From Epinephelus fuscoguttatus (lineage: Eukaryota > Chordata > Actinopteri > Perciformes > Serranidae), in the NCBI RefSeq assembly GCF_011397635.1, contig NC_064775.1, positions 16,009,452 through 16,073,451 on the forward strand: DNA of 64,000 nucleotides, written 5' to 3'. Position 1 is the stretch's first letter. Each line of letters starts with the position of its first letter. Positions 1-64,000 of this stretch are shown piece after piece. The notes under the pieces were generated by a model that saw only the letters and a list, made by a program, of their open reading frames with translations, searched no databases and was not told the DNA's origin. Both the position numbers and the translations under genes were made by a program.

Positions 1-335
1 CCTTGAAGTCCAGTAAACTGCGCACTTACTGTACAACTCTTCTGTATTTACAACACCTCCAGTAATTTTAGTTGGTCAAGAAATTCCAGAAACCGAAGCA
101 GAAGTCCCCATACTGCGCACACTGTGGCCTCTGGTGTTTTGAGGTTTGCTACGTGAATTTTATTCAGATTCTCATCATGGTAAGTGTGATAACACACATG
201 TGATGCTTGACATTTGTTGCTCCAATTGACTTAAAGCGACACAGGAAAGTCCACCCCTCGAGAAGATGGTAAATATTGTACTTGTGTGATACAAGATGAT
301 AAATATTTAGTCTAAACAAATGTCAAAGGCAGAGC
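1..335. other. Unassigned sequence at the left edge
   Basis: I see no coding exon, RNA gene or clear repeat here. The stretch ends at the target-site duplication of the SINE that follows. Confidence 0.4.
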
Positions 336-726
336 ACATACTGTATCTTCATCTTCTAACCGCTTCATCCTCTTGAGGGTCGCGGGGGGGCTGGAGCCTA
401 TCCCAGCTACATCGGGCGAGAGGCGGGGTACACCCTGGACAGGTCGCCAGACTATCGCAGGGCTGACACATAGAGACAGACAACCATTCACGCTCACATT
501 CACACCTACGGACAATTTAGAGTTATCAGTTAACCTAGTCCCCAATCTGCATGTCTTTGGACTGTGGGAGGAAGCCGGAGTGCCCGGAGAGAACCCACGC
601 TGACACGGGGAGAACATGCAAACTCCGCACAGAAGGGCTCCCACGCCCGGGATCGAACCGGCAACCCTCTTGCTGTGAGGCGAGAGTGCTAACCACCACA
701 CCACCGTGCCGCCCACATACTGTATC
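336..726 (-). mobile_element. tRNA-headed SINE with L2-like tail, flanked by 13-bp target duplications
   Basis: The element body is about 349-713 and reads on the minus strand. Its head (near 713) resembles a tRNA, with an A-box-like TGGTTAGCACTC and a B-box GGTTCGATCC. The tail contains the widely repeated teleost block about 'dividing by 360-560' that ends GCGGTTAGAAGATGAA, as in L2-mobilised SINEs. A perfect 13-bp direct repeat, CACATACTGTATC, flanks it at 336-348 and 714-726. That shows insertion by target-primed reverse transcription and little decay since. The open frames inside are not genes. Assignment to the L2-partnered class is from memory of eel-type SINEs; the family name is not determined. 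Confidence 0.75.
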
Positions 727-3700
727 ATTCATTCAAATTCATGTCAGGTCTTGAAAGTCTTAATATCCCATTATGGCTCATATTACCATTACCACTGTTA
801 ATTGCCCATCCTCAGTTTTACCACATTAGTTTGAGGGTAGTTTCCGGCCAATAATTGCAAATGTCCCACAGTGGGAAACATGTGTGGTGTGGGATTACTG
901 CAAACAGAAAACAAACAAGATGAGGCCAGGCCGCTGAAAATCTTGGGGTGGCACACCACAAAAAAAAACCATGACTGAATTTTAGGGATTTGATCATGCT
1001 CTTTTAGCTTGTTATGTCAATATGGAGAGGTAAGGAGTCGCACACTGCAGACTGTTGTTGCACCCAAATATGTACATATCTCACGGACTTTGAAAGGCTG
1101 TGATCATGTGACCAATGCGCTGACCGCAGTAAGCAAAGCAGCTGCAAATGCTTGGTAGGAGGCAGGTAGGGGTGGTGGATAGCTGAGCCGGAAAGAGCCT
1201 CCCACGCAAAGAGGAACCTTTTGTGGCAGTATGATATGTTATTTTATCAACAACGTAGTGTGCTGGTATGTTTAGTATGCAAGTGACGTTAGGTGATGCT
1301 ACATCATGTTACTGACAACCGTACTTACTGTAAGCCAAACCATGATGGGGTTTTTTTCTACTTTTGTTGCCTAAACCAAAAATGAAGTTGCACCTACAAT
1401 TTAAGTTTATTTTGAAAAGAGACTGTATGCATATACAAGTGGAAACTGTACATTTCCTGTGCAAACAAAAGGGTATTTTGAAAAGACATAATGCATGTAG
1501 TGAGTGTTAATTGACACATCATCCCTGAACATCCAAAACTGACACATAAGGGGTGCCTGGGGTGTCATATTTTGACCTGTAGGTCCACTAACAAAGCGGC
1601 TGCTGGATGAGTTGGGATGCCTTACGTTATCTAATTTCACAAGACAACACAAACCTTGCGCCAGGCTAAAAAAGCACCACAGCCTCTTAAAGACAGTAGT
1701 ATCGGCCTACAATAATTTTCGCCAGAGGGCTCCAGTGGAGGGGCCAGCAATTGTATCAGGGTGTCTGGCCTCACCCTTGGGGGCACAACTGCTGTCTGAG
1801 GATGCCTCATCATGGCTGTGGGTTAGGCCACTTGGAAGTATGACAATCCTATTGTACAGGGGGGATTCAGTTTTTGGTAAACCATGTTTCACTTCAATTT
1901 TTTTTCAAATGACAAAATCTCATTCCCTTAAATTGTATGATGTCATATCCAGGATTCCTCATAATGCTATGACAGCATGCCACTCCTATGCTTTCCAGTC
2001 ATATCCAGTACACAAGGAATTTTTTGTAATCATAAAACTGGAATCTTATCTTCAGGAAATCTGTCAAAGGCCTGTTGTTGGTGCAATGCTGTATTGTCAC
2101 TAGAAACTTTGGTTTGAAGCAGGATATACAACACAGCTCAGAGGTTGTGAACCCAGGATGTTACATGCAAAACCCCTTCATGCCTCTGCAGGGGCGTAGC
2201 ACCACATTCAGGGCCCAATACACAAGCAGTCTCTGAGGGCCCCCTGCCCTTGTCTCTCTCACGCACCTTTTGATTTTTGTTTTTGTTTTTACAAAGTCAG
2301 TTTTTATTTTTTCCGCTTTTGTTTCTTTCTTTCTCGTCTTTTTTGGAACCTGGATTTCCCTTGGTGATACACATGATGGTGTATGTTGGTGGTCCAGCAG
2401 CATAACGAGCTTGACTCAGCTCTGCTTGTGTTTAGAGAGGGGTGCAGGGGTGGACTAAACCATTTTGCACCTTTAAGGGGTCAGAGGGGCCTCAGAGAGC
2501 TTCAACTATTTTTTATACAAAGTTCAGTCTCAACCAATCCTAATTAACTTTTGGTATTTATTATTTGGAAATAAAAAAAACTACAAACAAAACCAGACTT
2601 CTCACTCTACACTTTTTGAAGGGTCCCACTGGGACCATTAGTCCCACTTTTCCCCATACTATAATTCTACCCTGTGCCTCTGAAGGTTTGCTGCACAGGT
2701 TACAACAGCACATGAGGGTTATATCTCTTGTGTAATCTTGTTTACAAAATAACATTAAGGGGAAGTCACGGAAGGATAATTCCTCTTAAGTATGGTCCTG
2801 GAAAGAACCTAACTGCTCTTTGAAGGGTTTACTTCATGTTACAGTCTGGGAAACATCATGTTTACAAGACGATGGACAAAATGCCTTACACTGATTGATA
2901 TTCAGTATTCTTTCAGTATTGAACTGCCCTCAATCATCAATCATTCATTTTCAATATGACATTTACTGATGCTATAAAACCATTAAAAGCCATTAAGACT
3001 ACAAATCTCCATAGCAGCAAAGCTCAAGGGTTGATTGTACATAAAGGTGGGTTACACATGGACTTCATCCTGTAATACGCAGTATGATGCAACAGTTACA
3101 AGGTGTCCTGGATATTTAGGGCTCCTCTGTAGCAGCCGGTTTTATTTTGGAAACTCAAAAAACCCAAACCCAACTATGATCTACATCTGGAAATTACCTG
3201 TGCTACCTGACATCCTGACACCTGTAATTCTATACCAGGAAAGCACAGCTTGCGGCTTGTGGTTCACCAACCAACAGTAACATGTGACAATATTAAAGCG
3301 CCTGCCTTGTGATCTAGATTTAACCAGAAAGCTTCTGTTATTATTTTAGTTCCACTTCTCTTTATTTGAAACTTATCTACATGCAGCAGCTGCAGATACT
3401 CACAGCCCGCTGGTCAGTAGTAAATGAATGTAAGATTAATTTCAGAGTGCGGTTTTATATGTAAGAAAGAATTTCGGGACATTCTATTAAGTATTTAACA
3501 CAATGAAATGTACAAAATTTGGGTGAGCATTTCTATGGCAAGCCCGGTATTCATGGTAAATGAAGATAATATGTTGTTAAGGTACTTCTGAACTGCCTTT
3601 GAATCCTCCTCTCACCCTAGCAAAGAGCAGCCTGACCTGGCCTTATATCTACCTCCTATCTGCTAAGGCTAACCCACACTGGCTGGCTCTACATGATTGT

Positions 3701-6700
3701 TCATCAGGTTCTTCAAGTTAGCAACCCTGTGGTATGACAAATTTTAAACGAGTTATGTCCTTGACTTGTCTTGCCAAAGAAAATAGGATTCCAATAAGTC
3801 TTGTGTGAGTCTGAGGCTTTGACAAAAAAAAAAAAAAACAACTAAAAAATACTAAAGTGATTCTTGCATTTTCCGGTTGTATAAATGTGAATCCTCGATA
3901 CCGGATAAACTAAACGTTTTAACATCTTGTCAGCAATGTGCCTCATACATCTACGGCCTGGCGCCTTCTCCTAAAATTTGCTGTATCTCAATAGCAATGG
4001 TTAAGCTTGAGTCTCTGAAATGAGGCCAGGTATTGATTCCAAATCCAAAAAAGAAAACGTTTCGGAGGAAAATAGAGAATTTCATAGCAAGTGGACAGAT
4101 TTGTTCGCTTTCACCACTAACGCTGCAAAGTTTAAGTTCCAAATATTCATTAACAGCCCACTGCAGAGTAGCTACTTTGTTGTAGAATACAGTAATGGAT
4201 GCTCATTTAGACATATTAGGAATGGGTTTAAAAGAATAGTTTCATCAAGAAAAATGCGGAAAAATCAGGCTTGAACAAAAATCTTTAAGAGGTGGCCGAG
4301 AGACGTTGAGACAGTTGTAAACAAAAATTAATGGATCAAGGAATGAGATGGATCTGCTTCTCCACATGCCAACACGACCAGTTGTGTGACATTTCAGACT
4401 GAGCGGAGACTAGTAACGAGTTCAACTACTTCAGCCACATATAGATTAAATAGGCTGTGTTGCCGTAACTATAAGGCACAAATACGTATTGTGGCTCCAG
4501 GCAGATTTTTTTAACATCTTTTTGGCCAAAAATGGCTCCTTTGATAGTAAAGGTTGCTGACGCCTGGTCTACAGCATCACTGGCTAACATCAATATCTAA
4601 CACCATGCTAGCTACCACACTAGATAACTTTATTCATATAGCACAATAGAGTGTGGATACCCGACCCGAGCCCAACAGGACCCCTCGACGGGTCCCAAAT
4701 AACAAATCAGAAATTTTGCTCTGGTTAAGCCCACTTGACATGCTGCTGTGTTGTGCTGTGGCCTATTCAAGTGCTAAAATTTGTTATTCACGTGACAATG
4801 CCTGAACGCAACACAGGCCAATAGTTAAATTTCAGGCAGGAGGAGGTAAATATTCAGACTGAACTAATGCAAATGGAGGACGCTAGACAAAACTTGCCAT
4901 CAGGAAAGTGGTAAGACTCTAATTCAATTATATCTGTGTACTGTGTGAGTATAGTGTGAGTGACATTGTGTAAAAGGTTAGGCCACAGCGTTTGTCTATT
5001 GAGTCTGCTCCAATTGAGTGTGTGTGCTGTATTGTGCTGAGCTGCACTGCGCTGCTGTGTGTGCAACATGTATGACTGTGTGTAACAGCAGCCTTTTGAT
5101 AGTCATTTACACACAGTACATAATAATAACTATGTCAGGTAGCTGTGTCAGGCTCTGGTTGGGTCAGAAAGTCTGTTGGGTTCGGGCTGGATTCGGTTAT
5201 AACTGTCGTACTTGGGTCGTGTTTGGTCAGGATAATGTGCCCCAGGGCCACGCTCTGGAGCACAACATCACAAAGGGCTTCATAAAAGAAATAAGGCAAC
5301 CAACATAACTTATAAAGATTCAAACAGCATAAAACAGAAATCATACAAAGGCAACAGGTGGGCCTTGAGTGGCCTTTGAAGGGGTTCCAGGTCTTTCTAA
5401 AAGCATTGAGGCAATTAACAACAATTGTGCTAGATTTTGAGGTCAAAACAAAAAGTATAGTTGGATATCAACGGGCGTAGCTGTGACAGTAAAATGTCTC
5501 ATCTACTCAAGAGGAAACAGGAATAGAGCAAACACAATCGGACCAAGGACTGAACCCTGGGGAACACCCCTAAGATAAGCACGTGAGGTTGCCACATCAC
5601 TAATGTAAAACTCCAATCAGCTGATGACATAGTCAAATAATTAGCATGTTACTACATCCTGCTCAACCACCTAGCCACAAACTACCTCACCCTCAGCTAC
5701 CTCAACTTAGCAAGCATATTGTTAATAGAGACTTCTGTTTTTTTGCAATAACATACAGATAAACTCCATAAGATGAGGCTGTAAATGTTTTGTGGTCCTT
5801 TAAATGTAGGACATCCCTTCAGAGAAGCAGTAGCAAAGAGTATTCATAGAAGTATTAGAAGCTATTAGAAGTAATAGCAGCAAAAATGTACAATAAAGAA
5901 TAAAAAGTACAAATATTAATTAGATTACCCCACATATTGCAGTATCATACATCATATTATGCGGCCATTTTAAAAAATACCATTGAGGCAGCATTTTAAT
6001 GATGTAGCTGTTCATGGTGGTGCTAATTTTAACTATTTTAAATACTGTTGGGTAGTTTGGTATGTGTAAAATCTGTCAGAAAAGTGTAGTGGAGTAAAAA
6101 GCACGGTAGAATATTTCTGTCTGAAAGGTAGTACAACAAAATTATGAAGTGGGGAAAGTCATGTACAAATACTTTGAAATTGTACATCAAAAATTTTGCT
6201 GTGTGATAATGATACTGAGTGTAAGCTACAAAAGCAGATGTTTCCCATCTCCAGCAGTTTATTTATTTGTCATGCACAGTCATTTGGAAAGTGAATGTCA
6301 CTTTGCTGATTGAATCCTTGCTGGCGTAATCAAGCTGTGTGTTTTGGAAAATGTTGAATGCACTTAATTTAAGCTACAGGGCATTATTGCTCTGCGTTTT
6401 TTGCTTATCAGACTCAATATGTCAATCATAGATGCTGAATGTGCTGTTGCAGTCAGGAGAGCTGATTCATTTCCCTTAAATCTCCCCTAACAGTGCTGAG
6501 AGAATCTGTTGTATTGTACTGCAGTCTGCCTGGCTTAAACTCTGATTTGTGACAACAATAGCAAGAAAATGTTAACCAGATGCTTGTGACCCAGGTGTAC
6601 TTCCTCTGTCAAGAAGAAGGAATGCTACCAGGGGAACACCAAAAAGAAAAACAATAGAAGCAAAGAATTCAAGTGTCTCTAAAGTGAAATTGAAGAAGAT

Positions 6701-7398
6701 CCTCCTTATTCTTTGGAACAAAGGAAATACAGACACATTGCACTCTATCACTGTCCCGTTTGGCTCTTCTGTTTGTTCTTCAGTCAATTCTGTCTTTTTC
6801 TATTATCATTATTAAATCGAGTCGAATTGCGACCCAATCACCAGAGAAAATGTCTGCATTGTACATTTCTGCAAATCATGTGTACATTATATTTGCATGT
6901 GATTATGCAGCTGATATGTTGAAACTTAACATTTCAGCAACACTGTGGTTAATGTGTGGTTAGGTTCAGGAAAAACAAACACTTGGTTATGGTTAGGAAA
7001 AGATCATATCTTGGCTTAAGCGGTAAATCACAACCATTTTTTTGTTATTTGTTGGTCAAACAGTGTCTTATGTGTGAAATGTGCAAATGTAATGTTTTTG
7101 TGGTTTACAGAAATGTATGATGCCAACATGTTTTTCTGTTGACTGGGCCGTTAATTTGGCTGTGTACTGTTGTTGAGACCAACTCAGACATTTGAGCCAC
7201 AATCCAAGACATAAAGCATTATTATATAAAAATTTTATTTGTAATTTGTTTATTGTGATCAGTATTACAGTATAATATAATGTATGCTTTAACACGCTCA
7301 AATTTAGACATTCAACTCACATACAAGAAATACGATGAAGTGAAACACAAGTCAACAGAAAGCAAAACACTGCCATCTTGTGGACAACAGGTTCCATT
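727..7398. other. Gene-poor spacer downstream of the receptor cluster
   Basis: No exon of the neighbouring Ig family or of another gene was recognised on either strand. The stretch holds an interspersed-repeat copy (about 1345-1590), a possible MITE-like repeat near 2190-2460, a poly-A run near 3824, and repeat fragments near 6950-7040. Scattered short frames look random. An AATAAA on the minus strand near 7247-7252 could serve gene A. Confidence 0.4.
1345..1590. repeat. Interspersed repeat copy (family also near 27.1 and 57.3 kb)
   Basis: It shares ordered blocks with two other places in the window: 'cctaaacc', then 'tttattttgaaa(a)gagac', 'atttcctgtgnaaac' and 'gtattttgaaa-aga-ataatgcatgta'. 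Boundaries are approximate and no terminal repeats were found. Confidence 0.5.
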
Positions 7399-10248
7399 TC
7401 ACTTGGCACAGACGGTATAATTGGAACTCTGTAAAAAATTCCCTGCATGTGTGTCCTGTGTGGTAACCGTGTTTGAATTAATAGTGTCAGTGTCACACAC
7501 ATGCAGTCTGACCACTGAATAAAGTCCACCCTCTCGCTGTACGAAGGTGCTGTACGGCTCAATGTCTTCTGGCTCCTGCTGAAAAACATGCATTTAAAAA
7601 GATGATTAAAGTCAAATGAGCGGCATAAACAAAATATATTTTTCTGTACATTACCGTTTTGTGATGACTGCTTGGTGGCTCTGGCTGGCTTCTGTTGGGT
7701 CAAACAACAATACATTAAAAATGAATCTTAAAGTGTATTCTCTATTTTTATAGATAGAACAGGAAATGAAAGGCAGTGTCGTCCTTCATTAGTTCATGAA
7801 ACAGAAAGTCAAGATCTTCATATACTGCTGCAGTAGTCTCTTACCCCTGACGCATTCCTCTGTAGAGCAACCCAAAGATAACTGCAGATAGAAGCATGAT
7901 CATAGCAGCACCAGTCAAGGCTTCTATAACCTTTTTTGGAAAGCTGCTGGAGTCTTCATCCTCTAAAACATCACAAACAAACGACACAGACATTTGCTCT
8001 ATTAGTAAATAAACTTTAAGGCCCATTTACTCTATGCCTTGATTAATCTTTAAACTATACATAAATACAGGCATTGCACTACCATTTTAACATAATACAG
8101 TTGTTGCAGGGCAGCTTACCACCAGAAGAAAATGTACGTCTCTGCAAACTACGGATATGTTACATGCACGTTTTATACATGAGCTGACTTTGTCATCGGT
8201 AGGTGGAGGGGATAGTAGATAGCACTGACGCCTGAGACACCTGCAGAGCTGCAGACCACCGTTTCAGACCAACAAACAGACTAGTAGTTTTTTTAGCAAG
8301 TCTTCACTGTGCTTCCAGCCGCTCTTTTAAGCCACCAAATGTTTTTAGAAACCCTTTGCTGTCTTTCCACAAAAGGTGATTGTGTGTTTTACCAACATCA
8401 TTGGGTTTCCTGCCAGGACAGACACTGCTGCATTTACTGCTGGGATAGTGCCACAAAAAGCAACTGTTTTTTTTTTTTACTGAGACATTGCTGTGTTTCC
8501 CACTGCATTTCCTGCTCAGATGCCACAAAAAGTGACTGTTTTTTACCATGGCATCTGTGTAATTCCTGCTAGGATAGTGCCACAAAGAACGGCTGTTTTT
8601 ACCAAGACATCACTGCATTTCCTGCTGGGATACTGCCACAAAAAGTGTTTTTGTTTTTTTTTCTTTACCAAATCATCTGTGCATTTCCTGCCAGAATTGT
8701 GCCACAAAGAACGGTTGTTTTTACCAAGACATTGCTGCATTTACTGCTTGAACAGTGCCACAAAAAAGTGGTTGTTTTTACCAAGACATCGCTGCATTTA
8801 CTGTTGCATTTCCTGCTCGTATCGTGCCACAAAATTGACTGTTTTTTTTTACCAAGACATCGCTGCATTTCCAGCCAGAATAGTGCCACAAAAGGTGGCT
8901 GTTTTTGGCAAGACATTGCAGCATTTCCTGCTGCATTTCCAGCTCGTATCGTTCCACAAAATTGACTGTTTTTTTTACCAAGACATCACTGCATTTCCAG
9001 CCAGAATAGTGCCACAAAAAACAGTTGTTTTAATCAAGACACCACTTCCTTTACTGCTGGGATACTGCCATAAAAAAGGTTATTTTTACCAAATCATTGC
9101 TGCATTTCCAGCCAGAATAGTGCCACAAAAAACTGTTGTTTTTACCAAGACATCACTTCCTTTACTGCTGGAACAGTGCCACAAAAAGTGGCTGTTTTTG
9201 GCAAAACCGCTGCATTTCTTGCTCGTATCATGCCACAAAATCTACTGTTTTTTACCAAGACATCTCTGCATTTCCAGCCAGAATAGTGCCACAAAAAGCA
9301 CTTGATTTTACCAAGACATCGCTGCATTTACGGCTAGGATAGTGCTACAAAAAGCCATAGTTTTTTAACCTAGACATATGTGCATTTCCTACAAGGATAG
9401 TGCAATGAAAAGTTTTTAAAACAGAGACATCTCCAGCCTTGATTTTTTTTTTAATGCCCAAACATGATCAAGTCATTTTTGATTCAAAATCAAACCACAG
9501 CATTGTTGAAACATAAAGAAAAAAAAGTTGAACGAATGCACAACATAATAACGTGCATACTGGTGTGTAACTCATCTGTGGTTTGCAGAAACGTACAATG
9601 CCAACATTTTTTTTCTGAGTTGAGCAGGGTGAAAAATAACCAGCTTAAATTCAGGCATGAGGAACAATAAAGAAATTGTGTTTACCTTCCACAGTGATAT
9701 TCAGATGGAAAATATCTATTCCACCATGATGTGTACACTCACATCTGTAGTTCCCACTATCCACTGGTGTTAAACCAGTGAGCTGGAGAAACACAGTCTG
9801 ATTCTTTGTCACAAGTGTGAACCTGGAGTCACATCCGTGCTCAAAGCCTTTGGCATATTGATAAGACAGGACACACTCTTCTCTTCTGTTCATCACTGTT
9901 CCGATCTTACACAATATAAGTATGATGGGACTCAGTGTTGCATTTGTGCATATTGGAGTCACATCTGGTTCTCTGCTGATGGTTTTCACGACAGTCACTG
10001 AAAATAATAGTCTGATTAGCTGCTGCTGTATTTCGGCAATTTGTAAACATTACATCACATTTTTAATTCACTGAAAAATTCAGAAAAGGTTCAGTCGTCC
10101 TCTTTAAACCAAAGACAGGAAGAATAGAGACAATTAACTTGCATAAATTTTCCATTATGTGAAATAAGTTTTTCTGTACATTACCTTCACTGTCAAAACA
10201 CATAGTCAGTGGTAGAAGCAGAACAAAGCACAGTTCCCATTTTACCAT
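7399..10248 (-). CDS. Receptor gene A: single Ig V-like domain, type I membrane protein, two-tyrosine tail
   Basis: I assembled five exons: 10248-10185, 9997-9686, 7962-7845, 7691-7655 and 7578-7399. All have GT-AG borders and consistent phases (1, 1, 2, 0), giving 236 aa. Residues 1 to about 17 are a hydrophobic signal peptide. Residues 22-125 are an Ig domain with cysteines 38, 51, 63, 77, 107 and 109, the F-strand motif DSGNYRC, and an NQT glycosylation site. An acidic stalk precedes the membrane span (about 140-159), which has Glu139 at its outer edge. The tail has Y186 (EPYSTF) and Y197 (GLYSVV), spaced like an ITAM pair but not matching the consensus. It is the most downstream member of the cluster. 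Intron 2 is expanded by a minisatellite. Ligand and direction of signalling are unknown. Confidence 0.8.
8340..9420. repeat. Minisatellite, about 16 units of 53-72 bp, in intron 2 of gene A
   Basis: A unit of the form 'tttaccaagacatcgctgca ... gtgccacaaaaag' recurs. The 'tgccacaaa' anchor occurs near 8450, 8522, 8578, 8634, 8700, 8756, 8826, 8884, 8953 (variant), 9011, 9067 (variant), 9121, 9177, 9230, 9288 and 9344 (variant). Long open frames on both strands here are by-products of the repeat. Confidence 0.85.
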
Positions 10249-10390
10249 GCTGGTGAAGAAGCAACAGTTGCCCGCAGTGAGCTCTTTCCTGTACTGACTG
10301 AAGGAGGACAGATACACCTCTATACACTGCTGTCTGGCTACCTAAACCTCACACTTTCTCAGAGGTACGAGCTGGTGTAGACTGTCCTAG

Positions 10391-10400
10391 AAAGGAAGTG
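10391..10400 (-). promoter_or_regulatory. ETS/PU.1-like site upstream of gene A
   Basis: AAAGGAAGTG on the plus strand, about 145 bp upstream of the gene A start codon. It sits in a block of more than 150 bp that is nearly identical upstream of gene B. Confidence 0.5.
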
Positions 10401-10469
10401 CTGCTGCAGGAACTTCTGCTTTCATATTCAGACACTTTCACCTTCAAAAACACTTCTCATGTCGATGTT

Positions 10470-11127
10470 TAATGTAGCCACAAGAAGATGTCAGATCATC
10501 AAACATCAGGTGTACAGCCACAGTTTGAACTGGATCAACCTCCAACCCTAACATGAAGTATTGCCTGCACTGGTCTTAGACTTTGTCTGGTTATTGAGAG
10601 TCGTACGTCATACAAGATGCTGAAACTGACATGTGTGCCTCTGTGGTCATCACATATGTAAAAGGCTGAGCTTGAGCTGTGAATAGAAAGCTGCAGGGTC
10701 TCAACAGCTCACTGCAATTCATGTTCCTCTGCTCTTTAAAAAGGAAACCAGTTAGTCATACAGCAGTGGTTTAAGTGGCAAAAACATATTTCACCTTATG
10801 CCAGAGAGTCAACCCAGTTCAAGTGAAGAAACTAACTGTGGTCTTCAATCTTCAATTGCAGCTTACAGTTGCAATGGCAGAATTTTATTTTGAAATTATC
10901 CTAATTAATCACTTCTCTTTGTTTCAACCGTTTCAAACTTGACGACACAAATTTTCTAAATTGGTTCAAGTGTACTTCCTGTGTGACTGCGTAATGCAAG
11001 GAAACAATATATCGTTTATAGTCTGTGGTAGCTGACAGGAAGTAAACAGGAACCAGTGCTGTTGTCTGAGCAAGAAAAAAAGCAATGAAATGATCTATAG
11101 ACCAAATCACAATGTTTGTGATAGTAA
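10470..11127. other. Unassigned spacer
   Basis: Upstream flank of gene A with similarity to the flank of gene B near 15720-15960. No exon or further element was recognised. Confidence 0.35.
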
Positions 11128-11480
11128 CTTCCAGGTAGAGCAGTCTGTAAATGTCTGGGAAGTGAGGAGGCCAGTTGCTGGAGTTTGGGGTGAGGAATGT
11201 TGTCCCATTGATGTAGAATTCTAGCTGCTCAACGGTCCTGGGTCTTCTTTGCTGGATATTTCGTTTTATGATGTGCCAAATGTTTTCTATTGGTGAAAGG
11301 TCTGGACTGCAGGCGGGCCAGTTCAGCACCCAGACCCTTCTACTGCGAAGCCATGCTGTTGTGATGTGGTTTAGCATCGCTTTGCTGAAATATGCAAGGC
11401 CTTCCCTGAAAGAGACGTTGTCTGGATGGGAGCGTATGTTGCTCTAAAACCTCTATGTACTCTTCAGCATTGATAGTGCT
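11128..11480 (-). mobile_element. Tc1-like transposase fragment
   Basis: The minus strand encodes the C-terminal part of a Tc1/mariner transposase: LNWPACSPDLSPIENIW followed by KRNIQQRRPRTVEQLE. It carries the last DDE acidic residue in its usual context. A frameshift after EQLEFYI moves the following WDNIPHPKLQQLASSLPRHL to another frame. The N-terminal half and the terminal repeats are missing, so this is a dead fragment. Confidence 0.85.
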
Positions 11481-11774
11481 TTTTCCAGTAACAAGTAGTG
11501 TAACTAATTAATAATACAATTTGAGCAATAATTGCAGTTACCCCAAAACCAAACAACACATCACAACGTTACTTTTGTTATCACTCCACCACTGACTTGA
11601 AATACAACAATCATATCTGCAGACTCATTTTTGTAGTTGCGCTGCGCAGGCACGTCACAAAGCAGCAACCTTAGTGGCTTGAAATATTCCCATCACTTTG
11701 ATTTTGTCAGGAGGAAAGATGACAAGAACACTGTTACTGCAGGTAGTCCAACTAAAACTCTTTCCACTGCAAAA

Positions 11775-11778
<4 letters not shown>

Positions 11779-11817
<39 letters not shown>

Positions 11818-12077
11818 TTTATTTATAAAGCCCAATATCACAAATCACAATTTGCCTCACAGGGCTTTACAGCATACGACATCCCTCTGTCCTTATGACC
11901 CTCGCAGCGGATAAGGAAAAACTCCCAAAAAAACCCCTTTAACGGGGAAAAAAAACGGTAGAAACCTCAGGAAGAGCAACTGAGGAGGGATCCCTCTTCC
12001 AGGACGGACAGACGTGCAATAGATGTCGTACAGAACAGATCAGCATAACAAATTAACAGTAATCCATATGACACAAT

Positions 12078-12139
<62 letters not shown>

Positions 12140-12970
12140 GGTAATGACAGTAGCTTACAACAACATTGTTGAAAGTAATAATATTATAGTTATAGTTCTG
12201 GTTACTGCGGTACAATATGTTGAAAGTATGTATTAATATCTGGCAGTATACATGTGTGACAATAATCATATGTGTATAATAACAGAAGAAGTATGACTAA
12301 TGACTAATGATGGCAGCAGCAGCAGGAGGCATCTGGCGGGACCACGGCAGCAGCACAACCCCACACGTCACGCTGTCCAGGCACCGCTGTGATATGAGTT
12401 AATCTGAGAGACAGTGGAGCACAAAGGCTCCGGAGAAGAAGCCGAGTTAGTGACATCCAGAATGGCCGGGTTAGCTAGATGCAGTAATAGGATACGAGAG
12501 AGAGAAGAGAGAGAAAGAGAGAGAGAGAGAGAAGGCGAGAAGGTGCCCGGTGAATTATAGGGGTGTCCTCCGGCAGACTAAGCCTAAGTCAGCCTAACTA
12601 GGGGCTGGTACAGGGCAAGCCTGAGCCAGCCCTAACTATAAGGTTTATCAAAGAGGAAAGTCTTAAGTCTAGTCTTAAATGAGGAGACGGTGTCTGCCTC
12701 CCGGACCGCAAAAGGAAGATGATTCCACAGGAGAGGGGCCTGATAGCTGAAGGCTCTGGCTCCTGATCTACTTTTGGAGACTTTAGGGACCACGAGTAAC
12801 CCTGCGTTCTCAGAGCGCAGTGTTCTGGTGGGATAATATGACACTATGAGCTCTCTAAGATATGACGGAGCTTGACCATTTAGAGCTTTATAAGTTAACA
12901 GTAGGATTTTAAATTCAGTTCTGGATATACAGGGAGCCAGTGCAGAGAAGCTAAAACAGAAAAAATATGA
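11779..12970 (-). mobile_element. 5'-truncated LINE (L2/Rex-like) 3' end with CAAT-repeat tail
   Basis: On the minus strand from about 12960 the sequence encodes the end of a jockey/CR1/L2-type reverse-transcriptase ORF: LHWLPV, then FKILLLTYKALNGQAPSYL, later AFSYQAPLLWNHLP and SSFKTRLKTFLFD. This stops near 12632. About 850 bp of 3' untranslated sequence follow, including a (GA)n run at 12083-12136, and the element ends in a (CAAT)n tail at 11779-11817. The catalytic part of the ORF is absent. The clade is inferred from the protein motifs and is not certain. Confidence 0.75.
12083..12136. repeat. (GA)n microsatellite
   Basis: An uninterrupted AG dinucleotide run of about 50 bp inside the LINE 3' region. 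A shorter, interrupted run occurs near 12495-12535. Confidence 0.95.
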
Positions 12971-12999
12971 TCACGACAGCACTATCTGATAAACATCTA

Positions 13000-14009
13000 G
13001 TATAGTAACTGTTGCTGAGTGGCAAAACACGTCTTCAAACCTCCAGTCTGAAACACATCGGCTACTATCACCGACAGCACAGCAACGCGAAGCTCTAGGA
13101 AACACACCCGACCAAAGGTGAGTCATTCTCAGTCGTGGAGGTTGAGTAATATATCACATTTTTAGGGTAAGAAGCTCAACTCAGAATAACTTCTGAGTCC
13201 CGTTCCAAGCCAGGTTAGCCATTGTTAGCTGTACCAGCTGATTACAATGCATTATGTATTTTTGTGCATATAGGAATATAACCACAAATAGAAGTTGGAC
13301 AGGACCATGTGTATGTCTTTTAATGAGACAGATATAAGATAGAAATGATAATAAACAGTTTATAACTACAGTTTTCACTACTGTTGATGAGCGGAGCAGC
13401 CATATTGGATTTGGACGTTGGGGTTGGAGAGGTTCCTCCGATTTCCGACTGGGAACTCAGAAATTCTGACTTCGCAGCATAAAGAAAATGCACCTTTACC
13501 TTCTGTGCTGGTAGATTTGGTTTAGCAAAGACGTAAGCAAAGCAACACAGTATACAAAATAAGCACAACAGAAACATCAGATAGGTTGGACCACCGTGTT
13601 TAACTATAAATCTAATAGTGCAGCGCCACAGTGATTCTGTCCGTAGTTATAAAGGTGTCATTTTGATATTACCGTGACCATCAGAAAGGCTTCAAGTCAA
13701 AACAAGGTGTATGTGTGTTTAAACAGTCCTACAGGAGAGGGTTATATTTTACATATTTTATTGTATTTCCTGTGTTACCAGCCACTGCAGCACTTTTATA
13801 CAGAGTATACTTCTGAACAAAGAAGCCACACCCAACAACAACTTCAAAGATTTGGAGGTGTTGAGATTATTGGAAAATACCTGCCCCATGTGATAGATGA
13901 CACATGTAATACTGAGCTCGTATTTTGAAGAAAGATTTTGGTAATGACACAGCATGTAAGTTCCTAGCAAGTGCAAACACAAGTCACAGTCCTGATGCTG
14001 TTAATTATG
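13000..14009. other. Spacer with the gene B 3' flank
   Basis: No exon was seen. AATAAA on the minus strand at 13757-13762 is a likely polyadenylation signal for gene B. The sequence from about 13740 to 13870 is clearly similar to the 3' flank of pseudogene F (33000-33120), so the homology of B and F extends past the stop codon. Confidence 0.45.
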
Positions 14010-15504
14010 TTATGTTGATTCGTTACTTGAAATGTTTTCATAGATGTCACAACTTGGATCAGTCTCTACTCCATCTATTTCGTAGTTATGCAGACAGGCA
14101 GTGCTGTTTGCTGAATCTGAGATAGTTTGGTAGAGATCACTCGCTGGCTGCTGGAGGCTTGTGTAGGGGTCATCTCCATCCTTTACAAAAAAAAAAATAT
14201 AAATCACAATGCATCATGGTTTTAAACTACATTATGTTGAACAATGGAAACACTATTTATGTATGTTTGATTCTCTTCCTGAGTTTAAAGGTACAGAATA
14301 TCAGAATACATTACTCACTAAAGAGCCGGGAGTTTCAGATAATCCAGATGTGGCGGATCTTGAACAGCATCTTTAAATAGAAAGAGTTATCAGATCTAGT
14401 GAAACACAAAATACACACGCACACACAACAGATATCATCTGAATTGAACAGTCTTCCCTCACCCATGATGTATTCCTCTGCAGATAGACCCAAAGATAAC
14501 TCCAGTTATAATGAGGACTGCAGTTAGACCAATCAGAACATTTGGGATCAATATGCGTGTATAACTGCTGGTGCCTTCGTCCTCTGAACATTGTAAAGAC
14601 AGAAATCTTTGTCAGAAAAATTGTGCAGGTATTGGTCCTGTTTGTGAAGAAACACATAATTGTATTCCTTCTGGTCACAATATAATGTGATATGTATTTA
14701 ATTACATTTTCATATTTTATCTTTGCACGACAGTGTTTCACCTGGATCATAAACTCTGCATTTTACATCTACAGACAGCAGCTATGAATATCAAGATGTG
14801 CTCCCAACAGACTTAAAATATCCCAAAATACTTAAAGACATTACTATCCTATACTCTTCTTGACATTGAAAGAGGACTAATTTCATGTTAATGATAATAA
14901 TGTTGAAATATTCACAGCTAAAGTAGGAGAGAAATGCATTAAGTTTGAATCCTAAAAGCAAAAAATATTTACCTTCCACAGTGATATTCAGATGGACAAT
15001 CTCTATTCCACCATGATGTGTACACTCACAGGTGCAGTCCCCACTATCCACTGGTGTTAGATTGATCAGATGGAGAAACACAGTCTGATTCTTTGCCACA
15101 AGTGTGAACCTGGAGTCACATCCATGCTCAAACCCTTCGGCATATCGATAAGACAGGATACACTCTTCTCCACTGCTCATCACTGTACTGATCTTACACA
15201 GTATAAATATGATGGGACTAAGTGTTGCATTGGTGCATATTGGAGTCACATCTGGTTCACTGCTGATGGTTTTCACTAGAGTCACTGAAAATAATACAGT
15301 CTGATTAGCTGCTGCTGTATTTTTGTATTCTGTGAATATGAAAGCACATTTTTAATTCCAGTAGAAAATTACAGAAAATGTTTAGTTGTCCTCTTTGAAC
15401 CAAAGACAGAAATATAAAGAAAACAACTTCTGTACATTACCTTCACTGTCAAAACACACTATCAGTGGCAGGAGCAGAACAAAGCACAGTTTCCATTTTG
15501 CCAT
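14010..15504 (-). CDS. Receptor gene B: single Ig domain with cytoplasmic ITAM
   Basis: I assembled five exons: 15504-15441, 15284-14973, 14583-14463, 14370-14319 and 14180-14010. Phases are consistent and the product is 239 aa. It has a signal peptide, an Ig domain (residues 22-125) and an uncharged membrane span (about 136-160). The tail fits the ITAM consensus exactly: D186, Y189-TSL, seven residues, Y200-QTI. Further tyrosines are Y216 and Y230 (DIYENI, a pYxN GRB2-type site). An ITAM in the same chain as the Ig domain predicts an activating receptor that recruits Syk or ZAP-70 without an adaptor. In the F strand the usual Tyr is Cys105 (DSGDCTC), giving a seventh cysteine. NILT-like is my best family guess. 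Confidence 0.82.
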
Positions 15505-15648
15505 GCTGGTGAAGAAGCAATAGTTGCTGGCAGTGAGCTCTTTCCTGTACTGACTGAAGGAGGACAGACACACCTCTATACACTGCTGTCTGGCTACCTA
15601 AACCTCACATTACACAGAGGTACGAGCTGGTGTGGACTGTCCTAGAAA

Positions 15649-15655
15649 GGAAGTG
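15649..15655 (-). promoter_or_regulatory. ETS/PU.1-like site upstream of gene B
   Basis: GGAAGTG preceded by AGAAA, about 145 bp upstream of the gene B start codon, in the same context as in gene A. Confidence 0.5.
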
Positions 15656-15719
15656 CTGCTGCAGGAACTTCTGCTTTCATATTCAGACACTTTCACCTTC
15701 AAAAACACTTCTCAATGCA

Positions 15720-16620
15720 GTGATATATGTGTTTACAATAAGATGTCTCATTGTCCACAGTTGGACAACTGGATCCACCATGAGTCCAACCCAAACATGA
15801 AGTATTGCCTGTGCTGGTACAATCTGTACTGATAGTGAGTCATATGTCATACAAGATGCTTCTGTGGTCATCACATATTTAGAGCTTGAGCTGTGAATAG
15901 AAAGCTGCGGGGTCTCAGCAGCATGTTGCAATTCATGTCTTTGCCTCTTTCACAAGGAAACCAGTGTGTCATCGTCATACAGCACTGTTAGGACTCGACA
16001 CCATTGTAAGTGACGAACACACATCTCTGTTCAAGTGAACAAACAACTGTAACCTCCTTCATGTGACTCTAAGCATCACAAGCTTTCAGGATATTTAATC
16101 TTCAGTCAGTAGCTATACAGTTGCAATGACTGAATTTTATCTTGTGATTCTAATATTTAATCAGAAATAATCAACGCTGTAAATCGCAGCTAAAAGGCAC
16201 AAACTCCTTCACTTGTAAAGTTTTAAGGGTGCTATTTTTACATTACTGTGCCTATGAGAAAGGCCTTAACTTTGGTGATACCTTAAAACATGTTAAGTGT
16301 GTTAAAGAACAGTTACACAGTGCCCCATAACACAGGGTCAGTTTTAAATAAATCAACACACCCAGAAAATCAGGTTTGAAACATTCAAACAGAGAGCGGC
16401 AAAACACAGCTTTTCAGCCTGTTACTAGAGGAACAAGGAACTTTACCCACAAGTTAAGTCCTCATTTTTGGCGTCTTTACCAAAAATCCATCACACGTTC
16501 ATCACTTTTTTAACATCTACATGAATAAAACAAGAGATATCGTTGAACTGTAGGATAACTTTGTCTCAAGAAGTCAAGTATGTCAACATACACATTATAC
16601 AGTCATGCTCTCTGGATTTT
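15720..16620. other. Unassigned spacer between genes B and C
   Basis: It shares short blocks with the upstream flanks of gene A and gene E. No exon was recognised. Confidence 0.35.
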
Positions 16621-16623
16621 TGG

Positions 16624-19600
16624 TTAAACGTTTTCATAGATTTCACAACTTGGATCAGTCTCTCTGCCATCTACTTCCTGGTTATCCAGGCAGATAGCAT
16701 TTGAGATAGTGTGGTAAACATCACTCATTGGTTGCTGCAGGCTTGTGTAGGGGTCATCAGGGTCATCTCCATCCTATGAAAAATACAAATGTGGGTGCAT
16801 TGTGTTTTTAAAGTCTAAAGGTTGAATTATGTCTCTCCTGAGTCACTACATTTACTGAAACCCTTTAAATGTTTCCTCACTGATACTCAAACATATAACT
16901 GAAATATCAAATATAAACATTTATATACATTCTTAGATGTGAAAAATGCTTAAAGCATGTAGAACTATTAAAGGGGCTCTATGCAGTGTTCAGAGCGTAT
17001 GAGTTGTCTGGTCACGGATCTCAACATGGAGGTGGCTGAGCCAGCAGCTAAATAAAAAAAGACTTGCAACTCGACTTGGACTTCAACAGCAGTGACTCAT
17101 GTCTTCATTCGGACTTAAGCCTTTTGACTTGAAAGTACTTGATACCTTCCCCCAAGCCCAAAGATTAAAAATTATGTGATTTAAAAAGTGTTCCACTGAA
17201 TAATTCATTATAATATGCATGAGCACTTTTTCAAATCCCATTTTAACGGCATACTTTGGCAACGAGTGTATGGTATCTACAATTGTGTAGAACGTGAGTG
17301 GGATGGGGGCATTTTTATTTATTTTTCTTACTATTTCTTACTTATTTTTATATATGAGCCCGGTCATTGAGTGCACCTGAATTCCATTGTATGTCTGTAC
17401 AATGACAATAAAAAAAATCTGAATCTGAATTTCCTCAATCAGCTGAATTAAGGGCCCGTCCCAAGTCCCCTGTTGTACATACATTTTGTCGTCTGTCGTT
17501 CATCAAACAAAGCATGATGAATACAGCAAATGCTATCGGTAGGATGCACTCAACTGGAGACTCCATTGTAGATGCCGGCTGGAAATGTAGATGGCTCACG
17601 GCTTCCTGTTTAAAATAGTTACGTATGCGTGACCGTAACCGATGCGGTGACGTAGTGAGTGGTGTCCCAATTCCTAGGGAAAGATTTCAACCGCTACCCC
17701 TCGTGGGGGCTAGGGGTAGTGGGCAAGGGCTAGGGGTAGGGCCAAGGGCTGAGGGGTAGTGGACAAGGGGGGGTATTGAGATTGGGCCTAACCCATTTGC
17801 AGCAAGTCGACACTAAATTCCCTAAATTATTGACTTAGTTTGTACCAAATCCAAAAGCATTTGATTGAGTTGCAGGAAAGAACTATGAAAACCTAACGTT
17901 AGGTTACCGAGCGCCAAGTGGAAAAAAATATACCAGAGAATTTTTTATGTACAAAAGAATGTAATGGTCAAAAGGCAAACAAACTAATTAAACCTAGGAT
18001 TACTATATGCAAAACATGTGGGGCAAAAAAGACCTAACAAATTCTAAAAACCTTGTTTTGACATAAGTAGATTTTTTTAAAAGCACTCATGATATTTTTT
18101 TTTTGTAAAATTATTATACTTATGTTGTTAAAATGGCATTACATTTGGTGAAGAAGACATAGCCCCGTTTCCACCAAGCAGTTCATTTTAGTTCATTACA
18201 CATTTTTTCTGTTTCCACTGTGAGAAGTTGTGGGTGGTACCAAGAGAACTGTCCCCATTTTTGGTCCTCCCTCTGCTGGGGTACCTAGCACACAGATCTG
18301 GTACTAAAAGGTGGAGCTGTGAACACTGCAGTCTGTTGATTGGTCAGTAGCAGACAGTCACTCTGCTCAGGGCTGAGCTGTGGCTGGTTTTGAATCCTTT
18401 ATGTAACCACTGTTCATACTGTGGCAAGTCTACATATATTAGAAACTATAAAATAAAAGGATGTTTTGCTGTCTCTTGCAGCAGCTATAGACTGCTCCGG
18501 CAACACTCAACACTGCTCTTGCCTGAGAAGGACTAAATGCATAAACTTGCTACTTATAAATATCCCAACAAGATAGACTCTCACTGCAGCCTGTTTTATT
18601 TTGTTCTAAAAGTATCAGCGTGCAAACCCCTGTGGACGATAAACCAGCTGCAGACTTCCTCTGTGTCACCAATGAGGAGGAAATACAGTGAAAGCTGGCT
18701 GGAGCAGTGAGTCACAACAACCCCACCCACATTTAAGTACAGCCTGCACTGCAACTCAAAAGGGAATTAGGGTCTAGGTACCATGTCTGAAGGGACTCTA
18801 CAGGTACTATACCTAAAGTTTTTGGTGGAAATGGGGCTTATGACTTGCTTAGGACTCGAAACTCAAAGTTTGGGCCTTGGGACTTGACTCGGGTCTTGTC
18901 AGTCATGACTTGGTCCCACTTGTGCTGGCAGCTAACAGTGCTAGCTCCATAAACAGCGCCAACAACAGCGACTGCTCTGAAAGAGCTAATGTTCTTAACG
19001 CGGGGGGACTGGAGGGTGGGCACTACAGTTAAGCGACGATGTTGTCCTGATATCAGTGGTAACTGCTGTATGAGCACAGTGCAAAGTGGCGGCGATGAGC
19101 TAGCCAGTAGGATATGCACATGTGCTAATATGCATGTGTAGCCAGACCAGTTAACGACAACAAACCACAGAGAAGCTCAGATTCCAATTCATTAAGAGGG
19201 CGTGACTCCATTATCTGTTGTTTGGTGTTACATTAATGCTCTGAACTTTTACACTATAGAATATAAGAATACATTACTCACCGAAGAGATAGGAATGTCA
19301 CCTACAGATACTCCAGATATGGCTGATCTTGAACAGCGTCTTTAAATAAGAAGAATTATTTGAGTCAGACACACACACATACACATACAAACACACCAGA
19401 AATCATCAATATTACAGTATTTTCTCACCCATGACGTATTCTTCTGCATATTAACCCCAAGATAACTCCAGTTATAGTGATGCCTGTAGTTACACCGATA
19501 AGAACACTTAAGATCAGCATGCGTGTTGAACTGCTGGTGTCCTCCTCTGAAATATTGTAAAGAAAGAAACCTTTGTCCAAAAAATGGTACAGGATTTGAT

Positions 19601-20386
19601 TCTATTGTGAAGAAACATTATGATTATATTCTTTTTGGTTTGCAGTATAAAGTCATATTACATTACAGAACATATTTTCCATATGACCTTTATTTTATAC
19701 TTGCACCACACTGTCTCACCTGGATAATAAGCTCTGTATTTTACATCAGCTAAACAGACTTAAAATATCCCAAATTACTTAAACACATTACTATCCTATG
19801 CTTTTTTTTTCTTTACCTTGAAACCAGTCTAATTTCATGTTAATAATAATGCTAAAATATTCACAGCAAAAGTAGGAGAGAAATACGAAAAGTGTGAGTC
19901 AAAAAAGCAAGAAAATAAATAAAACATTTACCTTCCACAGTGATACTGAGATGGAGACTATATACTCCACCATAGTATGCACACTCACAGCTGTAGCTCC
20001 CACTATCCACTGGTGTTAAACTGGTCAGGTGGAGAAACACAGTCTGATTCTCTGTCGTAAGTGTGAGCCTGGAGTCACAGTTGTTAACAAAGACTCTATG
20101 ATCATCATACGTCAGACGACACTGTTTCACCCCTGTTCTGATGCTACAAATAATAAATATGATGTGACTCGGTGTTGAGCATATTGGAGTGACGTCTGGT
20201 CCTCTCCTTATGGTTTTTACATGAGTCACTGGAAAAAAATCCAAAGTTAGGAATACTATTACAGACTACTCATTATTCTAACAAACTGTAAACATGCATA
20301 AACTTTATGTAATAAAAAGATACAGTACCTCCAGGGCCAAGACACAAACACAGCGGCAAAAGCAGAACAAAGCAGAATTGATCCAT
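16624..20386 (-). CDS. Receptor gene C: single Ig domain with cytoplasmic ITAM
   Basis: I assembled five exons: 20386-20329, 20228-19932, 19546-19429, 19339-19282 and 16773-16624. All phases are consistent and the product is 226 aa. It starts MDQFCFVLLLPLCLCL, a clear signal peptide. The Ig exon is 297 bp, the shortest of the cluster, and keeps six cysteines, NQTVFLHL and DSGSYSC. The membrane span (MLILSVLIGVTTGITITGVI and onward) has no charged residue. The tail repeats DDP before the ITAM: Y186-TSL, seven residues, Y197-HTI. It ends in EIYENV (Y223), a pYxN motif. The last intron is 2.5 kb because a set of transposable elements has inserted. Splicing across it is inferred from matching phase 0 and from homology to gene B. 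Confidence 0.78.
17449..17793. mobile_element. MITE-like element with GGGCCC...TTGGGCC ends
   Basis: The left end 'agggcccgtcccaa' and right end 'ttgggcct' are roughly inverted. The inner part is rich in CCCCTA/TAGGGG runs, a pattern familiar from fish MITEs. No target duplication was resolved. Confidence 0.4.
18161..18839. mobile_element. MITE with about 17-bp terminal inverted repeats
   Basis: AGCCCCGTTTCCACCAA at the left end pairs with TTGGTGGAAATGGGGCT at the right end, with one mismatch. Inside are 'ggtacc'-type inverted words. It is not coding. The same terminus starts a partial copy at 21931. Confidence 0.7.
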
Positions 20387-20510
20387 AATGGTAGAAAGGG
20401 CTGGGTGACAGTGTCGCTGCTGGTAAACTATACTGAAGGGAGGAAGGCAAACAGACTATTATACTTAAAATAGCCTAAAAGCGCATGAGCTGATGGTGTG
20501 GTGTCCCAAA

Positions 20511-20520
20511 AAGGAAATGC
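20511..20520 (-). promoter_or_regulatory. ETS-like site upstream of gene C
   Basis: AAGGAAATGC, about 125 bp upstream of the gene C start codon. It is the weakest match of the conserved upstream site in the cluster. Confidence 0.35.
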
Positions 20521-20529
20521 AAGACATGA

Positions 20530-22640
20530 CTGCTTTTACTTGGAAGTTATGACGCTATACTGTTTGTATCACACCAACCATGGCATTATGAAGCACCTAG
20601 AAAGTCACCTTACCTTTGCTGAGGTTTCTGATGATTAGTTGTGACAGTTATTGTTTCTTTTCTTAGCAAATTCTGAAGCAGCTCTAAAAGCCACCTATTT
20701 CCTCTGTGTAAGATTGTGTTGGTGAAAAGTGTTCAGAAACATAGGCCAGTTTGAGCATTCAGCAAGTATCACATATCATAGCATACCACATGGTATTCCA
20801 CCGTAACTCTAACCCACAGAGATGGCACTGTAGGGCCTCAAGAAGTCCCCTCTTTATGCCTCCTTTGCATTTTGACACAGAACCAAATGATGGCGGCATC
20901 ATCCTGCTCCACTGTGAGATTACAGACTGCATTCCGCATCGCAGAATCAAAAGAAGCGTGACATATAACACAACAGTGTCAGCCTCTAGTGTGACATAAA
21001 ACATATGCATTAGCAGTGCCTCATAAACAATAACAATGGCAAAAAAAGGCAATAACAATCATTTACTGTCCCTGTTTTAAGGCAGCTGATCTCATCCTCT
21101 GCTCGGACGGTAAGGAGCTCCTGGACCGTGCAGATATTTTCAACCACTGCTCTTCTTCATCGAGTTAGCCACTAACTGCTAACAGCTATTGTAAATGACC
21201 TTGACCATGCTCTAGTATAGTCCTATAATTTGCTTTTATTGTGGAAGTTAGATTGTAAGGGCGGGTGCTTTTATTATGAAAGGGCTTGCTGCCGGTAATA
21301 GGAGAGAAACCGAACAAATGTTGTGTACAGCGTAAATGCATCTTCACAAGAGTAAAGGTTTAGCACATTTTATTTCATATTGTGTTTGATATTGTGTTGC
21401 TTTATGATTCTATTTATAGTTTTCTCAGAGTTTACATGAGCATGTGTGTGCTAGCAAAATGCTACACTGCTGTTAGCCCAGTGTACCTAAAGTTTGTTAT
21501 ACTGATGAAGAAATGTAGTAGTTTCTTTTGGTTTGGTTTCACTCTAGCTCTTATGGTGCGTTCATGTTTTGTTTGGAGCTACATTACTGAAAGTAAAGAT
21601 TCGTGAACCCTCAGTTAGAGAGCCAGACCATTAATCAGCCAAAACTAGAAGAATGAGTAATACATTTACAATACAATATTTCAACTGTGTAGCCAACAGA
21701 ACAAAAATAACTCCCCAATGAGCAATTTTATTTTTAAATTCCACCAAGTCATAACATTGATACATGTATGGATAATTATTAGAATAAACAAGACTAGGTC
21801 AAAATCTAGTAAATGGCTGGACCATGTATGAAAATCTAAAAGGCATTTAATTTGAAACGAGGACACAAATTAATGTACAGTACATGTACATACATATGTA
21901 CATACATATGTTAAAATGGAGTACACTTAAGGCCCGTTTCCACCAAACACTTTCAGTATGGTACTTTGGAACCAAAAGTAACCCTCCAGAAATGGTACCC
22001 AGACCCTAGCATTTCCACCACAAACAGTACTCCTAAATGTGGGCGGGGTTGTTGTCTCTCACTGCTCTGTCTGGCAATCACTGTATTTCCTCATTACCCC
22101 CGACACAGGTGGATGGATGGCTAGTTAGCTAGCTAGCTTGCTAATTCCTCCATGCTAGCATGCTACACTGGTTACAGAAAATGAAGAACATAGTAATACA
22201 GGACTGTCAGTGTCCACGGCTCTGTCTGTGAAGAATAACACTACGACATAAAAATAATGTAAAAAATGTCTCACTGCTCGGTTGATTGTGTCCACTGCCA
22301 TGATGCTGCTGTGATCTTTGTCGAGTTTCTGACCTGGAATTCTGACATGAATGACTGTTCCATTGCGCTTTCCGTGCCAGAGGTCTTTTTTTTTTTTTTT
22401 TTTAAGATTTCAGGGCACAGAGGATTGCAATGTAAAACACGATGTGATGCAGCATTTACATACAAGTTAACTCATCATTCGTCTGTGTCTTTAATAACAA
22501 AAGTCAAACTATGGTCCTTCCAATCAACACATTTCAGGAATGAGTTTTTGGTTTGTTTAAAACAAGGATGTAATTGTAGGATAATACTCTCAAAAATGTC
22601 AACATATTATATGTACAGTTAAACATCCATGCTATCTTGG
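20530..22640. other. Spacer between genes C and D
   Basis: No exon was recognised. A partial MITE with the terminus GGCCCGTTTCCACCAA starts near 21931, and a poly-T run lies near 22386-22404. Confidence 0.4.
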
Positions 22641-22647
22641 TTTTTGG

Positions 22648-25600
22648 TCAAACGTTTTGATAGATGTTTTGATCAGTTTCTCTTTCATCTATTTCCTGCT
22701 CATCCCACTTGTCATGTTGTTGGTGCACTGAGAAGACAGTTTGGTAGAGGTCACCTGCTGGCTGCTGAAGGCTCGTGTAGGACTCATCTGGGTCATCTTG
22801 GTTCTGTGGAAACATTAAAATCTCACTGCGCCATGTTTTAAAAGTCAGACCAAGTTAAATCTTCAAAATTCTGTCTATTGTCTTACAGTGGACTTTAATG
22901 ACCATTTAAGGTTGGACTTAGCATTTCATGGGAGGTCCACATTTTTTTATGTCTGTCTTAAAACAGCCCAAGTAGCCAAAATAACCTGGCCCAGCATTGG
23001 CCCAAACTTGGGACGCCAGGAGAAATAAGTTGGGCCACATCCAGTTTCCTGACTCAGCTGAGACTAGTATTGAATGATCCCTCAGAATCAGGCAAAATAA
23101 ACTTGCCCGATTCTGGCTGTTGACACTGCCATCATTTGGCCCTGTCAAAAAGGACCTGGCCGAGCATCAGCCCAGACTCAGCATGTCGAAAGAAATAAGC
23201 AGGGATTCATGCAGTTTATATATAGTTTTGATGCTAGGAGAGCCAGGGCAGATGCATTGCATTGTATTTGAATGTACAGGGTGCTTTTTAAAGTACATGA
23301 CCATAAACTTGAACTTGATTACAAATCTGCAGTGGTGGAATGTAACTAAGTACATTTCCTTAAGTACTATACTAATATTGCTTACAGCTCTACATTTAAT
23401 TGACAGCTTTAGTTACTTTATAATTTGAGATTTTTGCATAAAAACTTACGAGGAGCTCATAAAATGTGATGTTTTATTATAAACTAAATCATTGTACTTA
23501 ACAATATATACACTCAGAGCAGAAATAATTCAATTATTAGCTGATTAATTCTTTCAGAAAATTTACGGCAACTATTCTGTTAATTGTTTGAGTTGTTTGT
23601 CATGCAAAAATGCAAAAAACGTTTCCTGTTTACAACTTAAACGAAAATAATTAGTTACAGCATAAAAGTAAATTGACATGCCCGTTTTATTTATATGATT
23701 GCAGCTCTATGCAAAATAATTAAGTTTCTCCTCGACCAATGGCAACAAACCATGCTTTTACATGAAAGCATGAATAACAATGTATTGATATAATTCTGTG
23801 TAACAGTCACAGGAGACATTTGTCTGCATTGAATACTTTTACTTTTGATACTTTAAGAGCATCTTTCTTTGTAACAGTATTTGCACAGTGTGGTGTTAAT
23901 AGTTTTACATCAGCAAGGGGTCTGCATTCTTCCCCCAACTGCCTATCTGTTATTTAAATTAACAGCCACAGAATATACAAAAGGCTCGCTCTTGTTGCTC
24001 AGTTCGTTACATAACACTCCACTTTACATCACCCAAGAGGCATTGTGGTGGACCAGTGGTTTAGAAGCACAACATACTGTGCACTGTGAGCGCAATGTTC
24101 AATATCTGTCATGGTCATTTGTTTCATGTCTCTCTCTCTCATTGTTTCCTGTTTACATGTTAACTGTTTTTCAAAATATAATAAAAAGGCCTCTGCTGAA
24201 CACTTTGAATGTGAAAGCATATATATACAAATACATGAATACACATATTTAAATAGCTACTTCATACATTAGAATACATGGCTCACCAATGAGAAGGGGG
24301 TTGCACGGGTAGGAAACCCAGATCCTCCTGACCTTGTGTTGTCTCTGTAGATAAGAAAAGATGTCAGAGTTAGAAGTGCAACATGAAAATAAAAAACTAA
24401 CCTCTGACAAAAATAAAGATATAATTTAACTACATTTAACTAAGTATTCATTCAGAATATAAACAGCATGGGTTTACAAGGTTTATCTCTACGGTGGCCC
24501 TGAGGTTCAAAACACAATGACATTTCACAACACACTGACATTATGCAAAAAGACATTTCACAAAACACTGCAACATTGTTTTATTTTGTGAAATGTCATG
24601 TTTTGTGAAACGTTGCTGTGTTTTGTTAAATGTTATAGTTTTGTAAATGTCGTGATCTGTGAAATGATGTTTTGTTTAACTGTTGTTTCGTTAAATGTTG
24701 TTTTTTGTGAAATGTCATGTTTTGTGAGATGTTGGGTTTTCTTAAATAATGTAATGTGTGAAATGCTGTGTTTTGTGAAATGTGTTTTCTTAAATGTTGA
24801 AGTGTTTTGTGAAATATTGCATTTTGTAAATGTCACGATTTGTAGAATGTCATGTTTTGTGAAATATCATTGCGTTTTGTGAAATGTTGTTTTTTTTCAT
24901 GTTCTGAATTCTGAAATGTGTTTTGTTAAATGTTAAAGTGTTTTGTGAAATGTAGCTGTTTTGTGAAATGTCATGTTTTGTGAAATGCTGTTTTGTGACA
25001 GTGTTTTGTGAAATGTTGTTTTGTGAAATGTTGTGTTTCGTTAAATTTTGTAGTAGTTTGTGAATGTCGTGATTTGTAAAATGTCGTGATTTGTAAAATG
25101 TCATGTTTTGTGAAATGTCACTGTGTTTTCTTAAATGTTGTCATATTTTGTTGAATGCTGTGTTTTCTGATATGTTGCTGTGTTTTGTGAAATGTCACTG
25201 TGTTTTGACCCTCAGGGCCACCATAATTATAACTCCATCAGAAAGAAATTTTCACCTGAAATATTTTTTTCTCAGCTTATGCCCAAGGATAAGTCCAGTC
25301 CCAATGATAAATGCACAGCCAATCAAAATGGTAGTTGTGCGCAGTATCCTCGAAGAACTGCTGGGTTCTTAAGAACAAACAAAAAAGGTATTATTCAAAA
25401 CCACTTGACAAACATAAAACCAATAAAACACATTTACCTTCCAGTGACGGTGAGACAGAATATTTTATATTTTTTATTTTTATTCTTAAAGTGAGTATGT
25501 ATGAACAAAGTTGATATAGCATAATAACTTCACACTGACAGCAATGCACAAAGTTTCAAACAGAAAAGCAAGAAAATAAATTTACCTTCCACAGTCATAT

Positions 25601-26812
25601 GGAGAAAGAGAGTATCTTTCCCATCAGGAAATGGACATCGACAGGTGTAGTTCCCACTATCCACTGCTGTTAAACTGGCCAGGTGGAGATATACAGTCTG
25701 ATTCAATGTTATAACAGTGTACCTCGAGTCACAATCTGACTGTAATTCTTTTCCCTGTCGATATGCCATAGTGCAGTCTTCTCCCCTTTTCATTTCTTTG
25801 CTGATCCTACAGAGTATCACCGAGTCCTTACGCAGTGAGTCAGTGCTGCAGAGTGGAGCAACATATGGTTCTTCTCTCACAGTGGTTCTCACACGAGTCA
25901 CTGCAAACAATAGGGAAGACATTTTGAATGGCTTTAAGTGATTTTTTATTTTTTTATATGTGGAAGGCACTATAAAACTTCAATTTAAAGCCTACTCTCA
26001 ATCAAACACCCAGCCCCTTTTACCAGCCCGGTGTGGCTCCACATTTTGATAAATAAACAATAGTTCTCCAGATGTTAGCTACCTGAAATCATGTGTCCAT
26101 TCCTGGATTACCCTGTAAGTTATTCATATTCCTTTAGTCTGTAAGGGTCCTCAGATCAAAAGAATCAAAAGGGTTTGATTCTTTTGATCTGAGGAAAAAA
26201 AGAATCAAAAGGGTTTTTCATAAAAATTAATCCAAGTTGTGACAAATGTTTTCACAGGATAAAGTGGTGTTGCCGAGTGCTGTAAACCTCCAGCACCGTA
26301 ACTCTCTCTCTGATGCGCTGTCTGTTGGAGCTAGATCAAATGATTCATTATATAAATATTATCTGAAGCCCAATTTTTAACCAAGTAATATTCATACAGG
26401 TTTAAATAAATAATTTGAATGTATTTGCCATTTTTGCTGAGCAACAGTTTTGTGTGAAAGAAATTAAAGGCCTGTCCCAAATAGACGCCCTTGTGATTTC
26501 AGTGATTTAAGCAAATAATAGCCTGGGCTACTAAGTTTTACAATAGCTTAAATTGCTAAGAATATAAGCTTTCTCTCACATATTGTGTGTGTTGGTTATA
26601 CTTTTTCTATTATGTGTGATGACTGACTAAAACATGATGAGTCACATTATTCATTTCTGACCGCACTTGAATAAGTAGAATATAGACTGTGGGATAAACT
26701 CTTTAAAACTCTTTTATAAATGATAAAAAAGCTCCTGTACAGTACCTTCATGGTCAAAACACACACACAGTGGCAGAAGAGGAACAAGCCAGAGTTTCCA
26801 CTGGTCCATCAT
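22648..26812 (-). CDS. Receptor gene D: single Ig domain with ITAM-like tail
   Basis: I assembled five exons: 26812-26746, 25900-25586, 25367-25256, 24344-24287 and 22803-22648. They encode 235 aa with consistent phases. Two adjacent ATGs start the signal peptide; I chose the first. The Ig domain has the six family cysteines, LNQTVYLHL and DSGNYTC. The membrane span is uncharged (TTTILIGCAFIIGTGLILG) and followed by HKLRKK. The tail reads DESYTSL, seven residues, YQTV (Y193, Y204). This is an ITAM with Val in place of the last Leu/Ile. It ends NIYQNV (Y232), again pYxN. A separate signal exon at 27820-27886 could be an alternative first exon. Confidence 0.78.
24492..25223. mobile_element. Foldback MITE in a gene D intron
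   Basis: The ends are inverted copies of GGTGGCCCTGAGNNTCAAAACAC, left at 24492 and right ending at 25223. A TA dinucleotide follows each end, compatible with a TA target duplication. The inside is a degenerate array of the word TTTTGTGAAATGT. It is in reverse orientation for the first 90 bp and direct orientation after that. The right end lies only 33 bp from the transmembrane exon. Confidence 0.75.
26149..26194. repeat. Perfect 21-bp palindrome with 4-nt loop
   Basis: The arms are at 26149-26169 and 26174-26194, with the loop AGGG. Part of the arm recurs just after it. It lies in intron 1 of gene D. Confidence 0.9.
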
Positions 26813-26960
26813 CACAGACAGTGAGTAGTAGTCAGTCAGTACTCAGTAACCTACACTGAAAGACAGGAAGATGAGCTGCACATACTGCTTTTACTACCTA
26901 ACCCTCAGAACATCTAAAATACCTTATGAGTGCATGAGCTGATGATGACGTGCTCTGAAA

Positions 26961-26970
26961 AGGAAGTACA
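26961..26970 (-). promoter_or_regulatory. ETS/PU.1-like site upstream of gene D
   Basis: AAAAGGAAGT, about 150 bp upstream of the gene D start codon. Confidence 0.45.
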
Positions 26971-27029
26971 AGACTTTGTCTACTTTCATATTAAGATTCT
27001 CTGTGGGGTGAATCTTCCAGTATTGTAAA

Positions 27030-27310
27030 GCCAAACCCTGTTCTTTTTTCCTAAACCCAACCACATGCCAAACTGGCTCAACCTAACCATGTGTGTTTGT
27101 TGTTAAAGGAAAAAAACATCAATTTGTGGTGTTGTACTGACGTAGTACACTTATTTTGAAAGAAACGTTAAATTTCCTGTGAAAACTGAAGTGTATTTTG
27201 AAAGAAGACAATGCCAGTAACAGGCAGAAGTTAACACGGTGTCCCAGAACATCAACAACCAACAGACCCAAGGTACCTTGCACATCATACATGGACATGG
27301 AAAGTCCATG
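27030..27310. repeat. Interspersed repeat copy (family also near 1.4 and 57.3 kb)
   Basis: It is closely similar in block order to 57206-57430: 'ccaaaccctgttctt', 'cctaaacccaacca', 'gtgtttgttgtt', 'tattttgaaagaagacaatg' and 'aacaggcag' all recur. It is not coding. Confidence 0.6.
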
Positions 27311-27819
27311 GCCAAATGTCGATATGTGACGAAGTCAAAGTGAGAATGTGTTGATTTTGCATCTAATTCCTCTAACTGTGTCCATTATTCTGATCCCTAA
27401 ACACAACTGTAAAAGTGCACTCAGTCAGTGCAGATCTCCACCAGGTGGCCACCCAGGCTGTTCACAACCACTATAGACAATTCTTGTAAATTCAGCATTC
27501 AGACATTTGTAATGTGATTCAGTAGTGTCTGAGAAGCTAATAAAAATACTCACCTCACCTATTTTTGATGAACCTATACGGCGCATTGCATAAAACAGGC
27601 ACTATATGTGAAATATAGACTGGCTACAATATAATTATGAGGGTGAATGTATTTTTATTACCTGAGACACAGCCACAAACCTCTGACCCATGTCATTCAT
27701 AAGTGGACTTTTCACAGTATTAACTTTGTCTGTAGGTTACAGCACAACAAGGTAGGAACTAACAACGATAAAAACAAACAAAAAAAGAAAACATTTAAAT
27801 ACATAGCTTGCTGACTTAC

Positions 27820-27886
27820 TTATGGTCGAAGCACAAATATCAAGAACAAATGACCAAATCAACAAAATTTGTCTATAAAGTCCCAT
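27820..27886 (-). CDS. Orphan signal-peptide exon
   Basis: An ATG at 27886 opens MGLYRQILLIWSFVLDICAS, a typical signal peptide. The exon ends in phase 1 at a strong donor (A|GTAAGT). Its 67-bp length and phase are the same as those of gene D exon 1. I found no matching Ig exon between here and gene D. It may be an alternative first exon of gene D, splicing to 25900, or a remnant of a lost receptor gene. No GGAAGTG site was seen upstream of it. Confidence 0.45.
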
Positions 27887-28388
27887 TTTAGTCATAAAAA
27901 TATGAGGCCGTGCAGCAGACGGAAACAAAACTGGGTCACTGGCAGACTGCTGCGCATCTGTGCCCGGTGAAATTGTTTTTCCCGGCTCCCTCACAGTTAA
28001 GATGGTGAATAAGCTAACAAAAAAAGAACTGTTTCATCTCAAATTGTGCCTAACATTTGTGGGTAAGGAGTTTATCTGCAGATGCTGCGGTTCAAAATCA
28101 GTACAAACTTTTTCTATGGATGTCTGAGCCACGACGAAGACTAAATTTGGCCTGCATCAAACTTCTTGTTTTTAGCTGAGCTGATTTCTGGAAAACTTGC
28201 AGCCCCGACCAGCTGGTTAAGAAGAGTGAAGAATCAGCTGTCAAAAACTACTAAAAAACCAAAAAACAGTCAATTAAACAGTCAACTATTATGAATTCTT
28301 TAATCATAAAGTCAAAAATGTGCAGACAAAAAATTAGGCTGATTGGTCCAGTAGTTTGGGAGATTACTGACTGCGGACAGATGGATGG

Positions 28389-28424
<36 letters not shown>
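28389..28424. repeat. (CA)n microsatellite
   Basis: A run of CA dinucleotides of about 36 bp. Confidence 0.95.
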
Positions 28425-28430
<6 letters not shown>

Positions 28431-28606
28431 ATGCTCCAAATGCATGATACCAAATGTTGAGGATGGCTAATTTTCACTCCTGCCACCTATAAAGATGTAA
28501 AAATTGTAGGAATTTGTCGTAAACACCAATCTTGTCAAGTTTTTTTTCTGCTATTATGCTGAAGTAGAGCTCACAGTGTGCTCACAATGTTTAGCTGACA
28601 AATCTG

Positions 28607-28995
28607 CTACATTTCAGGGCTGCAGCTAACAATTATTTTCATTGTCGACTAATCTGTCGATTATTTCTGCGATTAGTTGACGAATCATTTTATCGAAAAA
28701 TGTGTTAAAATGTTGAAAAATGTCGATTTGTTTCTCCCAAACCCCAAAATTATGTCATCTAATGTCTTGTTTCGTAGTCACGGCAAAGGGTTTTAGTTCA
28801 CCGTCATGAGAGAGTGTGTAAAGCTGCCTAAATTTGAATGTAAGAAGCTGCAGTAAGAGTATTTTGGGGTACTTTAATAGTACTTTTCTATGAAAAATGA
28901 CTCAAATTGATTAGTCGATTATTTTAATAAAAGATTAATTTAATAATTGATTAGTCATCGATTAGTCGACTAATCATTGCAGCCCTACTACATTT
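28607..28995. mobile_element. hAT-type MITE with 8-bp target duplication
   Basis: The body is 28615-28987, with ends CAGGGCTGCA...TGCAGCCCTA. The 8-bp duplication CTACATTT occurs at 28607-28614 and 28988-28995. Both features are diagnostic for the hAT superfamily. Inside are repeated GATTAGTCGA-type words. It has no coding capacity. Confidence 0.9.
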
Positions 28996-28999
28996 AAAT

Positions 29000-30220
29000 A
29001 CATCCCATGATACAATACCAGGTAAGTGTGGTTTTCAGTAAATATGTAATAATGGCTGGAGGAGTCAGGGCTTGATTTGTGCAAAGCAGTGAAGACAGAG
29101 TGGGATAATCTGCAGAAGAGTCATGAAGCCTCAGTTTGGTTTAATCTTAATTTGTTTCTGTTTATTGTCAATTTGCTGACACTGACATTAAGAAATAGGC
29201 TCCACTAATTAAGCCTCTCACATTTCAGAAAATGATTTAGAAAAAACATTTAGTTTTAGTAACAGGGCAGCTCTCCTACTCTCAACCACTGTCACAAACA
29301 GAGCTGGATACAAAGGGTCGATACTGAGGTTACTGCTAGGTTGTCCCTCTTCAAAGCCTTTTTGTCTGCAGGAGTGAGAACGAGGTGGAGAGGCGTAACA
29401 TCACCAAGGCAGCAGAGAAAAGCAGATTTGAGTAAAGACAGGAAGCTCATGCAGGAAGCTGAGGTGTTTGACACCTGAGTGTATGTTTTATGCCAACATG
29501 AAAGGACAGCTTATTCCGTCGGTGTCTGACACCGGAAGTCATTGACCAAGCACCAGATTTCAACGACTTTGGAGTGAGACAGGGTTGGCAGAAATGGAAT
29601 ATGTGTTTTTTCTTCAGTTTATAATCACCTAAAAATAAAAATCATTGTGTTTTTGTTATTTTAGAATGAGCCGTTTATATTCACAGAGGGAGTGGGTCTT
29701 CTTCTGCGGAGATCACCATGTTGCACCACCACAGTAGCTCAGAATAGACAAACCAAACACTGGCTCTAGACAGGGCTATTTGTGTTTTTGCATTTTTGCA
29801 TCACCCACCATGGTTAGAAACCCATTTGTGATGAGAGCAACAGAGACACACTCATTTTTTAAAATGCAAAACTGCTTTATTCAGTGTTTTTACTGATTTC
29901 AATCACTGAGCCTGTTTGCTTTGGAGAGGAAGTGACCTCTGTGGCTAATTCAACTCTCCAAATTCGAATAAAAAAAGTTTCAGCTGGTTGCAATCTGCAC
30001 TCCTCACTGCTATAGATGCTACTAAATCCCCCTTAATCGTACATATACTGGAGCTTTCAAACATTGAACTTACAAAAGGAATACAATTTAAAAAAAAGCT
30101 TGGTTTAAGGATGAAATGCAAAAAGAGGAGGGAATGCAAATAAGCCATGTTTCAGTTGCAATTCAGTTGCAATACATGCATCACATCAGAGTACATATTG
30201 TACAATTAAAACTCTACAGA
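29000..30220. other. Spacer downstream of gene E
   Basis: No gene, exon or clear repeat was recognised between the hAT MITE and the last exon of gene E. Confidence 0.35.
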
Positions 30221-30227
30221 AGCACCC

Positions 30228-32036
30228 TTAAATTTGTGTCATATTGAGTGGGCACACTGAATTCGGTAGTGTGACAAGTGAGTAAATGTCGTTCTCTCTC
30301 TGTAGGTAGGAGCTGTATGGCTCAATTTCCTCTGGCTCCTGCACAACAGTGCCCAGTGGTTCTGATCGTCCTCTGTCAAGTAAGCAAACAAATAAAAACT
30401 TATATTAGTGTTCTATGCAAAAGAACAAGTTTTCACTATTAATCAATGAAGAACATGTTATTCTTTACTTAAAATATTTTCAATCCCTATCTGTACTATA
30501 TATATGTACACAGGGCAGTGAAAAATAATTTGCTCTCTTCCTATGAAAGCAAAAAGGAGACATAAGTACTTTCATTTAAACGGCTGCTCAATACTTAACG
30601 TTGAGATTTAAACATCAATGAACTCTAACTATTTGATAAATTATGTATATGAATTTGTTTGTTTTTAATTTATCTCTTACATTTCTTGATTTACAATTTC
30701 AAAAGATGATTTTTTTTCAATGTTCACAAATTCAGATCCCTAAATTCAAATTTCAGAATTTAAAAAAACAGATTCAGGATGCTCAAATTTAATTAAGATT
30801 CAGATCCAAAAATTCACACAATCTTATGCTCTAAAAATGAGACAGCTTAGCAACCGTTTTGCTATTTCACTGCAACAAAAAACAACAACAACACATACAA
30901 CCATTGCAACAGGCTTTACTTTTCTGAAAAGCTGCAGTGAAATCAGACATTTGAAATCCTATTGCAACGGATTAAGTATCCAGTGGTTGTTATAATTAAA
31001 ATAATCATGTCTCTAATTTGCCTCCACACCTTCCGGTTTTCCTCTATTTTTTCACAGGGCCATGTGGTGTTAAGATAACCTTTATCCCTTCAATAAATAG
31101 TCATTTAAAAATTGTATTTTGTGTTCACTTGGGTTGTTATGTATTTAAGTGTGTTTGACAATCTGAAATAATTAACTGTGACAAATTTACAAAAATAAAA
31201 GAAGGCAGGCGGGCAAATACTTTTTTAAAAAGTCTCTTACCTGTGTGTATATTTTCTGCAGATAAATCCCATAATAACTCCAGTTATAATGACGAACATA
31301 GATACTGGACCACCAATAATTACAGCATGATGGAGAGGTATTTGTGTAGGGCTGCTGATGGCTTCATCTTCTTAAAAATTGTAAAGAAAAAAATCCTTGT
31401 CAGAGAAGCAGCACATAAGACACTCTCTGTTGTCCACAATATTATGTAATTAAACTACAATTTTATTTACCCCCTGAAGTTAAGCACACACTGGAAAACA
31501 CCCAGAGAAATGCAGAAAGTTTGAACATAAAAGCAAGAAAATCAATTAAACATTTACCTTCCACAGTGATATTCATACGGAGAGTATCTGTTCCATCAGT
31601 ATGTGAACACTGGCAGGTGTAGTTCCCACTATCCGCTGGTGTTAAACTAGTCACATGGAGAAACACAGTCTGATTCCTTTCCAGAAGAGTGAATCTGGAG
31701 TCACATTTGTGCACAAACTCCTCTCCATGTCGATACAGCAGACGACACTCCTCTCTGCTCCTTTCTGTTCTGATCCAACACACTATAAGAATGATGACAT
31801 GCTGTGTTGCATTGGTGCAAATTGGAGTCACATCTGGTTCTGTCCCGATGGTTTTCACAAGTTGCTGCCCTGTCTCTGCAATCAATTCATTAATGAAATA
31901 CAACAAATGAGTTGGCACATGCTGTATTTATGCATTTGTAAAATAAAAATTAAAGTAGTTCCTGTACAGTACCTTTCCTGTCGACAGAAACAGTGAGCTG
32001 CAGGAGCAGCACAAACCAAAGTTTCCACTGACCCAT
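30228..32036 (-). CDS. Receptor gene E: single Ig domain, two-tyrosine tail of the gene A type
   Basis: I assembled four exons: 32036-31973, 31875-31558, 31370-31241 and 30372-30228. They give 218 aa with phases 1, 1, 2. The start MGQWKLWFVLLLQLTVSV is a signal peptide. The Ig exon (318 bp) has the six cysteines, a Trp after the B-strand Cys (VCWIRTE), RNQTVFLHV and DSGNYTC. The membrane span (AVIIGGPVSMFVIITGVIMG) is uncharged. The single tail exon corresponds to two exons of gene A: EPEEIEPYSSY (Y190), then NDIYSLV (Y201). This is again an x7 spacing without ITAM consensus. The first two exons and intron 1 are almost identical to those of pseudogene F, 2645 bp away. Signalling direction is unclear. 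Confidence 0.78.
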
Positions 32037-32199
32037 GCTGGTCAACACTCTAAGCAACAGTGCAACAGCTGCTGGCAGCGTACAGTATCATGTACTGTAG
32101 GAAGGAGCACACACAAACACTTTTGCACCATTCTCTGGCAACCTAAACCTCAAACTCAGTTCTCGCAGAGGTACAAGCTGGTGTGAGGTCCTCTAAAAC

Positions 32200-32206
32200 G
32201 GAAGTG
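32200..32206 (-). promoter_or_regulatory. ETS/PU.1-like site upstream of gene E
   Basis: GGAAGTG about 165 bp upstream of the gene E start codon, within a flank shared with F. Confidence 0.45.
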
Positions 32207-32249
32207 CAAGACATGAACGCCTCCGCTTTCATACTAGGACCCTCGAAGA

Positions 32250-33265
32250 TGAAACACTAGAGTTGTGTTTGAGCAAAAGTAACGTTGATGAAAATAAGTT
32301 GTACAGCATGCAGGGCCCAATCAGAGGCCTTTACTGTGATACACAATGTCCATAAAATGAGGAAATTAGAAGAGTATTATATTCATGACAAGCCAAGGAA
32401 GTAAAAGTAGAACAGCTTTTTTACCATGTGTGCTACTCCTCTCTTATCAACCCACAACAAATGACTTGTGAGTGCTCATGTCACAAGAATAGACGGTCGC
32501 GTGACTACAACGTTGGTCGAGCGATGGTTAAAAACACTGTGCATTAACAGTATAAAGTTAGGTTTAATCACCTTGAGCAACACATTTTGGACGACCTGAC
32601 ACATTATACTTGCTGGATTTTCAGGCACTTCTGTATGATAAAGGGCCGAGTTGGTTATATTGAAGCATTCAGAAAAGTCACACACTCTGCTCAGCAGGTG
32701 CAAAATCACAAGTTCACACTACAAATATCTGACGAGAACATGAGAACATTTCTGTTAAGTGACAAAAACACACCTCACTTCATGCAAGTGGATTAACTTT
32801 GCTCAGATGAAGACTGTTAAGTACTACAAGCTTTTGGGATATTTACTCTTCAATCAACATACAGTGGTAGTGATTGAACTTTATTTTGAAATGCCATTAA
32901 TTAATTATTCTAAACTAAAACTTCTTCTTCTTCATAATTGTGAGAATCAGAAAGGCCTCAACTCAAAACATGTTAAAAAAAGGATAGTCCCACAAGAGGA
33001 GTTGTATTTTACAAACTTTATTGTATTTCTTGAGTTATCAACCTCCACAATACTTTTACACAGAACATTTATGTACGAAGTAGCCACACCCTGCAACAGC
33101 TTTAAAAATTGGAGGTGTTGACGCTAAATATTATTGGTTACAGCTGATGTAATAATGAGCTAGTATTTTAAAGAATATAACTGTCAGCCTTTGGTTATAA
33201 ATCAGATGCAGTGAAGAGCAAACACATCACAGTCCAAATGCTGTTATCGTGTTATGTGGATTTTT
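32250..33265. other. Spacer between gene E and pseudogene F
   Basis: No exon was recognised. From about 33000 the sequence resembles the gene B 3' flank and includes AATAAA on the minus strand at 33018-33023. Confidence 0.4.
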
Positions 33266-33269
33266 AGTC

Positions 33270-33681
33270 TTAAATATCGTCATATATTTTGCAACTTGGA
33301 TCAGTCTCTCTTCCATCTACTTCCTGGTTATCCAGGCAGAAAGTATTGTTGGCTGAGTTTGTGATACTTTGGTAAACCTCACTCCCCGGCTGCTGGAGGC
33401 TTGTGTAGGGGTCATCTCATCTCCATCCTACACAAAAAATATATAAATCTGAATGCATCATGTTGTTAAACTAAATCGTGTTAAACAATGGAAGAGACAC
33501 TGTCACTCCTCCTGAGTCACTACATTAACTGAAACCTCGGCTTTGCAATAAGTGGTTAAAGGCAATGAACCTGAGAGTTAAAAAAAAATATTTTAAGGTA
33601 CATAATATAAGAATACATTACTCACCAAAGAGCCAGGAGTTTCCGATAATTCAGATGTGGCTGATCTTGAACAGCATCTTT

Positions 33682-33721
<40 letters not shown>

Positions 33722-33737
33722 GTTAGTGAAACACCAA

Positions 33738-33814
<77 letters not shown>

Positions 33815-34681
33815 AGGGGACTCAATGCTTATCACCTGGAAATCTTCTTGATATTACTGTCTTCTCTCACCCATGATGTATTATTTTGCAGATAAATACG
33901 AAGAAAACTCCAGTTATAATGATGACTGCAGTTATATCGATCAGAACACTTGGAATCTGCATGTGCGTAGAACGGCTGGTGTCTTCGTCCTCTACACAAT
34001 GTAAAGAAAAAAATGTCAGAAAATGACAAGGATATTTGTTCTATTTGTAAAGAATTCATATTGCCATTAGAAGCTCTTCATATTGTTCACGATGCAGTGA
34101 AAAAAATACTATCTCAAACTAAGCCAGTGCTAAGGTTGTACTAAGTAGGAAAGAAATGCATAAAGTTTGAAACAAAAACAAGAAAATAAATCAAACCTTT
34201 ATCTTCCACAGTGATATTCATACGGAGAGTATCTGTTCCATCAGTATGTGAACACTGGCAGGTGTAGTTCCCACTATCTGCTGGTGTTAAACTGGTCACA
34301 TGGAGAAACACAGTCTGATTCTTTTCCAGAAGAGTGAATCTGGAGTCACATTCGTGCACAAACTCCTCTCCATGTCGATACAGCAGACGACACTCCTCTC
34401 TGCTCCTTTCTGTTCTGATTCAACACACTATAAGAATGATGACATGCTGTGTTGCATTGGTGCAAATTGGAGTCACATCTGGTTCTGTCCCGATGGTTTT
34501 CACAAGTTGCTGCCCTGTCTCTGCAATCAATTCATTAATGAAATACAACAAATGAGTTGGCACATGCTGTATTTATGCATTTGTAAAATAAAAATTAAAG
34601 TAGTTCCTGTACAGTACCTTTCCTGTCGACAGAAACAGTGAGCTGCAGGAGCAGCACAAACCAAAGTTTCCATTGACCCAT
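33270..34681 (-). pseudogene. Receptor pseudogene F: Ig domain plus ITAM tail, three lesions
   Basis: The exon equivalents are 34681-34618, 34520-34203, 33991-33871, 33677-33626 and 33427-33270. Compared with gene E and the other paralogues it has three defects. A TGA stands at 34420-34422 where gene E has TGG (Trp in VCWIRTE). The Ig-exon donor reads AT instead of GT. The last exon carries a 5-bp insertion near its start that shifts the frame ahead of the ITAM. Past the shift the old frame still reads DPYTSL, seven residues, YQSI, and ends KIYDDI, where the pYxN is lost. The membrane and small cytoplasmic exons are open. The 5' half is E-like and the 3' half B-like. It may still be transcribed. 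Confidence 0.8.
33683..33812. repeat. Poly-A run and (CA)n microsatellite
   Basis: A run of more than 30 A residues (about 33683-33716) is followed by an interrupted CA repeat (about 33738-33811), both in an intron of pseudogene F. Confidence 0.95.
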
Positions 34682-34837
34682 GCTGGTCAACACTCTAAGC
34701 AACAGTGCAACAGGTGTTTGCAGTCGATAACAACATCGAAGGAGCACACACAAACACTTTTGCACCATTCTCTGGTGACCATAAACCTCAAACTCAGTTC
34801 TCACAGAGGTACGAGCTGGTGTGAGGTCCTCTAAAAT

Positions 34838-34844
34838 GGAAGTG
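34838..34844 (-). promoter_or_regulatory. ETS/PU.1-like site upstream of pseudogene F
   Basis: GGAAGTG about 160 bp upstream of the former start codon, retained despite the coding lesions. Confidence 0.4.
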
Positions 34845-35199
34845 TAAGATATGAACGCCTCCGCTTTCATGTTAGGATGCTTGAACGTGTGAACGAATAT
34901 GGACTGGGTGCAATTGTCTGCGGATAGAGTGTTTTAATACTTTCACAGTATTTATATCGCACCTACACTTCCTTAATGATAAAAAAACAAAGCCTAGCAT
35001 TATGGCTTTGCAGTTGGTTGCCTCAAGCCGAACCAGTCAAGTTGCAGTTACAGTTTATATCCATGTCTATGAAAACACGGACGTTTCACACACATATTCA
35101 GCACAGAAGAGTATGTGTCAGTATGTGACCAAATGATTCCCCTTCTCTTCCTGAGATATGATGTTGAATAACAGCCAGAAAGTGTTATTGCAGAACATT

Positions 35200-35930
35200 A
35201 TGTCACAGTGAAGCTGACCTTTGACCTTTTGTATTTTTATTTTATTTATTTACCTTTATTTGTTATAGAGGGACAATGTACATAAATAAACATTTTAAAA
35301 ATCAAATGTAAATGCACCCAATTATAGCCAAAAGGCTAATTTCCATCGGCAGTGTCCCCCTGTTAGAAGGAACACGGCTAAGTGACCTGGTAATAAAAGC
35401 AACAAATTACAGTAAAAAGAAATACATGTTATAGGTACAATTGGCAACAAGGTACAATATTTAGAAAAACAGCATCATTACAAATAAATATAATACTTTT
35501 AATATATCTTCCCTTTATTACTTTATCATTTTAGACATTTGAGTGAGATTTTTTAAATTATAATTAGTTTATGAATTATTGAGTTGTGGTCAAAAACATA
35601 TTTTATGAGGTCATGGTGAACTTGACCTTCGACCGCCAAATTAGTAAGAATTCATTCTTGAGTCTAAGTGGACGTTTGTGCCAAAGTTGAGTAAACCCTC
35701 TCAGAGCCTTCTTGAGATATTGCATTCATGAGAATGAGATAGATGCAAGTTCACAGTGACCTTGACCTTTGACCACCAGATTCTAATGAGTGTATTGTTG
35801 AGTCCAAGCAGACGCTTTTGCCAAATTTGAAGAAATTTCCTCAAGGCATTCTTGAGACGGACTGACAACCTGAAAACATAACACCTTTACCCAAGGCTAT
35901 CGCTGGAATGGAGGCATAAAATAAAAAAAT
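35200..35930. repeat. Degenerate tandem repeat with GACCTTGACCTTTGACC words
   Basis: Related units of the form 'gtgaccttgacctttgaccacca ... ttcttgag' recur several times, as in a common fish interspersed repeat. No coding potential was seen. Confidence 0.5.
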
Positions 35931-36225
35931 TTAAAAAAGCAAAAGAAATATTAAAATACAGGAGCTTTAATGCTGCAGCTGGTAAATGCGGAGCTAATCG
36001 TATGTTATCTTATTTTAATCTATAATAACACATCATATTTTATAGTATTAATCTAAACATGCAAATAAATGTAGTGGAGTAAAAAGTACAATATTTGCCT
36101 CTGAAATGTAGTGGAGAAGTATGAAGTAGCAGAAAATGGAAATACTCAATGAAAGTACAATATTTGAGTAAATGTACTTAGTTGGATCTACACACATTTA
36201 AGGGTTTTAAAATTATGTTATGAAT

Positions 36226-36361
36226 AATGACCTTAGTTGTTCTTTTATCTCAGACATGTTAGGATGGTGACACTTCCGAGGAAGGCAGAAGTTTCCGCTG
36301 AAACATGTCAAGGTATGTAACATCCTAACATGTCTGAGATAAAAGAACAACTAAAGTCATT
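36226..36361. repeat. 41-bp inverted repeat around a 54-bp loop
   Basis: The arm 36226-36266 is the reverse complement of 36321-36361 with one mismatch. The loop contains a GAGGAAGGCAGAAGTTTCC-like segment and a second short complement. It is probably a transposon remnant. Confidence 0.85.
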
Positions 36362-36648
36362 ATCAGAAACTAAAGACATAATGAACACCATTGAACTATT
36401 ATGTTATGAATGTTTGAGATGTTAAGCAACATAAGTAGCTCTGAATTTTCAGTGATTCATAATTCATAACCGTGTTACTGTACATGTATATAATGGTAAT
36501 ATGCATACTCTTCTCTCTGTGAGGAGTAGCTGCACATGACTAATAATGTGCTGTACAGAAGGAATTATGTGCATTTTTAACACTGTATAGTATTTTTGTG
36601 ACTTCTCCAACAGTTTGATTATAAAAACATCTTATCTTGACTTTGGGT

Positions 36649-39600
36649 TTACATGTTTTCATAGATTTCCTGTTCCAAATGCACAGTCACTATTTTGCTG
36701 CTGGCGGAAGTCCTCTTCATGTCAAGTTGATGGTGCACTGGGGACATAGTCTCGTAGAGGCCGCTTCCTGACTGCTCAAGGCTTATGTAGGGATCATCTG
36801 GCTCATCTTTGTCCTAAAACAACATATCAGAATTTATAATAAGGCACCCTAAAAAAAGTCTTAAGTTATAAATGTTAGAAAGTCATTATTAAGGGCCTTC
36901 TGTTTCTTAAGCTGTTAACTACAATTGGTTATAATGTTGTGAAAGATCTATTAGAAAGTGGTACTTGAAGGGAAAGTTTGGATTTTTTTGAAGTAGGGCT
37001 GTATGAGGTACTTAACCATCGCCTGTGTACAGTGTAATACCTAGAGCAGTGGCTCTCAAATGGTGTGCCACTGGATTTTGTGATAACCACACATTATTAC
37101 TATTACTATTATTACTGCAACATTCATTTAATTAAATTAAATTCAGAAAACCTTCAGAGAGCCATGAGTGGGACAATGAATTGCCGTATTGTATGGAGCA
37201 AGTTATAACAAAGCACCAGCGAAGATGACCTACCGCCAAAGGGAAAAAGACAGTATCACAAAAGCTACCTGTCCTATTTTTTCTTATCTTTATTGTCTAT
37301 GTTGTGATAAGAGTGATAACACATGTTACAGAAGCTGTTGTGCACAGATATAAATACAGGTGTGGCTAGGCCTGTCACGATAACAAATTTTGCTGGACGA
37401 TAAATTGTCCCAGAAATTATTGCGATAAACGATAATATTGCCATTTTGATACCATTTTTCAACTAATATAATAATAATGGTATAATAATGCAAGTACACC
37501 CATTTAAAGATAAATAAACTTTTATTGCTTAAGAATATTTAAAATTGGAATTGTATTATGAAAAAAGACATTGTAAACATCCAAAATAAATAATCAAAAC
37601 AACCAAAAACAATAAATAAAATGGACTGTCAGTCTCTGTTAACAAAAAATGCACTTGAATAAGCTTGACCACATGTCCGTAGTGGCAGAGTAAAATGGGA
37701 TGTCTTTGATCTCCTTCAGTATGTCGTCTTTCATGTTGTTGTACAGCTGTCGAATTGCCGTTTGTGACACGTATGTTTTCCCTGGCAATTCATACTGCCG
37801 GCTTTTCGACGGTGTTAAAGGGCTGCATCTCTTTGGCAATGTAGCGAACTACACCGTCTGTGAGTGCGCACCATTTGGCACTGTCACGTTTATATTTTGT
37901 TTGCTTCATAAACGCCCCAGTGATGGTGGACTGTTGGGAAGACGTTGACGGCCCCTCTGCCTCTTTGGTAGACGTTTTTTTTCCCAGCTGGGAAAACTGC
38001 AACGGGTGGTTGTGTTTGAGGTGAAGGTGCATGTTTGTCGTGTTGCCGCTTTTAGCATAAACTGTTTTGAAACAAATGCGACATACTGGCTCATTTATGT
38101 TCTGTGGTTCACCACGGTCATTTGGCTTAAATCCAAAGTGTTCCCACACGTCAGCTGTTGCTTTTGGCTTAGAAACCAATTCCATTGTTATTTATTCCTC
38201 CAAATCTCTCCCTCTACTCCTCACGGGCCTCTCATGCTGCACTCTGTCGAGATGGATGCAGCGAAGTTAACTCATTATCCAGTGTCTTTGGTAAATGAAA
38301 AATTATCGAGCCCGGCAAACTTATCGAGCTCATATTTAATTATCGTGCAATTAATTGATTTATTGATTATCGCGACAGGCCTAGGTGTGACACAAAAAGT
38401 TTGAAAACCACTGACCTAGAGTAGATCAGGTCAGTGTGCCCCTAGTTTGGAGAAGCAGATAGGAGTACTGCCACAGAAGCTAAGCAGTGTACTGCTGTGG
38501 ATGGGGGCAAAAGGGATATGTATTTTAGCTCCCTAAAAAAATAATCTATCAGCCTAAGTGTAAGTGTATGCTATATTAAGAATAATTGAACAGCTTTACC
38601 TTGCCGTCAGACTGCCCTTTCCAACGGGGAACTGAAGCTGTTACATCGCTGTCCTCAAAGCCACCAGACTCCATTGACAAAAACAGTAATTTTGCCTCTC
38701 TGAACACAGGAGCTGCTGGTCTACCACTGCATTGATTGGTAAGTTATTGTGTGACTTTGGTGAATACGAACTAACCCTTTAAAACACCAAAGTCACAAAA
38801 TACCCTAACTAACTAACTAACTAACTAACTAATAGAGGCAACGGTAGAAAAGCAGCTCCGGTCTCCTGTGAGATAAAATTACTGTTTTTGTCAATGGAAT
38901 CTGGCTTTGAAAAGAGCTTAGATAAGTTTCACTTTCAATTCACCTGTCATAAATCACTGTCTGACGGCAAGGTAAAGCAGTGAAAATATTCTGAATATAA
39001 TGTTCACTTAAACTGATATTATTTTTTTTTAGGCGCCTAAAGTCTGTTTTGCTGCTGCCCCTGTCCAAAGCAGTACATTGCTTAGCTTCCATGGCGATAC
39101 TCCTGTCTGCCTCTCCAAACTGGGGGCATGCTGACTGACATGTACTATATATAATACACTGACTATGGATAAGTACCTCATACAACCCCACTTCTATCCC
39201 TTTAAAATCCTAACATATCATGTTACATTAGTCGAAATAAATGAGGTTGAAAAAAGGTTGAGACATTGCACCTAACAAGGAAACCACAGTCTTTCGAAAC
39301 CTGTGACTCACCTGACCTGGCACTCACACCACTAACCCTCAACACCTACATCTACAGTATGCCTCCTTTCCTGAACATGACACCCATTAAATAGCAGAAA
39401 ACTACCTAATCATAGCCACAGTTTGTGTCTCTTAGCAGTGGACTCAGGCCGTTTAAGGGCGCAGGTCAAATAAAGATAAAAAGGGCACCAGCTGCATGCC
39501 ATGGGGCACCAGCATGTAGAAAGTTTTCTAGCATGTAGGGCAGCCTATGGCACTGCATGTTTTCTCAAGCGTTACCATTAGCAAGCCTGATAAACGCTGG

Positions 39601-40037
39601 TGGAAAAATAACGTTCAGATGCAGTAAACACAACACATGCATAACTGTGCTGTACTCAGAGCTTAAAAAATAAACAATAATAATGTAAGCAGAGAGAGTC
39701 AAGGTTTTCAGCTGGCCTAAACATTAATATGGGCAGGAAATTGACCTTAAAATGCAGAATTGTTGAAGATATAAGTTGGGTTTCAGAATCTCAAAAAAAT
39801 CTGCAATATGAACACCTTATACCGTGTGTGAAAACTGTCATCACACCACTGAATTGAGGTGGTTTATAATGGTGTGACAACCAAAAAACAAAGCAAAATT
39901 TGTGGCCATTTAAGAGGAGTGAGAAGTCAGCAGTCAACTATGAATAACCACGAGAGGTCGTTGAACATACAGCCATACATGTGCACACAAAATATTAAGC
40001 TGATTGGTCCAGTAGTTTGTGAGAGTATCTGCAGACA

Positions 40038-40087
<50 letters not shown>

Positions 40088-40499
40088 TAGCTACTTACTA
40101 AGTTAATAGTTGAAAAACAAAAGAATACATTGCTCACCACAGAGATGGGGGTTTCACTGACGGATGTTCCTGACCATGAATTGTATCTGAAAATAAGAAG
40201 TGACTTATTATGTTTTCCTACAAATACTACCACTGCTATGAAACTGCTGAGTATCCTAAATTACAGTGCAAAACACCAACTACCTACTGCACATTTAAAG
40301 TATTCACCTGCAAAAACACTTTCTGAGAGTGAGCCCGAGGACGACTCCAGTGACGGTGATTAATCCAGCAGCAAAACAAATCACAGCGGTATAAATGAGA
40401 ATTGTTATAGGAGAAGTGCTGCCATCTTCTTCTCCTAAAAAAACAAGAACACATTAGATCATTTCAGATTACATTATATTTAGCAATAAATACAGTTAC

Positions 40500-40598
<99 letters not shown>

Positions 40599-41215
40599 AT
40601 CTCATCTGACATCTGACAAACCACTGGCAAATATGATCAACGTCCATACCAAAATAGACATTAGTACTGATGCTAAGGTCTGACTTATTCTAAGCAGAGG
40701 CATCATGAAATTATCATAACTGTTGTGAGAGAGCTGCAAGGTGTCAAATACAACGTACCTTCCACAGTGACATTGAGGTGAATTGTATCTGTTCCGTGAG
40801 CATGTGAACACTCACAGGTGTAACTCCCACTATCCACTGGTGTTAAACTGGTCAGGTGAAGAAACACAGTCTGATTCTCTTCCATAAGTGTGAACCTGGA
40901 GTCACATTCATGTACAAAGTCCCCTCCAAATCGATACAGCAGATGACACTCCTCTCCCCTGCTCATCTCTGTGCTGATCCTACACACTATGAGCGTGATG
41001 GTGCTCAGTGTTGCATTGCTGCATAGCAGGGTGACATCTGGTTTTCTCCCAATGGTTTTCACAACCGTCTCTGCAATCATAGGGAGTGAGAGACTGCACC
41101 TGAATGAGCAAGACAATTAGGACAGATTAATAAAACTCTCTTGTACTTTACCTTCGGAGTCAAAACACAAACACAGTGGCAGGAACAGAAGAAACTGCAG
41201 TTTCCATTCAGTCAT
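36649..41215 (-). CDS. Receptor gene G: single Ig domain, ITAM-like tail with two YxxM motifs
   Basis: I assembled five exons: 41215-41152, 41070-40759, 40434-40308, 40186-40138 and 36813-36649. They give 238 aa with consistent phases. The product has a signal peptide, a six-cysteine Ig domain (NQTVFLHL, DSGSYTC) and an uncharged span (ITILIYTAVICFAAGLITVT). The tail reads DDPYISL, seven residues, YETM (Y193, Y204) and ends EIYENM (Y235). The second ITAM half and the C-terminal motif are therefore both YxxM, the binding motif of PI3-kinase p85. The last motif also keeps YxN. This is the first gene of the cluster in transcription order. The last intron is 3.3 kb because of nested transposons; joining across it rests on phase and homology. 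Confidence 0.75.
37039..38421. mobile_element. Middle hAT MITE (CAGTGG ends, 8-bp duplication)
   Basis: The body is 37047-38413, with left end CAGTGGCTCTCAAA and right end TTTGAAAACCACTG. The target duplication ACCTAGAG is perfect at 37039-37046 and 38414-38421. Without the inner insertion it would be about 340 bp. Confidence 0.9.
37359..38391 (-). mobile_element. Inner hAT element with remnant BED-finger transposase
   Basis: The body is 37367-38383. The 17-bp inverted ends TAGGCCTGTCACGATAA differ by one base. The duplications are GGTGTGGC (37359-37366) and GGTGTGAC (38384-38391). On the minus strand from 38185 it encodes a BED zinc finger (VCRICFKTVYAKSGNTTNMHLHLKHNH in part) and the start of a ZBED/hAT transposase up to SATTDMWSS near 37660. 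About 20 residues are deleted internally with a frame change, and the whole catalytic region is gone. It is a non-autonomous copy. Confidence 0.9.
40035..40084. repeat. (CA)n microsatellite
   Basis: About 25 CA units in an intron of gene G. Confidence 0.95.
40503..40592. repeat. (TA)n microsatellite
   Basis: About 45 TA units in the gene G intron between the Ig and transmembrane exons. Confidence 0.95.
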
Positions 41216-41320
41216 AATGGCAAAGTGGTCTGAATAACAGTTCTGCTGTCAGTGTACAGTCAACTATTCTGACAAGAGGAGGCTAACATTTACAAAGGAA
41301 CTGAGGTGACTTAAGATAAA

Positions 41321-41327
41321 GGAAGTG
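41321..41327 (-). promoter_or_regulatory. ETS/PU.1-like site upstream of gene G
   Basis: GGAAGTG preceded by ATAAA, about 105 bp upstream of the gene G start codon. Confidence 0.45.
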
Positions 41328-41399
41328 CAACAAAACTCCTACCTAAAACCTCCTACTTTCTGGTTTAGACTGTCTGGGGAGTTTTGAACACTGGTTTCT

Positions 41400-43110
41400 A
41401 TGAAAAGCAAGAATTTCTGGTAAAGCATCATTCAAAAGGAAAATATAAATATATGTGTGTACATAAAACCAGTAGCATTATAGAGCATGTATGGGAGGGG
41501 AAACTTACCCAGTCTGAGGTCTTTGATTCTTCAAAACTAGATGTCAAGTCCAGGCAATTCAACGACTTAAAAAAACTTGTTTTAAGATGTCAAATGACTT
41601 AAAATTGGTTTGAATGAAGACTTGACACTAGTTAAAATTACAAATATGACATGTGATGAGGCTAGACAGTTATTTTAAGGAAGTTAATAGTCTGATAGAT
41701 ACAGTAAATTAGATCGACTTGATCATCCCTGAGAGGTAAATTTGTTGCATGGTGATTTTGGCACATCATTGGTATCAACAGAAAAACGCCTTCAATTAAA
41801 TATTGGCCTCAGCCCAAAATTAACATTATTACCGATATAACAGGTTGATAAGACAACATTCTAATTATGTGACTATCATTAGTTGACATAGGCCGAGTTT
41901 GGTTGTGGTTATTGTGGGATTGTCTCAGAGAGAGCATCATCCAAGCCTAAAAATGAATATGGCATGTTCTACATGTAACCTAAGTTGGAGACATTTTCTT
42001 ACTCTGCCCAGTGTATCTGTATTTTTTGAACGAATTGTATGTTATGTCTGCATCTGTCAGTGGGCCCACAGGATGTCGGAGTATTGTTCCGCTACTTAAA
42101 TGGCACATTATTCAGAGTGAGATGCACCTACATAGGTGGGCTCACAACGTGCATGGATTCCGCTTATTACACACACAGGGATCCACAGATTGGTTGCAGG
42201 TGGGTAAAATAATACATTTTCGATGAGGAAAATATTTATTACATTCTCTAAAATATGAAGATAGCAGAGATCAGAGCAGAGCTGGAGAGCTGCTGTTCAG
42301 CTCCCCATGAACAGAGAGGTGTGCGAATTTATGCACAAGGAGCATTGATTGATAATTTTAGAAGCTAAAAGTATAAATGTATTTCCTCGGTCAAGTTTAT
42401 AACCACAGTTTTTAGTTTCGCTGCTTAAAACATCACACAATATTTGCTGCAGTGACATCACTGCTCTGACCGCATTACTCTCAGCAGGAAACCACTCACC
42501 TCTCCAATTTGCCAAATAGTGATGGCACGTAGATAGCAGTGCGCCAGCTGCAGGCTTGCAGTACCTGCCTTTTCAAGATACATACACAGGATTCATCAAG
42601 GGACAAAATACAACCCCTTACCCCCCAAGCTAATATCTTTCATACCTCTGGTGTGTAAATGCATTCATGTACACCCAGAGGTACCCACATCAAACATCCA
42701 AGTAACATGACAAATTCAAGACATGTAAACTTCCAGGAGTCAAGAATTTATGTTGCAGGCCACATTTTGAAATATGAGAAACAAACTTTGAATACAAGCA
42801 TATTCACAGGCAAGGACGTAATGCAGATGGCTGGACAGACCCAAACATTTTGACTAAAACTCCCTCAGCTGACACATGAGTTCCATCTGAAGTGCCTTTA
42901 ACTGCGCTGTTTGGGGGTGGCTGAGCCAGGCAGAGTGAAGGATAGGTCTAAAGCTCTTTCCATCCACACTGCCAGCGAGAAAATTGCTGCTACAATTTTG
43001 GAAATCTGCTCCCAGCATTTGATATGTGACTGAAGGAAAAAGGAAATCATTTATATTTGGAGAAATGTTAAATCTGGCAACTGGTTGTTAGCCTGACTGG
43101 AAAATTAAAG
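41400..43110. other. Spacer beyond the receptor cluster
   Basis: No exon of the Ig family or of another gene was recognised. It holds only short fragments of common fish repeats. Confidence 0.35.
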
Positions 43111-43115
43111 TGAAT

Positions 43116-43316
43116 GACTAGGTTAACTAATGGTTGGTTGTCTCTATGTGTCAGCCCTGCGATAGTCTGGCGGCCTGTCCAAAGTGTACCCTGCCTCTCG
43201 CCCGATGTCAGCTGGGATAGGCTCCAGCCCCCCCGCGACCCTCAAGAGGATGAAGCGGTTAGAAGATGAATGAATGAATGAATGAATGAATGAATGAATG
43301 AAGGACTAGGTTAACT
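43116..43316 (+). mobile_element. 5'-truncated SINE/L2 tail with (GAAT)n, flanked by 13-bp repeats
   Basis: The body, about 43129-43303, matches the tail of the element at 349-713 ('cgccctgcgatagtctggcg ... aagcggttagaagatgaa') and ends in (TGAA)n. GACTAGGTTAACT flanks it at 43116-43128 and 43304-43316. The tRNA-like head is missing. Confidence 0.75.
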
Positions 43317-43467
43317 GTGTCAATGTGTCATGTCTTTTGCTGTTGTTTTTTCCTGTACATTTGCTGTTGGAGTGTTTATTTCACTATATTTCTACACTGA
43401 TCTTCAAAATGAATGTTTAACATTAAAGAAAAATCCATTTTAAATCAACATTGTGAGCACCAGTGTT

Positions 43468-44667
43468 TTAGTTTTTAGCCGTGGTCCAGTGAAAATGGCC
43501 GGTTGAATAGTGGATGAACAGAGTGAAGCCCCACAAAGCTATCAGGCCCATCACCAGGACACTAAAAACCTTCTGGGTCCAAAGGCAGTGATCCAACTTC
43601 TGCTCCAGTCGACTGCTGCTGGCCACCACCTGCAGGAGCTGAGGGCAGCAGACGAGATGTAGATTTCAATATACAGTCACGTCTTTTCAGAAGTATGTTC
43701 AAAACAGTGGAAAAGTCAGATTGTCCTTGTGGTGTGTGGTGATGGTATTGCACAAAGTCCCCCTGAAAATGTTAGTATTTTGTTTGACATGGCTTTCCCA
43801 CATAAAAAATCTAAATCTAAATCTGGCCTCTAAGTCTGTTCCCCTATTAGACAGCGATTGGTTTTTGTATTAGTGACGTACCTAATCTAACTTGCCTGGC
43901 ATACCTTTGATTCTCAGATTTTAGGGAAGTGTACAGACATCGCCCCTTTCAGTAGAGAAATATGAATACACCTCTCTAGTGAAAACTTTGCACAGATACA
44001 AGACAGCATAGTCAGGATCAGTCATTTTAGGGCAGCAGTTCCTGACTGGTCCAGCCACGGGGTCCAGATGTTTCCTCAGCCAGATCTGGCCCATGAGCCG
44101 AAAGCTAAGCAACATCTGCTGTACATTATATATCCAAAACAATAAAGCTGTTACAGTGGCACACAACCAACCGCAGCATGAATCCTTTGATGGTCGCTGA
44201 TGGTCGCTGGTGTGTTGTGGTTGCTGGTCGTCAGTCTGAGGACAGGCTTTACATCCTGCAGGATGTGACACATCAGTCTGAAAAGGAAAAATAAAGATTA
44301 ATTTATTTATTCATAAAATTTTAAATAATCTTTAATATTCTGCCGTGTTCAACAGTTATCATCAGTCTGACCTTTGCATTTGGGGTATCTCCTCTAAGAA
44401 CTGGGCCAGGTCCTGGTTGCCATCAGTGGCACCGAGCTCCACTTCAGCAGTCATGATTGGCTTTAACTGACACTGCACAAATTAATTAAGAGTTTTAAAT
44501 ATAAAAAGAATATCAACAAATTCAAGCTGAATGTTGTTGTGGTGTCGACCTACCTTCACACAGCAACACCGTGATCTCCACAGAGGTCCCGGCTGCACAG
44601 CTGCTGCTTCCGGGCTTTGTCTTGTAACACTCTGAAAGCTGATGTTCTCATGTGACACCACGCACAT
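43468..44667 (-). CDS. Unrecognised four-exon gene for a small tail-anchored protein
   Basis: I assembled exons 44667-44554, 44472-44372, 44277-44172 and 43638-43468. Phases 0, 2, 0 match throughout and the product is 163 aa, starting MCVVSHENISFQSVTR. The third donor (GCG|GTTGGT) is weak. The middle is helical-looking (LAQFLEEIPQ, then LMCHILQDVKPVLR, then LLQVVASSSRLEQKLD). A C-terminal hydrophobic segment (FSVLVMGLIALWGFTLFIHY) is followed by a short polar end, as in tail-anchored membrane proteins. There is no signal peptide. AATAAA lies on the minus strand at 43375-43380, about 90 bp past the stop. I do not recognise the family, and the first exon may instead be partly untranslated, with ATG at 44454. 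Confidence 0.5.
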
Positions 44668-44879
44668 GGAGTACTGTCTGCTGAGACAACAAACACAGGC
44701 GGAGGTCAAAGTACTGCACTGTGTAGAATAATTTAATCAAGTCATACTCCACCCATTAGCTCCAGTGTTCTTAAGAAGAGTAACAGCCCCTTAACCTATG
44801 CTTTTGTCTGTGCAGTGATACGGTTGGAAGGTGTAGTCTGGTCTGTGGATTATCTTGAGTAACTGGGTCATGATTTCTG

Positions 44880-45112
44880 GAGAGAGACATCGCTGTTGAG
44901 TTTTCCAAATGTATTTTTATGGCCCTTTGACCATCACAAGCGGAGTGCCATCTAGTTCCATTATATTAGAGAGAAGGTAGACATCTCTACGGCTGATATC
45001 TCCAACACTCAGCACCTCACACCAAAACAATCTAGACCGATAAATAGCACTACAGGTAAGAGGAAAAATATGTATTTTTGATTTTTGGACGAACTGTCCC
45101 TTTAATTTCATA
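44880..45112. repeat. Common teleost MITE-like repeat
   Basis: The block 'catctagttccattatattagagagaag ... ctgtccctttaa' is familiar from many fish genomes. The short frame in it is not a gene. Boundaries are approximate. Confidence 0.5.
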
Positions 45113-45119
45113 TTTCAAT

Positions 45120-46030
45120 ACACTTGTCTTCAAAACTTTTTACTCCAAGTGAATTAAAAAGTGCACTTTTTGCACCATATACAAATACATTGCCACTGAA
45201 ACACTGAAAACTTTTAGTAAACATTTGTTATAATGTCTTTTTTCCTCAGCTGGACTGGACACGGACAAAGTTGAAGCAGCTGAGACAAACCGAAACTAAA
45301 TCCGAGACAGACATTTAAATAGAAGCAGATTTACGGGATATGGAACCAGGTACATGATATCAAAGACACAGACCAACAGTGAGTTTTTCTCACTACAGGA
45401 GATAATGACAGTTTCCGGACTGTGGTTAAAAAGCTGCAAAACCTTAAAGTGACTGGAGAATGAAACTAGGTCAGGAGTTCCTGCACTGCAGTCATGAGAC
45501 AAGTGTGAAAATGATGTGTGTGACGCAGTCAAATCCGTCATAGTTTTACTTTTGTTCCATTGATATTTATAAATTAGGTCGACAACTGTGGCTCAGATAA
45601 ATAAATAGTGCTCAATCGGCTGCTCGGACAACAAAGAGAAGGAAGAGAAGTACATAACAGAAACCACAGTGTCAATAACAGCTCTTATTTATGTCTCTGG
45701 TCTGGGTGTTGTGGGTTTTACTCTGTGCTGCTCACTCTTGCTCATAATATTGGTGGTAACAGTGTGAAATAATAATGGCTTATTTTCCTTGAGCCTTACT
45801 ACAAGAAAGTATAGACTGAATCAAATATAATATGTAACAGAACAAACTTGTTCTTGCTACATGCTATTGTAGGGAATGAAAACTGTTGTTTGCACTGACA
45901 TTTTACCACCTTACAAACATAGCTACACTACAACCATACAACCAAAAAACTGATTCATGCCTTTATTCCAAGTTGCCCTGACTTCTATGAGGCACTTTTT
46001 ACTGGCCTCAAAAAGGGGAAAAAAAACACA
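45120..46030. other. Unassigned spacer
   Basis: No exon, RNA gene or clear element was seen. Confidence 0.35.
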
Positions 46031-46034
46031 CAGA

Positions 46035-46260
46035 GACTTCAGCTCATTAAAAACTCTGCAGCTCGGCTATTAACCAAGAGGACAGAGCACATTACTCCAG
46101 TGCACCGACTCCCTGTTACATTTAGAATTGATTTTAAGGTCCTCCTCCTCATATCCAAAGCCTTGAATGGGCTCGGACACGGGTCATCAACTAGATTTGT
46201 CCAAGGGCTGGAATTTTGCAAAGCAGACACAGTCAGGGCTGGACTTTTTACAACGGGGGA
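46035..46260 (+). mobile_element. LINE reverse-transcriptase C-terminal fragment
   Basis: The plus strand encodes LQLIKNSAARLLTKRT-like sequence, then LPVTFRIDFKVLLLISKALNGLG. This is the same C-terminal region of jockey/L2-type LINE ORFs as in the copy near 12.9 kb, but from a different, degraded copy with frame changes. Only about 200 bp remain. Confidence 0.7.
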
Positions 46261-47252
46261 ACACACTGGGTGTTATAGGTGTTATGTGTCTCTTTTGGGT
46301 CATTTTGACTCTCTATGTGCTTGCTTTGTGCCTCTGCAGCTGCTTTGTGTGTCTTGGTGACTATTTTGTATTAGTTTTGTGTTTCTTTGGGATCATTTTG
46401 AGGCTCTTCCTGGTTGGGGTCAAGGAGGTTAGAAAGAGAAGAGGTATGACACATGCGCAGTAAAGTCTGGTCTGCATATTCTAGACAGAAAATAAAGATA
46501 TGGGTAAGAGTTACAATTCTGCATTTTCTGAAAAATCCCCTAATAAAAGACCATACAGAAATGGACACCATCCATCGGAGCAAACCAAAAAGTTCTGTCA
46601 GGCAGAGCGCACCCAAGGAGGCTAAAAAGAGTGCACCCAGAAAACACCTGAGCGGACACCCTCCTGTTATTTGTTATTTGTTGTGTTGTACTTGATTTTA
46701 TGATTATTTTTTTGCTGATTCTGAGCTATGACACACTCTATATACTCTATACTCTATTTTTATCTTGAGTTTTGTCTTTCTTTTTATTTAAATGTCCTTT
46801 ATATCAAATTGCCTTTTTGGCCTCTGTTATATCCATCTGGTCTATTTCTATGTTGTGAGGCAATCAGTGCATATGACTTTCCTTTTGAAAAGCACTTGTA
46901 TTTCTTGTATGAAAGGTGCTATAAAAATAAGCAATATTATTATTATTGTTAATGTACGAGGCCTACCAGCAGAGGGAGTAGTAGACACATACTTGTACTG
47001 TATGACCTGTAATCTCTTCATGTACTGATGCTCCTGGTATCAATACATGCATCACTCATCATTGTGACATTTTTAACTACAATGGGCATTTTAAAAGATG
47101 TAAAATATTTAAATACAATATATATAGTGTTTTGTTATGAGTATTTGTGCAGGAAAATTGGTGGAATTGTGATATAAAAATAGATTGATATTATTTAAAT
47201 ATTGCGCAGCAGCACTATGATTAACTAAATGTATAAAATTAAATATAGTAAC

Positions 47253-47253
<1 letters not shown>

Positions 47254-47287
<34 letters not shown>
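47254..47287. repeat. (AAT)n microsatellite
   Basis: About 11 AAT units. Confidence 0.95.
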
Positions 47288-47289
<2 letters not shown>

Positions 47290-48159
47290 CTTACTCTTGT
47301 GATCCATGGTATTTCATACACCTTTAGTTCAGCTGTAAATGAAAGGAGAGAGTGCAGTCATATTTGTCACTGTATGTCTGGACAATCATTAAACGCATAG
47401 TGAAATACAGGATGCTTCATCCACAGTGTACTGGGTAAGTTTATTTAGTGATGTATACATGGACGACTACCTACACAGTAATCCGGGGTTGTATTCAAGG
47501 AAGGAATACTTCTGAAAACCCATGTTCTGGAGAGAGCAGAGAAAATACTTATTCCATTGTGTGAACTCATCCATTCAAACATCAGAGGAGGAAATGTGTT
47601 TTGAAAAGGCACATCTGTCTTTTTGCATTTCCTCTGAAAGCTTTGAAGCCTCAAGCCAAAGCATGACCCAGATATACAGTCAAACATGTCTCACAGCACT
47701 CAGACGCTCTGTCGAACTATTCCGCTCTCTACACCACCCCTTCCTGAAACATCACAATGTCCTTGCTCACATAATATTATATTTAATTCAAAGACCAAAA
47801 GCGAGCACACAACTATCACATGGTTCTGCGAATATTTTGCAACACAAACCAACACTTCTTGGAATTTTGACAAGATGCAAAACAATAAAAATTGCAAATT
47901 GCTTTTTAAAATCCTAAACTTGAGTGTGTACTGTCACGCCGAAATACAGAACTAAATGAACACATTTCAGACTAACTTAAAATAAACATGAACTTGCGTG
48001 TTTATTCCATGAATAAAAAAGACATGCTGACTCACCTTCATGGCTATAAGGAGACTGAACTTCACCTATGACCCTCATGTCATGTGATGCATGTCAATGT
48101 CCACACCCTGAGCAGCTTCAACCTAAAACAGACAAAAAATACAGACTCAGTTTGCCTCG

Positions 48160-49080
48160 TTTTTGTTTAGTGTGTGACTCTTTGTATTCATTTTGTCTCT
48201 CTCTTTGGTTGTTTTGTCCCTTTTCGTAGATATTTTGTGCCTCTTTGATGTAATTTTGAGTCTTTTTTTGGTTGTTCTGTGTCTCTTCTCTGCCATTTTT
48301 GTCTCTCTCAGATAATTTCATGTATTTTTTGGTCATTTTGTGTCTCTTTGTAGTCTTTTTTTTAAATATAATTCTGTTTCTTTCTGGATGTTTTACATCT
48401 TTTTGTCTTTCTTTTAGGTAATTTTTTTGTTTTTTTGCTTTGTCTTTCTTTGAGGTGATATTGTGGGCTTTTTTGGTCATTTTCTGTCTCTTTGGGGTAT
48501 TTTGTGTCTTTTTTGGTTGTTCCGTGTCTTTTTGTAGTTACACTGAGTCTCTCGGATGTAACTTTTGAGTCTTTTTTGGTCATTTTGTGTCTCTTTGTAG
48601 TCATTCTATGTTTGTTTGATTTTTCAAAATATAAATTTGCATCTTTGTGGATGTTTAGTGTCTCTTTGTGGTCATTTTGTAGCTATATTTGTAGCTAGCA
48701 GCTATATAGATGGATGCACTTTTTTATCGCCAATTAGGAAATGCTTTCTTTACAGCAGCAGTTTACAATTAAAAGCAGTAAAAAAATATACAAACCACAT
48801 ACAGAGAAAAACATATCACTGGAGAAAAAAAAACTCAACATACTCTAAGTATTAGATATCTATAGAATACACAATGTAAGAATATACACTTTACATAAAC
48901 TCAGTCTTTTTCTTTGGAGCCATTTACGATTTTCTTTTAGGTTTTTTTTTATTTATTTTTTATTTATCTTTGGAGGTACATTTGTGTCATTTTTTAGTTC
49001 TGTGTCTCTCTGAAGTTATTTTGTGTCTCTTTCCAGTTCCTTTGCATCTCTGTGTGGTCTTTCTGTGTCTCTTCCTGGTC
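48160..49080. repeat. Degenerate array of 'ttttgtgtctctttgtagtcat' words
   Basis: Units of roughly 25-35 bp recur with strong drift at 48160-48690 and 48960-49080. A related stretch lies near 46270-46420. Lysine-rich frames on the minus strand come from this composition. Confidence 0.75.
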
Positions 49081-49699
49081 CATACATGTTAATTTGAGGG
49101 ACATTGTGCAGGTGAAGGCCAGGGGGATCCCTGACACTTTGGGCCCCTGGGCCTGTACCTTGTGGGCCTGTTCAGTAATCCATTCATGCATATGGCTGAC
49201 AAAAGTAAGGCCTTTCAATATCGGGCATCCAGGGCTTTTTAAAGATGTCAAACAAGGACATTTTTGGAATAAATCTGGGTAAAATGGGCAAAATGTAAGA
49301 TATCAAAGTCTTTTTACATCATATTTAACAAACACACTAAAAAGTGATCAACTTGTCCATTAAAAGAAACACACAACATGAAGTCAAAATTACAAACTAC
49401 AACTCTCTTTTATTTCAACCTCAAAATAACGCTGGTTTAGTTCTTCCAAGCTATTTCCTAAGTATCAGCTCACAGATGCTCTGCCCACATTATCTTGCAC
49501 ATGCGCATAGTGTCCACCAGGGGGCGCCAGGTGGCCAGAATTTATTTTGCTGTGGCTCAAAGGCTGCTGGGAAATTTATCTTTCAGGAAGCACCATGAGC
49601 TGCTAAACAAGTTGACTACACGCCGGTAAATGTTTGCTAATGAGAAGAATTCCGCCTGTAAATGCACTTTAAATGTTACATGTATTAACTGTGTGTTTA

Positions 49700-49946
49700 G
49701 TAGCGCGGTGTTCGGCGTCCATTTTTGTTTTCAAGATGTCAGCTCGTGCCTCCTGAACCGGTGAAGTTAGCTTAACTGTTGTGTTTAAGAGCTGTATGAT
49801 AACTCACCAAAAGTAGATATCGTTTAGCAGACTCGTCATTTGTTATTTGTTTATAGTAGTTGCTGTTTGTCTTTCATGAGTAGCAGGTTGACGGGACTAA
49901 CGGGGCGAACTGAGTTAGCACTGAACTGCAGGCATCTTCAATCATG
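49700..49946 (+). promoter_or_regulatory. gemin8: Likely gemin8 promoter and first exon region
   Basis: This stretch, just upstream of the candidate exon-1 start, has more CpG than the AT-rich surroundings. No TATA box is evident, which fits a housekeeping gene. The exon boundary on the 5' side cannot be set from sequence alone. Confidence 0.4.
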
Positions 49947-52010
49947 GTAAGGAAGCCGAGAAGGTGAAATATTGACGTTTTTAAACCTGCGTATTCCTCA
50001 TTAAAGGTGTGCTGGGCTTCATGTTGGAGTAACCAGGAGTGGATAGAGTACCTAAAAGCTACACTTGAGTAAAAGTACAAATATCTGAGCAGAATATGAC
50101 ATTTCCAAACAGTTTATGTCTTGTATTTTTTTAATATTTTGCCTGAGCCATAGTTGACCAAAGTACCGTACAATAAAAATAAAATAACATAACATGGTAA
50201 CAGCAAAACGTAAGAGAAATAACATAACAAAGCCAATTGTAAGATTTAAAAATATAATATGAAAGATAAAAGAGAAACCTTTAGGCACTGGTTTTTGTTT
50301 TTGCTCCTTAAACAGTTTATATCTTGTACATTTTTAATATTTTGACTGATACTTAATACTCTAGTATTTAAAAAAATAAAATAAAAGTGGGCTCAATGTG
50401 TGACCCTGACCTGGGGAACCCACTGGTTGTTACTGGCTTGTGAATATAACCTGTTGTCACTGTATTTTGTGTTACCGTAACTGAAGCATTCTCTGGCACA
50501 AGAATTTCCTTCAGGATAAACAAAGTTTTATTGAAGTGAATTGAGTTAAAGTCACCTGGTCGAATATTACTCAAGCAAAAGTCTTAAAGTATCTGATATT
50601 TACTGGACTTAAGTATCAAAAGTAATTTTACAGAAATGTACTCAAGTATTGAAAGTAAAAGTATAAGTAAGTGCTGTAAATAAAAAAGCAAGCGGACAGA
50701 ATTTTTACAATTATGATGTTTATTTCTTCTTGAGATATACCCATACAGTACACTACCTTAAAAATGGAGCGCACATCACACTTACAGAAAACCACTGATA
50801 GTAACGCAGCCCTGTCATAATCCTCAAGGAATGCAACATAAGAGCAGCAGATCCACATTTGCTGAGACCTTTAAGAATCTTTCGTCCACACAAAAATTTA
50901 GGCAAGATAAGATGAAAGAGACTTTATTAATCCCACTCAGAGGAAATTCACAGAGGGACATAGGTCCTTGTCCCAACATTTTTTGGAACGTGTTGTAGTA
51001 ATCTAACCCAGAATCACTTTATACGCACAAAAATCAATAAAGTTTATCAATTTGAACATTAAATATCTTGCCTCTGTACTGCATTGAACTAATCCAACAG
51101 CAAATTTAATTATTTTTGGTCTTTTAAGTACAACTTCACTGCATGTTGTGCCCAGTGCATCCTTTGAATTACTCTAAAACTGTCAGATTTTTTGATGAAA
51201 AGACTGAATAATATGAAACTAAGGATCAAAACATGTTCTGATCTTTCTCATTTCCAGGAGGACATAAGCACCGTGATGTCCTGGTTCTCCAGCCCCGTGT
51301 ACAGCCGCTACTGGCAGCACTACCAGCAGGCCATGGCCTGGCACCAGAGACACAGGCGAGCCTACAGAAAGGCCTTGGAGGCCGCCTACGGCCATGCCTA
51401 CAGCCAGGAGCAGTGTCCCGGCAGCCACCAGCAGCGCTACGCAGACTGGAACGCAGAAGAGGGCGACAGCGAAGGTGGAGAGGACGGGGACGAGGAGAGC
51501 AGCTCGGACAGCGAGATTGAGTGTGACGTCAGCAACATGGAGATCAGCGAGGAGCTTCGGCAGTACTTCGCCCAGACAGAGAAACACAGGGAGGAGCTGA
51601 GTACGTTTATTTGATGAGTAGAGTCTCCAAAATTCTCCCATGTCCATCACTTGTTGGGGATGCACACTTGTAATCAAATATGTTAAGTTTAATTTAAATA
51701 ATAAGGTGAGACTGTCTGCTACATGTCTAAAAATAATCTTCTCCCTGCAGAGAAGCAGCAGCAGATGGAGGCTGAGCAGCAGGACAGCTACGTGCCGGCC
51801 GACCAGGACCTGCGAGGTGTCTCCTGGCGAAGCAGCGCGGCTCCTCCCTCGGAGCGCCCCGGCGAGAGACGGGGGGCCGAGATGAAGAAGCTGTATGGCA
51901 AAGACGCTGCCAAGATCCTGGCCATGGAGGCGGCGATGCAGCTAAATTTCGACAGAAATTGTGACCTCAAACAGCCCAAGTACTGGCCCGTCATCCCACT
52001 GAAACTGTGA
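49944..52010 (+). CDS. gemin8: Gemin8, SMN-complex protein
   Basis: Gemin8 binds the SMN complex through SMN and Gemin6/7 and helps load Sm proteins on snRNAs in the cytoplasm and Gems. The main coding exons are 51258-51600 and 51751-52010 (GT-AG, phase 1). A candidate exon 1 ends in ATG|GTAAGG at 49944-49946 and would join in frame as [20 protein letters not shown] (201 aa in all). If exon 1 is not used, translation starts at 51276 (194 aa). Family blocks are clear: [19 protein letters not shown] near the N-terminus, [20 protein letters not shown] after an acidic Ser-rich stretch, [18 protein letters not shown], and the C-terminal [13 protein letters not shown]. Human Gemin8 ends almost the same way. 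The middle is shorter than in mammals. Confidence 0.95.
50031..50690. repeat. MITE-like repeat in gemin8 intron 1
   Basis: The ends contain inverted words of the type 'acttgagtaaaagtacaaat' and 'ctcaagtattgaaagtaaaa', familiar from fish MITEs. The exact termini were not resolved. Confidence 0.5.
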
Positions 52011-52867
52011 CGGCTGCGGGCTGTAAACTGTTTGATTTGGAGGAAATCCCTGCTCTGATCTCTCGGTGAGACAGCAGCTTTGTCGTGTAATGGATTGTGT
52101 CTGTCGACGCTGCTGATGTAGAACTAATGGCCTGGGTTAGCTGAGGGTTACAAGTTATTTTAAGCACAAAAAGTCACATAAATTAGCTTCTGCTTAGCCA
52201 GACGCGAATGTCACTGACCTGTCAGCTGCTGCTCTAAATGAAAACTTATGATTTTGATGCTACACATAATGTCGGAGTTTTTTGTGGTTTTACACTTGTG
52301 CTAAATTATTTTTAACTCAGGATGAAGCACTACGTTATATCCAAGAGACGCACGGTTTGTGTGTTGTCCTCCCACGATTTCAGGACAAAAACAGAAACAA
52401 GAATACAAACTGGAGTCAGCCGCAGTTCACATACAGTAAAACAGCTCCTGTAGGTGATGTAAATATATTCAAACAACATGTGCCTGCGTGTTTCCTCCTA
52501 ATCTGTTTCTGTTTACCCTCTAGCTTGGTGATGTTACATGCTGCAGTAGCTCCTCTTATGCCTGTCAACTTAGTTTAACCACAAAAACATTTTCAGGCCC
52601 CTTTTTTTCCCCTCTGTTCAAAATTTTGAAGCGTTCCCGCATGGCTGCTTCTGATATTCCACTCTTCAACATACGCAGAGAGTGATTTGTTGTTGTTGCT
52701 TCTAAACTGTGCCTCTCTGATTCTGACATTTCATCGGCTTCAAAGCCATTCGTGTGGTTCCTCAGGAGGGACGTTGAGTATTCTCTTTTATCTTGTGGTT
52801 GCACCACCCAGCCCCCTTTTTTTTTTTTAGACTGAAGGATGTGTGTTTTAATATAAATTCTGTTTAT

Positions 52868-52873
52868 AATAAA
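52868..52873 (+). terminator. gemin8: Polyadenylation signal of gemin8
   Basis: AATAAA about 860 bp after the stop codon, with a TG-rich stretch following. It marks a likely end of the 3' untranslated region near 52890. Confidence 0.6.
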
Positions 52874-52974
52874 GTGTTTTCTGTTTGTATAAAACCTGAT
52901 TTGCCATTGTTGATTTCTTTATACAGCTCTCTGTGGGGTGGGCGTGAGGATCTTGATTACCAATACAGCAATGT

Positions 52975-53625
52975 ATTATGTCCAAGAATCCAGTTTGAGA
53001 TTATTTGAGCTTTGTGACATGGTGTGTTATCCTGCTGGAAGTAGCCATCAGAAGATAGGTACACTGTGGTCATAAAGGGATGGACACGGTCAGCAACAAT
53101 ACTCAAGTAGGCTGTGGTGTTTAAACCATGCTCAGTTGGTACTAAGGGGCCCAAAGTGTGCCAAGAAAATATCCCCCACACCATTACACCACCACCTGAC
53201 AGGAGTAGCACCTGGTGAGGTCTTCTGCTGCTGTAGCCCATCTGCTTCAAGGTTGGACGTGTTGTTGGTTCAGAGATATGGTTGTAACAAGTGGTTATTT
53301 GAGTTACTGTTGCCTTTCTGTCATCTTGAACCAGTCTGGCCATTCTCCTCTGACCTCTGGCATCAACAAGGCACTTTCACCCAGAGAACTGCTGCTCACT
53401 GGATATTTTCTCTCCTTCGGACCATCCTCTGTAAACCCTAGAGATGGTTGTGCGTGAAAATCCCAGTAGATCAGCAGTTTCTGAAATACTGGCACCAACA
53501 ACCATGCCATGTTCAAAGTCACTTAAATCACCTTTCTTCCCCATTCTGATGCTCGGTTTGAACTTCAGCAGGTCATCTTGATCATGTCTACATGCCTGAA
53601 TGCATTGAGTTGCTGCCACTTAATT
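52975..53625 (-). mobile_element. Tc1-like transposon, internally deleted
   Basis: The minus strand encodes the N-terminal helix-turn-helix part (MGKKGDLSDFEHGMVVGA, ISETADLLGFSRTTISRVY) near 53550-53440. Then, out of frame, it encodes QDDRKATVTQITTCYN and the catalytic domain with GGGVMVWGIFSWHTLGPLVP and FQQDNTPCHKA. Part of the middle and the C-terminus are missing and frames change, so it is inactive. It lies just past the gemin8 3' end. Confidence 0.85.
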
Positions 53626-53689
53626 GGCTGATTTGCATTTTTGTTCTTTTAAATCTGCTTTGTTCTTCTGCATCTTTTTGACTTTTTTT

Positions 53690-54335
53690 TCCCACCAGTA
53701 TAGTGAAACAAGCACATTTTTTTCCATAACATTTTTCTGAGGTAATCTTATTAAATCTTGTTGTTTAGTATTATTTACCATGTTATTTCTTTCTTGGTTT
53801 TTTATCAACAATTTCTCATGATTCTGAGACAATAATTTTGTAAATTTTCATTTTTCAGAATTTTTTTTATCTCGTTATTTCGGAAAAACAAGTTGAAATT
53901 TTTTTTTTCTTAAAAACTTGTCTCATCATTTTGAGATCATAATGTTGTAAAATCTCATTTGTCAAAATTGTTTATTTTAATATTAAAGAAAAACAAGAAA
54001 AACATTTTTCCCATCAAAATTTTTCAAAAAATTTGAAGACAATCTTGTTGTTGTTTTTTTCAGAAAATAAAAGCAGATTCTTTTCCATGAAAATGTGTCT
54101 CTTAATTCTGACATAATAACATAACATTTTTTCCTAATTATTGATGTCATTAAAAAACATTTTTTTTCCATCAAACCTTTTCTCACAACTTTGAAATAAT
54201 AATTTTCTGAATTCTCGTTTTTATTCAATTTTTTTTTAAATGTCATTAATTATTTCACAGAAACATGAGCAGATTTTTCCCCTGAAATAATCTCATAATT
54301 CTGACATAATCATCTAATTAATTCAGAAAAACAGG
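53690..54335. repeat. AT-rich degenerate array
   Basis: Words such as 'ctcataattctgacataata', 'cattttttcccatcaaa' and 'cagaaaaacaag' alternate at irregular spacing. No coding exon was seen. Confidence 0.6.
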
Positions 54336-54402
54336 GCAAATGTTTTTCCCCCTGTGTAAATGCATTCGGCTTCCGTACGATAAGGACACTTGGAGCGGAT
54401 TA

Positions 54403-54584
54403 ATGAAGTCTGATCCGTTTCCAGACCCAGCCGTGACGTCACCCCACCCCCGCCGTCCCTCCGATTCCAAAACGGGACGTCCAGTTGTTTGTATGCAGCC
54501 CCCCTCTGAACAACCTGTGGACATCACCAGGGACTTCTGCCACTCTTTGTCTCAGGGCCAGTCTCCACCGCAGCTCAACAATGG
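54403..54584 (+). CDS. Candidate first coding exon of an unrecognised gene
   Basis: An open frame starts at an ATG (MKSDPFPDPAVTSPHPRRPS), runs 60 codons and ends at a donor-like GG|GTAGGT in phase 2. Base composition is much richer in GC than on either side. The protein has no family I recognise and is proline-rich and probably disordered. A CRE (TGACGTCA) lies inside it at 54434-54441, so the stretch may instead be a promoter and untranslated exon. I found no downstream exon to join. Confidence 0.3.
54434..54441. promoter_or_regulatory. CRE, TGACGTCA
   Basis: A perfect palindromic CREB/ATF site in a locally GC-rich stretch. Confidence 0.45.
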
Positions 54585-54599
54585 GTAGGTGAACTGTCT

Positions 54600-56290
54600 T
54601 CTACATGTCTGCTCACTTTCGTTTCAGCAGCTGTGAAATAACACCGGGTCACTTTTATTTTTGTGTCTTCGCTTCTTCTTTCTGTGTTGTTTTGGATGCT
54701 CCAGTCCTCCAGCTGCAGCTGCAGGGACCTTTCTGCTTGCGCGCGTGATGATGCAGCGTGTTGGACTCTAATTTGCATGTCTGATAATCAGTTTAAAGGC
54801 TCAAAGGAAAACTATCAGTCTGTTAACTTTCACCGCTTCACTCTGAATCCCTTGCAGCCTTTTGTCAGTGCGCAGCAACATTATGTTTTTTGGGAAGATT
54901 TCACTTCCAAACTGTTAGTTGTAGACATCATGGGTCAGTTATACAAAATGTGCGCCATTGCACGCTCGTGCACGATTATCTAAGCTGTAACTATGTGTGT
55001 TGTTGGTTTGTGTTTTTTTACACTGATTAATGTCAGGCTGTGCAAGCAGCAGAAAATCCCCTTTATTTCTGTGCAGCATGTGTTGGATTTGAGAAGCAAG
55101 CTAAGATTTCATTATGCAGAAATATACAGTCAAAATATCCCATTAGGCCTCTGCAAACATCTCCCAGACTTTTCTTGAGGTGTTATATAACTTTTTTAAT
55201 ATGAGTTGTATTTGAATATTAACATAAATCCAGTCCTGCAGTGACACTCCAGACTTTGAGGATATTTTCAGGCAAACTTCTCCTGATGGAAGGTAAAATC
55301 TGAGCTCGCCTGACTGCATCCTTCCCACGTCAACTCCTCATGTGAGAGTTGATGTTGATTGGATTAAGAGGGAATGATCCGCTCCTTTGCTGTGGATTAA
55401 ACGGGCTGGACAAGGTTGAAACACGGAAGACAATGCCTGGCGTGTACAGGAGATGTGGAGGCATGCTGCAGGAAGTGCACATTTGTTTTTGGTTTTATAG
55501 GCTTTATTCAATCAGGTAATGTCATTACATTTAAGATCTCTTTTGCAAGAGAGGCATGAGGGTACAGCAGGGAAAATAACACACACACACAAGCACATAG
55601 TGTAAAAACAGCATCAGAAACAATAAGACCTCTATAAAAAGGCTTTAAATTAAAGGTATAAATCTAGTTAATGGGATCAGACTTTCAAGTTTTAGTGTCC
55701 ATTTGTTTGTTTGTAAGTGCTGGAAGTCTTCAGGGCACCACAGGAAACATCAGGTTGTTCTGAGGTAGAATGAGCAGTAGGAGAGTACAGGATATCTCCA
55801 TGGTGGATGGTTATTTGGTCAAAAAAGATTCATAGTCGAAATCAGCCAATCTGTCTTTAAACCATGGGTGTATAAAGAGAACTGGATACAGTGGGGCCCC
55901 ATTCATTCCTGTGAAAGTTAATCAGCGGTGCATGAAGCCAAAAAAGCTGGTCTTCTGAGCAGCTACTTCCGCTTTAGCACTCCGCTAACTTGAATGGGCA
56001 TAAGATTATTTTATCATGCGTCTTCTCCAGACTTTCTGAATTTTATCGGAACAGATGGATCAAATCCTGATAGTGTAACGAGTTATTTAATGGGGGTTGT
56101 GGTGCCCAAAAAATGTATCCACAGATTTACAGACGTCTCTTTTCAGCCCCACGTCATCACGTGACAGACCCTAAAAGTGTTTGGCCACTTTGTCAAAATG
56201 GTTTCAAAGTCTAGCGCACTTATCGGGGGCCAGGTTTCAACACACAGATGAATAGCTTTCCAAGGCAAAGTAGTAGGTTATGTATATTTG
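54600..56290. other. Unassigned stretch
   Basis: No exon with convincing borders was seen on either strand. Confidence 0.35.
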
Positions 56291-56299
56291 AAAGGAACC

Positions 56300-57740
56300 A
56301 TTTGCGACATTCAGAGCATGTCTATGATACAGAGCCTGAGCCGGGATTTTCTGCACACGACTCTACATGGAGGTGGCTGAGCCGACAGCTAGCAGCGAAC
56401 GGTGCTAACAGCGCAAACAGTGCTAACAATGGCAACAGTGCTGACTGAAGGATGTTAACGTGGGTAACGTGATCACATCCCTACTTGTCATATTTTGCTG
56501 CTTAGGCAGAAGCACCAGGTGTTACTAAAATGATGCCAAGAGCAGCCTTTTGCTTTGTATCTTGACACAGAGCCAGAAGTGGTTGGCGGTTGGGTTTAGG
56601 CAACAATGCTACTTGGTTATGGTTTGGAAAAGATTGTGGATTTTGCCAAAAAACACCTGGTTTTGAGTGCCACAGATGCTGCAACCAATGTTATTTGTTT
56701 ATCTCGAACACTGCTCTCCTGGGTCAAAGTCCGGTGTTTGTTGGAACCATCCACCTCGCCTAACGCCCACCATGAGCAGCATGCTCCTTAAACTACATCC
56801 ATTGCTCTGACCATCTAGTAATGACATGGATGGGTTATCATTAGAGTTTGTTCAAAGCCTGGTGCATCTCACGTAGATGCTAATTATAGTGACTTCACAT
56901 GTGACCAGGCTGACATGTGGGGGAACCAAAGGGTAGGCTTCCGCAACCTGGTCTCACTCCAAAGTCATCGAAATCCAGCACTTGGGCAGTGACTTTTGCA
57001 TCAGACACCAACCAAGGAAGCCGCCCTTTAACGTCGGCTGATATGCAACTCGTTGCTGTTATAATTTAATGGCACCCAGCGGAGGCAAGAATGGAAGTTA
57101 AGGTGGCAAAAGTCTCAGTGGTTTGGGTGGGAGGGGTGGTGGATGGGTCCAACAAACACCAGCTTTTACAGGAGAGTGGTGCTCGCGTCCCATAAGATGA
57201 TAAAGCCAAACCCTGTTCTTCCTAAACCCAACCATGTGCGTTTGTTGTTGAAGGAGAAAAAAAAAGTCAGTTCGCGTTGTTGTACCGATGTAGTGTCTTT
57301 ATTTTGAAAGAGACTGTGTGTAAACGGTAAAATACCTGTGAAAACATAGGTGTATTTTGAAAGAAGACAATGCATGTAACAGGCAGACAGTCAACAACCA
57401 ACGCACCCAGGGTACCTTGCATGTCTTATCTAGACGTGGTAGGTCCATGAGCAAACGTCGATATGTGACAAGGTAGGGAGCGAGAATATGTTGGCTTCTA
57501 CAGCAACACCATTCTGCCACTGTGGGCTGGGATGCCATTATAAGCAATAACCGCAATAGTAGCGCATTGCAAAGCACCGGCGATTACCTTGTCAGAGGGA
57601 TACACACATAGGGACTCACATGGACTAATATGCACTCGCAGCCGGACTGCCTACCACAACAATGAACAGAGAAGCTCAGATTACAACACATAGAGAGGTA
57701 GTGTGACTTCATTCTCTGCTCCAGACGCCATCACTCTACG
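56300..57740. repeat. Composite interspersed repeats
   Basis: The outer parts match the block in the last intron of gene C (16975-19250). In the middle (57206-57430) sits a copy of the repeat also found at 1345 and 27030. A 'ttaggcaacaatgctacttggttatgg' segment near 56600 matches one near 6980. Confidence 0.55.
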
Positions 57741-58439
57741 AAATCTTTACCTGGCAAAAAGTTGTTTGCTGCTATATTCATGCTTTACGGCTTTAATTTG
57801 GCTTCAGAGCAACTTGGGTAGCACCAAACAAAATCTAGAAACCCAACACAGGCTTTGGGTTTCTTCCAAAATAATATAGTTAAAGTAAAAACAGTCAAAC
57901 CCATGCAGGAAAGGACTTAAAACTAAAGGTTATAGTCAGACATTTATGTGTAGTATACAGTATTAAGCACAGAGATGTTGACTTTGATAACACCAGTTCC
58001 TCGAGCATGAAAAGCCAACCAAACAGCAGAGAAGGTGAATCTCAGCAACAAACTTCGGTGATTGAAATCATAGAAAACAGACTGTAGATTCTGATCAACA
58101 CTGGTTTCCAATTTGTTTTGGAAGAAGTAATCAAACCACAGTGTACTGGCAGACATGCAGAGCTGAAACCAGTAGCATTCAGACTGATCCTATTAGACCT
58201 CTGATCCAATACAACCAACTTTCCCCAGCGTTTCCCTCCCTACCCTCTCTCTTTGTCTTTGCTTCTCTCCCATTCACAACATCTGTTTCCAATAAGGCAG
58301 CAGGGCAGTTTATCGCCTTCAGGCCGGTGAGAAGTTGAGAACAGACAGGATGTAGCCAAGTGACATGATTTACTGCGATAGGGAACCGGAGCAATTTTTC
58401 TGCGGGAAGCCATCGTAAACTTCTCCTCTTTCAGCTCCC

Positions 58440-58640
58440 CTTGTTTTGCCCGTTATCCCCCCAAACTGCTACTTTAGTCTCATCATCGTCAGCCATCATC
58501 ATCCCGTCTTTCATCTGCATCTGCTCCTCTCATTGTCTTCATCATTATTCTTTCCATTCCCCCTCCCTCCCTCCTCTTCTTTCCTCTCCTCCCCCTCTCC
58601 TCCTGCGTCCTCCTTCGTGAATTCGCTCTTTGTGCTTGCT
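58440..58640. other. Polypyrimidine-rich stretch
   Basis: The plus strand is mostly C and T, densest at 58550-58615. The open frame through it is a composition effect. Confidence 0.6.
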
Positions 58641-58759
58641 GCAGTTTCCTCTCGGTGGATATGTGCAAACTCATATCCTCTTGCATCCTCTCCTGTGGAT
58701 TTGCTATGCGCTGATGTGCAGAATGGATGCTGAATGTAACAGGCGGACTTCAAAGGCCG

Positions 58760-60660
58760 CAGATTTTAAAGGGTTGTTTTATTCTGAAGGAATGAATGAT
58801 CACTCAGCTGGAAAAAAAGAAAGTGGAACGATCCACTGGCCTGATTAGAATAACGGTGTACCATCACTTAAACTGCAGCAAATGGTGTCATAATAATAGT
58901 CTGGGGAAAGCTGAATACAAACCATCATTACTGTGTTTTATCTGTAGTATATACGTACTGCAAGATTCCCAAATTTTTGCACAAACAGTATTTGGTGAAA
59001 TATTATATTTTACTTCTAATGGTGTATGAATGAACATATTCAGGGTGTTGTTACATAACGCTGTATATCTATAATGTAATGCATGGAAATAGCACACTAC
59101 ACAAAACAAACAAAATTATGTATCAGATTTGAAGGCTCGGTACGGCAGCTCATTTTCCAGCATTAACAAGTGTTAATTTTTCAGTGTTAATTATCAGGAG
59201 TTGACAAGTGTTGATATGAGAGTTTGTTTGTTCGCTCACACAGCTGATACGACTCTGGGGCAGCTTCTCCAAACTATCTCAAGGTGTTAAATTGACTCTG
59301 ATAGTTGTGGATTTATATCAGCACTGGCAGGACTGTTGATCTTTACACCCTGAGCGTCAAATTAAGACTGACAATTGGCAAATTTGGATTATTGATTATG
59401 ATTCTGATTCTGATTGAACGCCTAATGCCGACCGTAAACTACAAGACTTTGAAAAGACTTTTAAAAGCCTACAGTCAGACACCTTCCCACGTCTGAAGAC
59501 AATTTGAGTTTTAGTCACTAATTGTAAGATACAACAAACACTGGGGAGCTCACAGGGTCACTGTTTGCAAGACAACTAGATTCATCTTGAGATTATTTCC
59601 CATCCTGCTCCTGCTGGAAAACTTACACCAAACTCCCTTTAAGAAATGTGACATTTTAACAGTTCCTTACATCTCCGTAAAAACACATCACTTAAGAAAC
59701 ACAAGATAAAAGGCGTCATATGTCGACAGTATTCTTGTCAATTCGGCATCAATATAATCCGCAAAGATAAACTCTATTTGCATATAAACTTGTTGCCTTA
59801 ACCTGCCACCAGCTTCCATTGGTTAGTTGTGCTATTTTAGTGGATGGAGACAGTGGGAATGAGAGGACAACCATGAAAAAAAATTAAGGTTTCTCACTAA
59901 AATAAGTGCCGGTTGGTGGATCAGATACATGCCGAACTAAACGCAGACTCTTGTTCACTCAACAACTCCACCAGTTTCTCTTCCTTTTCCAAATAAAAGA
60001 GAACCAAGACTTGTTCACGTTCTTTCACCTCCCTGGAGTCCCATCCATGTTTACTGTCTGGCCTGTTTGCTGCTTCCTGTTTGGTGCTGTTGTTGACAAT
60101 GTTCATGTCATTGAATTTCACTATTATATGAGCCAGGACTAAAAACGTCTGATAATCTAAAACATGTTTGACTTTGGACTGCCAAGCCAAGAAAAATCGA
60201 GATCATAGGAGTGCACACCAACTGAAGTGAAACTCTTATGGCTTTATACCGATACTGGAAATTTGTCCGGGACAGTGAAATCCTTTGACAAGTTGTTCGT
60301 TGTAAGGCTGGCATTAGAAATAGAGAGAACTGAGTAAAACTAGGACTCACAAAAGCAGAGTTTCATAATGAGCAACCAAAACCAAAATGCCAGGTCAGGC
60401 AGCACGTTCAAAACATATTTATACGGTCAACATCTGTCTCATAACTGTCTGCAAAAGATATGTCCATTGTGTTGCAACTCATAATGTGGCAGATGAGAGC
60501 TAAGTAAAATTTGATGTTTCCACACAGCTGATAAGCTTTAACAGTTACTTCTGTTTTGGACTTTCCATTCCCCAAAAAGTTCAAATGAGTAAGCCCAAAA
60601 CTGGACTTGAAACTTCTACTCAAGTGAATGAATTTAGCTTTTTAAAATGGTGGTATGAGC
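58760..60660. other. Unassigned stretch
   Basis: No exon or clear element was recognised. Confidence 0.35.
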
Positions 60661-60664
60661 AAGC

Positions 60665-61225
60665 CTTTAAAGGGGACCTAGTATGCTCTTTAACATGCTT
60701 TGATTTTATTGAATTTCATTTAATTTTTCTCATAATGCTTGCCTGAATATATCTGCTTTCACCCTCTGTCTAAACGCCCATGGCTACAGATGAAATGAAG
60801 CCGTACCACTCGAAGTCGTGGGGACATTGTAGTGTAGCAGAAAGAACGAATCATTAATATAGTTAATCAAGTCATCCGTTCACATGTTGTGATGTATTTA
60901 ATGGCCTCATAGACCTTGGCTGTCTACAAAGCTGCCTCCATTAAAAGGTATATTATTACGACCTCCTCCACCCTCGCCATCTTTGTTGCTGTCAGAAACT
61001 TTTGACTCTGCCCTCTCTTGCCATCTAGTAGATGTATCTATGCCAACATAAAGGATGCATGGAAGTATGTGATGTTTACGAAGTTTGTAATTAAAGGTCC
61101 TATGTTTGTAAGTAAAGGGAGTACAAATGAGCCTTCAGGGTCTGTCTCTTTAAGCCCCTCTCCCGAACAAGCCCAGACTGCGCTGACTGGTCAGTGGTCC
61201 GTATCTCGGTGTCTCTGAATCGTCA
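60665..61225. repeat. Fish MITE-like repeats
   Basis: It begins with AAAGGGGACCTAGTATGCT, a terminus common to a teleost repeat family. A second unit starts near 61093 with 'ttaaaggtcctatg'. Boundaries are approximate. Confidence 0.45.
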
Positions 61226-61229
61226 TTGC

Positions 61230-62500
61230 TGAGGGAATGACTGTAAAAAAAAAGTATAGCGACACTATCTACCCTCAAAAATCACCAATAAATGCATCTA
61301 AACACAACCAAACATGCTCCAGAAGGATTTAGAGAAAGAGAAATTCACAACATCGCCACCAAGATTACAAGTTTCCCTTATGTTAGCATGTAGCTACATG
61401 TAGCGGTGTAACAAAGAGCACTTCTTTACAAGTGACTGACAGTTTTGCCACATAAATATTGCACAGCTGTGTTGGGGTTAATGCACTTTATAGGAACAAC
61501 TTAACAAAGCACTTTCATGGGTGTCCATGTATAGTAATTGTATTATGTTTATGTGTGTATTTGGGGGGTAAGTAGCAATAGATAGGCAATGGTAAATGTA
61601 GCCGTCTTGCTACCCCTGTGAGACAGTGTATGTCATTTATATGAATAAAAACGTTTTAAACAGAGTATTCAGGACGATCCAAAGCTCACAGGGATTACTT
61701 TTACATTCATTTATCTCATTACATGTAACTTTGGCCAACTTTAATATCAACATCTGACATTATATATGACAGAAAAGCATCATAAGTCCTCTTCAAGCCA
61801 GGAGTTTCACAAAAGTTAGTCTGGCTATGAAGTGAGGAAAAGGGGCAGGTATATATACTGGGTGTTGATGAGTGACTGCAGGACAGGGAGTGGATCACAG
61901 TCCCTGAAGTCATGTTAAAGTTAGCAGCTGGCAGACAGACAACAAAACTGATGGAGTGTTTCAGTGACAGAGTGCATCAGTCATTGTTCCCCTCACCTCT
62001 TACTTCTCCAGTATCTGTTCTTCATCCGGCTGTTAGTCTCAGAATTGATTTTGTGGTTTTATTGATTGATTTCAGGGTGCGATGGATCCAGCATCCAGCT
62101 ATATCTCAGAGATAAACAACCTGATGTCCAGGCAGTTCTCTCTCACTCTAAAATTATTTGTTTTTGCCTTTGTAGCCTTTGCTTCTATATGTCTTATTGA
62201 TTTCGCTATCGATTTTATGTCCTTTGCTCTTTGTATGGTGTTTTTTTGAGAAAAGTACTTTAGTTTTAGATCCACATATTTGTGTTGTGCTGTTGTGGCA
62301 CTGACTTGGCCCTGACTAGAAGCTGTAGAAAAGCCAAAACACACTTCTTTTTCAGTATTTCAAACCTGCATCCATGTCTTCAGCACACCCACCTCCCAAC
62401 CCTCATATTTGCTTTCATATTTAGTCTGCTTGTCTTTTCCCTGTCCTGCATGTGAGCATTTTAAGCTCAGCCCGATGGCTACTCTGATGTGTCAGAATCA
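61230..62500. other. Unassigned stretch
   Basis: No gene was recognised. Confidence 0.35.
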
Positions 62501-62519
62501 GTCGCCGTCGAGAGGACCT

Positions 62520-62533
62520 GTTGCCATGGTGAC
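62520..62533. promoter_or_regulatory. RFX X-box-like site
   Basis: GTTGCCATGGTGAC: two half-sites (GTTGCC and GGTGAC) separated by two bases, matching the X-box consensus closely. Confidence 0.45.
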
Positions 62534-63089
62534 ACGGCGATGCACAAAGCTCCAAGGCGGGCGTCATCTCACATCCCAGCACATGCGAAACAGTCATACA
62601 TCTGATTGCACGAGCCCACACGGGCAAAAAATAGGCAGAATATTAATATGTGTGCACACACACACAGATAGCAGCCATTCTCCCTCACCTCCCCCTGCAG
62701 CTCTGCCACCCCTGGAGTGGTGATGATGATGGTGTTGATGATGATGATGAAGATGACGAACCCACCCCTGCTTTGCATTTCCTCCGCACGGTGACTCACA
62801 GTGTGCTTGCATACTGTAGATGGAAGCAGCTCTTATCCCACATTGCTGCTGGCGCACGCTGCAGTTCAGTACAGTAGGTCACAGGTGCAACAGCTCCTGA
62901 GTCACATGACTGTCGCGGAGGTCACATGACGCAGCCTCGGGGGGTGGGGTACACACATATGGGGTGTGTGTGCAGTTGTTGGGATGACGATGACAACATC
63001 ATGTGGAGCAGACTGTGGACCAAATCTGGGCCAGCGGGATTAGCGGCTCGTCGGATAAATTGCTGGATGGAGGGGCGGTGGGGGGATGG

Positions 63090-63130
63090 GTGTGTGGGCG
63101 TGTGTGTGTGTGTGCGTGTGTGTGTATGTG
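63090..63130. repeat. (GT)n-rich stretch
   Basis: An interrupted GT dinucleotide run of about 40 bp. Confidence 0.85.
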
Positions 63131-63741
63131 TGTGGAGGTGAGTGTAGGTTAAGCCATCCGCACTGACAGGAGTCACATATTGTAAATAAGGCGAGATGGA
63201 TCAGAGATCTGTCTGTAAGTGGTTCCAGTCGAGGGTGGGCGTTCACATAAGTGTGGATTTCAGTGAGGGGACACAGGGGACATGTCCCCATCAACATTTA
63301 GAGCATATTGATGGGGACATGTTCAGTGTTCAAACCAAACTTACGTCCTTGTACATTCAGGAGTGTGTGTTTGTGTGTGTGTATATCGCCAAAAAAGTCA
63401 CACATTAAAGCGAAACTGCATGCAAATTCACAGAAGTGCAGGTGCAGATGATGACGCGGCATAATGGGATTAGTTTGCATGACTTTGCATTAAAAGTTGC
63501 TCATGTGCCTGCTTCCTGTTTCAGCCGTGGGTTGGTGAAAGACGCAGGGAGAGACAGAAGAGGGGAAGAAATGCTGCATTTGTGTGGAGCATTCCTTTAA
63601 AACCCCAAATGACAGCAAGACTAAGAATGTATACGTGTTCAGCAAAAGTGTTTACGCCGTTATCTTCAGATTAAGTGTGTGTTGGAGATGAAGTAACCTT
63701 TGTCAGCATCCGGCGCTTCTGTTCAGGGATGAGAGGGAAGC

Positions 63742-63755
63742 GTCTCCTTGGCGAC
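63742..63755. promoter_or_regulatory. Second RFX X-box-like site
   Basis: GTCTCCTTGGCGAC fits the looser X-box form (RYYNYY, two bases, RRNRAC) in a GC-rich stretch. A possible untranslated exon follows, ending CTTCTCAG|GTGAGAG near 63932. Confidence 0.35.
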
Positions 63756-64000
63756 CGCCGACGAGGGTGGGGTGGGAGGAGAGGGGGGCGAAACTGGGTC
63801 ATCACCACCACCACCACAGATTAAGGGCCCGGATCTGAACACACACACACACATATACACCACAAAACACACACACACAGACACTTATAGAAACACACTC
63901 TCTCTGCAGAGAAAGGAAAGGAACTTCTCAGGTGAGAGACGAGACAATGTCAGGTGCAGTGCTTCCACGTGGCTCCCTGCCAAAGGTTTCCCTTTTAGAC

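Follow-up and report, generated by a model that had tools for sequence, protein, structure and literature searches.

Predicted receptors with one CD200R-type V domain and either CD200R-type or ITAM tails form a tandem cluster in Epinephelus fuscoguttatus

The CD200 receptor (CD200R) is a known brake on immune cells, and its known forms contain both a V and a C2 Ig domain. Ligand binding and activation are joined in a single chain in FcgammaRIIA, an ITAM receptor that carries its ligand-binding Ig ectodomain and the ITAM on the same polypeptide. Within the CD200R group, CD200R1L is described as having a membrane lysine and using DAP12 (PMC8104416). Among teleost receptors, the NILT group is recognized by a CX3C, CX6C or CX7C cysteine pair, an ITAM or ITIM tail, and genes of six exons that include a connecting-peptide exon, with introns 1-4 in phase 1 and intron 5 in phase 0 (PMC3022915).

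Here, we analyzed a window of 64,000 nucleotides from one genome, that of Epinephelus fuscoguttatus, using gene models predicted from DNA sequence alone. On the minus strand, seven Ig exons form one tandem row at 7399-41215, which is the exact span from the last base of the stop codon of gene A to the first base of the ATG of gene G. The original prediction of six intact genes and one pseudogene agrees with these models: A (236 aa), B (239 aa), C (226 aa), D (235 aa), E (218 aa) and G (238 aa) are open when spliced at AG/GT sites, while F has an in-frame TGA in its Ig exon, a lost Ig splice donor and a frameshifted tail exon. The common exon structure that had been proposed for all copies holds for six of the seven, which have five exons and phases 1,1,2,0; gene E departs from it with four exons and phases 1,1,2, its two tail exons being one. 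Each intact gene would encode a signal peptide (SP), one CD200R-type V domain, a mostly uncharged membrane span (TM) and a cytoplasmic tail from two exons (Cyt1 and Cyt2), or from one in E.

The predicted tails are of two types. Those of gene A (7399-10248; SP 10185-10248, V 9686-9997, TM 7845-7962, Cyt1 7655-7691, Cyt2 7399-7578) and gene E (30228-32036; SP 31973-32036, V 31558-31875, TM 31241-31370, fused Cyt exon 30228-30372) are CD200R-like and share the pattern EPYS[TS][FY]-x7-YS[VL]V (EPYSTF-x7-YSVV in A and EPYSSY-x7-YSLV in E); the tail of E lies outside even a relaxed ITAM pattern. The second, ITAM-type tail (type 1) is found in B, C, D, G and the remnant of F. An exact [DE]xxYxx[LI]-x7-YxxI motif, as anticipated, is present as YTSL-x7-YQTI in gene B (14010-15504; SP 15441-15504, V 14973-15284, TM 14463-14583, Cyt1 14319-14370, Cyt2 14010-14180) and as YTSL-x7-YHTI in gene C (16624-20386; SP 20329-20386, V 19932-20228, TM 19429-19546, Cyt1 19282-19339, Cyt2 16624-16773), and among 20,000 tail shuffles chance produced a strict ITAM at a rate of 0.085% for B and 0.045% for C. 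Close variants had been expected in D, F and G. They occur as YTSL-x7-YQTV in gene D (22648-26812; SP 26746-26812, V 25586-25900, TM 25256-25367, Cyt1 24287-24344, Cyt2 22648-22803) and as YISL-x7-YETM in gene G (36649-41215; SP 41152-41215, V 40759-41070, TM 40308-40434, Cyt1 40138-40186, Cyt2 36649-36813), whereas pseudogene F (33270-34681; SP 34618-34681, V 34203-34520, TM 33871-33991, Cyt1 33626-33677, Cyt2 33270-33427) keeps a frameshifted remnant in which the motif is readable only out of frame. The tails of B (YENI), C (YENV), D (YQNV) and G (YENM) close with one more tyrosine motif, the third, of the form Y-[EQ]-N-[IVM].

Membrane spans are mostly uncharged, in line with the original prediction: the best 21-aa window holds zero charged residues in B, C, E and G, the exceptions being one Glu in A and one Arg in D, both near the outer end. 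Lysine is absent from every best window, and two lysines lie directly outside that of A. Given mostly uncharged spans and an ITAM in the receptors' own tails, adaptor-free signalling is the natural prediction, in contrast to the lysine and DAP12 of CD200R1L; both structural features forecast for it are present, and from them we infer the signalling itself. Clustering of the receptors would allow Src kinases to phosphorylate the ITAM and Syk/ZAP70 to bind without DAP12, and the last tyrosine (Y-x-N) may serve as an added Grb2-type docking site. FcgammaRIIA has the same one-chain design; its Ig domains and gene structure differ.

Every copy has one V domain, and its predicted six-cysteine character is confirmed by six cysteines conserved in 7/7 copies, B having a seventh. 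When five Ig exons (A, C, D, E and G) were scanned, E and G passed the Pfam V-set cut-off and A, C and D fell below it. Alignment to CD200R together with a structural model places the strand B cysteine at C19 and the position of the core tryptophan at C32; the second cysteine, a candidate for the canonical strand B cysteine, was dropped on these grounds. In all copies a cysteine replaces the core tryptophan and a second cysteine stands at C+2 of the F strand (CxC), so that an extra disulfide is predicted in which C32 at the core position would bond C89, two residues after the F-strand cysteine. Two further cysteines, at strand C' and in the C''D loop according to the model and present in 7/7 copies, occupy the place of CD200R's extra disulfide, and a bond may form there as well.

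The NILT group had been named as a lead, and the cluster does resemble it in its tandem V-type receptors, in tails of the ITAM or ITIM kind (here an ITAM, exact in B and C and variant in D and G), in the phase 0 of the last intron, and in ectodomains that are closer to each other than the tails are, as in Ssa-NILT1/2 (PMC3022915). However, none of four NILT features taken from published descriptions (PMC3022915) was found: the cysteine spacings are CX13C and CX1C in 7/7 copies instead of CX3C, CX6C or CX7C; the connecting-peptide exon is absent; the intron after the TM exon is in phase 2 and not 1 (1,1,2,0 against 1,1,1,1,0); and DSG(x)(Y/C)xCxC stands where the pan-NILT primer site encodes AG[TR]YWCG with its YWCG hallmark. 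We therefore dropped NILT membership and consider it extremely improbable that the cluster is a NILT subgroup.

Several comparisons instead point to the CD200 receptor lineage for the V domains. Genome searches with V domains led from the cluster to one CD200R-like gene on C13 and from that gene back to the cluster, at a V identity of only 19-30% and with modest genome-wide E-values (0.0009-0.08). With hhalign, CD200R reached an E-value of 3.1e-10 and the best among 21 controls 6.1e-6, some V-set controls also scoring high (L064 with a probability of 85, L066 with 82), and in an unrooted tree UFBoot support was 98 for the cluster and only 85 for the cluster plus the CD200R V domain. Leaving out its C2 exon, the C13 gene has the same exon phases as the cluster. 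It is this C2 exon that identifies the C13 gene as CD200R-like, as its V domain alone did not find CD200R among the best 60 of 73 PDB matches; PDB sequence searches with the cluster's V profile and the V domain of G likewise gave generic Ig matches (titin, nanobodies, pIgR), with CD200R absent from the best 60. AlphaFold produced good models in two of five cases (pLDDT 79 and 71; the others at most 43), and the predicted V fold, ranked against 997 PDB chains preselected with Foldseek, placed CD200RLa/CD200R first, where rows within 1 Z count as tied (CD200R complex 13.6, human CD200R1 13.2, JAML 12.8). A family of the TREM/NKp44/CD300/pIgR type with an adaptor-independent tail would also have just one V domain and an additional pair of cysteines, and would fit the presence of pIgR among the PDB sequence matches. 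Yet pIgR D1, the member of these families covered by sequence comparison, matched the profile at 3e-5 over 28 columns and CD200R at 3.1e-10, the best span windows of the intact genes contain neither Lys nor Arg except for the edge Arg of D, and the fold ranking is led by CD200R; TREM, NKp44 and CD300 are missing from its best 50 rows, an absence that is no exclusion. We regard this origin as very unlikely.

The cluster thus resembles CD200R1 in the sequence and predicted fold of the V domain, in the C' and C''D cysteines, in the exon phases around TM and tail (by comparison with the C13 gene) and in the tail EPYxS(Y/F)-x7-Y of A and E. Unlike CD200R1, it is tandem, has the core tryptophan replaced by cysteine with CxC in strand F, carries ITAM-type tails in B, C, D, G and F's remnant, and is devoid of C2: the gene models lack a C2 exon, and 144 kb contained zero C2 matches at E 0.01. 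Since this second Ig domain is missing, we call the cluster CD200R-derived and not CD200R. A CD200R-derived tandem expansion with one CD200R-type V domain, no C2 and either CD200R-type or ITAM tails is, in our judgment, highly probable.

How the ITAM arose is a separate question. A and E would retain the two-tyrosine tail of CD200R, and B, C, D, G and, before it broke, F would carry an ITAM, complete or nearly so, with the Y-x10-Y spacing unchanged, which may have arisen in place by changes of the CD200R tail's +3 residues. Searched genome-wide, the CD200R tail had gene E as its sole other match; in the tail scan, E matched, A was borderline and only equal to the best shuffle, C and G scored as shuffles do, and none of the ten best places was in B, D or F. 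Compared with the CD200R tail, the type-1 tails reach scores no higher than 33, which shuffles also span, so that their descent from it is put forward tentatively. The same low scores would suit a CD200R lineage that took its type-1 tail from another gene by exon shuffling, as would the extra C-terminal Y-x-N tyrosine and the differing histories of ectodomain and tail. We consider this rather unlikely given the same two-exon position, phases 2/0 and Y-x10-Y spacing, and given that the type-1 tail of C has no genome match outside the cluster.

The locus had also been suspected to be a separate expansion, and this is what the genome searches support, as the seven strong matches to the Ig exon (E <= 1.3e-24) and the five matches to the type-1 tail of C all lie inside it. 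Ectodomains pair as A-B and E-F, and the tails group differently. From this conflict, the predicted genes show that ectodomains were exchanged between differently tailed genes. A and E would be differently signalling partners of near-identical ectodomains, that is, paired receptors, and CD200R1L and CD200RLa-e likewise include members with near-identical ectodomains and differing tails. By a rough dN/dS method, clear positive selection was seen neither in the Ig exon (0.38-1.10; 15 pairs, six genes) nor downstream of it (0.33-1.02; 6 pairs among B, C, D and G). Titles and abstract openings in the literature gave no account of ITAM-bearing fish CD200R relatives, an in-text mention being possible.

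Ten CD200-like V loci start 9.6 kb from the cluster, the nearest copy having a V exon whose 5' half is not open. CD200R-tailed, ITAM-tailed and broken genes thereby lie with a putative ligand array within about 95 kb, and this adjacency makes the two rows candidates for a linked receptor-ligand system in which the V domains may bind CD200-like ligands or others resembling them. On C13, too, a CD200-like V exon lies 32 kb away from the CD200R-like gene, so the linkage may simply be ancestral. It is only slightly less than an even prospect that the neighbouring CD200-like proteins are not bound, that the linkage merely survives from an old CD200-CD200R locus, and that the ligands come from pathogens or elsewhere in the host. 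Such other ligands would be compatible with the 2016 statement that ligands of activating CD200R-like receptors were unknown (PMC5098219), and with CD200 binding by CD200R1L being called controversial in 2021 (PMC8104416). Against a mere relic stands the expansion of both sides on C24, which totals 16 or 17 CD200-like V loci and 7 receptors.

Tentatively, and at less than even odds, we propose that an inhibitory tail was rebuilt in place from PYxSY-x7-Y to PYTSL-x7-YxxI, giving DAP12-free activating relatives of CD200R, that ectodomain exchange keeps the CD200R-tailed sisters matched to them, that the whole set evolves next to an expanding array of CD200-like ligands of its own, and that the core tryptophan was traded for a disulfide. 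The step to activation would seemingly lie within the tail, as opposed to the membrane lysine and DAP12 reported for CD200R1L (PMC8104416). For the CD200-CD200R pathway, whose therapeutic interest is stated in abstracts, the cluster and the neighbouring array may offer a testable receptor-ligand system in fish.

The cluster of tandem receptor genes at window positions 7399 to 41215 is real. The window, C24:16009452-16073451 of a genome whose gene content points to a fish, contains a 300-nt Ig exon in seven copies, all on the minus strand. Exon models bounded by AG acceptors and GT donors gave six open reading frames of 218-239 amino acids (genes A, B, C, D, E and G) besides the broken gene F, in which an in-frame TGA interrupts the V exon, the donor is lost and the tail exon is frameshifted. 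These spliced models confirm the six intact-looking genes and one pseudogene of the original prediction, as well as its exact coordinates. The expected common architecture was recovered as signal peptide, V domain, transmembrane span (TM) and two tail exons (Cyt1 and Cyt2) with intron phases 1, 1, 2 and 0, except that gene E deviates by having both tail exons fused into one. At window 8539-9364, inside intron 2 of gene A, a 117-nt reference recurs imperfectly in seven copies at spacings of 56-184 bases.

The teleost NILT receptors had been proposed as a match for this design, and here the comparison failed. According to PMC3022915, NILTs are marked by a CX3C, CX6C or CX7C pair and by an exon for a connecting peptide, with phase 1 for introns 1-4 and phase 0 for intron 5; the pan-NILT primer given there encodes AG[TR]YWCG. 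In contrast, all seven cluster copies have CX13C and CX1C pairs, their genes lack a connecting-peptide exon, and phase 2 is found at the intron after TM; their strand F sequence is DSG(x)(Y/C)xCxC, with Tyr replaced by Cys in gene B. NILT membership was rejected on these four grounds, and the cluster is better explained as a set of single-V receptors derived from CD200R, some of which carry an ITAM of their own.

Searches of the genome (1.047 Gb in 26 contigs) led to a CD200R-like gene on contig C13 as the relative of the cluster's V domain. Its model, which covers the exons from V onward, uses AG/GT sites, and the phases of its introns are 1 (after V), 1 (after C2), 2 (after TM) and 0 (after Cyt1), matching the cluster structure with a C2 exon added. 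A search of the 144 kb surrounding the cluster gave no C2 domain match at E 0.01, and because this defining CD200R feature is absent, we describe the cluster as CD200R-derived rather than as CD200R itself. The C13 tail (TDDVEEVEPYASYVQRVNSIYNSSADLFT), used as a whole-genome query at E <= 10, returned only itself and the tail of gene E (0.23, 60% over 20 residues). When scanned over the 144 kb, it scored highest at four cluster tails, with 57 for E, 43 for A, 33 for C and 30 for G, while those of B, D and F were not among the ten best; as 100 shuffled queries had a mean of 28.3 and a maximum of 43, the E tail stands out, A is borderline, and C and G do not stand out by themselves. The mammalian CD200R1 tail is PYASY...NPLY, and our literature search found no account of NPLY together with CD200R. 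The part of PMC8104416 dealing with mammalian CD200R1 describes three tail tyrosines that recruit Dok2.

Genes B and C carry the exact ITAM tails that had been predicted; of the close variants expected in D, F and G, those of D (YQTV) and G (YETM) hold, and F has only its frameshifted tail exon. Among 20,000 shuffles for each of six tails, relaxed ITAM patterns arose by chance in 0.3-2.1% and strict ones in 0.005-0.085% of shuffles of the same tail; gene A fits the relaxed pattern, and gene E matches neither. A whole-genome query with the tail of C (E <= 10) hit five places, the tails of B, C, D, F and G. Two features were not part of the original prediction: a C-terminal Y-[EQ]-N-[IVM] in B, C, D and G, which resembles a Grb2-type site, and a different tail in A and E, EPYS[TS][FY]-x7-YS[VL]V.

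Between genes E and F, similarity is 98% for the signal peptide exon, 100% for intron 1 and 98% for the V exon, but 61% for TM and 46% for the tail; A and B are 90% alike over the V exon and 38% alike over the tail, and B, C and F resemble one another in TM (78-81%) and tail (82-84%). Sliding windows place the drop in similarity within ~120 bases past the V exon. The V tree pairs A with B (support 96) and E with F (100), whereas in the TM-tail tree (A,E) is set apart from (B,C,F),(D,G) at a support of 100, and each data set rejects the other's topology (AU p 4e-42 and 4e-4). This conflict means that a near-identical ectodomain twice sits on two different tails, and the sequences indicate that ectodomains were exchanged between genes with different tails. 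Paired receptors are described in PMC5098219 as near-identical ectodomains on two different tails, the same arrangement as in the cluster, whose two tail types would be candidates for signalling in opposite ways.

The predicted six-cysteine V-like domain was likewise recovered, and a structural model places C19 in strand B, C32 in strand C, C43 in strand C', C57 in the C''D loop, and C87 and C89 in strand F. C19-C87 is the canonical pair, and C43-C57 corresponds to the bond between C' and C''D that PMC3664923 reports for CD200R. C32 takes the place of the core Trp, while C89 lies two residues past C87; both the Trp-to-Cys change and CxC occur in 7/7 cluster copies. Across 22 other V domains (20 of 150 scored in a V-set search, the CD200R V and one CD200-like V), Trp is kept by a simple pattern in all and CxC is found in none. 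By antibody numbering, we take the places of C32 and C89 to lie opposite one another on strands C and F, and a third disulfide, C32-C89, is predicted on that basis.

To the right, GEMIN8 exons (window 51168-52007) and a Myelin_PLP (GPM6B-like) exon near 103745, 40 kb past the window's end, provide synteny anchors for the locus. Frames at window 52960-53619 resemble Tc1-type transposase remnants; one opposite-strand frame there had no Pfam match. To the left, long frames resemble a LINE reverse transcriptase and a BED-finger hAT transposase (roughly -33.8 to -31.7 kb and -9.4 to -8.4 kb).

The left flank also holds at least ten CD200-like V loci (C24:15.956-16.007 Mb, -53 to -2 kb, minus strand), accompanied by C2 exons that are complete or partial. 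The top PDB match of their V exon is OX-2/CD200 (1.3e-15), followed by nectin-1 (8.6e-14), and the same OX-2/CD200 chain is the top, weak match (0.032) of their C2 exon. The F-G cysteine that is characteristic of CD200 is retained in nine of the ten; a single frame spans the V exon in six and is not open throughout in four, and the V exon of the copy nearest the receptors is not readable in one frame. At least seven further loci, including one with a similarity of only 31%, lie at C24:15.03-15.04 and 15.73-15.78 Mb. On C13, a CD200-like V exon (25.782 Mb) is found ~32 kb from the CD200R-like gene (25.749 Mb), on the opposite strand; the name of this V is less sure, since its OX-2 and nectin-3 scores are close (1.9e-9 and 3.1e-9). 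Duplication of a CD200-CD200R locus, followed by expansion on C24, would explain the loci on both contigs.
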